From positions 1 to 64,000 of the forward strand of contig WTXI01000052.1 of assembly GCA_022376515.1 (NCBI GenBank): a stretch of DNA of 64,000 nucleotides, given 5' to 3'. The stretch comes from Lactifluus volemus (Eukaryota; Basidiomycota; Agaricomycetes; Russulales; Russulaceae). The notes beneath the pieces are model-generated. The model made no database searches, was not told the DNA's origin, and was given only the letters and a program-made list of their open reading frames with translations. This document shows, piece after piece, positions 1-64,000 of this stretch. The translations under genes were made by a program, and so were the position numbers. Position 1 is the first letter of the stretch. The number at the start of each line of letters is the position of its first letter.

Positions 1-1616
1 TGACACAGAATCATCCGTGATTAGGGGATTGCCACCCAATTCGAGGGTAGTGAGTGTGCGACGCAACGCAACAAGATGGAAGACCCTGAAAGAATTGACA
101 GCAAGATAGGATGATTAAGGAGTGATACATACCCCACATTGCAAATGTCTGTGTTGTTGAGATTCAGAGACGAGAGATTCGGCAATTGTTGTATATATAA
201 AAGGTCATCGTCTTGCAAAGGAATATTTTCGAGCAGGAGGGTGGACAGTGATCTGAAAAAAAATGGCGTTCGGAACACTGGGAGATAGTAAGAGGTTGTT
301 CGGTACAACGCAGTGCTTTTCCACCGTACCTCGTAGGGCTTCAACCATGAAATAACGGTTGAAGCCATACTTGGTTGAGAAACATTTCCGAAGATCAAGT
401 ATTCTGACAGAGGTTGGAGCAAATATTCCGAGCCAGCGGGCGTTGAGTAGTCCTGTGGATGTACAGCAGGAGACGATTCGGTTGGTTGATCGGCCTACCA
501 TCTTTTGCTAGCTCATCTACCCAAGTCTGCATGGAGTCAGATTGGGGTTCCTTGACCTCATCTTTGAGCCCTTCAGGAGAAAGCCCCATGTTGGGTGAGC
601 CCAATAATTGAGAAGACGGCTGAGAAGTGGCTGAATGACAAGCAGTCACGACGGGGCTTTCTGGAAGGAAAGGGTATCAGTGCTAGAGAAGAGTCCACTG
701 ACCATGACATCACTTCTCCGCAAAGGGAAGTGACGTGTGATGCGATCCCAACACTTCCTATGTGGTTCTCTTGAGAGCAGCACATGGAGAAAAATCGATG
801 CAACCGCCTGGGTAAATACATAGCAGAGGCACGAACCTCGAACAATAGGGTCATCAATGCTGTTCAAAGGAGAGACATGTCCAATGATATCTGGATTGTT
901 CAACTGAGATAGAGAATGCGAACAGCTAAGACGAGCGAGGTTTTCTAGATCAGTGAATGGTTCTACTTTTTCAATTTCATACGAAGACAGGTTGATGCCC
1001 AGAGACGAGCGCATACGTTTCGGAGAGCCGCAGAGGTCGCTAAAAGAGGTCGACTGTGATGAAATGCATGCATACTTGCGCTTTCCTAAGCTCATACCAA
1101 GAGCAGTAGAATAGAAATGGGCGTCTCCGTTATGATTTAGAAAGGACGGTGAACGCTTAACAGGAACCTTAGGGACTCGCATCGACAAAGATGGGTGTGA
1201 CCGAGTTGCTAGAGTTGGTGAAAAAGATGCAAAAGTATCATCCGATGGATTCATTTCAGCATCAAGAAAAAGTTCATGTGGGAGAGGAAGAGCACGACTC
1301 TGAAGTTGCGAAGAGGGAGCAGCGATCTCAAGAGCGGGGAAAACCAGCCTGGCCAAGAAGGACAAGAGGTACTGGTCACAAGACGTAGGCGGGTCCATAA
1401 ATGTGCCACGGATCTTGTTGAGGAATGAGGATGCAGTCTCTGTGCATGAGTAGAAAGGGCTCCCAAAGTCAAGAAGCGGTCTTTGGGACATGGCATGCGC
1501 CTTTGTGCCTCACTGAAGGCTGCCAGGTGAATCAAAGTTTGGTCAAACTCCGTTTCATGTGCCGACAATTTCTCCGGACAACCCGGACCGTCGCTAGGAG
1601 TCAGGTGCAACAACAC
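1..1616 (-). CDS. Leucine-rich-repeat protein, 3' end cut off by window edge; exons uncertain
   Basis: A minus-strand gene whose C-terminal part lies beyond base 1. The longest open stretch (646-1491) is Ser/Pro-rich with a basic patch SPKRMRSS that could be a nuclear signal. A splice acceptor near 650 leads into a segment ending about 490. The segment 21-422 has leucine-rich spacing (LPNLSSLNLNNTDICNVG). A GTATGT...CAG intron at about 76-133 joins it in phase to ALRRTLTTLELGGNPL, a good RNI-like LRR pattern. The start is either ATG 1491 or ATG 1616; the latter lies 28 bp from the divergent phosphatase start. Exons between 420 and 650 could not be resolved. No F-box was seen. LRR proteins of this type usually mediate protein contacts; the function here is unknown. 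Confidence 0.5.
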
Positions 1617-1644
1617 GGTACCGTGACACGGTCAGTGTGCTGAG

Positions 1645-2654
1645 ATGACCAGACTCCCGAAGCTCGTGGCCTTTGATTTGGAGTGCGCCCTTAACCATTT
1701 ATTTTTTTACCCAAGTTTGAGCCTTTACTTACCACTTGTATGTATAGCTATACCCTCTGGCCGTTGTGGGTCGATACCCACGTTGCTTGTACGTACTGCT
1801 GGCGATGTGTTTGTACACCTTAATGACTTTTTCTTTCGTGGCTGTAGCACCACTAGAGCGCGACGGCGATAAATTGAATGAGGTTCATGACAGGTACGTT
1901 ACCCTGGGTTTTTCGGAACAAAGATTCACCCTGTCGGTAAGATTTGGAGAAAAGGTTTCGCTCTACCATGACGTCCCACAGGTTTTGCATCGTCTACGGA
2001 CGGCAAATGTTGTAATCGCTGCGTGTTCCCGAACGACTGCAACTGCTCTGTGAGTAAAATGTATTATCTAACATCTGTTCTGTTGAACATATTCTTCAAG
2101 TGCTCGCCAAGCGCTCGCACTATTGCTCATGCCTCCGATGGCAGAGGATCCTGGATCGCAAGTCATGCCTGCTATTAAGTTTTTCGATCAACTAGAGATA
2201 TACCCTGGTGCGTCGACAATACGGAAAAAGTTCATCCCCCAGTGCCGCGTGCTGATCCGTTGGTTCACTTCGACTAGGCTCTAAGATAGCACACTTCAAG
2301 CAACTACACAAGAAGACAGGGATTCCGTATTCTGAAATGGTATGCTTACCGCTTATCTACTCTTTTTCGTTTTGGTGCTACCTATTCTTCAGCTATTTTT
2401 CGACGACGAGCGGAGAAATAAAGAGGTTGAATCACTGGGTATGTAATCGTTTCGCATGCAACCGCCTCAGGCTGTATACGTGCCTGATAATTCAATAAGG
2501 AGTCACCTTCCAATTGGTTCTCGACGGACTCGACAATGCTTGTTTCGAGCAGGGATTGAAAATCTGGAGGGAAAGGCACCCAGAAGAGCCTAAGGGAGAG
2601 CCTAAGGAGGCGAATCCCCAGGCCGAGGAGACGACGCAAACAGCCCAAGCGTAG
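1645..2654 (+). CDS. Magnesium-dependent phosphatase-1 (HAD superfamily)
   Basis: Complete gene of eight exons: 1645-1682, 1748-1788, 1848-1893, 1942-2049, 2101-2207, 2278-2339, 2393-2438 and 2500-2654. They join in phase to 200 aa. Intron 1 interrupts the catalytic loop; splicing restores DLDYT (residues 11-15), in which the first Asp is the nucleophile of HAD phosphatases. It is followed by LWPLWVDTH, typical of the MDP-1 family. Motif II is seen in AACSRT, and the metal-binding motif is LFFDDERRNKEVESLG in exons 7-8. Length fits the family. The tail is Glu/Pro/Thr-rich. Family members are small cytosolic Mg-dependent phosphatases acting on protein tyrosine or sugar phosphates; the substrate here is unknown. 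All splice sites are GT...AG and the gene looks functional. Confidence 0.9.
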
Positions 2655-3566
2655 CAGGAGCGAGCGTCCGACTGACATACGTTGTCAGTATAACACATGC
2701 TATACATCTGGTACAATTGTTGTGGTGGGGATAGTAAGGGTAGAAGAAGCGGTCACTTTTTCAACCATGTCGAGTCAGGGCGCGGCGCCTGGATTTCAAA
2801 TTGCGCCGGCTTCTAGTACCAGAGCGGCGTTGACCACTGGGCAGCGCGAACCAGCAGCAGGTACGGAGAAATACCGGATACCGGCTTTTGAAGAGCAATG
2901 TCCTTACTAGTTTAGGGACGCTGGGAGGTCCGAGTCCGAAAAGCGGAATGCTGGTCCCATGCTTGATTTGGTGTCCATTTCTTGCAGATGAACGGTCTTT
3001 CCTAAGCACATATCGGTAGCAGCAAGGTTCCATTGGAATTCTAAGGCTCTATAGGCCACAGCTTTATTCACCAGGATGAAGTGTCAATTGCTGGCATAAA
3101 GCCCACAGTTAAGTCACCCTAGCAAACATACCCTAAGTTGTGCAACGCCTTCAAATGGTGTGAACATCTAATTCATATATACTTCATGCATGTTAGAGCG
3201 AGCCAAACGTGAGCAGTCCCTTGACATTTGCGACCGACATCGACATCCTTCAGTACATGCGAAATTAAGACAATGCATTTCGATGCCATGTATCCCAAAA
3301 TCGACACACAACCTCCTCCCGTATCGGGTATTTTATTATTATTAATAAGATGAATTCTCGCACAGTTTGGCTCACGGTTTCATGTTTGATGCTTCGTGCC
3401 TAAGAAATGAAGACTTCATTTACCTAGGCATGAAATGCCATGAATCAAATGAGGAAGAACCTGGTAACCCATTCTCGGATTTTGATTTTTGCCATAGTTC
3501 CACATGCAATCGAAACTGAGAGTATATTATCGTGAAGCACGGCGTGCCATCGCAAGTTAGAAACGA
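2655..3566. other. Intergenic, no supported gene
   Basis: A short plus-strand ORF at 2767-2910 begins MSSQGAAPGFQIAPASS and could be the first exon of a small gene, because a GTACGG donor-like site follows the Ala-Gly codons. I could not connect it to a second exon or recognise it. The rest, including an AT-rich stretch around 3300-3350, shows no coding signal. Confidence 0.3.
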
Positions 3567-4131
3567 CTATTTCCTCAACCGACGTACCTCCGCTCCTGAC
3601 AGTTTTCTCCGGCCAATTCGATTACAACGGACTGGACTATCAATGGTCACTGGGATAAGATAACACAGGTCTTGGTCAAGTTCTGTGAATCGTATTAATG
3701 GTATCATAGATAGGCGTATTGCGCGCTTGCCGATGCCGGTTATGCACCGGAGCTGTTCATCTGTCAAGGGATTAAGGGAAGGATGATGATGGTCTTTATG
3801 AAGTCGGTCGACTACTAGTCGACCACAAGAAACGATGAGGGGCATCTTTCTACTATAAAGGCTACTTACCCGCAATCATTTTGGGCGAGACGAAGTCGGC
3901 AAGTGAGTCGGCTACATGACAAAGCGGCAAAGTATGCGCACGCGCTGATTGATTTTGAATAGGTTGGAAGTTCAAACGTTCAAGAACCCAGCATTGTCCA
4001 TATGGATTCGAACCTTTCCTTCCGAAATTGTCACGCGGGCGGTATAATATGGAAAGACTTTCGGGCTTTCCCCCACAGGAGTCATTTTTTGAGAACCGAT
4101 TTTGCGAAGTCCGGATAGACCCTCGTTTCAC
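3567..4131 (-). CDS. Hypothetical minus-strand gene, two possible exons
   Basis: Two adjacent open stretches (4131 down to about 3871, then down to 3567) are separated by a GTAAGT donor after the residues SPKMIAG and a possible acceptor before MPLIVSCGRLVVDRL. A joined product of roughly 170-180 aa is possible. I recognise no family, membrane segment or repeat. Both ends are unsupported, and it may be only part of a longer gene or chance ORFs. Confidence 0.2.
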
Positions 4132-5228
4132 AGGTAAAAGTATTTCCCAGATTCACCTACTGTAACTTATCAAGATTGGATGGAGTGCTGAGGTCCTGTC
4201 AATTTCTAGGGGTTCCCCATCATTTATGGCATCTTACAGCTTTCGAATCAAGGTGGGTTATGTATGGAAAGTGATGTACCAATGCCGCAGATGGACGGAC
4301 TGGGCGTTCGCTCGGGAGGTGCAAAGCGAACGCATTTGGTAACGGAACGAGTGACAGGTGGGGAAATGGATAGTTCTATGAGGTGCACCGTGATTGCGCC
4401 ATCTGAGATATAAAAGTAAATGAACAGTCCGAGGCGGAGTGCTTTAATGAATGTAAAGAGTGTCAAGAAACGAAGGGTGGCACATGGCACATGGAAAGCA
4501 GCCGAAAGCGTACTGTGGAGGCAGGACATCGTAGAATGGTGAGGTGGAGCACATGATGGATAGTAAGCGTCGTTTGCCGGCGCGTCAACGCGTCAACAGT
4601 AACAAATAGCGTATTCGCCTTTCTCCGCTTTTCAGTCTCATCCCTGAACGTCCTGAACAACCACCTTTTTAAAAATTGACACTGGCTTTGTGACGTGCAA
4701 GTCGCGCTTGACATGGATGGTGGAGGGACGATGTGGTGGCGGTGCTTTTGCTGTGTGCACCCTGAGTCGCTCTGGGTACGACGACATAGAACTATGGGCG
4801 AGGAGACAAAAGCAGAAGAAGCACATTGAGCTGTAGGCGTAAGGATAACGATAGGAAGGTTCGATTCCACTGGGCAAGGGCAGCGAAAATGCTGGCGGCT
4901 TGAGATGGTCGGACGCATGGTAACAGCGGGTAAATACTGGCAGCCACATGGTGCGACTCTCCATAACGCGCATGGACGTGCTCGCCACTCATCGGACCGT
5001 CATCCGAGCTAGCTGCTGAAATGACTCGGAAATTAACAACACGAGTCTGTCACTTTGGAAGATGCTTATTACTGTATTCAAAGGTGAGCTGATCCGCTGG
5101 CGAACACCAGCGTGAAGTTCAGCTTTATTCTTACAGCAGGTTGCCAAACATGCACCACATAAGGTTTACGGCTCCTCCAAAGAGGTGCTCTCATAGCGCC
5201 CTATTTTGTTTTTCAAAAATAACAAACA
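4132..5228. other. Intergenic, no supported gene
   Basis: Several overlapping minus-strand ORFs of 66-151 codons occupy 4248-4992. They are rich in Ser, Arg and Cys and show no recognisable motif, so I treat them as chance ORFs. The last part is the 5' flank of the oxalate decarboxylase gene. Confidence 0.3.
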
Positions 5229-5234
5229 TATAAA
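5229..5234 (+). promoter_or_regulatory. TATA box of oxalate decarboxylase gene
   Basis: TATAAA followed by GG. A start of transcription 25-35 bp downstream would fall near 5255-5265. That is after the upstream in-frame ATG at 5241 and before ATG 5301, which supports 5301 as the translation start. Confidence 0.5.
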
Positions 5235-5300
5235 GGTCCCATGTCAACTTATTCATTGAAGCGCAGAGACCTCATTCTCTATGACCCGTTCCGAGTCTCG

Positions 5301-7450
5301 ATGACCTCGTATATTATACGCGTCAGTGTCCTCGTATTCCTTGCGGCCGTGTTAGCGTATAGCGCTCCCGCTGTGCCAGCCAGCGAGACAGTTCCGCCGT
5401 CTAGCGATGACCCAAACAATCCAGTATATTCACCAGACTCGTCTGGTCCCGCACAGCCAATACGAGGTAACCTCGGTGCCACAATCCTCGGGCCACAGAA
5501 TATCCCACTTCAGCAACAGAACCTAGACGCCCTTGCACCCCCTACCACGGACCACGGGACCGTGTACGTTCTTCACCACGTGGCTCGTATATTGTGGAGG
5601 GAGACCTGGTTCCTGACACGCGTTTATTAGGCCTAATGCAAAGTGGTCTTATGCTCTGAGCAGCAATACGCTCTATCCCGGTGGCTGGGTCAGGCAACAA
5701 AACGGTGAGACGCCCTTCGAGTGCAGACGGGCGGATGAGATCTGACTCTGGCACTAAAGTCGATACAATGCCAATCGCCACATGTACGATCCTTTCTATC
5801 ATTTTAACTCGAATGCTGACCCATTGTTATTCACAGCAATAGCCGGCGTAAATATGCGTCTCAAGGCTGGCGCTGTTCGGTGTGTAACACGAGCGATGTA
5901 CGACCTCTCCCTGAGAAATTGCTCTGGATTCATATAGTGAACTTCATTGGCATAAGACCGCTGAGGTACGTATAAAAGCTGGATATATATGCGCTTTTGA
6001 GTCTTAATTGGCTATCGTTGCAGTGGGCTTACGTCATAAGTGTAAGTCCATTTGTCGTGCATGAGATGGCGGCGTAATAGCATTGGATAGGGATCCGTGC
6101 GAATAACATCTGTCGATCAAAATGGTCGCAACTATGTGTCTATCGTCGTAAGTTATCGTGCCTCACCGACTACCCATTCTCGTCACGATTTATCTTAGAA
6201 CGCCGGCGACTTGTGGTACTTCCCCCCTGGTATACCGCACTCACTGCAAGCCACGGCGGACACACCGGAAGGCTCAGAGTTTTTGCTAGTTAGTCAGATG
6301 ATTGATCATTACCTGTCCAGTTTGAGCCTCATGCTTCTTCCACATCCAGGTGTTTCCAGATGGCAGCTTTAGCGACACTTTCACGTTCCAAGTTAAGCGT
6401 TTCCCGCTTCTCATGACATGTGTTTACGATGAGGCACTGCGTCTTGCAGGTGTCAGATTGGCTGGCCCATGTCCCAAAGGAGGTAATTGCGAAGAACTTT
6501 CAGCAGAATATCACCGCTTTCGACCACATTCCCTCGGGGCAATTGTACATCTTTCCTTCGCGTATGTGGCCAAACGCCGATATCACCGCCTTTCTGATCG
6601 TATGACTCTTCTCTGGATCCTGTTAAGAACCACCAAATGGTGATACGGCACCACCGGATCCCCAGGGACAAGTTCCAGATCCCTTCTCTTTCCCGCTATC
6701 GAATGTAGATGCAACAAATCTCGACGGAGGTACCGTTAAGATCGCCGATTCCACAGTTTTCCATATCTCGACGGCGGTGGCAGTGGCGGATGTCACTGTT
6801 GTGCCAGGTGGTCTCAGAGAACTGCACGTGCGTGTTGTGTTGTCCTGGTTAGTACTTATCTTAACGCTTCTGCGCACTGGCAGTGGCACCCAACTCAAGA
6901 CGAATGGCTATATGTACTGTAAATTCACCCCTTACAAGCTGTCAAAATTTTTGTATTGAGTACAGGGATTCAGGGAAGGCAATGCCCGCATGACGATTTT
7001 CGCTTCGTCCTCCAATGCCCGCACTTTCGACTACCAAGGTGGAGACATCGGTTTTGTGCCCGCTTCCTTTGGTCCGTCACCCAGTCATCTTTCAGCTGTA
7101 GTTTTGAGACACGACACTTACGTGTGCGATGGATGTAGGCCATTACATCGAGAATATCGGCAACACAACCCTTCATTATCTCGAAATTTTCAATGCGGGT
7201 GAGTTAGTCAGATGCGTTACTGGTTGGAGACTATTACTGAGACGGATGATATAGACCGCTTCCAGGACATAAGTCTCACCCAGGTAAAAGTGACCGATTG
7301 ATTCAGCCCATGTCACCCTGCTTATCATAAATTCAGTGGCTGGCACTTACACCTCCTGAGCTTGTGGAAGCAAATCTTGGTTTCTCAGCTGATGTGATCG
7401 CTAATTTGAGCAAGACCAAGCAGTTGGTTGTAGGACCATCTCAATATTGA
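5301..7450 (+). CDS. Oxalate decarboxylase, secreted bicupin
   Basis: Converts oxalate to formate and CO2 using Mn, outside the cell or in the wall. Sixteen exons: 5301-5563, 5631-5704, 5760-5783, 5837-5879, 5938-5965, 6024-6041, 6091-6147, 6199-6288, 6350-6391, 6450-6561, 6628-6827, 6884-6918, 6974-7071, 7139-7198, 7255-7283, 7337-7450. All join in phase to 428 aa, close to the family's usual length. ATG 5301 gives a signal peptide with a hydrophobic core (VSVLVFLAAVLAY). Cupin 1 has H138-W-H140...E144 and a later His at about 183 (PPGIPHSLQ). Cupin 2 has H317-W-H319...E324 and His about 363 (ASFGHYIENIG). Both sites therefore keep the His-His-Glu-His metal ligands. The least certain splice joins exon 10 to 11 (FPS/PPNGD). 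Oxalate handling is common in wood- and litter-associated basidiomycetes. The gene looks intact. Confidence 0.92.
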
Positions 7451-8207
7451 AGTTGAGGGCATTGAACTCAAAGCCGCATTACCAGCTAGATCGCAGTGAG
7501 ATCGAACTACTTTGGACTGAACTTTTTTAGAACACTATAGTGCATAGGGCATGTCGCTTTTGCGCGCATAGTATGTACCTTGTTATCAATAATTAGGACT
7601 TTGGGAACGAAGTCACGAACACGGATGCGATGCAGGATGGTCCAAATCATGATCGCAGTAAGATATCTGAAGCACATCTATTCAGGCTTGGTCACGGTGT
7701 TAAAAAATGCAAACGGGATCCCAATTCTATTTCAAACCTTCAAATGAGAATGCCAGCGATATGAAAAGGAGGTACGTACCTCACCTACCCACCTGTACTC
7801 CGGGTCGTCCACTCACTGGAAAACTGCGCTTCTCACGTATCAAGGGTCGTACATGAGGAGGTGTGCGTGGAGCGTTAGAAGTGGTACGAAAAATTTTCAC
7901 GCAGGCTTTGCAGTAGAAAATCCAACCTTTGCTCTGTTCAGAGTTATGCAGAGCTCATAATCAAAAGACGTCATTTCCATAGTCTCCGAATAGCCGAGTG
8001 ACTTAAGGTGCGCTCACACGAGGGACTTGCCAGTGCCAGCTGGCAGTGGGCCTGACCTCGGCGCTCCGTGATCAATTTCATATTTCTGACGGCGTCTAAG
8101 TTTCGTTTGCCCACCCGCCCTCTCGACATGCTCTCAGGCCTCGAGCTGGGTCCTCAGGCTGTCTTTCCATTTCAACGTCGTGATACTCATCCTCCACTTG
8201 CCTCAAA
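7451..8207. other. Intergenic, no supported gene
   Basis: About 760 bp between the oxalate decarboxylase stop and the start of the plus-strand NLR pseudogene. No ORF with coding character, no convincing tRNA and no repeat shared with the array was seen. Confidence 0.4.
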
Positions 8208-11200
8208 ATGAACTGGACCACATCAACGGCAACCTCTTCATCTAACTTTCGCCTCATCATCGATTCCGCCTTAGACGAGTACACCAAGCAGACAGGGATA
8301 GACCTCACTCAGAACTTGAATCCGTTCGCTCATAAAATCCAACACTCCGATTCCCCAGAAGTTGTTCTGGAATTATTCCAGGAGCGAGCAAACGAGTTTA
8401 AAGAATATCGTGATAGAAATCGGAAGCTGATAAATGCCCTCAAGCCGGCCGTGCAGCTCCTTCATACATTCTCTAATATCCTTGGTGAGGTGATTACCCC
8501 CGTGAGTACCACCCCCATTGTTGTCCATCCAACTGTTCTGATAACCGCTTCCCTAGGCCCCATTTCCTCCAGCAAAGGCAATTTTCGTCGGAATTGATGT
8601 TCTCCTTTCAGTACATGCCCCCATTATTATACTCTACGGATAATCCTGACGTGAGTAACTTATACTAGGCTGCAAATGGTGTCAGTGCGAGCTATGATGC
8701 CCTCGAAGAACTTTTCGAATGCGTCCAGAATTTTCTCGAGCGACTACATGTATATACCGAAATCTCCCCCACCGCCGCAATGAAACACATACTCGTCAAG
8801 CTTATGGCTGAGTTGCTCTCGGTGCTTTCCTTGGCAACAAAGCAAATCAAGCAGGGGCGTTTCAGTAAGTGTTTTCTTACCTATACTTTACGTATGGTTG
8901 ATTATGTGCAGAGAAATTCGCAAAGAAGCTATTAGGAGAGAGTGAGGTCGAAGCTGTGCTGCAGAGACTCGACCGTCTTACCCATGAGGAGGCTCGCATG
9001 ACCATTGCTCAGACTTTCCAAGTCGTGCATGGCCTTATGAGTAATATAAGAGTAGTCATGGGCGGTGCGTAACACTTCTTCAAGTTGGTTGGTAACAAAA
9101 CCTTTGATTGAAATATTGTGCTGGTAGATGGCAGGGCATCGATCAGTGACATCCGAAAGGCTCTTAGTATGTTCCGTGGGTATCTGTGAATCCATATAGA
9201 CCTGACTGAGTGCCTATCTAGTCGATATGCAAGAGACAACCAGCAAGATAAACAAGATGGAACGTTCGTCATCGCCGAGTTCTTCTAGTTTGGTCTTCGA
9301 GGCTGACACCACATTGAAGGTGACCAGTTACAAAAGGACGTCAGAAGCTGGCTCTCTCCTCCAAATCCTTCGATAAATCACAACATTGCCTGTGAAGTTC
9401 ACCAGACTGGGACTGCAGCGTGGTTTTTGGAGGGGAGTATTTTCTCCGAGTGGAAAGAAAAGGGATCCTTGTTATGGATACATGGAAAACGTATAGATCT
9501 CTCATCTTTGGCGTGTTCAAAGTCCTGACTCTCTTGTTGTCTCGTAGCCGGGTCCGGAAAAAGCATACTCCTGTACGTCTTGAAGAATCGTTTCATCCAC
9601 GATCACTGAGGCGTCAGCTAGCTCTGCAATTATCGAAGACGTCTCAAGTTTACGCGCGGCCGGGTTAGCCTCCATGGCATATTATTATTTTGATTTCAGA
9701 GACCCCAAGAAGCAGAACTGCCATGGCCTACTTTCTTCGCTCCTTATACAACTCTCTGCCAAGTCAAATCCATGTTATGACGTACTCTCCCGGGTGTATG
9801 CGGCACATGATAGTGGCGTGCTAAATCCTGCCGACAAGACTCTCACACAAACTTTACGGGACATGCTGGAACTTCCTGGACAGGGGCCGGTTTACATCAT
9901 CATAGATGCGTTGGATGAATGCCCAAATAATGCTGGGATGCCAACGCCCCGCGAAAAGGTGCTCAGACTCATCAAGGAGCTCGTCAATCTGGAACTTCCG
10001 AATGTCCACATTTGTGTTACGAGCCGTCCTGAATTTGATATCCATGCTGTTCTCGAGCCTTTGACAAGTTTTCGGGTGTCCCTTCACGACCAAAGCGGAC
10101 AAAACAGGACATCTTGGATTACGTAACCGAGGTCGTTCACACGGACCTCACCATGGGGAGCTGGAGAGAGCAGGATAAGCAACTCGTCATTACGACCCTT
10201 TCAGAAAAAGCGGATGGGATGTAAGTCACTATATTAATCACCCCTCACTTCAGGTTATTGAATTATGCAGGTTTCGATGGGTGTATTGTCAGTTGGAGTG
10301 CCTCCGTCGCACCCTTCCTGCAAGTATCCAGGTTGCTCTCGACGAGTTGCCCAAGACTTTGGATGAAACATACAAATATGCATTACGTTCGATTGACGAA
10401 GAGAAACGTGAATATGCCCAACGCCTCTTCCAATGCCTCACCATATCGATTCGTCCCTGCACGTTGTGGACTTGCTGAAGTTCTCGCAATACGATTTGAA
10501 CCCGACGTGCTTCCAAATCATGACGTAGGCTGGCGCCTAAGTGATGCAGAGGAAGCCGTTCTCTCGGTTTGTTCGAGTTTGATATCGGTGGTCGATGTGG
10601 GGGCTCCAAAGTCGTCCAGTTCTCCCACTTTTCGGTCAAGGAATTCTTGACCTCAGATCACCTTGCCACGTTAGGGATGACCTTTCCGTTATCACTTCTT
10701 CCCGGTCCGCAATACTATTCTGCCAAGGTATGCTGAGTATCCTCCTCAAGCTTGACGACCGCATCGACAAAACGATAGCCAGACTTTGCCATTGGCACGC
10801 TATGCCGCTCGGCATTGGTCGATCACGCCCAATTTGGTCATGTATCACAAGATATAATGAAGGACCTCTTCGACCCGGACAAACCTCATTTTTCTGCCTG
10901 GGTTGGGTTTTCAATACAGATCGTCCTTGGAACAACACATGCGACGATGCATCCGACACGTCCAGAAGCGGTCCACTATACTACGCGGCATTGTATGGAT
11001 TCCATGACCTGGCCGAGCACCTTGTCCTTGCCCATCCATCTCAAGTAAATGCGAGGGGTGGATATCACACCTCTCCACTGCGGGCTGCACTATTCACAAA
11101 AATATGGAGATCGCGAAGTTGCTGCTACAACATGGTGCGGAAGTGGATGTCCGAGATGACCAAGGCCAGACTTTTTTGCCCTTGGCATTACGACTCGGGA

Positions 11201-12360
11201 GGAATGCCGATCTCGTACGGTTACTCCTGGAGAATAATGCTGATGTCAACGCACCGACCAGGAGGGTCGCACTCCACTTCATTTGGCACAATGACGGGAC
11301 AACTGGAAATCTCCAATATGTTGCTCCAGCGCAGCGCCATTGTGGACTGTCCGGGCGTAAAAGGCTGGACTCCGCTGCACTATGTGGCACGATACGGATA
11401 TGCAGATATCATGATGCTGTTGCTAGACCGCGACGTGGACGTGAACGTACAAACAGAAGATGGTCAGACCCCGCTACATGTTGCGTCTTACGATGGACAC
11501 TCCGAGATCATAAAGACGCTCGTCCAACGTGGTGCAGCTGTCAATACCGGGACCACGATGACGATACCTCCTTGCATCACGCCGCGTGGAATGGGCATCT
11601 CGATATCGCACAGTTCTTGATCGACAACGGTACAAAATCGATGTTCGGAATGGGAACGGGGAGACCGCATTGTTCCTAGCATCTGGAAACGGGAAACTGG
11701 GCGTTGTGCGCTCTTGATCGATCAAGGCGCAGACTTGAATTCTCGGTCAATGAGAAATTGGGTCCCGCTACACTCTGCGGCACGATACGGCCATCTTGAT
11801 GTCGTACAGCTTTTGCTAGACCATGGCGCGGATCCAAACGTACAGAAGGACGACCTTTCGACCCCGTTGCATCTTGCATCGGCCAACGGACACATTAAAG
11901 TGTCACAGATGCTTGTTGATGGGGGGCAAGTGTTGATTCTCGTAACAACTTGCAAGACACACCACTTATACAGGCAGCCGGAAACGGGAAAATCAATTTG
12001 GTACACTTCCTACTCAAGTCAGGAGCGAACGTGCACGCCAGGAATAGAAACGGCTGGACCGCGTTACATTGTACGGCATCGTGGGGCGGTCATCTTAAGA
12101 TCGTCAAGTTGCTGCTCAGCCGGGGTGCAGATATCGATCGCGAAATCAAGCGGATAAGACTGCAGCAGACTTGGCATCGGACCTTAACCAAACTAGGATT
12201 GCAAGTTTCCTGGCCGAGTACAAGGGAGACGAAAATGTTCGGAACAAGATATGCTCAACTACATTGATGTAATACTACAGGACGCTGATGATGATGAGGA
12301 CTACGGAAAAACCTGAATCTGCTGATGAAGGAGGGGAGGTACGGAATAATTCTCACTTTG
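8208..12360 (+). pseudogene. Goodbye-NACHT-ankyrin NLR pseudogene, inverted relative to the array
   Basis: Same architecture and exon order as the minus-strand copies but clearly diverged. The N-terminal Goodbye-type helical domain is read from ATG 8208 (LDEYTKQTGIDL, LLHTFSNILGEV). Helical linker exons lie at about 8670-8864 and 8913-9062. The pre-NACHT segment (SWLSPPNPSINHNIA) is at about 9317-9490. The P-loop PGSGKS is on a short exon at about 9548-9571. Walker B IIIDALDECPN and TSRPE are in 9640-10095. A one-base loss near 10095 breaks the frame in SGQ-KQDILDY. Another break lies near 10460 after SIRP, and the ankyrin part (about 10980-12270) is spread over three frames. At least four frame changes make a functional product unlikely. 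It probably represents an older family member in opposite orientation. Confidence 0.85.
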
Positions 12361-12901
12361 TAAACCACTTTTTCGCCTTTTCGTTCGCTTTGTTTCACAT
12401 ATTCTCTCCCCGTCTCGCTCTATCCATTCTCAGTCGTTGTCGGCCGCCGAGGAAGTATCAGATGTATGTCAGACCCTGAGGTGCAGATTACTTGACGCCC
12501 TACTCCGAGTAGAGGCCAAAACACGCTCAAAGTCACGTGGCAGTAAGTTAATGATGCATGAGAAGGTATTTCCTTCTCCGGCCGCGTCGATCACTAAAGT
12601 TAATCGACGCTGACGACCGCCGGGCGTTGAAATACTCTACGTACCAATACAGACGACACAGGACATGGGTTTGAGCACAGAAAAAACATACAGTGTTGGC
12701 TTTCTCTATGGCGGCACCGTTATTGTTTGTCAGCAAATAGTAATGTGTCCGACAACCGACAGAACAATGGCCCCGCTACTGCTGTCGCGTCAACCACAGT
12801 CACAATCTCTTTGCTCTTGGCAGACCACTCTCCGTACATGGACACATGCCATCAAGACCGCCACAAGTCCATGTGGCCTCCAAATGGCGTTCGAGATTAT
12901 T
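12361..12901. other. Intergenic between NLR pseudogene and CCCH gene
   Basis: No coding signal. The last part should contain the upstream region of the CCCH gene. Confidence 0.4.
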
Positions 12902-12910
12902 TATAAATAG
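12902..12910 (+). promoter_or_regulatory. TATA box of CCCH gene
   Basis: TATAAATAG, about 150 bp upstream of ATG 13054. It is followed by a pyrimidine-rich stretch (about 12913-13030) of the kind found around fungal transcription starts. Confidence 0.45.
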
Positions 12911-13053
12911 CCCCATCTCTCTCGCATTTCCCGCCTGCCACCCGACTGCGATCTCTACAGAGGCAACACTACCTTTCGACTTCGCCCGTATTGTTTCCCT
13001 TCAACAGGACTTAAAACCTCTCTCTCTCTTACTCTCACACTATAAATTCCAAA

Positions 13054-15067
13054 ATGCAGGTTAATGCCACTAGTTCGTTTGGAGTTTCACGTCGATCCTC
13101 GTGACCTTATTGTGGTCTGACGCTTTTTATTATTTCAGCTAAATTTTGTAGAAACGGAACGCGGGATGAATGTCCCATCGAGAAGTGTCGCTTCCAACAT
13201 GCCAGGCCGACTTTTCTCTACTCGAGTGCCGCCAAGGCCTCCTTGCCTCCACCCACCACCCCAACGCCCGTCAACACGCCGACCGCTAATGGCTTCCAGG
13301 CTAAGCCATGTAGATATGGCACGCGCAATAACTGCCCCAACGAGAAATGTCGTTTTCAGCACGCTGAACCTGCCCTCCCCCTGGTCACCCAGCACCAAAC
13401 GCTGGTACCGGAGTCAAGTCAATCCCAGTCGATTATGGTGATATCGAGAGTTTAGTACAGGTAGATGATCCAATGCGGCATGCATTTCCGTGGCTAGGAA
13501 CTGAGATTTCGCGACAGCCCCAGATGGACTTGCCTGCTTTCGTTCCTGGCTGGAAGGTCAGGTTGTAGAGCAGAAGGCCAAGATCCAGGCATGTGCACAC
13601 AATACTCTATCCCAATTCCGAACCTCGACTCCGGCGACTTCCGGCTATACCAATGATACCCCGCCAATGTGGAACGCGTTCCTGACAAATGCAGTTGCAT
13701 CCAACGCCCATGGTAGCGCAGTCCAAGGTCAGCCCATCGTGCCACCTATGCCTCCGGCTCCACAGTTCCCGCCTGCACAACCTGCCCCGGGTTTGTGGCA
13801 ACCCAAGATGCTCAGCGACCATACAGACAGCCAGATCCGACGTATCTTGCCGGGGCGCAAATACCACACAATAATCAGGGAGATCAAGCATCTATCTCAA
13901 CTAACCCGGCTGCTGCTGTTGTCAACTATCCGCACGGGGCCCCGAAGAAGGCACAGTTGGCATACAAGACACCCGTGCCGGCACTTCACCCTGAACCGTG
14001 GGTGGTGTCCCTGGGGTGATAACTGTTGCTTGTAGGTGTCTTCCTGCTTCTCATCTTACATTGGTCCTGACGAGTGTTTCGGTAGCATTCACGACCCCGA
14101 TTTGGAGTGGGTGTCCGTGCCGGACCGCAGCTCCGGTCGGTCGACGCCGAGCTCAATGACGCTTGTCGGGAGCAAGTCCGCTGTCCCCGGCAAGACCTTT
14201 GTAGAGTCCGAGGCAGACACCTCTCGCTCAGTGAGCAGCAGGGGGCGCACTGCTGGGGCTACATACAGGGCCTATGTCCACACGCGGACGAGGGTTGCAG
14301 ATATGTCCACCCAACGGATATCCTTCCATGTGCGTTTTTTTCCAGCTCTCGTTCTAGACGAACTATTTCGTTGATTCCTATTTTTTTTTGTTTCGGACTG
14401 GGGTTGTAGATATAAAATATACGCCATGCTTGACCTGGCCACGATGCGGCTACCCTACTCAAGCCTGCCCTCTCAAACATCCCCAGGTGGACAAGCTCCC
14501 AATGCCGATCCAGCAACTGGAGCAGAAATTATTCACCACACCCAACGTGACCACAGTTATCCCACAGCCACAAACGAGCGTTCCTCGTGCGGCCGCGTAC
14601 GCCGATATTCCGCCTCTACAGCAGCATCAGCAGCCGGTGCCTTCTGTCCTCGCACCTGCGAAGGAAGCGATCATCATCCCGCACGACCAGGCGTATGCGA
14701 GCGCGGTACGCAACCACCGTCCCACGGCGCCCTCGGCTGAGATGTTCCGCCCGCCTCCGCCAACTCCCATTGTGCGCTTGCGCCACCCGTCCGGAGTCCC
14801 GCCCACGCCCCGCATGGCCGCAGCGCAAAACCAGGTGGCTCTGCCTAGGGTTCCTAGGTTGGAGGTTTATGCGGGACGTGCTCGTCGCGTGAGTATTGCA
14901 GTTCAAAGGCCGGATGCAGACTTTGCTGCAGGGACGGTGTCAAGGTTGCAGGCGAAGGAGTTTGTGAAGGGTCATATGAGGGGCAAGGTAATGTTACTTC
15001 ATCGTTGGATGGGCTTTCACATCCTCAAGTTGCTGACGTATGGCCTTTCTAGAGCTTGAATGTCTGA
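13054..15067 (+). CDS. Multi-CCCH zinc-finger protein; middle of reading frame uncertain
   Basis: Five Cys3His motifs are visible. Two are C-x7-C-x4-C-x3-H (about 13147-13200 and 13318-13362). One is C-x9-C-x5-C-x3-H (GWCPWGDNCCFIH), completed across an intron at about 14033-14089. One is C-x7-C-x6-C-x3-H (HCWGYIQGLC). One is C-x5-C-x6-C-x3-H (about 14437-14490). The first exon is probably 13054-13072, ending at GTTCGT; it joins in phase to KFCRNGTRDEC. The last intron (GTAATG...TAG) gives the ending HMRGKSLNV. A Pro/Gln-rich linker follows finger 5. CCCH proteins usually bind RNA. Frame changes around 13420-13570 and 14100-14200 could not be explained by obvious introns, so this copy may also be damaged. 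It is the only copy with its 5' half and lies tail-to-tail with NLR A. Confidence 0.6.
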
Positions 15068-15489
15068 TTTATCCTAAGAATACCGTTGGATCATTTGGGT
15101 ATATTCGTTGGGGTTATCGTTGCAAAGAGTCGCGCCGTGTAACTATGGCTACACTGGCATTTCCGTTTATATTACGCTGTCACGGTGGTTTAGATATAAT
15201 ATGAGTGACTTCGCACAGGTCAACTTGGTCCCGTTGCGGAGATTGATTTGCCTTTGCCGATTGCTCACGCCAGCAAGCTCAACGACTCCCGAGAGGCGCG
15301 AGGAGTTTCGGCTAAGTGAAGCAAAATATCACAAACCATCCTCTCCATTCTTTATCTTTGCGGGAACGTCAGGAAATAGTAGAGAGATCCGAGTTAGTCT
15401 TTTCTCCTTTTTCAGAACCAGATCTACAAAATATATTATATGGGCTGTCTCCGATTCAACATTCCCCTTGACATACGTTCGGTAATACC
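15068..15489. repeat. Spacer between CCCH 3' end and NLR A 3' end
   Basis: Non-coding sequence that recurs at 24952-25403, in pieces at 37014-38035, and at 56393-56993. Shared marks are a TTTATATTACGCTGT-like block, GGTTTAGATATAAT, and the TTTCAGAACCAGATCTACA block just before the NLR stop. It must contain the 3' ends of both convergent transcripts. Confidence 0.6.
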
Positions 15490-18400
15490 CTAGGCCCCCT
15501 CACCAGCGTGCTTTGAAAGTAATTGCCCAAGTTTGTTGTGAGACTCCCCCAAAGCGACTTGCAAAGGCGTCTGGCCCTCCTCGTTTTGGAGATCCAGATT
15601 CGCCCTATGCTCGAGTAGAACCTCGGCAACCTGGAGATGTCCATATTCTGCCGCTAAATGCAACGGGGTGAGTAGAGCCTCGTCCTGCGCGTTCACATCA
15701 GCACCACGGTCAAGCAACAGCCGCACAACCTCCGCGTATCCGAAATTCGACGCATTGTGCAAAGGGGTATCGTTCCTCCGAGTCCGAAGATCCACGCTTG
15801 CACCACGCTCAATGAGCATCCGCGCAATCGCAAGTTGTCCCCATAACGCTGCCATGTGTATTGAAGCGATGCCATCATCGTTCTGTTCGTTGACATTCGC
15901 GCCGTGATCGAATAACAATTGTGCAATGTCGCAATGCCCGTATTCCGATGCCTTGTCGAGAGGACTGCAATGATCCTCATCCCGGAGATTCAAGTCAGCG
16001 CCATGCTCCAATAGCAGACTGGCGGCCACCAGGTCTCCGTTCTCCGACGCGATTAACAATGAAGTCTCCTTTCCTTTGGTCACCGAGTTTGGATCTGCGC
16101 CGCGGTCAAATAGCGCTCTTATGACCCTGGCATGCCGAGATCTCGATGCCAGGTGTAATGGAGTTGCTCCTCCGTAGTCCCGAGCATTCAAATCAGCACC
16201 GTGCTCCATCAGGAAAACCGCAACTTCCAGATGACCTCTGGCCGACGCAGCGTGAAGTGGAGTCACGTGCCTTCCGCCTCTAGCGTTGACACCTTCTGGG
16301 CTTGTACCGATTAGACGTTCTATTGTATCGCGGAAACCGCAAAGCGCAGCATAATACAGTGGGAGTGCATCGGGTTTCTTCGGGGAACCGATGAACAAAA
16401 GTGACCTCCGGGGTCGATCGATGTTGTATACCCAGACCCAGCACGCAAAATGTGGTTTGTCCTTGTCAAAGAGGTAGTCCATCTCATCTTGGATGAGCGA
16501 TGATACACCCTCAAACTGTGCATGATTGGTCCAATACTGTGCTGCATATTTGGCCAGGGGGAAATTCTTGATGCGATGTTTGTCCATTGTGTCATCTAGT
16601 TGAAGTAGTATGCAAAGGCAAGCCCGTGCGAGGAATGTATGTGCGGACAGTAGAGGAATGTGATAGTGGGAAACAAGATTCGAGTTCGCCAGCCGACTTG
16701 ACGTCAGGTACTCTTTCACAGTGAAGTGCGAGAACTGCACAATTTTCGAATCGTCGTCCTCGACAATGGTGACTAAAGTAGAGCACGCTGACATCACAGC
16801 GTCCTCTGCATCCTCGGGACGCCAATTCGCGTCAAACCCGGGCATCGCTTCCGCGTCCAGCTCAATCGCAAAGACCTCGACGAGCTCCTTCACGCGAAGT
16901 GGGCGAACGGATACTGTGAGGCATTGGAATAGACGATATGTGTATCCCCGCTTCTCCTCGTCAATGTCTTGCAAAGTCCGGTCATATGTCTCGTCCAGAG
17001 TCTTTGGCAACTCATTCAACGCCCGTCTGATGCTCTGCGGAAAGCACCGACTCAACCTCTCTATTTGGCAGTGGACCCACCGAAACCTAGGTCATCGCGT
17101 GAGCACGCACTATAATATAACCAACTTGATCACAACTTACATCCCGCCAGATTTCAGTGTGAGTGTGTCAATCACCAATATCTTGTCCTCTTCTCTCCAG
17201 CCTCGCATCTTCAGGTCCGAGCGAACCACAGAGTGGATGTAGTCGATAATATCCTGGTGTTGTCCAGATTCGTTGTGGAGAGAGATATTATGGACTGCTA
17301 GGGGTTCGAGAACGGCCCGGATGTCTGCCTCAGGACGACTGGTGATGCAGATATGTAGACATGGATGTCGGATGTTGACAAGCTCCTGGACAAGGTCAAG
17401 GGCTTGATTGCGTTGTGTAGGGAACCCAGATGAATTTGGGCATTCATCCAGTGCGTCTATAATCAGGTAAAGTGGGCCTTGCTCTGGAAGTTCGATCATC
17501 TTCTTCAAGCATTGTAAGAGCACATCGTCACTAGGCTGTCGAGATCCATGATCGTATTTTGAGTAGAGACCAGCAAGAATTTCACAGAAGGGATAGGATT
17601 GAGCACATATTTGAACAAGAAGGGATGACAACAAGTTCCGGGTGTCCCGCTTAGACGCGTCACGAAAGTCGAAATAAAAACACCCGAAGGTGGCCAACCC
17701 AGCATCGCGCAAGTCTTGAACCTCCTGAATGATCGTTGAGCTTCTCATGGGAGTGAGTACATCATTCAGGCAGCCGTGACAGACTGATCACGTACCACAG
17801 CACACTCTTTCCAGCACCGGCTACAACACAGAAGACTATCAGACGCAGCAAGACTCACAATTGGGAGGGACACTTACGGTTCCCATGTATCCATAAAAGT
17901 GAACCGGTATCTTTCCATTCTTTGAAGGTGTCTCCTTGAATAAACCACAACGCAGTACCATCATGATGTGCCCTGCAAGCAATATTGTGGTTGGTGTACG
18001 GGTCCGGAGGAGATAGCCAACGTCGAAATTTTTCTTGTAATTGATCACCTATGGTAGCTACGTCAGAATGAACGTCCAAAGGGAGGCAGTATGAGACACA
18101 AACGGTTCGCCTTGTTGATTTGCTCTGCCGCGGATTGCATGAGAACTTGGGCCCACAGGTTAAAACGTTTCATTCTGAAGTATGAGGTGGACACACCTAA
18201 AGCTTGCCGAATGCCTTCCGTAGATGCTTTTCCATCTACTCGGATAAGGATTAAGTACCATACACATGGTCATAGGATTCGGGTATGAGCCGCACCTTCC
18301 ATCACCACCGTCATATTATTCACGAGACCATAGATGATCTCCAAAGTCTGCACTGCGGTTGCCCGAGACTCCTCTTGCGTGAGTCTATCGATCCTTCTTA

Positions 18401-19147
18401 ACACCGCCTGGACATCACTGTCGCCAAGTAGCTTCTTTGCGAATTTCTCTGTGGCAAGTTACGCCAAAGAAGTTCTGAGAAAGGATGAACATACTGAGCC
18501 GTCCCTCGTTCATCCACTTTGTCGCGAGGGAGAGTACGGAAAGGAACTCGGTCAAAATCTTGACTAGAACTTCGGTCATCGCCGGAGTGGGTTCGATCTC
18601 GGGTCGAGTATAACTCGCGAGGCGCATGAGGAAGTTTTCGAGGCACTCAAAGACATCGACGAGTGTATCGTGACCATCCTTGACGCCTTTTGCAGCCTAA
18701 TCGACCCAGATGTGATAAATAGGTAATTTGACATGACAAAGAAAACACGCACGGCGAGAAGGACGCTGATACCAGAAAAGACTATTTGTGCGGGCGGGAA
18801 TGCCTACAATACTCGTCAAGATACAGCAACAGTGGACAGACAAACCCGGTTTGACTTACTAGGCTAGCACCTGCGCCAAGGACCGGATTGGTCGATAAGC
18901 TATACAAGCCATCCACGATCTGGTTCAGATATTTCATCAATTTAGAGTCGTCACTTTTATCGAGCTTCTCTGCGTGCTTCTTTAAAAGGTTCAAGATATC
19001 ATCGGGGGACTTGCAACGTTGGATTTCGGTAGATAGTGGATCACACTGAAGGTCTTTCCCTGTCTGCTTCGAGTAGTTTGTCAAGGCGGCACTGAGAATG
19101 GGTTGCAAGTTGGGAGAAGGGACAGCAGCATCGTTAACTGAGGACAT
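15490..19147 (-). CDS. NLR A: Goodbye-NACHT-ankyrin STAND receptor, intact
   Basis: Ten exons (5' to 3'): 19147-18860, 18803-18753, 18696-18495, 18448-18296, 18235-18197, 18145-18104, 18048-17878, 17820-17796, 17740-17141, 17086-15490. The sum is 3168 nt, giving 1055 aa. Residues 1-113 form a Goodbye-type N-terminal helical domain and 114-300 a helical linker. NACHT has Walker A GNPGAGKS (314-321), Walker B IIDALDECP (417-425) and TSRPE (456-460); a winged-helix-like part (LPKTLDETYD) follows. About nine ankyrin repeats fill 764-1054. The 25-nt exon 8 carries most of Walker A. Such proteins are cytosolic ATP/GTP-switch receptors in which repeats sense a ligand and the N-terminus signals. A LINE lies about 50 bp upstream of the ATG, so the native promoter is now 3.4 kb away. 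Confidence 0.9.
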
Positions 19148-19185
19148 AGTAGGTATATGGGAGGAACGTGTGTACGTGGGCGCAA

Positions 19186-19198
19186 CCCTTGCCCATCT
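19186..19198. repeat. Target-site duplication, left copy (LINE)
   Basis: CCCTTGCCCATCT, identical to 22582-22594 on the other side of the element. The uninterrupted sequence is still visible upstream of copies B and G (ACCCTT.CCCATCTTGCT). Confidence 0.85.
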
Positions 19199-22100
19199 TT
19201 TTTTTTTTTTTTGAATCTGCATTTATATAGCGCAACATGTTCATCACAACAAAGACGCGCTCAACTGCTACACATGAACAATCTAGGTATAGGGGGGGGG
19301 TGATGTGTCTTTAATATGGAAAGTGGTATGTGGGGTAGGTGTGTGAGGTGTGTGTGGGGCTTGGGCGGTGTGCCCTAATGATTCAGCCATGGTCTTCTGG
19401 GGGTCGTTCTCTTCTCCACGGCCTAACGCCGGCCTGTGTCTCCTCTATGAATTTCGCCAAGGCCTCTCCTCCCTTCTTTGTCCCGAAGATAATACTCGGT
19501 GACAGTGTCTGGGACACCGGGCGTAAGTGTCGGTCGCGGGCAGCACGGAAACGCTCGCAGTGAAAAATGATGTGCGTGGGGGTCTGTAGGGCTGCGCGGC
19601 CACACTGGCACCCGTGGGGGTCCAGGGCGCGGGGTCGGTGGCGGGCATTATATTCTCCTGTGAAAGCGTGCTCAGTGAGAAGTCTAATGGCTGTGCAGAA
19701 GACTGGCCGGGAGGAAGTAGAGATTCCCTGTACAAATTCAGGTGGTTCTCCGGAAGGTGGATGGTGCAGGGCCCGGTACGCCGGGTTGGTGCGAGGGTCG
19801 TCCAACCAGATTTGCTCCCAGTCGGTGATGGACTGATGGCGCGAGGCCACTCGAAGTGCCTCGATGGTGGGGGCGGTGATGATGAGGTCCGGGGCTGCAC
19901 GGGCTGCCGCGTCGATCGCTATGTTCTGGAGGCGTTCGAGGGGGAGGAATGAGGCGTTGCCGGGAATCCACCGAATTGTGCAGGTGGAGGCGGGATGGGT
20001 GGAGAGGAGGTCCATGATTGTATCACAGATTGCCTTGCAGGAGTCTGCGTTGTCATGGCGGTCGGTGACCTGGCAATATGGGAGGACAAAGTGGTCAGCT
20101 GAGAAGATGGAAACAGAGGGGGAGGGTGAGCCTGCTAGGAGATCCCTGGCTAGGCTAGCCGCATCCGCTACAGCACGGAATGCCGCGTCCCTGGCTGACG
20201 AGTTTTGGCCTAGGACAGTGGCCTGGTGGCCCACTTCCTGGCCTTGGCGAAAGGCAACGCACGCCGCCGTCCACATGGGGTGTGTCTGCGTGGGGTTGGG
20301 ACCCAGGGCCCGGCAGTAAACCAGGACTTGGTCCGTCCTGTTGCGATGTGTGCCGACGATGGAAGACATGAGCTTCTTCCGGTCGTCCCCCTTGCAAACC
20401 TGAGTGGACACGAGGAAGCGATCGGGGGTTGGGTAGCACGATCTCCATGGGGGGTGGTCGAAGACGGGGGGCTTCCGGCTGTCCGCAGGGACCCGTTTGA
20501 TAAGACGTCAGATGCAGGTGTCTGGGGGCTGAGCGAGAGGGGGGTAAGGGAGGGGAATCCCGCTACCCTGGGCCGAACACCAAGGTTGGCCCAACCTCTG
20601 GAGGACCGGCGAGTTGAGGGGGAGCGTGAGTAAACGGATCGCCGCCTGTCTCACAAGTTTCTCTATTCGGAGTTGTGCAGGTAGAATAGCCGAGAGCTGG
20701 TGCAGGGGTTCCCGAGGCGAACTCTGGAAGGCGCCCGTGATGGTGGTCACTGCCGAATTCTGCACTGCCTGAAGAACCTTAACCAGCCTCTTCTGGTCGC
20801 GGAACCAAACCGGGGCACCGTAAGTCAAGACAGGTATGCAGATGGCATTGTATGCTCGGCGCCAGCTGCCATGGTCCAGGCCGCGCACCGAGTTGCCTAA
20901 GAGTTGGAGGGCCTTGAGGGTGCTCTTCGTCCTGGAGGTGACGACGGCAATGTGTTTATCCCACGACAGTCTGTGGTCAAAGTGAAAGCCCAGGTAGCGG
21001 ATGTGGTCTGAGGACTTAACTGCGTAGTATGTGGAGTGGTCCAAATCCGGTAGGTAGATGGTATCTGGGCGGATGCCATGCAGGTTTGGGTTGGGGCGCT
21101 GCCTCGTGAAGAAGAGAACCTCCGTTTTTTCTGGCTCAATGGTGAGGCCTGATCTTCTGCACCACTCGTGACACTTGGTGTAGAAGGAGCGGAGCCTGGA
21201 GGTCAGAACTCCATACGATGGGGCCCGGGCGAAGATGTTCCCATCGTCAATGTACATAAGGAAGGTGGCATCCTCCCAATCCCTGGCGATGTGGAGAAGG
21301 GGGGAAGCATAGATAATTGACAGGATCGGCGAGATCGGGGAGCCTTGGGGAGTGCCCAGCTCCAGGCCAAAATTCTCGGAGGAGAAGTTGTTGAACCGTA
21401 GGTGGACCGTTCTGTCCCTGAGGAAGGAAGCGATCCACCTGCAGAGTTCGGCAGGGAAGCCCAGCGATCGAGCAAGGGCCACCAAGCGCGCATGGTTAAC
21501 GTTGTCGAAAAAGCCTTGAATGTCAAAGAGGAGTGTGCCGCAGACACTCCCCAGGGCATGGGCTGTTTCTACGTCATGGGTCAGGCAGAGGCCTGCATCT
21601 GTGGTGGAGGAGTGAGGTCTGGCACCAAACTGGGTGGAGGGGATGAGACTCAGCGCGGTTATGTCGAAGGAGAGGCGTTTGGCTACCACTTTTTCCAGTA
21701 GCTTGCCTATGCATTCGAGGAGGGCTACTGGACGGTAGCATTTGGGGAGGGTGTAGTCTTCTTTACCGGGCTTAGGTACCACTGCGATGGCCGCCGCCTT
21801 CCAAGCCTTAGGGTGGTAGCCCTGGCGGAGACAAGCGTCGAAGATGGTCCGGAAGCGCTCGGGGTGTGCAGCGAAGGCCCATTTGATCAGTTTGTAGTTG
21901 TGCCCTGAGGGGCCCGGGGCGGACTTGTTGCTGGTTGGACGAAGGGCATCGGAGATTTCAGAGAGGGTGACCGGGGCGTAGGGTCTCGGGTCGGCAGCCG
22001 GGGGGTCATCTGGGAACACCTCAGGGACCGGAACGGGCTGGGCGCGGAAGAAACGATCTCTGAGGGCATTAGCCATCAGAGCGGGGTCGTCGGTGAGGCC

Positions 22101-22581
22101 TGTCGGGGTTGAGAGAGCGGGGATCAGACGTTGTCTGCGACCCAGGCGCCATTTGGCGGCCGTCCAGAGCCTCTCGGGGGTGGCGTTGTGAAGGAAGTCG
22201 TTAGCCCATCGACGTTTGGCCTCTCGGACCTCCTTCGAGAGGGCTTTGAGGGTTGCTTTCCGGGTGTCCGGGGTGGCTGCCTCACGGACTGCAGCCGCTG
22301 CCTGCGAGCACGCCTCATCCCACCAGGCTGCTGCCCTTGGGGAGAAAAGTTTGCGCTTCTCGAATACGGTGTGAGATGTCCGTTCGATGTCCTGGGAGAG
22401 GAGGTCAGCTGCCTGATCAATCAGGTCAGGGGAGGATAAGATGTGGGGGACTAATTGGCTGATCTCTGAAAACTTCTTGACCCAAGCCTCCTTGGCTTCG
22501 TCGTCAATGACATAAGATGTGCGTCGGGGGCCCAGCTCGATGGCCGAGGCCAGGAAATGGTTGTATGAAACCCGTAGGCCC
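19199..22581 (-). mobile_element. Non-LTR retrotransposon (LINE), 5'-truncated, about 3.4 kb
   Basis: A minus-strand element with a poly(A) tail (15 T on the plus strand, 19198-19212), a short 3' UTR and perfect 13-bp target-site duplications. It encodes reverse transcriptase and an RNase H-like region with a terminal zinc-knuckle-like motif. The apurinic endonuclease expected at the N-terminus is missing, because the element is cut at its 5' end as is usual after incomplete reverse transcription. Intact duplications and tail suggest a recent insertion. It separates the NLR A start from its conserved upstream region. Confidence 0.92.
19383..20507 (-). pseudogene. LINE C-terminal part: RNase H-like and zinc-knuckle-like region
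   Basis: Same frame as the RT ORF, directly after the TGA; open from 20507 to 19383 (the first ATG-led stretch starts inside it). The middle (VYCRALGPNPT ... ATVLGQNSSARDAAFRAVADA ... IFSADHF ... IRWIPGNASF) follows the layout of a LINE RNase H domain. However, the usual first Asp (DGS) is absent, so I doubt catalysis. The end has CQCGRAALQTPTHIIFHCERF-like spacing (Cys-x-Cys ... His-x3-His/Cys), typical of the C-terminus of such elements. It ends IIFGTKKGGEALAKFIEETQ; a related fragment occurs at 37102-37219. Confidence 0.75.
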
Positions 22582-22592
22582 CCCTTGCCCAT
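20508..22592 (-). CDS. LINE reverse transcriptase ORF, truncated at both ends
   Basis: An open frame of 694 codons. The RT palm is complete: AVVPKPGKEDY near 270-280, motif A FDIQGFFDNV (356-365), motif B GTPQGSPISP (413-422) and motif C YIDDGN (447-452) with both catalytic Asp. The first ATG and next two codons are not from the element; they lie in the duplicated host target site (22582-22594), so this start is accidental. An in-frame TGA at 20508-20510 separates it from the RNase H part, which continues in the same frame. A single CGA-to-TGA change could explain this stop. The element is probably unable to move by itself. Confidence 0.85.
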   Translation of the reverse strand: MGKGGLRVSYNHFLASAIELGPRRTSYVIDDEAKEAWVKKFSEISQLVPHILSSPDLIDQAADLLSQDIERTSHTVFEKRKLFSPRAAAWWDEACSQAAAAVREAATPDTRKATLKALSKEVREAKRRWANDFLHNATPERLWTAAKWRLGRRQRLIPALSTPTGLTDDPALMANALRDRFFRAQPVPVPEVFPDDPPAADPRPYAPVTLSEISDALRPTSNKSAPGPSGHNYKLIKWAFAAHPERFRTIFDACLRQGYHPKAWKAAAIAVVPKPGKEDYTLPKCYRPVALLECIGKLLEKVVAKRLSFDITALSLIPSTQFGARPHSSTTDAGLCLTHDVETAHALGSVCGTLLFDIQGFFDNVNHARLVALARSLGFPAELCRWIASFLRDRTVHLRFNNFSSENFGLELGTPQGSPISPILSIIYASPLLHIARDWEDATFLMYIDDGNIFARAPSYGVLTSRLRSFYTKCHEWCRRSGLTIEPEKTEVLFFTRQRPNPNLHGIRPDTIYLPDLDHSTYYAVKSSDHIRYLGFHFDHRLSWDKHIAVVTSRTKSTLKALQLLGNSVRGLDHGSWRRAYNAICIPVLTYGAPVWFRDQKRLVKVLQAVQNSAVTTITGAFQSSPREPLHQLSAILPAQLRIEKLVRQAAIRLLTLPLNSPVLQRLGQPWCSAQGSGIPLPYPPLAQPPDTCI

Positions 22593-22594
22593 CT
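22582..22594. repeat. Target-site duplication, right copy (LINE)
   Basis: Identical to 19186-19198. Here it also supplies the ATG read as the start of the truncated RT frame. Confidence 0.85.
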
Positions 22595-23790
22595 TGCTTG
22601 TCTTTAGCCAGTGTCACACGGTAAGCGCTGATCTGTGCTGAGAGTCCATCACGTGCATTTCGTGCAAGACGTATAGATCGATGTCAGACGCGCCAACACC
22701 CTTATTGATATGGAATCCAGTTATGGAGTCATTGGAGTGTGCAATCAGCCCGCGGAGGGAGCACCATTCGGGTAGTAGAATTTTAATACAGAAGTCTCTA
22801 CACACTGTCATACTAATTCTTCGTCATGCCTGAATTTGTAGCCTCATTTTCCTGGCCGTTGCCAAGTTGCCGAGGGAGAGGAATGACTCTCCGCTACACC
22901 TATACCTCCTGTGCTACATACTGTGGGTGCCCACTCATCGAACCTGTCCGTCCCAAAGCTGAGGGAATGCGGGAGAGCGCCGCGCCACCACGATCGAGAC
23001 TCGCGGCAGCGATCGCAGTTGCACCTTGTCGTGGTCTGCCACTATTAACGACGAGGCGGCGTGGGAGTGACCGTCAGGTCACGTCGTTGGTGCTTGTCAA
23101 CGTGGGCCATCCCCATTATTCAAGTTGTCGCAGCATGGAAAAACACCAAAGTCGTCGTGGGCCTCCTGGTTGTAGGCGTGGCGGAAATGATCAACATGGT
23201 CGTATTCGTGATCACTACGTGGTCATGACCATCGTGTACAGTAATTAGTGCTTTCTGTGGACGTGGTTGCTGTGATTGCTACCGCTGTGACCATACTCGT
23301 TGTGTGGGTGACCCTCGCTGAAGCGGTCATAGTCATGTGGCTGCGACTTGGATGGCCAGGCGGTGGTGGCCATAACAGAGGTAGCCATATGGAGTTGTTC
23401 TCGTGCTTGTGGTTGCAGTGCGTGAGCGTGACAGTGGTGGGCGTTTACGTCGTTCAAGTTGGAGTGGTGGCCACGAGGGTATGGACGCTCCCTCCGCGCC
23501 ATAGCTGTCGTCGTTGTCATCGCCAACCCAGTCATGACATCAGATGGCTAGCCAATATACATGGAAGTGAAGAGGCGGGAAGGCGGCGCGTGGAGGTTTG
23601 GACTCACGTTATCTACCACTCGGGAAAAAAGAAAGAGCCCCCAAATTGACTCATATCATTTCTGTGCCGCGGCACCGTTGTCACCCAATTTGTTATATCC
23701 ATCGTTTATAAACTGTGAAACAGTGAGCTGGATTGGTCGAAAATTGTAGGCATAGAGAAACAGCATTGAGTATTGAGTCAATTTTCGAGG
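22595..23790. repeat. Upstream module of NLR A with His-rich remnant (-)
   Basis: The original 5' region of NLR A, now behind the LINE. It contains a CACGTG at 22650-22655. From about 22815 to 23780 it holds a module that recurs at about 29330-30280, 53780-54440 and 60930-61800. On the minus strand it shows low-complexity His/Asp/Tyr/Arg-rich frames, for example 23245-23535 with HPHNEYGHSGSNHSNHVHRKH-like composition. The His-rich frame is broken in different ways in each copy. A TTTATAAACTGTGAAA block near 23705 is strongly conserved. It may be an old gene that was duplicated along with the NLR; no intact product is seen. Confidence 0.5.
22650..22655. promoter_or_regulatory. Conserved CACGTG upstream of NLR A
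   Basis: Palindromic E-box-like hexamer in the context TCATCACGTGCATTTCGTG. It recurs 85-110 bp upstream of the start codons of copies B, E, F and G. Here the LINE has moved it to 3.5 kb from the ATG. Confidence 0.4.
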
Positions 23791-23825
23791 TTATTGGTGG
23801 TAACGACCTAGCTAAGTTATCTTGC

Positions 23826-24951
23826 GCGGGTGCAAATACCCCACAACAATCATGCTCAAATGACCCGGCTGATGCCGTTGCAAGTGCACTCGGCCCCGAA
23901 GAAGACACAGTTGGCATACAAGACTACGCCGTGCCGGCACTTGACCCTGAACCGTGGGTGGAGTCCCTGGGATAATAACTGTTGCTTAGGGGTCTTCCTG
24001 CTTCTCATCTCTAAGTAGGTCCCGACGAGTGGCAGCGTTCATGACGGATGGGTGTCCGTTCCGGACCGCAGCTCCGGTCTGTCTCAACGACGGCGCTTGT
24101 CGGGAGCAAGTCCGCTGTCCCTGGCAAGACCTTTGTAGAGTCCGAGGCAGACACCTCCTGGTCAGTGAGCAGCAGAGTTGCGCACTGCTGGGGCTACATA
24201 TAGGGCCTATGTCCATCCAATGAATATCCTTCCATGTGCGTTTTCTTCCAACTCTCGTTTCAGAGGAATTATTTGATTGATTTCTTTTTTTTTTGTTTCG
24301 GACTGGGGTTGTAGATATAAAATATACGCCATGCTTGACCTGGCCACGATGCGGCTACCCCACTCAAGCCTGCCCTCTCAAACATCCCCAGGTGGACAAG
24401 CTCCCAATGCCGATCCAGCAACTGGAGCAGCAATTATTCACCGCACCCAACGCGACCGCAGTTGTCCCACAGCCACAAATGAGCGTTCCTCGTGCGGCCA
24501 CGTACGCCGATATTCCGCCTCTACAGCAGCATCAGCAGCCGGTGCCCTCTGTGCTCGCACCTGCAAGGAAACGATCATCATCCCGCATGACCAGGCGTAT
24601 GCGAGCGCTGTACGCAATCACCGCCCCACGGCGCCCTCGGCTGAGATGTTCCGCCCGCCCCCGCCCACTCCCATTGTGCGCTTGCGCCACCCGTCCGGAG
24701 TCCCGCCCACGCCCCGCATGGCCGCAGCGCAAAGCCAGGTGGCTCTGCCTAGGGTTCCTAGGTTGGAGGGTTATGCGGGACGTGCGCGTCGCGTGAGTAT
24801 TGCAGCTCAAAGGTCAGATGGGGACTTTGCTGCAGGGACGGTGTCACGGTTGCAGGCAAAGGAATTTGTGAAGGGTCATATGAGGGGCAAGGTAATGTTA
24901 CTTCATTGTCGGATGGCTGACACATGACTTATTTAGAGCCTAAATGTCTAA
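23826..24951 (+). pseudogene. CCCH gene remnant, 5'-truncated, frameshifted
   Basis: Homologous to the complete CCCH gene from about 13855 onward. Sequence before 23826 belongs to the NLR upstream module, so the duplication edge lies in the middle of the CCCH gene. The third finger region, the fifth finger (CLTWPRCGYPTQACPL) and the last exon (ending KSLNV, TAA 24949-24951) are still visible. A one-base loss in the segment following PVPSVLAPA shifts the frame at about 24563. No start codon context remains. Confidence 0.8.
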
Positions 24952-25403
24952 TTTATCCTGAAAATAGCGTTGGATCATCTGGGTAAATTCTTTGGAGTTA
25001 TCGTAGCAAAGACCCACTATGGCTACCCTTTCGTTTATATCACGCTGTGGTTTAGATATAATTCGAGTCTTCGTTCTCAATCTCTCTAAACGTGCGACAA
25101 CTTAAAGCTGGCTTCACATAGGGTCGACTGGTCCCAGATGCATCCGTTGCGGAGATCCACTTACCTTTGCCGATTGCTCACGCCAGCAAGGTCAACGAGA
25201 GGCGCGAGGACTTTCGGATAAGTGAAGTAAAAGATCTCACTCCATCTCCATCTTGATATTTGTGGGAATCCAGAGAACGCCTGGTACTAGTAAAGAGATT
25301 AGAGTTCGACGTTTCTCCTTTTTCAGAACCAGATCTACAAAATATATTCTGATAGCTGTCTTTGATTCCGCATCGCACCTGCGACCATGCGTTCGGTTAT
25401 ACC
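24952..25403. repeat. Spacer between CCCH remnant and NLR B
   Basis: Counterpart of 15068-15489, with the same blocks in the same order. No coding signal. Confidence 0.6.
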
Positions 25404-28400
25404 CTACGCCCCCTCCTCACCAGCGCGCTTTGATAGTAATTGCGCAAGTTCGTCGTCAGACCGCCCCAAAGCGACTTGCAAAGGCGTCTGGCCCTTCTCG
25501 TTTTGGAGATCCAGATCCGCCCCGTGCTCGAGTAGAACCTCGGCAACCTGGAAATGTCCATATTTTGCTGCTAAATGCAACGGGGTGAGTAGAGCCTCAT
25601 CCTGTGCGTTCACATCAGCACCACGGTCAAGCAACAGCCGCACAACCTCCGCGTATCCATTAGCCGACGCAGTGTGTAAAGAGGTCATGTTCTGCCGAGT
25701 CCGAAGATCCACGCTTGCACCACGCTCAATGAGCATCCGCGCAATCGCAAGATGTCCACGATGCGATGCAATGTACAATAAAGGGGTGCGACCTACGGCC
25801 TTTTCGTTGTCATTCGCGCCGTGATCGAATAATAATTGTGCAATGTCGCAATGCCCGTATAACGACGCCGTCTGGAGAGGACTCCAATCAACCCCATCCC
25901 GGGGATTCAAGTCAGCGCCATGCTCCAATAGCAGCCTGGCAGCCACCACGTCTCCGTTCTCCGACGCGATTACCAATGAAGTCTCACGTTCTTCGGTCAC
26001 CAAGTTTGGATCTGCGCCGTGGTCGAGTAGCGCTCTTATGACCCTGGCATGCTGAGATCTCGATGCCAGGTGTAATGGAGTACGTCCTCCTCTGCCCCGA
26101 GCATTCAAATCAGCACCGTGCTCCATCAGGAAAATCGCAACATCCAGATGACCTCTGGCCGACGCAGCGTGAAGTGGAGTCCCGTGCCATCCGCCACTAG
26201 CGTGGATATCTTCTGGGCTTGTACCGATTAGACGTTCTATTGTATCACGGAAACCGCAAAGCGCAGCATAATACAGTGGAAGTGCATCGGGTTTCTTCGG
26301 GGAAATTGCCAGTGGGAGCAGATCTGATAACCAGGGTAGATCGATATTGTATCCACAGACCCAGCACGCAAAATGTGGTTTGTCCTTGTCGAAGAGGTAG
26401 TCCATCTCATCTTGGATGAGCGATGATACACCCTCAAACTGTGCATGATTGATCCAATACTGCGCTGCATATCTAGCCAGGGGGAAATTCTTGATGCGAT
26501 CTTCGTCCATTGTGTCATCTATTTGAAGTAGAATGCAAAGGCAAGCCCGTGCGAGGAATGTATGTGCGGACAGTAGAGGAATGTGATAGTGAGAAACAAG
26601 ACTCGAGTTCGCCAGCCGACTTGATGTCAGATACTCCTTCACAGTGAAGTGCGAGAACTGCACAATTTTCGAATCGTCGTCCTCGACAATGGTGACTAAA
26701 GTAGAGCACGCCGACATCACAGCTTCCTCTGCATCCTCGGGACGCCAATTCGCATCAAATCCGGGCATCGCTTCTGCATCCAGCTCAATCGCAAAGACCT
26801 CGACGAGCTCCTTCACGCGAAGTGGGCGAACGGATACTGTGAGGCATTGGAATAGACGATATGTGTATCCCCGCATCTCCTCATCGATGTCTTGCAAAGT
26901 CCGGTCATATGTCTCGTCCAGAGTCTTTGGCAACTCATTCAACGCCCGTCTGATGCTCTGCGGAAAGCACCGACTCAATCTCTCGATTTGGCAGTGGACC
27001 CACCGAAACCTATCTCATCGCGTGAGCACGCACTATAACCAACTCGATCACAACTTACATCCCACCAGATTTCAGTGTGAGTGTGTCAATCACCAATATC
27101 TTATCCTCTTCTCTCCAGCCTCGCATCTTCAGGTCCGAGCGAACTACAGAGTGGATGTAGTCGATAATATCCTGGTGTTGTCCAGACTCATTGTGGAGAG
27201 AGATGTTATGGACTGCTAGGGGTTCGAGAACGGCCCGGATATCTATCTCTGGTCGGCTGGTGATGCAGATATGTAGACATGGATGTCGGATGTTGACAAG
27301 CTCCTGGACAATATCAAGGGCTTGTTTGCGTTGTGTAGGGAACCCAGACGAATTTGGGCATTCATCCAGTGCATCTATAATCAGGAAAAGTGGGCCTTGC
27401 TCTGGAAGTTCGATCATCTTCTTCAAGCATTGTAAGAGCACATCGTCACCAGGCTGTCGAGATCCATGATCGTATTTTGAGTAGAGACCAGCAAGAATTT
27501 GACAGAAGAGATTAGATTGAGCACAGATTTGAACAAGAAGCGATGTCAACAAGCTCCGGGTGTCCCGCTTAGACGTGTCACGAAAGTCGAAATAAAAATA
27601 CCCGAAGGTGGCCAACCCAGCATCGCGCAAGTCTTGAACCTCCTGAATGATCGTTGAGCTTCTCATGGGAGTGAGTGCATCATTCAGGCAGCCGTGACAG
27701 ACTGATCACGTACCACAGCACACTCTTTCCAGCACCGGCTACAACACAGAAGACTATCAGACGCAGCAAGACTCACAATTGGGAGGGATACTTACGGTTC
27801 CCATGTATCCATAGAAGTGAACCGGTATCTTTCCATTCTTTGAAGGTGTCTCCTTGAATAAACCACAACGCAGTACCATCATGATGTGCCTTGTAAGAAA
27901 TATTGTGGTTGGTGGACGGGTCCGGAGGAGATAGCCAACGTCGAAATCTTTCTTGTAATTGGTCACCTATTGTAGCTACGTCAGAATGAACGTCCAAATG
28001 GAGGGAGTATGAGACACAAACGGTTCGCCTTGTTGATTTGCTCTGCCGCGGATTGCATGAGAACTTGGGCCCACAGGTTAAAATGTTTCATTCTGAAGTA
28101 TGAGGTGGACACACCTAAAGCTTGCCGAATGCCTTCCGTAGATGCTTTTCCATCTACTCGGATAAGGAATCAGTACCATACACAAAGTCATAGGATTCGG
28201 GTATGAGCCGCACCTTCCATCACCACTGTCATATTATTCACGAGGCCACAGATAATCTCCAAAGTCTGCACTGCGGTTGCCCGAGACTCCTCTTGCGTGA
28301 GTCTATCGATCCTTCTTAACACCGCCTGGACATCATTGTCGCCAAGTAGCTTCTTTGCAAATTTCTCTGTGGCAAGTTAGGCCAACGAAGTTCTAAGAAA

Positions 28401-29065
28401 GGGTGAACGTACTGAGCCGTCCCTCGTTCATCCACTTTGTCGCGAGGGAGAGTACCGACAGGAACTCGGTCAAAATTTTGACTAGTATTTCGGTCATCGC
28501 CGGAGTGGGTTCGATCTCAGGTCGAGTATAACTCGCGAGGCGCATGAGGAAGTTTTCGAGGCATTCAAAGACATCGATGAGCGTATCGTGGCCATCCTTG
28601 ACGCCTTTGGCAGCCTAATGGACCCAGATGTCATGAATAGGTAATTAGATATGACAAAGAAAACACGCACGGCGAGAAGGACGCTGATACCAGAAAAGAC
28701 TATTTGTGCGGGCGGGAATGCCTACAATAACGGTCAAGATACAGCAACAGTGGACAGACAAGCGTGGTTTGACTTACTAGGCTAGCACCTGCGCTGAGGA
28801 CCGGATTGGTTGATAAGCTATACAAGCCATCCACGATCTGGTTCAGATATTTCATCAATTTGGAGTCGTCATTCTTGTCCAGCTTCTCTGCGTGCTTCTT
28901 CAAAACGTTCAAGATATCATCGGGGGACTTGCAACGTTGGATTTCGGTAGATAGCGGATCATACTGAAGGTCTTTCCCTGTCTGCTTCGAGTAATTTGCC
29001 AAAGCGGCACTGAGAATGGGTTGCAAGTTGGGAGAAGGGACAGCAGCGCCGTTGGCCGAAGACAT
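25404..29065 (-). CDS. NLR B: Goodbye-NACHT-ankyrin STAND receptor, intact
   Basis: Ten exons: 29065-28778, 28721-28671, 28614-28413, 28366-28214, 28153-28115, 28063-28022, 27966-27796, 27738-27714, 27658-27059, 27009-25404. The sum is 3177 nt, giving 1058 aa. Exons 1-9 have exactly the same lengths as in A. Walker A is GNPGAGKS (314-321), Walker B IIDALDECP and TSRPE are intact, and the ankyrin part runs from about 768 to 1057. It is the closest relative of A. NACHT differs from A at few positions, while the ankyrin part differs at many, for example the tips of repeats 3, 5, 6 and 7. CACGTG lies 110 bp upstream of the ATG. Likely an active receptor gene. Confidence 0.9.
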
Positions 29066-30300
29066 GGTGGGTATATGGGAGGAACACGTGTATGTGGGCG
29101 CAACCCTTGTCCATCTTGCTTGCCTTCAGCGAGTGTCACACGGTAAGCGCTGATCTGTGTTGAGAGAGTCCCGTCACGTGCATTTCGTGGAAGATCGACA
29201 TCAGACGCGCTAATACCCAAATGGAATCGAGTTATGGAGTGTGCAATCAGCCCGCGGAGGAACCGCATTCGTGTAGTAAAATTTGAATAGAGAAGTTTCT
29301 ACACACTATACCGTACTAATATATCGTCCTGCGTAATTTGTAGCCCTCATTGCCCTGACTGCTTCCAAGTCCCTGAGGGAGAAGAATGATTCTGCGCCAT
29401 ACCTATACCTCCTGTGCTATATATTGTGGGTGACAACTCGTCTAATCTGTCCGTCCGAAAACTGAGGAAAGGCGGAAGAGCGCCACACCACGATTGAGAC
29501 TCGTGGCAGCGATATCCGTCGCACTTTTGTTGTGGGCTCCCACTATCAATGACGATGCGGCATGAGAATGACCTGAAGCGCAGCGGCGCGCACACGGCAG
29601 GGAAGGGGGAAAAGGACCGCTGTTCAAGTTGTCGCAGCATGGGAAAACACCGCAAAGTCGTCGTCGGCGTCATGATCGTAGGTGCGGCGAAAACGGTCAA
29701 CATGGTCGTGTTCGTAATCGCTATGTGGTCGTGACCATCGTATACGTGATGGTTGGTGCTTTCTGCGAACGTGGTTGGTGTAATTGCGACCGCTGTGACG
29801 ATGCTCGTTGTGTGGATGTAGCGGTCGTGATCATGTGGTTGCGACTCGGAGGTGATGGCCATAACAGAGGTAGCCGTAATGGAGTTGTTCCTGTGTTTAT
29901 GGTTGGGGTGCGTGAGCGTGATGGTGGTGACGTTGTTCGATTTGGAGTCGCGGCCGTGAGGGTATGGGTGCTGCCTCCGCGCCATAGCTGTCGTCGTCGC
30001 CATCACCAACCCAGTCATTACCGCCGGTGGCTTGGCAATATACATAGAGGTGAAGAGGCAGGAAGGCGGCGCATGGAGCTTTGGACGAAAAGCATCAACC
30101 ACTGGGGAAAAAAGAAAGGGCCAAAAAAATCGACTTATATCGTTTCTGTGATGTGGCATCGTTGTCACCCAATTTGTTGTATCCATCGTTTATAAACCGT
30201 GAAACTGTGGGCTGTGTTGGTCGGAACTTATAGGCGTAGAGAAACGGCATTGAGCATTGAGTCGAAATTTCGAGGCTATTGTGGTAACGACCACGTGTCC
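29066..30300. repeat. Upstream module of NLR B with His-rich remnant (-)
   Basis: Holds CACGTG at 29175-29180 and, from about 29330, the same module as 22815-23780. A 279-codon minus-strand ORF (29347-30186) is His/Thr-rich and reads across several frames that are coding-like in the other copies. It is therefore probably a chance frame through a decayed low-complexity gene. The TTTATAAACCGTGAAACTGTG block is at about 30188. Confidence 0.45.
29175..29180. promoter_or_regulatory. Conserved CACGTG upstream of NLR B
   Basis: Same context (TCACGTGCATTTCGTG) as the other copies; 110 bp before the ATG. Confidence 0.4.
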
Positions 30301-30319
30301 TCAGTTACGTCGAAGGTCA

Positions 30320-30815
30320 GGCCGGTCAGGGTCCGTGCCGGATCACAGCTCCGGTCAATTGATTCCCAGCTCAACGACGCTTGTTTGGGAACAAGTTCGC
30401 TGCCCCGGGCAAGACCTTCGTAGAGACTGAGGCAGACGCCTCCCGCTCAGTGAGAAGCAGGAGTGCGTACTGCTAGGGTTACAAATGGGGCTTATGACCA
30501 CACACGGACAAGGGTTGCAGATCCGTCAACCCAACGGATATCCTTCGATGTAGCCCGTGCGTTTTCTTCCCACTGTCGTTTTAGAGGAATTTATTCATTT
30601 TTTTGTTGCTGACCGGGATCGTAGATAAAACCTGGCCATGCGGCTGCCTTGCTCAAGCCTGTCCTCTCAAACATCCCCAGTGGACAAGCTCCCAATGCCG
30701 ATCCAGCAACAATTATTCACCGCACCCAACGTGACCGCAGTTGTTTTATAGCCCCAGACGAGCGTTCCTCGTGCGGAAGCGTATGCAGATCATCTGCCTC
30801 TGCAGAATTCGGTCA
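30320..30815 (+). pseudogene. CCCH gene remnant, heavily eroded
   Basis: Matches the CCCH gene from the GTGCCGGA...CAGCTCCGGTC block (counterpart 14115) to the CTCGTGCGGAAGCGTATGCAGAT block. It has many small losses and stops, for example TAG within the fourth finger region. At about 30815 it is joined abruptly to a LINE fragment; the rest of the CCCH gene is missing. Confidence 0.7.
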
Positions 30816-30977
30816 CAGTAGCGCCGAGATGTCATGTGCGAGCCGTTTAGCAATTATTTTCTCTAGAAGCTTGCCCAGGCACTCCAGGAGCGCGATGGGG
30901 CGATAGCACTTTGGAAGGCTATAATCGTCTTTGCCGGGTTTGGGGACTACAGCGATGGTGGCAGATTTCCACGCCGG
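30816..30977 (-). mobile_element. LINE reverse transcriptase fragment
   Basis: On the minus strand this reads AWKSATIAVVPKPGKDDY followed by LPKCYRPIALLECLGKLLEK and ends in AHDISALL. That is the same RT segment as residues about 262-313 of the element at 19199-22581, at clear but incomplete identity. It is therefore an independent, older element of the same family. No ends or tail seen. Confidence 0.85.
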
Positions 30978-31330
30978 ATCTGTCGGCTACTACTGTATAA
31001 CTTTGACGGCTCGTCTTTGCTCATTGTATGTGGGTGTATGCGGAAAGGTAAGTGTTGTGTCGGTATAAACCTATAATGTGAGTTCATACTGATTAGAATA
31101 CAACTCCAGGGTCCATGACCTAGAGTTGATATTAGGGGTCTGAAGTGAGGACGAGGCGATAAGGAGGGGCGCGTAAAGGAAAAGAGCGAAAGGAATAAGA
31201 TCAATTCCCTTGCCGTAGTCCGCTCGAAACATTTATCCAGTACATCTGTAACTAACGTAGATCACTAATTACGATGTGAATCAATTATAATAAGGCGATT
31301 TAAGACAATGACGAAACCGGAGTCCTTCAC
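30978..31330. other. Intergenic, nothing recognised
   Basis: No coding signal or shared repeat seen. Confidence 0.3.
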
Positions 31331-31600
31331 TCTGTTGCACCCCAAGACGGCTGCTCGATCCGCGTCCGAGGTGCGTCACCTGCGCGAAACCTAATTAACT
31401 ATGTAAAAAATATGTCCTTGATGCGAATCATGAAATAGTATCATAGTTGACGGCTGTGGGCGATCGCCCCCAACGGGGAGCGTCCGTTATCCACGGTGGG
31501 TAGCCCTCGGAGTGTCTATGACTCAGACGATGGCTTTCCTGTCGTCGGGCTCCTGCTCCCTCCGCGCTCGATACTATCCGCCTTCGGCCTCCAGGATCTC
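31330..31600. repeat. Dispersed repeat, copy 1 (also at 37570-37860)
   Basis: Shares CCAAGACGGC.GCTCGATC, TAACTATG, GTATC.TA.TGG.C.GCTGTGGGCG and CGCCCCCAACG.GGAGC in order with 37570-37760. It replaces the 3' end of NLR C. The nature of the repeat is unknown; it could be a piece of a transposable element. Confidence 0.5.
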
Positions 31601-34600
31601 TTCCCATTCCGCGAAAGTTCCCCAGCATTGCAAAGGCGTCTGGCCGTTCTCGTTTTGGAGATCCAGACCCGCCCCGTTCTCGCGTAGAACCTCGACGACC
31701 CGGAGATCTCCACATTTTGCCGCGAAATGCAACGGGGTGAAGCGATGGACATCCTGTGCGTTCACATCAGCGCCACTGTCAAGCAGCAGCTGCACAACCT
31801 CCACATATCCCCTTTCCGACGCCATGTGCAAGGGGGTCCTGCTCTCCGTAGTCCGAGGATCGACACTTGCACCACGCTCAATGAGCTTCCGTGCAATCGC
31901 AAGTTGTCCATTTCGCGATGCAAGGTGTAATGGTCAGCCATTCTCGTCCTGTTCGTCGGCCTTCGCGCCGTGATCGAGTAATAACTCCACAATCTTGCAA
32001 TGTCCGAGTGCCGCTGCCTTCTCAAGAGGACTCCAATGTCTGTCGCGGAGATTCAAGTCAGCTCCATGCTTCAATAGGAGTCTTGCGGCCTCCGTGTTTC
32101 CGTTCTCCGACGCGACTAACAATGAAGTCTTATTTTGTACAGTCACCGAGTTTGGTTTTGCGCCGAGGTCAAGTAGCACTGTCATAACCTCGACATTCTG
32201 AGATCTCGATGCCAGATGTAATGGAGTATCTCCTCCGGCGTCCCAGGCATTCAAATCAGCGCCTTTCTCCAGCAGGAAAAGCGCAACTTCCAGATGACCT
32301 CTGGCCAACGCAGCGTGCAGTGGAGTCACGTGCCTTCCGCCGCTAGCGTTGACATCTTCTGAGCTTGTCTCGATGAGACGTTCTATTGTATTTCGGAAAC
32401 CGCAAAGCGCGGCATAATACAATGGGGGTGCATTTGGTTGCGGTGGGGAACGGGAACAAGGAAATGACCACCAGGGTAAATCGATGTCGTGTACCCAGAC
32501 CCAGCATGTGAAATGTGGTTTGTCCTTGTCAAAGAGGTAGTCTATCTCATCTTGGATAAGTGATGATACACTCTCGAAATTCGCATGGTCTATCCAGTAC
32601 TGTGCTGCATATTTAGCCAGGGGGAAGTCGTCGATGTGATCCTTGTCTTTGGTGTTATCGAGTTGCCGGAGTATGCAAAGGCAAGATCGTGCGAGAAACG
32701 CATGTGCGGGCAGTAGGGGAATGTGGTAGTGCGAAAAAATATTTGAGTTCGCCAGCCGACTTGATGTCAGGTACTCCTTCACAGTGAAGTGGGAGAACTG
32801 CACGACTTTTGAACCGTTGTCCTCGACAATGGTGACCAGAGTAGAGCACACAGACATCACAGCTTCCTCTGCATCCTCGGGACGCCAATCTGCATCGAAT
32901 CCGGGCATAGTTTCCGCGTCCAGCTCAATCGCGAAGATCTCAGCAAGTTCATCCACGTGAAGTGGGCGAACCGATACTGTGAGGCATTGGAATAGACGAT
33001 ATGTGTATCCCTGCTTCTCCTCATCGATGTCTTGCAAAGTCCGGTCATACGTTGCGTCGAGAGTCTTTGGCAACTCATTCAACGCCGATTTGATGCTCTG
33101 AGGACGGTACCGACGTAACGTTTCGATTTGGCAGTAAACCCATCGAAACCTGTCATTGTGTGAGCACGCACAATAAAATAAAAACCCCGATTACAGCTTA
33201 CATTCCGCCAGCTTTGAGTGTGAGTGTATCAATTACCAATACCTTATCCTCTTCTCGCCATTTTCGCATATTTCGGTCCGTGCGAACCACAGAGTGGATG
33301 AAATCGATAATATCCTGGTTTTGTCCAGATTCGTTGTGGAGAGAGATGTTCCAGACTGCTAGGGGTTCGAGAACGGCTCTGATGTCTATCTCAGGACGGC
33401 TGGTGACACAGATGTGTAGACATGGAAGTGACATATTGACGAGCTCCTGCACAATATCAAGGACTTGCTCGCGTCGTGTAGGAAACCCTGACGAATTTGG
33501 GCATTCATCTAGTGCGTCTACAATCAGGTAAAGTGGGCCTTGCTCTGGAAGTTCGAGCACATCCTTCAAGCATTGCAAAAGTACATCGTCACTAGGCTGT
33601 AGAGAGCCATGACAGTATTTCGAGTAGAGAGCAGAGAGAACTTCACAGGCGGGATCAGATTGAGCACATAATTGAACAAGAAGGGATGACAGGAACTTGA
33701 AGCTGTGGGTGTGCGAGTCCCGCTTAGACGCGTAACGAAAGTCGAAATAAAAATAAGCGAAGGTGGCCAACCCAGCGTCGTGCAAGTCCTGAACCTTCCG
33801 AATGATCGTTGAGCTTCTCATAGAAGTGAGTACGTCATTTAGGCAACCGTGACAATACCAGCACGCACCACAGCACACTCTTTCCACAACCGGCTACAAT
33901 ACAGGACACTATCAGACGCAGCAAGACTCACAATTGGGATAGATACTTACGGTTCCCATGTATCCACAAAAGTGAGCCAGCCTCTTTCCATTCTTTGAAG
34001 GTGTTTCCTTGAATAAACCACAACGCAGTACCGTCATGATGTGCCTTGCAAGCAATATTGTGGTTGCTGGATGGATCCGGAGGAGATAGCCAACTTCGAA
34101 ATTTTCCTTGTGATTGGTCACCTATGGTAGCTACTTCAGAATCAACGTCCAAAGGAAGGCAATATGAGGACACAAACGGTTCATCTTGTTGATCTGTTCT
34201 GCTGCACGTTGCATGACGACTTGTGGTCACAGTTTGAAATGTTCGTATTTGAATATCAGTTGAACGTACCTAGAGCATGCCGAATGCCTTCTGTAGATGC
34301 CTTTCCATCTAGTCGGAGAAAGGTGAAGCACATATGGTCACAGAGTTAGGGAATGAGCCGCACCTTCCATCACTACCGCCATATTATTCACGAGACCATG
34401 GATGATCTCGAAAGTCTGCGCTGCGGTTGCCCTAGACTCCTCTTGCGTGAGTCTATCGATCCTTCTTAACACCACCTGGACGTCATTGTCGCCAAGTAGC
34501 TTCTTTGCAAATTTCTCTGTGGAACGTTGGGCCAGAGAAGTTGTTGAAAAGGAAGAACGTACTGAGCCGTCCGTCCTTTATCCACTTTGTCGCGAGGGAA

Positions 34601-35214
34601 AGTACCAAAAGGCACTCGGTCAAAATCTTGACTAGAATTTCAGTCATCGCCGGAGTGGGTTCGACCTCGGGTCGAGTATAACTCGTGAGGCGCCCGAGAA
34701 AGTTTTCGAGGCACTCAAAAATATCGACGAGAGTATCGTGGCCATCCTTGACTCCCTTAGCAGCCTAAAGGACCCAGATGTCATAAATGGATAAATAGAC
34801 ATAGCAGGGTAAATACGCACGGCGAGAAGGACGCTGATACCAGAAAAGACTAAATGTGCGGGCGGGAACACCTGCAACAACCGTCAAGATAGGCAATAAT
34901 GAACAGACAAACCTACTTTGACTTACTAGACTAGCACCTGCGCCAAGGACCATATTGGTAGATAAGCTATACAAGCCATCCACGATGTGGTTCAGATATT
35001 CCATCAATTTGGAATCGTCATTCTTGTCCAGCTTCTCTGCGTGCTTCTTTAAAAGGTTCAAGATATCATCGGGGGACTTGCAACGTTGGATTTCGGTAGA
35101 TAGTGGATCACAGTGAAGGTCTTTCCCTGTCTGCCTCGAGTAGTTGGCCAAGGCGGCACTGAGAATGGGTTGCAAGTTGGGAGAAGGGACAGCCGAATAT
35201 TTACCCGAAGACAT
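31574..35214 (-). pseudogene. NLR C: Goodbye-NACHT-ankyrin gene with in-frame stop and replaced 3' end
   Basis: Exons 1-9 are as in the intact copies: 35214-34927, 34871-34821, 34764-34563, 34516-34364, 34308-34270, 34219-34178, 34121-33951, 33893-33869, 33813-33202. Exon 9 has a 12-nt in-frame insertion (HTHSFKF region). Exon 10 starts at 33149. A TGA at 31934-31936 (Trp/Leu position in ankyrin repeat 6, after DEQDENG) ends the frame at 932 aa. The same frame then continues through repeats 7-8 to about 31620. There the homology stops and a foreign tail (CWGTFAEWEEILEAEGG) leads to a stop at 31574. Walker A GNPGCGKS, Walker B (here LIVDALDECPN) and TSRPE are intact. A shortened 932-aa receptor with fewer repeats cannot be excluded. 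Confidence 0.8.
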
Positions 35215-35649
35215 GGGTGTACGGGAGGGACGTATGTATTAGGGCGTAGCCGCGGCTTTTGTTCATCTTGCATATCTTCAGCAGGTGTCACACCGTAAGC
35301 GCTAACATGTGCACTGCAACGGGACTGATCGTGAGAACCCATGACGTGCGTTTTGTGCAAGAAATTCCAAGGATGTCGACATCAACTTGCTTGTACCACT
35401 GACAGGGGCAACCATATGGAGCATAGCGACGTAGGTAAACCTTCCCATTTTGAAATGTCGACGATCAACAACGGTCTACACCCACGTGGAACGACAAATT
35501 TCATCACAACATCTGGTGATCCTGTTGTCTACTACTCGACTTTGGAAGGCCTAGAAGATTGTGTGGTATGAGTAGAACCGCTAACTATTCGCGTGCTTGT
35601 AATGATCTCAACTTGATCAACCTAATTTACGTAAACGACGAGATACGAT
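35215..35649. other. Upstream region of NLR C
   Basis: The first 150 bp resemble the upstream regions of other copies. The hexamer is degenerate here (TGACGTGCG near 35341). The His-rich module is missing; the rest is not recognised. Confidence 0.4.
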
Positions 35650-36074
35650 CACCCCGCGCCCACGCCCCGCAGTCACATGGCCGCGGCGCAAGGCCAGGGC
35701 AGTGTTCCTAGGTTTCCTAGGTTGGAAGGTTATGCGGGTGTGTGCGTAGCGTGAGTATTGCTGTTGGAATGGGGATTACAGTAGGGGCGGGATGACAGGC
35801 GTGGGAAGCGTAGCGGACATTGTACCTTACAGTTGCCAGACGCTGAGATAAGCACAGAGAATGCGACTTCATCAGCTTCATCCCCAACCACTACAGTACC
35901 TCTTGGGGCAATGCCCGCCCCTCCAAAGGCCGGATGCGGACTTTGCTGCAGGGACGACGTCACGGTTGCAGGAAAATGAGTTTGTGAGGGTCAAGGTAAT
36001 GTTATTTCATTGTCGGATGGGCACTCCCATCCTCAAGTTGCTGACGTATGCTATTTTAGAGCCTAAATCCCTGA
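35650..36074 (+). pseudogene. CCCH gene remnant split by a ~160-bp insertion
   Basis: 35655-35760 matches the last-exon segment from CGCCCACGCCCCGC to the TATGCGGG block. 35925-36000 continues with AAGGCCGGATGCGGACTTTGCTGCAGGG. The last intron (GTAATG...TTTTAG) and the terminal AGCCTAAATCCCTGA (stop 36072-36074) follow. The intervening 35761-35924 is foreign and unrecognised. Confidence 0.75.
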
Positions 36075-36127
36075 AAATAGTGTTGGATCATCTGGGTAAA
36101 TTCTTTGGAGCTATCGTTGTAAAGACC

Positions 36128-37013
36128 CACGATGTAAGGCGTCCCTAATAGATGCCTTACCATAAATATTATTACTCACACATGATCTACATTTGTTGTG
36201 TGAAACGACTAAGATAAAATACTGCTTAGGATCGAAGATCCTAAGCAATCTATTTGGAACGGGCCGGCTCGAGACTGGCGTCGCATGACGCACAAGTCGC
36301 GCGAGCGGCCTCCCGGACCGGCCCGAGCCCACACTGGGCTTGAGCCAGAAATAACGAGAACGCGAGGTCGCCAGCCCTCGCGATCATAAATATCATGCAC
36401 ACTGAAACAAATGTGCACCAATATAATTTATTGAAGTTTCATAAATCAAATAATAATGAGCGATGAGAGATATCGCCTCTGATGAGTCGTTGCGCCAGCG
36501 GCACAGGCGGTCTGATTCGAGGGGCTACTACGTGCCAGGCCCATGACTCGCGTCAGTAACACTGGCGGCCCGGTCCGCCTAGATAGTAAATAATTAGGCA
36601 ACGCTGCGACATTCTACGAGCGTTGCACATTGATTCTAGCAGTGCACCCCGGTGGGACGGCCTGCAATAAATAAATTAAGTACCCTAAATTACTGAGGCA
36701 CGTGAAAACCGCGCGATCACGAAGATGTTTCATAAGTAAGTGAAACATGTCGCGATCCTCTTGATCGCAACAGATCGGACTATGATTATTATAGATCTAG
36801 GGTAGTAGAACATGTATTTATTCCGCCTGCCTTCCCCGATGGAAGACAGACTTACTACTCCTACATAGCACTGACAATAAACCGCAGATTCAGCTGGTTC
36901 TGTTGTTGTGTGCCTTTGGAGAGTTTTAAAGTCAAAATCTCATCCATAATCTAATCTACAACAGGACTTTGTAACGCTAGAGACTACTCGCGGTACCAAA
37001 GTCTTACACACGA
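36128..37013. mobile_element. Solo LTR (36133-37008) with 5-bp target-site duplication
   Basis: An 876-bp sequence begins TGTAAG and ends CTTACA (inverted TG...CA ends). It is flanked on both sides by CACGA (36128-36132 and 37009-37013). Removing it and one CACGA restores AAGACCCACGATGTGCTACC, matching the uninterrupted spacer near 25010 and 56450. No gag or pol sequence is present, so it is a solo LTR left by recombination between the two LTRs. The orientation is unknown. Confidence 0.85.
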
Positions 37014-37101
37014 TGTGCTACCCTTTCGTTTATATTACGCCGGTGTTTAGATATAATACAAGTCTTTGTTCTCAATCTCTCTATACGTGCGACAACTTAA
37101 C

Positions 37102-37219
37102 GCTGGCACCCCCGACCTCGCCATTAACATGATCTTTGGGACTCCGGCAGGAGGCAAGGCCCTCGTGGAGTTCATTGATGCGACCCAAGCACCCAGGAGA
37201 CACCTCCCAGCAGACCACG
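37102..37219 (+). mobile_element. LINE 3'-end fragment
   Basis: The plus strand encodes INMIFGTPAGGKALVEFIDAT, the counterpart of IIFGTKKGGEALAKFIEET at the end of the LINE at 19199-22581. It is flanked by two copies of a TTCTCAATCTC.CTA.ACGTGCGACA block (about 37071-37096 and 37220-37245). These may be an imperfect target-site duplication. Confidence 0.7.
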
Positions 37220-37569
37220 TTCTCAATCTCGCTAAACGTGCGACACCTTGAAGGTAGCGTCGCATACTGTAGGGTCAACTTGGCCCCAGATGCCTCCGTT
37301 GCGGAGATCGCCGTGTCCATTTGCCTTTGCCAATTACTCACGCCAAGCAAGCTCAACGAGAGACGCGAGTTTTCGGTCAAATGAAGCAAAATATCATCTT
37401 GGTGTCAAAAACGAGAGTGGAGACGTGGCAAATGAACACGTGCGCGGGAGCGGAACGAGCGGGAGAGGCAGCGCAGAGCAAAAAGAATGTGGGACGCGTC
37501 CTTGATCCCCCAGTCTCGTATTTTGGTATTTAACTAGTCTAGTGTGTGTGCTACGGACTGAATGGATTT

Positions 37570-37860
37570 AGTGCCAAGACGGCCGCTCGATCTTAGTGTG
37601 CACGAGGCGGGGCATTGCCATGTGCTCGGGTGAACTAACTATGCTAAGGTAAAAGGGAATTTGTCTGTAGAAAGTGAATGGTATCGTAATGGGCAGCTGT
37701 GGGCGCCCGCCCCCAACGAGGAGCAGGCGTTGTCCACGCCGGCGGGCCCTCAGGGAGCCGCGGGCGTTGGCAATCCCGTCTCAGGGTCCCAGCGCACGCT
37801 GCACGCCGTTCTCGGCTGTCAGCCCCTCTTCGTGCCTGATTCGATTTCCCCAACACATCT
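37570..37860. repeat. Dispersed repeat, copy 2 (also at 31330-31600)
   Basis: GC-rich segment related to the sequence that truncates NLR C. No product recognised. Confidence 0.45.
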
Positions 37861-37890
37861 CCAATTTGATCTGTGCGGGACTCTCGAGAA

Positions 37891-37926
37891 TGTCTGATAC
37901 TAGTAAAGTGTCTGATACTAGTAAAG
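37891..37926. repeat. 18-bp tandem duplication
   Basis: TGTCTGATACTAGTAAAG occurs twice head to tail. The sister spacer at about 25280 has a single related copy. Confidence 0.8.
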
Positions 37927-38035
37927 AGATTAGAGTTAGACTTTTCTCCATTTTCAGAACCAGATCTACAAATCAAGTTATGATAGGCTGTCGTCGATTC
38001 AACATCCCACTTGCAACCATGCGTTCGGTTATACC

Positions 38036-41000
38036 CTACACCCCCTCACCAGCGCGCTTTGACAGTAATTGCGCAAGTTCGTCGTGAGACCGCCCCAAAG
38101 CGACTTGCAAAGGCGTCTGGCCCTTCTCGTTTTGGAGATTCAGATCCGCCTCGTGCTCGAGTAGAACCTCGGCGACCCGGAGATCTCCCCTTTGTGCCGC
38201 AAAGTGTAATGGCGTGAAGAGATCGTCATCCCGCACGTTCACATCCGCACCGTGGTCAAGTAACAGTCGCACAATCTCCACAGATCCGTATTTCGACGCC
38301 AAGTGCAAGGGAGTCTGGTTAGTCCCCGGGCCACTCCGGATATCCACGTTCGCGCCACGCTCCAAGAGTAGCCGCACGATTGCAAGTTGTCCACCTTCCA
38401 GTGCAAAGTGTAATGGGGTGCCGCCATCCTCGCCTTGTTCGTTGGGATTCGCGCCGTGATCGAATAAAAACTGCGCAATGTCGCAATGTCCGTCTCTCGA
38501 TGCTCGCTCGAGAAGGCTGAAACCCCACGAATCCCGGAGATTTATGTCGGCGCCATGCTCCAATAGCAGTCGGGCAGCGTCCAGTCTTTTGTTCTCAAAC
38601 GCGATAGACAGGGGCATTTTTCTCATCGAATTCTGCGAGTTTGGATCTGCGCCGCGGTCGAGCAGCGCCCTTAAGACCTTGGTATCTCCATACTTCAAGG
38701 CCAGATGTAACGGTGTTGCATCCCCGTAACCCCGAGCATTCATCTCAGCATCGTGTTCCAGCAGAAAAAGCGCAACCTCCAGATGTCCCTGGTACAACGC
38801 CGCATGCAGTGGAGTCATATGCGATCCACCCCTGGCGTTGATATCTTGGGGGTAGGTACCGATGAGACGTTCTACCATATCACGGAAACCACAAAATGCA
38901 GCGTAATACAGTGGAAGTCCACCGGGCTGTTGCACGGAACGGGAGGAGTATCGTTCCGAAGGTATATCGATATCGTGGACCCGGACCCAGCATGCGAAAT
39001 GTGGTCTGTCCTTGTCGAAGAGGTAATCCATCTCGTCTTGGATAAGTGAAGAGACTTTCTCGAACTGTGCATGATTAACCCAGTACCACGCAGCATACAC
39101 CGCCAGGGGGAAGTCTCCGATGCGATTCTCGTCCACTGTGTCATCGAGTTGGAGGAGTATGCAAAGGCATGCCCGTGCGAAAAATGTATGCGCGGACAAT
39201 AGAGGAACATGGTAGTGGGAAACAAGATTCGAGTTTGCGAGCCGACTTGATGTCAGGTACTCTTTCACCGTGAAGTGAGAAAACTGCACGACTTTGGAAT
39301 CCTCGACCTCGACAACGGTGACCAAAGTAGAGCACGCCGACATCACAGCTTCCTCTGCATCCTCCGGGCGCCAATCCGCATCGAATCCGGGCATCGTTTC
39401 CGCGTCCAGCTCAATCGCAAAGACCTCAACAAGTTCATCCACACGAAGTGGGCGAACAGATACTGTGAGGCATTGGAATAGACGATACGTATATCCCCGC
39501 TTCTCCTCATCAATGTCTTGCAAAGTCCGGTCATACGTCTCGTCCAGAGTCTTTGGCAGCTCATCCAACACCCGTTTGATGCTCTGAGGAAAGCACCGAC
39601 GCAATGTTTCTATCTGACAATAGACCCATCGAAACCTACATCATCAAGTGAGCACGCGTTACCAAGAGAAACCGATTACATACATCCCGCCAGCTTTTCG
39701 AGTGAGTGTATCAATTACCAATATCTTGTCTCCTTCTCTCCACCTTCGCATCTTCTGGTCCGAGCGAACCGCCCAGCTGATGTAGTCGATAATATCCTGG
39801 TTTTGTCCAGATTGATTGTGGAGAGAGATGTTGTAGACTGATAAGGGTTGGAGAACAACTCGGATGTCTATCTCGGGACGGCTGGTGACACAGAGATGTA
39901 GACACGGAATTGAAAAGTTGATGAGCTCCTGCACGAGCTTGAGGGCTCGCTCGCGTTGTGTAGGGAATCCTGATGAATTCGGGCATTCATCTAGAGCGTC
40001 AATAATGAGATACAGTGGGCCTTGCCCCGGAAGTTCGAGCATCTTCTTCAAACATTGTAAAAGAGCACTGTCACTAGGTTGTCGGGATCCACGATCGTGT
40101 TTCGAGTAGAGAGCAGCGAGAACATCACAGAAGGAATCAGATTGAGCAGAGATTTGGACAAGTAGAGATGACAGCAAGCTGCGAGTGTCCCGCTTAGAAG
40201 CGTCACGAAAGTCGAAATAAAAATAAGCGAAGGTGGCCAACCCAGCGTCACGCAAGTCCTGAACTTCCTGTATGATAGTTGAACTTTTCAAAGAGGTGAG
40301 TGGATCATTCAGACGACCGCAATAGTCTCATCACATACCACAGAACACTCTTTCCGGAACCGGCTACAACACAAGGACTATCAGTTGTAACAAGACTCAG
40401 AATGGTGAGCGATGCCTACGGTTTCCATGTATCCACAAGAGCGAACCAGTGGCGTTCCACTCTTTGAAGGTGTCTCCTTGAATAAACCACTGCGCAGTTC
40501 CGTCATGATGCGCCCCACGAGCAAGGTTGTGGTTGGTAGAGGGGTCCGGAGGAGATAACCAACGTCGAAAGTTCTCTTGTAACTGGTCGCCTGTGAGAGC
40601 AACTTCAGAACCGACGTAAAAAGAGCAGTATTGTGGGATTACGGACGGTTCGTCTTGTTGATTTGCTCTGCCGCACGCTGCATGAGGACTTGTAGCCACA
40701 TTTTAGAGAAAGCTCGAGCTCGAGTGTTAGTTGGATATACCTAGAGACTCTCGAATGCCCTCCGTAGATGCCTTGCCATCTAATCGGAGAAGAGTAAGTA
40801 CCATACAGATCCCCATAGAAACACGATAAGAGCCGCACCTTCCATCACTACCGCCATGTTATTAACCAGACCATGAATAATCTCCAAAGTCTGAACGGCC
40901 GTCGCCCGACACTCCTCCTGGGTGAGTCTGTCGAGCCTGCTTAACACTGCCTGGACCTCATTGTCGCCGAGTAATTTCTTGGCAAATTTCTCTGTAGCGA

Positions 41001-41698
41001 GATGGGCCAAAGTAGTTATTCGAAAAGACGAACTTACTCATTCGCCCCTCGTTCATCCACTTTGTCGCCAGGGAGAGTACAGAAAGGAACTCCGTCAATA
41101 TCTTGACTAGTATTTCGGCCATTGCTGGAGTAGGTTCGATCTCGGATCGAGAATAACTTGTGAGGCGCATGAGGAAATTTTCTAGACATTCGAAAACATC
41201 TATGAGGGTATCTTGACCATCCTTGACGCCCTTGGCCGCCTGGTGGAGAGAGGCATCATAAGGAAGTGATTGAACATGACAAGATGTATACGCACAGAGA
41301 GAAGGACACTGATACCAGAAAATATTACTTGTGCGGGCGGAAAAACCTATAATAACCGTCAAAATACAGCTATAAGGGAACAACAAAATTAAACTTACTA
41401 GACTAACACCCGCGCTAAGGGCTGCATTGGTAGACAAAGCATGCAGACCATTCACGATGTAGTTCAAATATTTCATCATTCTGGAGTCGTCGCTTTTGTA
41501 TTTGTCTAACTTCTCGGCTTGTTTCATGAATACATTCAAGATATCGTCGGGGGTCTTGCAGCGTTGGATATCGGTGGAGAGAGGGTCATTCTGGAGATCT
41601 TTCCCTGTCTGCTTGGAGAAGTTAGTCAAAGCGGCGCTAAGAATGGGTTGCAAGTGGGAAGAAGGGGCAGCTGCGTCGCTAGTTGCAGACGTATTCAT
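38036..41698 (-). CDS. NLR D: Goodbye-NACHT-ankyrin STAND receptor, intact
   Basis: Ten exons: 41698-41399, 41346-41296, 41239-41038, 40991-40839, 40779-40741, 40688-40647, 40590-40420, 40363-40339, 40283-39684, 39635-38036. The sum is 3183 nt, giving 1060 aa. Exon 1 is 12 nt longer than in A (MNTSATSDAAAPSS start). Walker A GNPGSGKS is at 318-325; Walker B and TSRPE are present, and about nine ankyrin repeats end in LLSKRAGEGV. This is the most diverged minus-strand copy, in the N-terminal domain as well. The CACGTG hexamer seen upstream of others is not found within 180 bp of the start. Likely functional. Confidence 0.88.
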
Positions 41699-42010
41699 AG
41701 AGGGAAGTGAGTAAGACGCGCGTAACCCTTGCCCAGCTTGCCTCCGAAACTTTGAGGACAAGAACCCTGAATAGGTAGACACGCATACATACAGAAAGAA
41801 TCGCACAGTAGGTGCTAATCTGTTCTTACCACCGGACTCTCCACAAATTGGCCATTCAAGCTAACACACGGAGGCAAATTGACCAAGGTAATGAGTCCAG
41901 CCCCTGAACCTAACCTGAAGATTGGGTTTAGGTTTATGTTGGGAATCAGTTCGTTGCACCGGCAACACCTCTACTGAATCTGATCTCGCTCATGCCTAGC
42001 AGGCGTTCGC
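41699..42010. other. Upstream region of NLR D
   Basis: The His-rich module is absent. The stretch 41850-41985 is related to 61935-62100 (shared GAACCTAACCTGAAG.TTGGGTTT block and CTCTACTGAATC). No gene seen. Confidence 0.4.
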
Positions 42011-42014
42011 ATTG

Positions 42015-42545
42015 ATGAAGTCGCATACAGGGCCTATGCCCACACACAGATGGAGGTTACAGAGGCACCCACACTGCCGTGGATATCGAACTATGTGCGT
42101 TTTCTTCCAATTGCGCTACAGATGAAAGTATATCTTTTGGATTGGCAGCGCAAATTTGGAGTATAGGTTGTACCTGAACCGGCCCTGCTCAAGCGTACCC
42201 TCTCAAACACCTACAGCTGGACGAGTCCCCGTTGTCCAACCAGCAGCAAAGAGCAGCTCACCATCTCTGTGGTAATTCCAGTTGCAGCCGCCATTCACCC
42301 TTGCACCTCGGAAGTGCTCAAGTCATCCAGGTGTATGCGGTCGTGGTAAGCAACCATTTCTCCACGCCGGCGCCCTCCGCTCCGCTGAGATAATCTGCCC
42401 GCCTCCACCCAGTCCCCATTATGCGCTTGTGCCACCCATCTGGGGACCCACGGCCCACGGCGCACAGCCAAGCGGCTCTTTGGGCCCTGGGTTGGACGTT
42501 CTTGCGGGACCTGGACGCCATCTGAGTATTGCAGTTTAGGGTCGT
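42015..42545 (+). pseudogene. CCCH gene remnant, degenerate
   Basis: Follows the CCCH order: the CATACAGGGCCTATGCCCACACACAG block of finger 4, a CAAGCGTACCCTCTCAAACAC block of finger 5, the ATTATGCGCTTGTGCCACCC block and a GGACCTGGACGCCATCTGAGTATTGCAGTTTA block of the last exon. Many indels; no frame survives. Confidence 0.65.
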
Positions 42546-42719
42546 GCGCGGATCTTGTAGGAGTGCAACTTTAAGTCTCTAATCCGGTCCTCTCGAGAAT
42601 GTCTTGTAGCGAGTCTACACCTTTCTTGCTTATCAGCACCAGGTTTCCAAATTAAACTAAGCTGTCTTCGATCCAACATCCTAGTTGTAATCCTAAGCTC
42701 CATGATACCCATGTCCCTT

Positions 42720-44250
42720 CACCAACACGCCTCGATAGGGGGTGGACTTGTGCCTTTTTGCGATGACGTCTTCGAGATTGCGTAACAGGCTCGTGAACGG
42801 CTTATTGGATAAGACCTCCCAGTCTTGTACTCGTAAGGAAGTGTCATCGCGTAAGAAAAAACCCTCGTTTGCGAACCCACTTGTCTGGGTGCCTCAGACA
42901 AGTTATCATCCAAGTTTCCGTATCTTTGTGGATTCAAGACCTCACTGTTGGCAAAACTGGAGAGTGTCCCCTGCGCCCAATTGGTTTCGAGAATGAGGAG
43001 GGTAATAGATAAGAGGACATAGAAGGCAGATTCGAGATCATGGGTAAACGTTTGCGTGATAGTGGGGTTACAGATAAAATCTACGGCCATGTACTTCCAT
43101 GTGCCCTATGAGCCGAGCTCCGCATTAATTTAAATAGCATTCGAAGAGTTACACGTACTGAGACCAGCCTCGTTATCGTTTATATGACCATCATCCTTGA
43201 CCTTGCATAGGTCCCAGTCGATAAGTAATCGTCTGTCAAAGGGACGGTCATTCGTTATCGTAATGTTGGCAGGACTGATGTCACGATGAAGTACGCCAAG
43301 TAAGTAAGTTTTCTTGTGAGCTATAGAAGTTGTGTCAGCGTCCAGAAATGAAAACATCGCAGCGCGGACCCTCTGTTGAGAATTCATCGAATTTCTTGCC
43401 CACGGTATCCAGAATCAAGCGATGATATCGAAGTACTGGGATAGATAGTTTCAACCCCCCGGGAGCAAACCCGCTTCGGAAAAAAGTCGAGTTTGTGTTT
43501 GGTGGTACCTCACCTCACCAACATCGCAGAAGTCCACGCACAAAGGGATATCCTTGACGTTGCCCTGATGAAGCATTTAATAAACTTTTCCCTCCGGCTT
43601 GACGCCGTCTGCTACATACCGCCATGAATCGGTCAGGAAAACGCGCTTCGTCCTCTCGAGGTCATAAGCAACCGACGTGCGTGTCGAACCGGGGGTAATG
43701 ACGGGAGGTTAAAGATGAGGGCTGTTGATGATGTAGCGACGAGGCTTTGAATGGAGATCCTCGTTGTGGAGTGAGACGGCCAGCAAGGGCATAGGGCCGT
43801 CCGGACAGGTTTCGAGGGTAGTACGAATCTCGTCATCAGAGAGCTTGGTCACAAACTGGTCACTGCCCCGTTCTTCAGGAGTCTCCCCGTTGTAAGCCTC
43901 GAAGAACTCCGGGAATTCGAGGCGGTCGTTGTATTAGACGGGTTCACTGAAAACGATCCCACTTGCGATCCCAACGCATGAGGCGAGCGTAATGCTGAAT
44001 GACAAGCACAAGGAAACAGTGCGTTCGGTATTGCAATCCCATTTAGATAGTGACGTATCTCGCAATCTGATCGATTGTATCCGTAGCGTGAGCCGAACTC
44101 TTGACAACGTGGTTTCTTGATGACGTGTTGTGCAAGCTTCTCTGCCGGGATGTAGAAGGGATCCTTTTTTTAAACTCCATGATGAACTCAGCCTTGGAGA
44201 GATCACACCCAGTGACCACTCCGCTTTCTCTGCTGTATGCAACGCAATTG
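42720..44250 (-). pseudogene. FunK1-type fungal protein kinase, decayed
   Basis: The 5' part at 43930-44250 carries SCVGIASGIVFSEPV. 43700-43900 has GETPEERGSDQFVTKL and SLHNEDLHSKPRRYI. About 43600-43690 reads AYDLERTKRVFLTDSWRYV. The catalytic loop is LHRDISPANI and the Asp-motif IDWDLC (43130-43387). YMAVDFICNP and HDLESAFYVLL lie at 42960-43090. This is the order of the fungal-specific FunK1 kinase family common in mushrooms. Stops and frame changes between these blocks (for example after RYIINSPHL at about 43713) show it is not functional. It sits between a CCCH remnant and NLR E, so it was inserted or carried into the array. Confidence 0.8.
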
Positions 44251-45043
44251 GGTTTGATTGGAAATTGAATTTCCCGCCTGGGCCATGAGTTAAAAAAACT
44301 TAATGACTCACGAATGGTTCATACAGATCCTTCCTCCATCAAATAACTCCACTAGACCATCAGAAAATACCTTTCCTAAACGCAGATGGAGCCCCCGGGG
44401 TGACCGATTTCGGAGGAAAGGAAGTTCGAAAGAAATTCTCGAGCGGGCACGGGGCCTAGAATTGAGGGTGTGAGACCACAAGCCGCCCTTGAAAGTTGTA
44501 TTTCTCGTGAGAAATCTGAGGATGGCGCCTCCGAGTCGAAACTCATGCTAGGCGTGGACATTTGTGTTACAGGAGGCACCTGCCAGTGGTTAACCCGGAC
44601 TGAGAACCTATCACGTGCGTTTTGTGCAGTGGGACGAGCCCACCACGTTCAGGTAGAAAAATTAAGTATGGATGTTATTACAGGCTCTACCGCTCTAATC
44701 TGTCGTCCTACCAATTCGGTAGCCTTATTGAGTATAAGACGAATCCCATGGTCCTTGCGATGATTGACCCTGACGGACGCTCCGAAGTCGCGGTGGGAGG
44801 GTGATGGTTCCGGGGCAAACCTATATCTGTTGTGTTACATACTCTAGATGACTATTCAAGTTCGTGGAACCTGTCCGTCCCAGTCAACTAGATTGAATTC
44901 TATACACATCTCCTAATATGGACCCGCAACTACAATCCGTTCCTCGTGTTGTGACAAGACTAGGAATACACTGTTCTTTGTTTTTCAGCATCAGGCTGAC
45001 TTCATTTCAACATCCTACGTGTAATCCTACATTCGATTATACT
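44251..45043. other. Spacer before NLR E 3' end
   Basis: About 44805-44890 resembles the start of the NLR upstream module (ACCTATATCTGTTGTGTTACATACTCT ... GGAACCTGTCCGTCCC). 44960-45043 matches the terminal spacer before other NLR stops. The rest is not recognised. Confidence 0.4.
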
Positions 45044-48000
45044 CTATGTCCCTTCACCAGCGCGCTTGGATAGTAATTGCGCAAGTTCGTCGTCAGACCA
45101 CTCCAAAGCGACTTGCAAAGGCGTCTTCCCGCTGTTGTTTTTAAGATGCAGATTCACGTCATGCTCGAGTAAAACCTCGGCGACCTGGAAATGACCGTAT
45201 TGAACCGCGACGTGCAACGGGGTGAAGAGGTTGTCATCCTGTGCGTTCACATCAGCACCACGGTCAAGCAACAGCCGCACAACCTCCACATATCCCAATT
45301 CCGACGCAACGTGCAAGGAGGTCATATTCTTCCTATCCCGAATATTCACGCTTGCACCACGGTCAAGGAGCATCCGTGCAATTGCAATTTGTCCATTTCG
45401 CGATGCAAAGTGCAACGGAGCCAAGCCATATTCGTCCTGTTCGTCGGCATTCGCGCCGTGATCGAGTAATAACTGCACAATGTCGCAATTCCCGCATTCC
45501 GATACCTTCTCGAGCGGACTCCAAAGATCCTCATCCCGGAGATTCATGTCAGCGCCATACTCCAATAACAGTCTGGCCGCCACAACATCGCCGTTCTCCG
45601 ACGCGATTAATAACGAAGTCTTCCTTTGGTCAGTCACCGAGTTTGGATCTGCGCCGCGGTCAAGTAGCGCTGTCATGACCCTGGCATCCCGAGATCTCGA
45701 TGCCAGGTGTAAGGGAGTTGCTCCTTTGTTGTCTCGAGTATCCACATCGATACCGTTCTCCAGCAGGAAAAGGACGACTTCCAGATGACCTCTGGCCAGC
45801 GCAGCGTGCAGTGGAGTCACGTGCCTTCCGCCCCTAGCGTTAACCTCCTCTGGCCTTGTACTGATCAGACGTTGTATGATATCGCGGAAACCACAAAGCG
45901 CGGCATAATACAGTGGGAGTGCATCGGGTTTCTCCGGGGAACTTGTGAACAAAGAGGACCTCCACGGTATATCGATGTCGTGTACCCAGACCCAGCATGC
46001 GAAATGTGGCTTCTCCTTGTCGAAGAGGTAGTCCATCTCATCTTGGATAAGCGATGATACACTCTCGAACTGAGCATGTTCGATCCAGTACCGCGCTGCA
46101 TATTGAGCCAGGGGGAAGTCCTCAATGTGATTTCTATCCATTGTGTCATCGAGTTGGAGGAGTATGCAAAGGCAAGCCCGTGCGAGAAATGTATGTGCGG
46201 ACAGTAGAGGAATGTGGTAGTGGGAAACAAGATTTGAGTTTGCCAGCCGACTTGATATCAAATACTCCTTCACAGTGAAGTGCGAGAACTGCACAAATTT
46301 TGAATAGTCGTCCTCGACAATGGTGACCAAAGTAGAGCACGCCGACATCACAGCTTCCTCTGCATCCTCGGGACGCCAATCCGCATCAAATCCGGGCATC
46401 TTTTCCGCGTCTAATTGAATTGCAAGCACCTCGACGAGCTCCTTCAGACGAAGTGGGCGAATAGATACCGTGAGACATTGGAATAGACGATATGTATATC
46501 CCTGCTTTTCCTCATCGATGTCTTGCAAAGTCCGGTCATACGTCTCGTCCAGAGTCCTTGGCAACTCATTCAACGCCCGCTTGATACTTTGAGGAAAGCA
46601 CCGACGCAATGTTTCGATTTGGCAGTGGACCCATCGAAACCTATCTCATCGTGTGAGCACCCACTATAAAATAACAATCTCAATCACAGCTTACATCCCG
46701 CCAGCTTTGAGTGTGAGGGTATCAATTACCAATACCTTATCGTCTTCTCTCCATTTTCGCATCTTCGGGTCCGAGCGAACCACGTAGTGGATATAATCGG
46801 TAATATCCTGGTTTTGTCCAGATTCGTTGTGGAGAGAGATCTTGTGGACTGCTAGGGGTTCGAGAACGCCTCGGATGTCTATCTCAGGACGACTCGTGAT
46901 GCAGAGATGTAGACATGGAAATGGGAGGTTGGCGAGCTCCTGCACAATATTAAGGACTTGTTCGCGTTGTGTAGGGAACCCCGACGAATTTGGGCATTCA
47001 TCTAGTGCATCTATAATCAGGTAGAGTGGGCCTTGCTCCGGAAGTTCGAGCATCTTCTTCAAGCATTCTAAAAGCACATCGTCACTAGGCTGTCGAGATC
47101 CATGGTCGTATTTCGAATAGAGAGCAGAGAGAATTTCACAGAAGGGATCATATTGAGCACAGATTTGAACAAGAAGGGATGACAAGAAGCCGTGGGTGTC
47201 CCGCTTAGAAGCATCACGAAAGTCGAAATAAAAATAGGCGAAGGTGGCCAACCCAGCGTCGTGCAGGTCCTGAATTTCCCGAATGATTGTTGAGCTTCTC
47301 AAGGGAGTGAGCGCATCATTCAGGAAAGGGTGACTGATTCATCACGTACCACAGCACACTCTTTCCACAACCGGCTACAGCACAGAAGACTATCAGTCTT
47401 AGCAAGACCCACAATTCGGAGAGATACTTACGGTTCCCATGTACCCACAAAAGTGAACCATTCACTTTCCATGCTTTGAAGGTGCCTCCTTGAATAAACC
47501 ACAACGCAGAACCGTCGTGATGTGCCTTGCAAGCAATATTGTGGTTGGTGGACGGATCCGGGGGAGACAGCCAACGTCGAAATTTTTCTTGTAATTGGTC
47601 ACCTATGGTAGCTACTTCATAATCAACGTCCAAAAGGAAGCAGGATGAGGGTACAAACGATTCGTCTTGTTGATCTCCTCTGCTACACGTTGCATAAGGA
47701 CTTGGGGCAACAGTTTAAACCTTTTCGTTCTCATATATCGGTTGGGCGTACCTAGAGCCTGCCAAATGCCTTCCGTAGATGCCTTTCCATCTACTCAGAT
47801 ATGGATTAAGTACCATACACAAAGTCATAGGATTCGGGTGTGAGCCGCACCTTCCATCACAACCGTCATATTATTCACGAGGCCGTGGATAATCTCCAAA
47901 GTCTGCACTGCAGTTGCCCGACTCTCCTCCTGCGTGAGCCTATCTATCCTTCTTAACACCGCTTGGACATCATTGTCGCCGAGTAGTTTCTTTGCAAATT

Positions 48001-48710
48001 TCTCTGGGGAATGTTGGACCAAAGTAGTTATGAGAAGAAAGAGAAACGTACTGAGCCGTCCCTCGTTCATCCATTTTGTCGCAAGAGAGAGTACAGAAAG
48101 AAACTCAGTCAATATCTTGACCAATACTTCAGTCATCGCCGGTGTAGGTTTAATCTCAGGTCGAGTATAACTCGTGAGGCGCGCGAGGAAGTTTTCGAAG
48201 CACTCAAAGACGTCGATAAGCGTATCGTGACTATCCTTGACGCCCTTTGCAGCCTAATGGACCCAGAGATAAAAAATGTGATGAGAGATAACGTAAGTCA
48301 AACACTCACGGTGAGAAGAACGCTGATACCAGAAAAGACTAGTTGTGCGGGCGGGAACGCCTAAAAAATGCGTCAATATGTATCAATAGTGGAAAGACAA
48401 ATTTTCTTTGACATACTAGACTAGCAGCTGCGCTCAGGCCCGGATTGGTCGATAAGGCATACATACCATCCACAATGTGATTCAAGTATCTCGTCAATTT
48501 CGAGTCGTCACGGCTATATTCATCCAACTTCTCGACAATTTTCTTGAACACATTCAGGATTTCATTGGGGGAATTGCAACGTTGGATTTCAGCGGACAGT
48601 GGATCGCTCTGGAGGTCTTTCCCTGTCTGCATCATGTAGTTGGCTAAGGCGGCACTAAGAATGGGTGGCAAGTTGGAAGAAAGGGAAGCCGCATCGTTCA
48701 TCGAAGACAT
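45044..48710 (-). CDS. NLR E: Goodbye-NACHT-ankyrin STAND receptor, intact
   Basis: Ten exons: 48710-48417, 48360-48310, 48253-48052, 48003-47851, 47790-47752, 47700-47659, 47602-47432, 47374-47350, 47294-46695, 46640-45044. The sum is 3174 nt, giving 1057 aa. The N-terminal domain is rather different from A (MSSMNDAASLSSNLPP; KLDEYSRDDSKL). Walker A GNPGCGKS is at 316-323; Walker B and TSRPE are present. The ankyrin part has about nine repeats and ends LLSKRAGEGT. CACGTG lies 85 bp upstream of the ATG. Likely functional. Confidence 0.9.
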
Positions 48711-48794
48711 AGGTATAAGGGAAGAAAGTGAGGACTAAGAGGGCGTAACCCTCATCTTGCTTGTCTTCATTGGGCACAGCTGGCATACACTCAT

Positions 48795-48800
48795 CACGTG
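48795..48800. promoter_or_regulatory. Conserved CACGTG upstream of NLR E
   Basis: Context TCATCACGTGCACTC; 85 bp before ATG 48710. Confidence 0.4.
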
Positions 48801-48959
48801 CACTCAAATCACCGTGATCGACCGTATTGCCGTCTGACGCTATTCCACTGTACTCCAGCTCCCCACAGCTCAGCTGAGAACTGATCTAAATTTGGCAAAC
48901 GCGATAGCTATCCCAACTAGAATTTGTCATTTTCGGCACACTGAGTAGAAAATCGCGTT

Positions 48960-49480
48960 TTTCCTGTTGTTCAACTTTCAGTGGAAACATCAAGTCAAGC
49001 CCGTCAATTCGCAAGAGCGGCCCCATCAGCACGCACGTCAAAAGCAACCGCAATTTGTGCTACAGTCAAGGGTTAGCATTTCTCTGGGTGGTGGAGTTTC
49101 CGATACTCTGCAGGTCAGTGCCTTCAGCAATCCGCTCTTTCACCTGCAAATGAAGCGCTCCGAGTTATCTTCCCTCACGACCAGGTGTATTTATGCGTGA
49201 CCTACCACCATCACTTCACGGTGCTCTCAGCTGTGATGTTCCACTCGTCCCGTTGTGTGCTTTCGTCGCCCATTTGGGGACTCACCGTGTGTGGTGCAAG
49301 GGCGGGCGGCTCTGCCTCTAGGCCCTGGGTTGGAAGTTTTTGCGGAACGTGGGCGCTGTCTGAGCAGTATCGCAGTTTAAGGGCCTTTGATGGAGCAGTG
49401 TTCACTCCTCTAGGTGAAGTCCGCGAGGAGGCGGAAAGCATGGCTGGATGGGCACTCACTCAAGTTGCCGACGTGTCGTT
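48960..49480 (+). pseudogene. CCCH gene remnant, very degenerate
   Basis: Weak but ordered similarity to the last CCCH exon: the GCGCTCCGAGTTATCTTCCCTCACGACCAGG block (counterpart 14667), a GTGCTCTCAGCTGTGATGTTCC block and a GGTTGGAAGTTTTTGCGGAACGTGGGCG block. No frame survives. Confidence 0.5.
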
Positions 49481-49965
49481 CTTCTGGAGCCTGGACGTGG
49501 CATATATTTACGATTTGTTTGATTACGTTGATGGCTGTTGGCTTATCATAGCTTGGACCCGCCCGCCGTGCAGTAGTACATATGGCTGCATTTCAAGCTT
49601 ATTCTGGGGTTCCGATGTAGTTTTAGATGTACAGTGTTCGTTCTTGATCTTGAAAGTGGTCTCCAGACTAAGGACGAGCTAGCCTAAGTTGCATCGGTTG
49701 CGGAGATCTGGTTTCCAATTGCTAAGGTTGTTAAGACGAGGAATACAATATGCCGGGAAATTTCAGCCAACTGGATCAGATTTCGTGACACATCCGCCAA
49801 ATAGTGTCCCGTTGACCCGCAACTCCTTGACATGCCGTCCTTTCGAAAACGCCTTGTAGCGAGATTGGGAAATATACTTTTCTTGTTCTCAGAACCTGGT
49901 TTCCAGAATAGACAAGGCTGTCTTCGTTTCAACATCCTACTTGAAATCCTATGTTCCATTATACC
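49481..49965. repeat. Spacer before NLR F 3' end
   Basis: Contains the TTCTCAGAACCTG and ATCCTACTTGAAATCCTA blocks seen before NLR stops. No coding signal. Confidence 0.5.
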
Positions 49966-52900
49966 CTATGTCCCCTCACCAGCGCTCCTTGATAGCAGTT
50001 GCGCAACTTCGTCCTCAGACTCCGCCAAAGCGAGTTGCAAAGGCATATGGCCGTCCTTGTTTTGGAGATGCGGATCCCCATTACGTTCAAGTAGAACCTC
50101 GACAACCTGGAAACGTCCGCTTTTTGCCGCGAAGTGCAACGGGGTGAAGAGATCGTCATTCTGCGCATTCACATCAGCACCACGGTCAAGCAACAGCCGC
50201 ACAACCTCCATGTAGCCGCGTTTTGATGCTCCGTGCAAAGGGGTCTCGTTCTCCAGAGTCCGAGGATCCACCCGTGCACCACGGTCAATGAGCATCCGTG
50301 CAATCGCAAGTTGTCCGAAATACGATGCGACATGTAATGGAGCCCGGCCATCATCTTTGTCCTGTTCGTCGGCATTCGCACCGTGATCGAATAATAATTG
50401 TACAATGTCGCAATCATCCCATCTTGATGCCTTGTCGAGAGGGCTATAATGATGGTCACTCCGGAGATTCATGTCAGCGCCATGCTCCAATAGCAGTCTG
50501 GCGGCCACCACGTCCCGGTTCTCCAACGCGATTAACAATGAAGTCATCTTTGGTCTGTCACCGAATTTGGATCTGCGCCGTGGTCAAGTAGCACTCCCAT
50601 GGCCCTGGCATCCCCAGATCTCGATGCCACGTGTAAAGGAGTTGCTCCTTCCTTGTCCCGAGCATCCACGTCAACACCGTTCTCCAGCAGGAAAAGGACA
50701 ACTTCCAGATGACCTCCGGCCAACGCAGCGTGCAGTGGAGTGACCTGCATTCCGCCGCTAGCGTTGACATCTTCTGGGCTTGTACCGATTAGACGTTCTA
50801 TTGTATCGCGGAATCCGCAAAGCGCGGCATAATACAGTGGGAATGCATCGGGTTGCCCCGGGGAACTGACCGAAAATGACATCCAGGGTTTATCGATGTC
50901 GTATAACCAGACCCAGCATGCGAAATGTGGTTTATCTTTGTCGAAGAGGTGGTCCATCTCATCTTGGATATGTGATGATACGTCCTTGAACTGTGCATGA
51001 TCAACCCAGTACTGCGCTGCATATCCAGCCAGGGGGAAACCCTCGATGCGATCTTCGTCTATGGTATCATCGAGTTGGAGGAGTATGCAAAGGCAAGCCT
51101 GTGCGAGAAATGTATGCGCAGACAATAGAGGAATGTGATAGTGCGAAACAAGATTGGAGTTCGCCAGCCGACTTGATGTCAGATACTCCTTCACAGTGAA
51201 GTGCGAGAACTGGACAACTTTAGAACCGTGGTCCTCGACAATGGTGACTAACGTAGAGCAAGCCGACATCACAGCTTCTTCTGTATCCTCGGGACGCCAA
51301 TTCGCATCAAATCCGGGCATCGTTTCCGCGTCCAGCTCAATCGCAAAGATCTCAACGAGCTCATCCACACGGAGTGGACGAACGGATACTGTGAGGCATT
51401 GGAATAGACGATATGTGTATTGCCGCTTCTCCTCATCGATGTCTTGCAAAGTCCGGTCATACGTCTCATCCAGAGTCTTTGGCAACTCATTCAACGCCCG
51501 CTTGATGCTCGGGGGAAAGCACCGACGCAACGTTTCGATTTGGCAGTGCACCCACCGAAACCTATTGCCATCGTGTGAGCACGCACTCTAAAATAAAAAC
51601 CTCAATCACAGCTTACATCCCGCCAGCTTTGAGTGTGAGGGTATCAATTACCAATATCTTGTCCTCTTCTCTCCAGTTTCGCATCTTCGGGTCAGAGCGA
51701 ACCACAGAGTGAATATAGTCGATAATATCCTGGTTTTGTCCAGATTCATTGTGGAGAGAGATCTTGTGGACTGCTAGGGGTTCGAGAACGGCTCGGACGT
51801 CTATCTCTGGTCGGCTGGTGATGCAGAGATGTAGACGTGGAAGTGGTACTTTGAGGAGCTCTTGCACAATCTTGAGGGCTCGCTCGCGTTGTGTAGGGAA
51901 CCCCGATGAGCTCGGGCATTCATCCAGTGCGTCTATAATCAGGTAAAGTGGGCCTTGCTCCGGAAGCTCGATCATCTTCTTCAAGTATTCTAAAAGCACA
52001 TCGTCACTTGGCTGTCGAGATCCATGATCGTATTTCGAGTAGAGTCCAGTGAGGACTTCACAGAAGGGATAAAATTGAGCACAGAGTTGAATAAGAAGAG
52101 ATGATAGCAAGCTGCGGGTGTCCCGCTTCGAAGCGTCACGAAAGTCGAGATAAAAATACGCGAAGGTGGCCAGCCCAGAATTATGCAAGTCCTGGACATC
52201 TTGAATGATCGTCGAGCTTTCCGAAGAGGTGAGTAAACCATTCAGACAACAGCGCAATCACATACCAAAGCACAGTCTTTCCAGAACCAGCTAGAATACA
52301 GGAGAATCAGTAATAAAGACAGGAAACGGTAAGATAAACCTACGGTTTCCATGTATCCACAAAAGAGAACCGGTTGCTTTCCATTCTTTGAAGGTGTCTC
52401 CTTGAATAAACCACGACGCGGTGCCATCGTGATGCGCCTCGCGAGCAATGTTGTGATTGGTGGACGGATCCGGAGGAGATAGCCAACGTCGGAATGTTTC
52501 TTGTAATTGGTCACCTATGGTAGCCATTTCAGAATCAATGTCCAAAGGGAGGCAGTATGGAGATACAAACGGTTCGTCTTGTTTATTTGCTCTGCTGCAT
52601 GTTGCATGAGGACTTGAGCCCATAATTTAAAACAGCTCGTTCTCAAATGTCAGTGGGACGTACCTAATGCCTGCTGGATGCCTTCCGTAGATGCCTTTCC
52701 ATCTAATCAGATAAGAGTTGAATATCATACCCATGATCGGATTTGAGTATGAGCCGCACCTTCCATCACTACCGTCATATTCTTCACGAGACCATGGATA
52801 ATCTCGAAAGTCTGCGCTGCGGTTGCCCGAGACTCCTCTTGTGTGAGCCTGTCGATCCTCCTTAACACCGCCTGGACATCATTGTCGCCGAGTAGCTTCT

Positions 52901-53613
52901 TTGCAAATTTCTCTGTGGAAAGTTGAGTGAAAGAAGTTTTTAGAAAGGAAGAGCGTACTGAGCCGTCCCTCATTCATCCACTTTGTTGCTAGGGAGAGTA
53001 CCGAGAGGAACTCGGTCAGAATCTTGACCAGTATTTCAGACATCACTGGAGTTGGTTCGATCTCGGGCCGAGTATAACTCGTGAGGCGCATGAGGAAATT
53101 TTCGAGACATTCAAAGACATCGATGAGGGTATCGTGACCATCCTTGACGACCTTGGCAGCCTAATGCACCCACATGTCATGAATAGGTAATTTGACATAA
53201 CAACGCAAATCACACACCGCGAGAAGGACGCTGATACCAGAAAAGACCATTGGTGCGGGAGGGAATGCCTACAATACCCGTCAAGATACAACAATAGCGA
53301 AACAGAAAATCCTGGTTTGACTTACTAGACTAGCACCTGCGCTAAGAACCGGATTGGTCGATAAGGTATATAAGCCATCTACGATGTGGTTGAGGCATTT
53401 CGTCAATTTAGATTCGTCATTCTTGTCGAGCTTCTCTGCGTGCTTTTTTAAAACGTTCAAGATATCATCGGGGGACTTGCAAAGTTGGATTTCGGTAGAT
53501 AGTGGATCACTCTGGAGGTCTTTCCCTGTCCGCTTCGAGTAGTTGGCCAAGGCGGCGCTGAGAATTAATTGCAAATTGGGAGAAGGGATAGCAGCATCGT
53601 TAACCGAAGACAT
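49966..53613 (-). pseudogene. NLR F: Goodbye-NACHT-ankyrin gene with one frameshift
   Basis: Exons 1-9 are intact: 53613-53326, 53268-53218, 53160-52959, 52912-52760, 52702-52664, 52612-52571, 52514-52344, 52290-52266, 52216-51617. Exon 10 starts at 51561. One base is missing at about 50547-50557 compared with copy E, in ankyrin repeat 4 after PNSVTDQR. The frame then ends at 50544, giving 862 aa. The remaining repeats (down to 49966, ending LLSRSAGEGT) are open in another frame. Walker A is GNPGSGKT; Walker B and TSRPE are intact. Either a recent pseudogene, a shortened receptor with about four repeats, or a sequencing error. CACGTG is 91 bp upstream. Confidence 0.82.
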
Positions 53614-53703
53614 TGGTATAAGCGAGGAGCGTGTGTAAGTGGGCGTAACCCTTGCCTTATCTTCATCAAGCGCTAATCGGCCTGACCTGTGCTGAGAGCC
53701 CAT

Positions 53704-53709
53704 CACGTG
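53704..53709. promoter_or_regulatory. Conserved CACGTG upstream of NLR F
   Basis: Context CATCACGTGCATTTCATG; 91 bp before ATG 53613. Confidence 0.4.
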
Positions 53710-53779
53710 CATTTCATGAGCCCACATCAGACGCGCCAACACCTCTCTATATATATTCTACAGACAGTACCGTACTAAT

Positions 53780-54440
53780 CTATCGTCCTGCCTAAATTTG
53801 TAGCTCAAGTCGTTGAGGGAGAGGAATGAATCTGCGCCCATACCTATACCTCCTGTGCTACATTCTGTGGGTGACCGCTCGTCGAACCTGTCCGTCCCGA
53901 AGCTGAGGAAAGGCTGCAGAGCGCCGCACCGCCACGATCGAGCCTCGCAGCAGCGATCTCCGTCACACTTTTGTCGTGGTCTGCCACTGTGAAAGACGAG
54001 GGCGGAGTGGGAGTGACCTGACGGTCACGTCGTCGATGCTTGTAACCGTGGGTCATCACCGTTGTTCAAGCTGTCGCAGCACAGCATGAAAAAGCACCCA
54101 AAGTCGCAAGTCGCTGTCGTGGTTATAGGCGTGGCGGAAATGGTCGTGCCCGTGTTGAGGTGGCGAGGGTATGACATTGCCTCACGACATCGCCAACATA
54201 GCCATGACCGCCAGCGGCTAGCCAACATACATAGAAGTGAAGACGCAGGAGGGCGGCGCGTGGAGGATTGGACTTACAGTATCAAGGACTGGGGAAAAAA
54301 AGGATCCCAAAAATTTGACTCATCGTTTCTGTGCTGTGGTACCGTTGTCACCCATTTGTTGTATAAGCTGTGAAAACTGTGAGCTCTGTTGGCCGAAACT
54401 TATGGGCGTAGAGAAATGTGAGAAATGAGTCGAAATTGGA
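53780..54440. repeat. Upstream module of NLR F, shortened
   Basis: Counterpart of 22815-23780 with large losses in the His-rich part. The CACGATCGAGCCTCGCAGCAGCGATC, GGCGTGGCGGAAATGGTC and GTGAAAACTGTGAGCT blocks remain. Confidence 0.5.
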
Positions 54441-54714
54441 GGGTCGACCAAGGCTCAGACCCATCACGTGTACAGGTTGCCGCCGACTCAGCCAAGTTTC
54501 AAGTTGCCAGTGACAGAATTTCCCTCTCATACGCCAACATCATAAAACGATCAAATGCATAACCAATTTAATGCCATTACTTATTGGAGTTTCACCCTGA
54601 TCTGCATGACCGTATTGCCATCTCACGCTGTTCTACTTTAGCTATACTGTTTGGAAATCGATCCGATTTTGGATGGATACTTGTAACTACCGGAAGGTAG
54701 TTTTGTATTCCCAG

Positions 54715-55270
54715 CTTGCCAGCGCTTGTCAAGAGCAAGTCTGCGGGCCCTGGAAAAACTTTTGCTGAATCGGAACTAGACCCATCTCGCTAGGTATGCA
54801 GCAGCCTGTCAGCAGGCTACATCCAGTCTTATTCCCCGTATATGGATGTAAGACGCAGAGACAGCATACTTCTCACGTTGTCCCGGCCCAGTGCGGCTAC
54901 CCTACTCAACCCCGCCCTCTAAAACATTTACAGGTGGACAAGTTCCCAATATCTAACTAGCCGTAAGAGCAGCCCACCATGTCCAATACGACCTGTAGTT
55001 GTAATACAGCCGCAGCCGCACCCGTCCGCTCTTGCACCCACAAAGGAAACACTCTAAGTCATCTTACCGCACGACCGGGTGTATACGTGCGCAAGCCGCC
55101 ACCATCACCCCATGGTGCCCTCAGCTGTGATGTTCCACTCACCTCCCTACAGCCCCGGTTCTTCCGTTACCCATTCGGGGACGCACGTATGTGACGCAAG
55201 GCCAGGCTGCTCTGCCTACGTGGGCGCCGTGTGAGTACTATCAGACTTCGCTAGAGTAGTGTTCACTGTT
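54715..55270 (+). pseudogene. CCCH gene remnant, very degenerate (first of two in tandem)
   Basis: Ordered weak matches: TTGTCAAGAGCAAGTCTGCGGGCCCTGGAAAAACTT (finger 3-4 region), GTGCGGCTACCCTACTCAACCCCGCCCTCTAAAACAT (finger 5), and CGTGCGCAAGCCGCCACCATCACCCCATGG. It precedes a better preserved remnant, so one unit here has lost its NLR. Confidence 0.55.
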
Positions 55271-55504
55271 GCGATGGAGTTCTTCTGGAGCCTGTATGTG
55301 TGTGATCAATCGTGAACATAGCATATATTTACGATTTGTTGGATTACGTGGATAACCCGTTCACTTATCATATCGTAGACCCGCTCACCGTGCGGTACAT
55401 ATGATTTCATTTCTAGCTTGTTAGTCTTAGCTGCTTCTGTTGCGGAGTTCTCGATGGCTAAGAGAGATATACAATATGCCGGCAAATTGCAGATTCCGTC
55501 AGAA

Positions 55505-56392
55505 CTGACCCGATTTGGATTGGGTGTCTTTGCCGGACCGCAGTTCCGGTCGGTCCATACTACATAGGAAGGCGCCTCCCTCAGTGAGCAGCAGGAGTGC
55601 GCACTCAGGCTGCTGGGGCTACATACAGGGCCTATGTCCGTACACAGGCGATGGTTGCAGATATGTCCACACAATGGATATGCGTTTTCCTCCAACTGTC
55701 GGTTTAGAGGAACTTATTCGCCAATCTATTTTTGTTATTGTAGATATAAAATATACGCCGTGCTTGACCTGGCCACGATGCGGCTACCCTGCTTAAGCCT
55801 GCCCTCTCAAACATCCCCAGGTGGACAAGCTCCCAATTCCGATCCAGCAACTGGAACTACAATTATTCACCGCACCTAACTGACCGCAGTTATCCCACAG
55901 CCACAGACGAGCGTTTCTCGCGCGGCAGTGTACGCCGATGTTCTGCCTCTGCAGCAGCAGCTGCAGCCGGTGCCATCTGCCCTCGCGTCTGCGAAGGAAG
56001 CGATCATCATCCCGCACGACCAGGCGTATGCGAGCGCGGTACGCAACCACCGTCCCACGGCGCCCTCAGCTGAGATGTTCCGCCCGCCCCCGCCAACTCC
56101 CATTGTGCGCTTGCGCCACCCGTCCGGAGTCCCGCCCACGCCCCGCATGGCCGCAGCGCAAACTCAGGTGGCTCTGCCTAGGGTTACCAGGTTGGAGGTT
56201 TATGCGGGACGTGCGCGTCGCGTGAGTATTGCAGTTCAAAGGCCGGATGCGGACTTTGCTGCAGGGACGGTGTCACGGTTGCAGGCAAAGGAGTTTGTGA
56301 AGGGCCATATGAGGGGCAAGGTAAATGTCACTTCATTGTCGGATAGGCCTCAAGTTGCTGATGTATGGCTTTTTTAGAGCCTAGATGTCTGA
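55505..56392 (+). pseudogene. CCCH gene remnant, well preserved 3' part
   Basis: Starts at the GATTTGGATTGGGTGTC block (counterpart 14098). The exon with CLTWPRCGYP (about 55765) has lost bases near 55879 (APN then TGA). From PSALASAKEAIIIPHDQ to KGHMRGK the last exon is open and nearly identical to the complete gene. The last intron and terminal AGCCTAGATGTCTGA (stop 56390-56392) follow. Lack of a 5' half and the frame break make it non-functional. Confidence 0.8.
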
Positions 56393-56993
56393 TTTATCCT
56401 GAAAATAGTGTTGGATCATCTGGGTAAATTCTTTGGAGTTATCGCTGCAAAGACCCACGCTGTGTAACTATGGCTACCCTTTCGTTTATATTACGCTGTG
56501 GTTTAGATATAATCCGAGTCTTCATTCTTAATCTCTCTAAACGTGCGACAACTTAAAGCTGGCTTTACATAGGGTCAACTTGGTCCCAGATAAATTAGAG
56601 TTAGACTTTTCTCCTTTTTCAGAACCAGATCTACAGAATATATTCTGACAGGCTGTCTTCGATGGCCCAAGCAAACGGCTTGTGGCACACTGGTGCTCCG
56701 AGTCGGTGCTTGCCGGAGCCCGCGCTGGCGCTTGCCTCGGATTATAAATGACTGTCGGCACAAACAAAGGGAATCTGTCCGAACCAAAACGAGATGGAAT
56801 CACCCATTTTATCATCAAAGTGGTCTCGAGTCTAACGTCTCGGCTGCATCCGTTGATTCAACGCGGAGATCAGTTTACCAAGTGCTGAATTGTAAGGAGA
56901 GATCGGGAATTTCTATCACACATCCTGTAATCTGGTCCTCTCTAGAATGTCTTCTATCTATCATCCTACTTTTAATCCTACATTCCATCATAC
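56393..56993. repeat. Spacer before NLR G with ~280-bp repeat shared with NLR H
   Basis: The first part is the common spacer. About 56662-56935 is nearly identical to about 62363-62680 (CAAACGGCTTGTGGC ... GACTGTCGGCACAAACAAAGGG ... AACGCGGAGATCAGTTTACC) and is absent from spacers of A, B and D. It marks G and H as recent duplicates. Confidence 0.65.
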
Positions 56994-59900
56994 CTATGTC
57001 CCCTCACCAGAGCGCTTTGATAGTAGCTTCGCAATTTCGTCGTGAGACCGCTCCAAAGCGAGTTGCAAAGGCATCTTGCCGTCCTCGTTTTGGAGATGCA
57101 GATCCGCACCACCATCAAGTAGAACTTCGGCAACCTGGAAACATCCTTCTTGTGCCGCGAAATGCAACGGGGTGAAGAGATCGTCATCCTGTGTATTCAC
57201 ATCAGCACCACGGTCAAGCAACAGCCGCACAACCTCCATGTAGCCGTTTTTCGATGCTCTGTGCAAAGGGGTCTCGTTCTCTCGAGTCCGAGGATCCACC
57301 CGTGCACCACGCTCAATGAGCATCCGTGCAATCGCAAGTTGTCCGTAATACGATGTAAGGTGTAATGGAGCCCAGCCATCATCTTTGTCCTGTTCGTCGG
57401 CATTCGCACCGTGATCGAATAGTAATTGTGCAATGTCGCAATACCCCCATTCAATTGCAATCTGGAGAGGGCTACAATGATCCTCATCCCGGAGGTTCAT
57501 GTCAGCGCCATGCTCCAATAGCAGTCTGGCGGCCACCACGTCTCTGTGCTCTGACGCGATTAACAATGAAGTCTTCTTTTCGCCAGTCACCGAGTTTGGA
57601 TCTGCGCCGTGGTCAAGTAGCACTCTCATGGCCCTGGCATCCCGAGATCTCGATGCCACGTGTAAGGGAGTTGCTCCTTCGTTGTTCAGAGTATCCACAT
57701 CAATACCGTGCTCCAGCAGGAGAACGACAACTTCCAGATGACCGTAGGCCAACGCAGCGTGCAGTGGAGTCACGTGCATTCCGCCCCTAGCGTTGACATC
57801 TTCTGGGCTTGTACCGATTAGACGTTCTATTATATCGCGGAAGCCGCAAAGCGCGGCATAATACAGTGGGAATGCATCGGGTTGCCCCGGGGAACTGGAA
57901 CTGATGAACGGAAATGACATCCAGGGTTTATCGATGTCGTATAACCAGACCCAGCATGCGAAATGTGGTTGATCTTTGTCGAAGAGGTGGTCCATCTCAT
58001 CTTGGATATGTGATGATACGTCCTTGAACTGTGCATGATCAACCCAGAACTGCGCTGCATATTTAGCCAGGGGGAAATCCTCGATGCGATTTCTGTCTAT
58101 GGTATCATCCAGTTGGAGGAGTATGCAAAGGCAAGCCCTTGCGAGAAACGTATGCGCGGATAGTAGAGGAATGTGATAGTGCGAAAGAATATTTGAGTTC
58201 GCCATCCGACATGATGTCAGATACTCCTTCACAGTGAAGTGCGAGAACTGCACGACTTTAGAACCATCGTCCTCGACAATGGTGACCAAGGTAGAGCACG
58301 CCGACATCACAGCTTCCTCTGCATCCTCGGGACGCCAATCCACATCAAATCCGGGCATCGTCTCCGTGTCTGATTCGATCGCAAGCACCTCGACGAGCTC
58401 CTTCACATGAAGCGGACGAACGGATACTGTGAGGCATTGGAATAGACGATATGTGTATCCTTGCTTCTCCTCATCGATATCTTGCAAAGTCCGGTCATAC
58501 GTCTCGTCTAGAGTCTTCGGCAACTCATTCAACACCCGTCTGATGCTCTGAGGAAAGCACCGACGCAACGTTTCGATTTGGCAGTGGACCCATCGAAACC
58601 TATGTCATCGTGTGAGCACCCACTATAAAGCAACCAACTCAATCATAGCTTACATCCCGCCAGCTTTGAGTGTGAGGGTGTCAATTACCAATACCTTATC
58701 CTCTTCTCTCCATTTTCGCATCTTCGGGTCAGAGCGAACCACAGAGTGGATGTAATCGATAATATCCTGGTTTTGTCCAGATTCGTTGTGGAGAGAGATG
58801 TTCTGGACAGCTAGGGGTTTGAGAACGGCTCGGATATCTATCTCAGGACGGCTGGTGACACAGAGATGTAGAGATGGAAGTGGTATATTGACAAGCTCCT
58901 GCACAATATCAAGGGCTTGCTCGCGTTGTGTAGGAAACCCCGACGAATTTGGGCATTCATCCAGTGCGTCAATAATCAGGTAAAGTGGGCCTTGCTCCGG
59001 AAGTTCGAGCACATCCTTCAAGCATTGTAAAAGCACATCGTCACTAGGCTGTCGAGATCCATGATCGTATTTCGAGTAGAGAGCAGAGAGAACTTCACAG
59101 GAGGGATCAGATTGAGCACAGAATTGAATAAGAAGGGATGACAGCAAGCTGCGGGAGTCCCGCTTGGACGCGTCACGAAAGTCGAAATAAAAATAAGCGA
59201 AGGTGGCCAACCCAGCATCGTGCAAGTCCTGAGCTTCCCGAATGATCGTTGAGCTTCTCATGAGAGTGAGTACATCATTCAGGCAACCGTGACAGAATCA
59301 GCACGTACCACAGCACACTCTTTCCAGAACCAGCTACAAGACAGGAGACTATTAGTCATAGCAAGACTCACAATTGCGAGAGATACTGACGGTTCCCATG
59401 TATCCACAAAAGTGAACCAGTCTCTTTCCATTCTTTGAGGGTGTCTCCTTGAATAAACCACAATGCAGTACCATCGTGATGTGCCTTGCAAGCAATATTG
59501 TGGTTGGTGGATGGATCCGGAGGAGATAGCCACCGTCGAAAGGATTCTTGTAATTGGTCACCTATGGTAGCTACTTCAGAATCAACGTCGAAATGGAGAC
59601 AGTATGAGGATACAAACGATTCGCCTTGTTGATTTGTTCTGCCGCACGTTGCACGACGACTTGTGGCCACAATTCGAAACGTTTCATTCTCGAATATCAG
59701 TTGGACGTACCTAGAGCCTGCCGAATGCTTTCTGTAGATGCCTTTCCATCTGATCGGAGAAGGGTTAAGTACATATGGTCACAGCATCAGAGAATGAGCC
59801 GCACCTTCCATCACCACTGTCATATTATTGACGAGACCATGGATGATCTCCAAAGTCTGCACGACCGCCGCCCGAGACTCCTCTTGTGTGAGTCTGTCGA

Positions 59901-60657
59901 GCCTGCGTAACACTGTCTGGACGTCATTGTCCCCGAGTAGCTTCTTTGCAAATTTCTCTGTGGCGAGGTGGGCTAGAGTAGTTGTTCGAAAAGAAGAACG
60001 TACTGAGCCGTCCCTCATTCATCCACTTTGTTGCTAGGGAGAGTACCAAAAGGGACTCGGTCAAAATCTTGACCAGTATTTCAGTCATCGCCGGAGTAGG
60101 TTCGATCTCGGGTCGAGTATAACTCGTGAGGCGCATGAGGAAATTTTCGAGACATTCAAAGACATCGATGAGGGTATCGTGACCATCCTTGACGCCCTTG
60201 GCAGCCTAATGCACCCACATGTCATGAATAGGTAATTAGACATGACAAGGCAAAAACGCACCGCGAGAAGGACGCTGATACCAGAAAAGACTATTTGTGC
60301 GGGAGGGAATGCCTACATTAATCGTCAAGCTGCGGCAATAGTGAAACAGACAAACTTGGTTTGACTTACTAGACTAGCACCTGCGCTAAGGACCGGATTG
60401 GTCGATAAGGTATACAAGCCATCCACGATGTGGTTGAGGTATTTCATGAGTTTAGATTCGTCATTCTTGTCGAGCTTCTCTGCGTGCTTCTTTAGAACGT
60501 TCAAGATATCATCGGGGAACTTGCAAAGTTGGATTTCGGTAGATAGTGGATGACTCTGGAGGTCTCTCCCTGTCTGCTTCGAGTAGTTTTCCAAGGCAGC
60601 ACTGAGAATTAGTTGCAAATTGGGAGAAGGGATAGCAACATCGTTAACCGAAGACAT
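56994..60657 (-). CDS. NLR G: Goodbye-NACHT-ankyrin STAND receptor, intact
   Basis: Ten exons: 60657-60370, 60312-60262, 60205-60004, 59957-59805, 59749-59711, 59659-59618, 59561-59391, 59333-59309, 59253-58654, 58599-56994. The sum is 3177 nt, giving 1058 aa. Walker A GNPGSGKS (314-321), Walker B IIDALDECP and TSRPE are present, and about nine ankyrin repeats end LLSKRSGEGT. Most similar to F and H in the ankyrin part. The exon 7 donor is GTCAGT, slightly unusual but acceptable. CACGTG lies 106 bp upstream. Likely functional. Confidence 0.9.
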
Positions 60658-60762
60658 TGGTATAAGGGAGGGACGTGTGTATGTGGGCGCAACCCTTACC
60701 CATCTTGCTCGTCTTTAGCCAGTATTACACGGTAAGCGCTAACGTGTACTGAGAGCGCCCAT

Positions 60763-60768
60763 CACGTG
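60763..60768. promoter_or_regulatory. Conserved CACGTG upstream of NLR G
   Basis: Context CATCACGTGCATCTCGTG; 106 bp before ATG 60657. Confidence 0.4.
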
Positions 60769-60929
60769 CATCTCGTGCATAGATCAACGTCAGACGCGCC
60801 ATGTACAGTACATTCTATATGGATATGGAATCGAGTTATGGGGGAGGTCAGCCCGCGGAGGAACCCCCATTCGTGGTAACAATTGAACAGAGGAATTTCT
60901 ACAGAATGTACCGTACTAATCTATCGTCC

Positions 60930-61800
60930 TGCCTGAATTTGTAGCCTCATGATCCTGGTTGTTCCCAAATCACTGAGGGGAATGAAGCTGCGCCCATACC
61001 TATATCTCCTGTGCTACATTCTGTGGGTGACCGCTCGTCGAACCTGTCCGTCCGAAGCTGAGGCGGCAGAGCGCCGCACCGCCACGATCGAGCCTCGCGG
61101 CAGCGATCTCCGTCGCTCTTTTGTCGTGGTCTGCCACTATCAAAGAAGAGGGCGGCGTGGGAGTCACCTGGCAGTCACGTCGTCGATGCTTGCCACCGTG
61201 TGTCATCCCCGTTGTTCAAGCTGTCGCAGCACCGCATGAAAAAGTACCCAAAGTTGCAGTCGCTGTCGTCGTTATAGGCGTGGCGGAAATGGTCAACATG
61301 GTCGTATTCGTCATCAGTATGTGGTCAGGACCATCTGGTCATTTGGCCGCGACCCGGGTGGTCATGTGGTGATGGCCATAACAGAGGTAGCCGTAATCGA
61401 GTCGTTCTCGTGCTTGTGGTGGACATTCAAGTTGTTCAAGTTGGAGCAGCGGCCCGTGTTGAGGTGGCGAGGGTATGACGCTGCCTCGGCGCCATAGTTG
61501 TCGTCGTCGACATCGCCAACCTCGTCATCACCGCCAGTAGCTAGCCAATATACATAGAAGTGAGCAGGCAGGAAGGCGGCGCGTGGAGGTTTGGACTCAC
61601 GTTATCTACCACTGGGGAAAAAAGAAAGAGCCCCAAAATTGACTCATATCATTTCTGTGCCGCGGCACCGTTGTCACCCAATTTGTTGTATCCATCGTTT
61701 ATGAACTGTGAAACAGTGAGCTGGATTGGTCGAAACTTATAGGTATAGAGAAACGCCATTTGAGAAATGGGTCGAAAATTGGAGGTTATTGGTCGTAACG
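60930..61800. repeat. Upstream module of NLR G with His-rich remnant
   Basis: Counterpart of 22815-23780, with losses in the His-rich part. It is nearly identical to the A module at about 61570-61740 (GAAGGCGGCGCGTGGAGGTTTGGACTC and the TTTATGAACTGTGAAACAGTGAGCTGG block). Confidence 0.5.
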
Positions 61801-61934
61801 ACCAGACGATCCAACGCAAGCGGGTGTAACCATACTTGCCAAACCTTTGAAGACAAGAACCCTGATTAGGCAGACACGGATACAAACAGCAAGTGTCACA
61901 CGGTAGGTGCTAGTCTGTCCTTACCGAAGTCTTC

Positions 61935-62350
61935 TCAAATCAATCGAATAGTTGTAGAGTAGTTTGGCCGTTCACTGCAGGTTAACCCACGGAGGAAATT
62001 GGCCACCCTGAACCTAACCTGAAGGTTGGGTTTGGGTTTGGATTTAGATTTAGGTTGGGAACCAGTTCGCCACACCCGGGAAGACCCTCTACTGAATCGT
62101 TTTGATGTAACACGACCCTCCATTCTTGATCTTTACACTTCTGAACATATACCAAGTGGAGCAAGGGATAGGGGGCAAGGGAAGCAAATGAAAACCACGC
62201 GCGAGAAGTTCGAGAACAGCAGGGTGAGGTTCGATTCCAGTAACATGAACCTCTTTATATACATCCAACTCTGGTGGTTATGAACTAAGGACAAGGCCAC
62301 TAAAAATACCAAAGAAAATGGGGCAAAAGGGAAGGCGAAACAGGTAGCTG
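61935..62350. other. Spacer with degenerate CCCH-like and GGGTTT-rich stretch
   Basis: 61935-62100 is related to 41850-41985. It includes GGGTTTGGGTTTGGATTTAG at 62026-62045 and a block resembling the CCGGCAAGACC...GAGTC part of the CCCH gene. The rest shows no coding signal. Confidence 0.35.
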
Positions 62351-62362
62351 GTAATGTAGTGA

Positions 62363-62735
62363 AAGCCCAAACAAACGGCTTGTGGCTGACGGTTTCCGAG
62401 TCAGTGGCCCGCTCTGAGTCGGTGCTTCAAGTTGCCGGAGCGCGCGCTGGCGCTTGCCTCGGATTATACTTACATCCTAGTATACTAAACGACTGTCGGC
62501 ACAAACAAAGGGAATCTGTCCGAACCGAAATGAGATGGAATCACCCATTTTATCGTCAAAGTGGTCTCGAGTCTAACGTCTCGGCTGCATCCGTTGATTC
62601 AACGCGGAGATCAGTTTACCAAGTGCTGAATTGTTAAGGAGAGATCGGGGATTTCTATCGCACATCCTGTAATTCGGTCCTCTCGACAATGTCTTCTATC
62701 TATCATCCTACTTTTAATCCTACATTCCACCATAC
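62363..62735. repeat. Spacer before NLR H, copy of the G spacer repeat
   Basis: Nearly identical to 56662-56993, with a short extra segment (GCTGACGGTTTCCGAGTC and TACATCCTAGTATACTAA). Confidence 0.65.
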
Positions 62736-64000
62736 CTATGTCCCCTCACCAGGGCGCTTTGATAGTAGCTTCACAATTCCGTGGTGAGACCGCTCCAAAG
62801 CGAGTTGCAAAGGCATCTTGCCGTCCTTGTTTTGGAGATGCAGATCCGCACCACGCTCAAGTAGAACCTCGGCAACCTGGAAACATCCTTCGTGTGCCGC
62901 GAAGTGCAACGGGGTGAAGAGATTGTCATCCTGTGCATTCACATCAGCACCATGGTCAAACAACAGTCGCACAACCTCCGCGTATTCCGATTGAGACGCA
63001 TAGTGCAAGGGGGTCTTCTTCCTCCCATCCCGAGGATCCACGCTTGCACCACGCTCAATGAGCATCCGTGCAATCGCAAGTTGTCCGTAATACGATGCAA
63101 TGTGTAATGGAGCCCAGCCATATTTGTCCTGTTCGTCGGCATTCGCACCGTGATCGAATAATAATTGTGCAATGTCGCAATGCCCCCAATTCGATGCTAT
63201 CTGGAGAGGGTTCAAATGATCCTCGTCCCGGAGGTTGATGTCAGCGCCATGCTCCAATAGCAGTCTGGCGGCCACCACGTCTCCGTGCTTTGACGCGATT
63301 AACAATGAAGTCATGTTTTGGTAAGTCACCGAGTTTGGATCTGCGCCGTGGTCAAGTAGCACTCTCATGGCCCTGGCATCCCCAGATCTCGATGCCAGGT
63401 GTAAGGCAGTTGCTCCTTCGTTGTCCCGAGTATCCACATCAACACCGTGCTCCAGCAGGAAAACGACAACTTCCAGATGACCGTAGGCCAACGCAGCGTG
63501 CAGTGGAGTCGCGCACATTCCGCCACTAACGTTGACATCTTCTGGGCTTGTGCCGATTAGACGTTCTATTATATCGCGGAAGCCGCAAAGCGCGGCATAA
63601 TACAGTGGGAATGCATCGGGTTGCTCCGGGCAACCGGTGAACGGAAATGACATCCAGGGTCTATCGATGTCGTATAACCAGACCCAGCATGCGAAATGTG
63701 GTTTATCTTTGTCAAAGAGGTGGTCCATCTCATCTTGGATATGTGATAATACGTCCTTGAACTGTGCATGATCAACCCAGTACGCCGCTGCATATTTAGC
63801 CAGGGGGAAATCCTCGATGCGATTTTCGTCTATGGTATCATCCAGTTGGAGGAGTATGCAAAGGCAAGCCCGTGCGAGGAATGTATGCGCAGACAATAGA
63901 GGAATGTGATAGTGCGAAACAAGATTGGAGTTCGCCAGCCGACTTGATGTTAGATACTCCTTCACAGTGAAGTGCGAGAACTGGACAACTTTAGAACCGT
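62736..64000 (-). CDS. NLR H: Goodbye-NACHT-ankyrin receptor, 5' part beyond window
   Basis: Only the C-terminal part of exon 10 is in the window. It is open from base 64000 to the stop at 62736. It reads from the conserved VVQFSHFTVKEYL through the post-NACHT helical region (FDKDKPHFACWVWLYDID) into about nine ankyrin repeats ending LLSKRPGEGT. No stop or frameshift in this part. Closest to G. Start, Goodbye domain, Walker A and Walker B are outside, so integrity cannot be judged. Confidence 0.85.
   Translation of the reverse strand, partial: GSKVVQFSHFTVKEYLTSSRLANSNLVSHYHIPLLSAHTFLARACLCILLQLDDTIDENRIEDFPLAKYAAAYWVDHAQFKDVLSHIQDEMDHLFDKDKPHFACWVWLYDIDRPWMSFPFTGCPEQPDAFPLYYAALCGFRDIIERLIGTSPEDVNVSGGMCATPLHAALAYGHLEVVVFLLEHGVDVDTRDNEGATALHLASRSGDARAMRVLLDHGADPNSVTYQNMTSLLIASKHGDVVAARLLLEHGADINLRDEDHLNPLQIASNWGHCDIAQLLFDHGANADEQDKYGWAPLHIASYYGQLAIARMLIERGASVDPRDGRKKTPLHYASQSEYAEVVRLLFDHGADVNAQDDNLFTPLHFAAHEGCFQVAEVLLERGADLHLQNKDGKMPLQLALERSHHGIVKLLSKRPGEGT

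Follow-up and report, generated by a model that had tools for sequence, protein, structure and literature searches.

Putative receptors and their turnover

Does the row of receptor-like genes in this region of the Lactifluus volemus genome encode working proteins, and is it still changing by gain, loss and exchange of its members? We addressed this in the 64,000-nucleotide stretch of DNA analysed here (the window) and in the rest of the 221604-base contig that bears it (C468). Independent detection recovered eight same-strand, in-register copies in the window (A to H, all on the minus strand), and the full copies share 77-89% pairwise identity over approximately 3.6-3.9 kb. A ten-exon model was built manually for copy A and transferred to the other copies by alignment. 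All nine introns (46-60 nt) are bounded by GT..AG in each of the seven complete copies, A-G, which bears out the eight same-strand ten-exon copies of the original prediction.

The model is open throughout in five of these seven: A (15490..19147; 1055 aa, ten exons, separated from its promoter side by a LINE), B (25404..29065; 1058 aa), D (38036..41698; 1060 aa, counted from an ATG that lies two codons before the aligned start), E (45044..48710; 1057 aa) and G (56994..60657; 1058 aa), our reference for domain coordinates. Five intact copies of 1055-1060 aa had been predicted, and the exon models agree. Two further copies had been thought to carry single lesions. This held for F (49966..53613), which has a frameshift in exon 10 near 50547, at about residue 862, and only partly for C (31552..35214), whose reading frame is stopped at residue 933 and which has also lost its 3' end, homology stopping at 31628. 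The copy expected to leave the window is H, whose gene starts near 66388; its in-window part (62736..64000, part of exon 10) is open to its stop, and beyond the window it is broken, exon 3 lacking one nucleotide and a stop interrupting the NACHT frame. The array continues to a broken copy I (68125-71759 of C468) and ends at about 71.8 kb, so that four of the nine copies on this contig are broken (C, F, H and I) and five are intact (A, B, D, E and G).

Domain organization of the receptors

Copy G was the one full-length array model scanned against Pfam. It has an N-terminal Goodbye domain (residues 20-142, exons 1-3, 60119..60600, minus strand; PF17109, E 2.3e-18), a central NPHP3_N/NACHT domain (residues 289-463, exons 7-9, 58836..59472, minus strand; E 5.9e-38 and 5.1e-14, respectively) and a C-terminal ankyrin domain of nine repeats (residues 736-1058, 56997..57965, minus strand), also found with Pfam and the site of the diversifying selection described below. 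Window positions of the first two domains were derived from the exon table of copy G. Its Walker A motif reads GNPGSGKS and its Walker B motif LIIDALDE, and both motifs occur in all seven copies A-G. The predicted structure of exon 10 contains nine helix pairs (block pLDDT 84-98 at residues 281-530 and 68-81 at residues 241-280), and designed ankyrin proteins head the list of its PDB matches. When the NACHT exon was searched by sequence against the PDB, a single match at chance level came back. The combination of Goodbye, NACHT/NPHP3_N and a predicted C-terminal ankyrin solenoid places the array genes in the fungal NLR class. The Goodbye domain is predicted to have a four-helix core in common with MLKL (PMC9815663); the N-terminal position of Goodbye is like that of HeLo/MLKL-type effectors, and that paper calls its functional likeness to death-inducing domains open.

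A partner array in the same assembly

A second contig, C600, carries a related array. Among the best 150 of 606 candidate matches to the NACHT exon, 9 on C468 and 11 on C600 have 79-100% identity, and the other 130 reach 59% at most. The arrays differ in size, with nine and eleven NACHT exons; C600 is probably allelic. Two blocks are collinear and consistent in order: C600 45449-55120 with C468 71475-61827 (96.6% over 9.7 kb) and C600 68879-81014 with C468 49971-37856 (94.5% over 12.3 kb). From 40 kb of C600 that was read, we modelled six copies, of which D6, E6, G6 and H6 are intact and F6 and I6 are broken; the other five were placed by coordinates, three of them also as 3.6-kb loci. The broken copies are not the same in the two arrays, since H is broken on C468 and its partner H6 is intact on C600. 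Over the whole gene, G6 is nearer to I (89.7%) than to G (88.9%), and F6 is nearer to H (85.5%) than to F (84.2%), so the pairings G/G6 and F/F6 rest on gene order.

The C600 array is probably the other haplotype of the C468 array, as judged from collinearity. The two could instead be paralogous segments of one haploid genome that arose by segmental duplication, in which case the copy-number contrast would be one between paralogous clusters. That would agree with the lack of any unique flank found in common between C468 and C600: positions 100-8100 of the window match contig C207 (96%), reaching no further than 4564, and have no match to C600 (all three candidates scored), and C468:72000-74000 has no C600 match among 61 matches in the best 40 of 87 candidates. 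We nevertheless consider paralogy unlikely, because the collinear blocks, at 94.5-96.6%, are close to the 96% of the C207 flank, and a unit from C468:90-94 kb is found again on C600. Other contig pairs in the assembly are duplicated as well: an RPB2-type match has an identical score on C1 and C95, and DUF6533 matches are collinear on C57 and C362. The DUF6533 matches, 43 in number, are in keeping with a mushroom-forming basidiomycete.

Exchange of ankyrin domains

For the pair G/G6, trees of the two parts of the gene disagree. The part outside the ankyrin domain (the chassis) groups G with G6, and the ankyrin part groups G with H6, with support of 100 for each grouping; the AU test rejects each topology for G when it is imposed on the other part (5.4e-9 and 1.1e-6). 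On these trees, the chassis of the pair is allelic and the ankyrin domain is not, and a common history of the two is rejected. A run test of copy G against I and H gave z -12.1, with an inferred recombination breakpoint at 58360 (minus strand, residue ~603), upstream of which G is like I and downstream like H. A genome-wide search for the source of the G6 ankyrin domain returned a best other match of only 69% (best 111 of 904 candidates), so no donor was identified among the candidates scored.

Selection on the ankyrin domain

We compared substitution rates among the five intact window copies. The ratio dN/dS is 0.59 in the ankyrin domain and 0.10-0.23 in the other five segments; judged from these rates, the chassis is under purifying selection. 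Within the ankyrin repeat we singled out positions 2, 3, 5, 13, 14 and 33, which we take to be the target-contact positions of designed ankyrin binders. In the window set these have dN 0.58 and dS 0.29 (omega 1.98), compared with an omega of 0.45 at the other ankyrin positions. The difference in pN at contact positions was matched in none of 20000 column shuffles, and pS was no different (p 0.71). The contact register ranked first of 33 shifts by both omega and dN, whether calculated from the window set or from the four intact copies on C600, and the bootstrap 95% interval of dN-dS at contact positions was 0.12-0.45 for the window set and 0.14-0.54 for the C600 set, which is dependent on the window set, D and E being nearly allelic to D6 and E6. 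A codon model of all nine intact sequences gave omega 3.25 at contact positions, 0.53 at other ankyrin positions and 0.185 in the chassis (lnL -932.4 with omega free, -943.4 with omega 1). Recombination may raise the omega of the codon model, an effect lessened, though not abolished, by the counting test and by the control for register. Altogether, these estimates support diversifying selection on the putative ankyrin binding face, with omega of about 2-3 at the assumed contact positions.

The same data bear on whether the array is mostly decaying, repeat-like sequence, its open frames being recent duplicates that have not yet been broken and have no receptor function. Such decay would account for the broken copies (4/9 on C468) and for the LINE lying between copy A and its promoter side. 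We think this very improbable: splice sites are preserved in 7/7 complete copies, the low dN/dS outside the ankyrin domain goes with a mean dS of 0.33-0.60, which points to long purifying selection, and omega rises above 1 in a sharp peak at the contact register.

Proposed function and relation to known systems

The active birth-and-death evolution that had been predicted for the locus is supported by the 9 versus 11 copies, by the broken H and intact H6, by ankyrin exchange and by omega above 1 at contact positions; taken together, the comparisons support birth-and-death with exchange of sensors. We consider it likely that this is a birth-and-death tandem NLR array, with a Goodbye effector, a NACHT switch and a nine-repeat ankyrin sensor, that C600 is its other haplotype, and that the ankyrin faces bind variable ligands. 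Family membership suggests a role in non-self recognition, and the array receptors may couple recognition to cell death. The concave ankyrin face of each copy would bind a different variable ligand, upon which the NACHT domain would oligomerise and the Goodbye domain would then trigger a local death or defence response. More tentatively, and with somewhat less than even confidence, we propose that the locus serves as a library of cassettes, in which gene conversion swaps ankyrin sensors on a signalling chassis kept under constraint, with the breakpoint directly behind the NACHT module and diversifying selection at the positions randomised in designed ankyrin binders; the two nuclei of one individual would then carry different sensor sets.

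Instead of sensing other organisms, the receptors might act in allorecognition (heterokaryon incompatibility). Some fungal NLRs do control incompatibility, such as het-d and het-e of Podospora (PMC12222747), and the sensor of G is very unlike that of its partner G6. However, with C600 as the other haplotype, both sets would be present in one individual, which conflicts with simple allelic incompatibility; this coexistence problem in basidiomycetes is treated in PMC8229728. STAND genes are also far more numerous than incompatibility genes (PMC4986451), and we find the allorecognition reading rather doubtful.

Plant NLR (R-gene) clusters have leucine-rich repeats and an NB-ARC switch, and differ in this from the array described here, with its ankyrin repeats and NACHT domain. 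The nank genes of Tuber melanosporum reportedly diversify by alternative splicing. This NACHT-ANK family is likewise expanded, and PMC4986451, in naming it, mentions a diversification mechanism unlike that of the present array, which varies by copy number and domain exchange. The same paper (Dyrka et al., 2014) proposes birth-and-death for fungal NLRs, gives Goodbye as one of the two domains that occur most often per species, and reports ANK repeats under positive selection, with polymorphic sites on the beta-hairpin/loop and the inner helices of the concave face. Our genes resemble the Goodbye-NACHT-ANK NLRs described there in their effector-NACHT-repeat architecture and in positive selection on ANK. 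That ANK test used genes whose repeats are >85% alike within the gene, the variation being thought to come from repeat contraction, expansion or shuffling; here, in contrast, it is the tandem gene copies that vary from one another, and ankyrin parts are exchanged among them. Repeat shuffling of the het-d/het-e type depends on near-identical repeats, which are absent from copy G, the only copy in which repeat identity was calculated (mean 35%, maximum 48%). For Sordariales, PMC12258605 counts 225 two-gene NLR clusters and 47 with three to five members, only 16/272 being made up of paralogous copies. Clustering is alike, and the present paralogous array is larger, with nine same-strand paralogs and eleven matches in the partner array.

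Fungal NLR clusters and NLR birth-and-death are thus already in print (PMC12258605, PMC4986451). The parts are known in kind; the new data are the size of the array and the contrast between the two arrays. A haplotype-resolved basidiomycete NLR array was absent from the titles and abstract starts of the literature matches listed. To our knowledge, hardly any fungal NLR has a known ligand. With receptors that match closely, share one conserved chassis and have named variable contact residues, and with a partner in the same assembly whose sensor differs, the locus would lend itself directly to the design of ligand screens and swap experiments.

Neighbouring elements

An inverted, decayed copy of the array gene had also been predicted. 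The element at 8208..12300 (plus strand) is indeed inverted relative to the array and decayed: its frames match Goodbye (E 5.9e-6) and NPHP3_N (E 7.5e-23) in Pfam, and its last exon contains frame changes. It is not the same gene, however, but a Goodbye-NACHT-ankyrin gene of another NLR subfamily. Its best other DNA matches, C603:82642-86085 and C390:55078-58523 (both 79%, best 40 of 166 candidates), rule out membership in the array gene, and it has 56-57% amino acid identity to the array NACHT exon.

The LINE-type retrotransposon (19199..22581, minus strand) has a poly-A and is flanked by a target-site duplication of 13 bp (19186-19198 and 22582-22594; AGATGGGCAAGGG at both ends), and its boundary lies approximately 50 bp upstream of the copy A ATG. 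Its reverse transcriptase frame (20511-22613) matches RVT_1 (Pfam, E 6.7e-36), and its second frame (19386-20507) had no Pfam match. Pfam scans of four plus-strand frames between the genes gave no match for three of them (233, 216 and 165 aa). The frames are perhaps gene fragments riding in the duplicated unit; the fourth, at 13105-13452 (116 aa), matches a CCCH zinc finger in Pfam.

An array of ten-exon receptor genes

Contig C468, from which the window is taken, spans 221604 bases of a 62.4-Mb fungal assembly of 628 contigs. Compared with itself, the window shows one minus-strand unit repeated eight times (A to H; 77-89% identity among full copies), in agreement with the original prediction. 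Exon borders of copy A were set from frame, splice motif and conservation, and transferred to the other copies via alignment; all nine introns (46-60 nt) are bounded by GT..AG in 7/7 full copies. The five copies expected to be intact, A, B, D, E and G, indeed encode stop-free proteins of 1055, 1058, 1060, 1057 and 1058 aa. Two others had been credited with single lesions. This holds for F, whose frame shifts near residue 862, but C combines a stop at residue 933 with the lack of a normal 3' end. Copy H leaves the window as foreseen: its frame is open across its in-window part, and beyond, towards its start near 66388, exon 3 is short of one nucleotide and a TAA interrupts the NACHT frame. A ninth copy on the same strand, I (68125-71759), is missing 1 nt of exon 7, and 5 of the 9 same-strand copies on C468 are intact. 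The wider spacing at copy A is partly due to a LINE-type element (window 19186-22594; 3.4 kb, with a 701-codon open reverse-transcriptase frame, poly-A and a 13-bp target-site duplication) inserted ~50 bp ahead of the start codon; although the gene is intact, its expression may be silenced or rewired as a result.

In copy G, Goodbye (residues 20-142, E 2.3e-18), NPHP3_N (289-459, E 5.9e-38) and NACHT (309-463, E 5.1e-14) matches are followed by Pfam ankyrin repeats through to the protein end. The Walker A (GNPGxGKS/T) and Walker B (LIxDALDE) motifs are present in 7/7 copies, including broken ones. For exon 10, AlphaFold2, run on the eight window sequences, predicted nine pairs of helices between residues 243 and 529 (pLDDT by block 84-98 in 281-530 and 68-81 in 241-280; mean 67.8 over the exon, with the first 147 residues below 50). 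The top solved-structure matches were designed ankyrin proteins (E 2e-20), which is informative for the ankyrin part only.

A partner array on a second contig

We searched the genome with the NACHT exon of copy G and scored 150 of 606 candidates, so that counts are lower bounds. Among these best 150, at least 9 matches on C468 and at least 11 on contig C600 had 79-100% identity, and the other 130 had 59% or less. The C468 array and C600:44001-84000 are collinear in opposite orientations, with a 9.7-kb block at 96.6% identity and a 12.3-kb block at 94.5%. Gene identity between C468 copies and their C600 counterparts (marked 6) is 98.9% for D/D6, 97.5% for H/H6, 95.1% for E/E6 and 90.4% for I/I6. 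G6 is closer to I (89.7%) than to G (88.9%) and F6 closer to H (85.5%) than to F (84.2%), so these two are paired by gene order alone.

D6, E6, G6 and H6 are intact; since H is damaged, that gene is broken in one array only. I6, whose exon 1 is replaced, is broken by loss of the beginning of that exon. In F6 the donor of one intron is GC, and an insertion of ~0.47 kb near 66.2 kb (C600:66228-66700) splits the ankyrin exon. Probably C6 is broken as well: the NACHT match ends early at 84169 and the ankyrin match starts at 87451. Four further C600 matches (107, 113, 139 and 146 kb) lie opposite just two C468 copies, A and B; the three sampled are 90-94% identical to A and to B alike, and the 113 kb copy has a broken exon-10 frame. 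A distant unit (C468:90000-94000), single on C468, occurs three times on C600 (1-1627, 17410-19290 and 27489-29846).

The assembly retains some second haplotypes: an RPB2-type match occurs twice with equal score, on C1 and C95 (two other gene types were found singly), and DUF6533 matches are paired collinearly on C57 and C362. The two arrays are probably allelic. A unique flank joining C600 to C468 was not found: on the left side, window 100-4564 matches a different contig, C207, at 96% before the match ends, and C468:72000-74000 had no match on C600 among the best 40 of 87 candidates.

A fast-changing ankyrin face

Nei-Gojobori dN/dS among copies A, B, D, E and G is low throughout the chassis, the non-ankyrin part of the receptor (Goodbye 0.17, residues 143-288 0.10, NACHT 0.23, 464-579 0.19, 580-735 0.17), and 0.59 in the ankyrin domain. 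Within the repeats we considered positions 2, 3, 5, 13, 14 and 33, which we take to be the contact positions in designed ankyrin proteins; this set was fixed in the same script as the first per-position rate computation. In the same five copies the 47 codon columns at these positions have dN 0.58 and dS 0.29, versus 0.15 and 0.34 in the remaining 215 columns of repeats 2-9. None of 20000 shuffles matched the pN difference, while pS was alike (p 0.71). By position there are exceptions, 33 in the set (pN 0.16) and 10 outside it (pN 0.36). Of 33 shifts, the contact register came first for both omega and dN, whether the window copies, the C600 copies or the pooled sequences were used (next-best omega 1.3-1.4), the two sets being non-independent because they have near-alleles in common; bootstrapping of dN-dS at this register excluded zero. 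A codon model of nine intact sequences gave omega 3.25 at contact positions (2 x lnL difference 22.1 vs omega 1), 0.53 at the remaining ankyrin sites and 0.185 in the chassis, exact values being unreliable since kappa was 1, i.e. without transition bias, and recombination was ignored.

Exchange of ankyrin domains

Copy G makes the best case for exchange of the ankyrin sensor. It differs from G6 by 0-3 residues per 30 across residues 1-690, and past residue 690 by 8-15 per 30 in 11 of 13 bins. It is also a mosaic, I-like up to about residue 603 and H-like beyond (run test z -12.1; longest run 41 sites, 0/5000 shuffles). Trees conflict, grouping G with G6 on the chassis (1-660) and with H6 on the ankyrin part (736-1058), with support of 100 each, and AU tests rejected each topology on the other part (5.4e-9 and 1.1e-6). 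Run tests gave negative z in all 11 triples (-2.4 to -12.1), to which uneven rates along the gene may add; the longest-run test was below 0.05 in seven, the exceptions being F6, H6, D6 and A. The same pattern would be expected if the ankyrin alleles had split earlier and the chassis had since been homogenised; like sensor exchange, this history needs recombination. A genome-wide search for a donor of the G6 ankyrin domain found none (best match 69% among the best 111 of 904 candidates).

Proposed working and relation to known systems

At the level of sequence, our data document the architecture, the constraint on the chassis, rapid change at the presumed binding face, and copy-number and sensor differences between arrays. 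By analogy with the family, a ligand would bind the ankyrin face and release the NACHT switch, which would then bring Goodbye domains together in a form that triggers death or defence; PMC9815663 regards Goodbye function as open. The individual parts are already known in kind: PMC4986451 describes Goodbye-NACHT NLRs with positive selection in ANK repeats and birth-and-death, and PMC12258605 describes NLR clusters, which in Sordariales hold two to five NLRs, whereas the C468 array has nine same-strand copies. What is new is this size, the contrast between arrays within one assembly, and diversification among gene copies whose internal repeats are dissimilar (on average 35% identical in copy G).

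Neighbors of the array

The plus-strand element at 8208-12300, with Goodbye and NPHP3_N matches, had been taken for an inverted, decayed copy of the array gene. That reading was discarded on its closest DNA relatives, which are 79% identical and lie at C603:82642-86085 and C390:55078-58523, with many more matches at 72-76% on both contigs (best 40 of 166 candidates); the element is an adjoining gene from another subfamily. More Goodbye-NACHT-ankyrin arrays of another subfamily occur at C390:49800-244980, C603:82642-140180 and on C116, and the way their scores pair up prompts a guess that C390 and C603, too, might represent two haplotypes that differ in copy number. Window 4565-8100 had no match elsewhere in the assembly in the flank search that found C207.

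Between the copies lie plus-strand frames, one (13105-13452) with a CCCH zinc finger and three mutually alike (14358-15056, 24277-24924 and 55880-56374) without a match in a Pfam scan; the plus-strand intergenic frames may represent a gene carried along as a passenger when the unit was duplicated. Farther along C468, a distant relative (86.5-90.1 kb; NACHT identity 53%) has a 785-codon frame spanning its NACHT and ankyrin parts. Beside the array, at C468:81116-85152 (L010:7116-9997), a frame with WD40 repeats (E 6.8e-99) comes after a NACHT frame, the pair resembling a WD40-type NLR. A Copia-type retrotransposon frame (L023:725-3286) lies near an additional ankyrin frame (L023:5523-7040).
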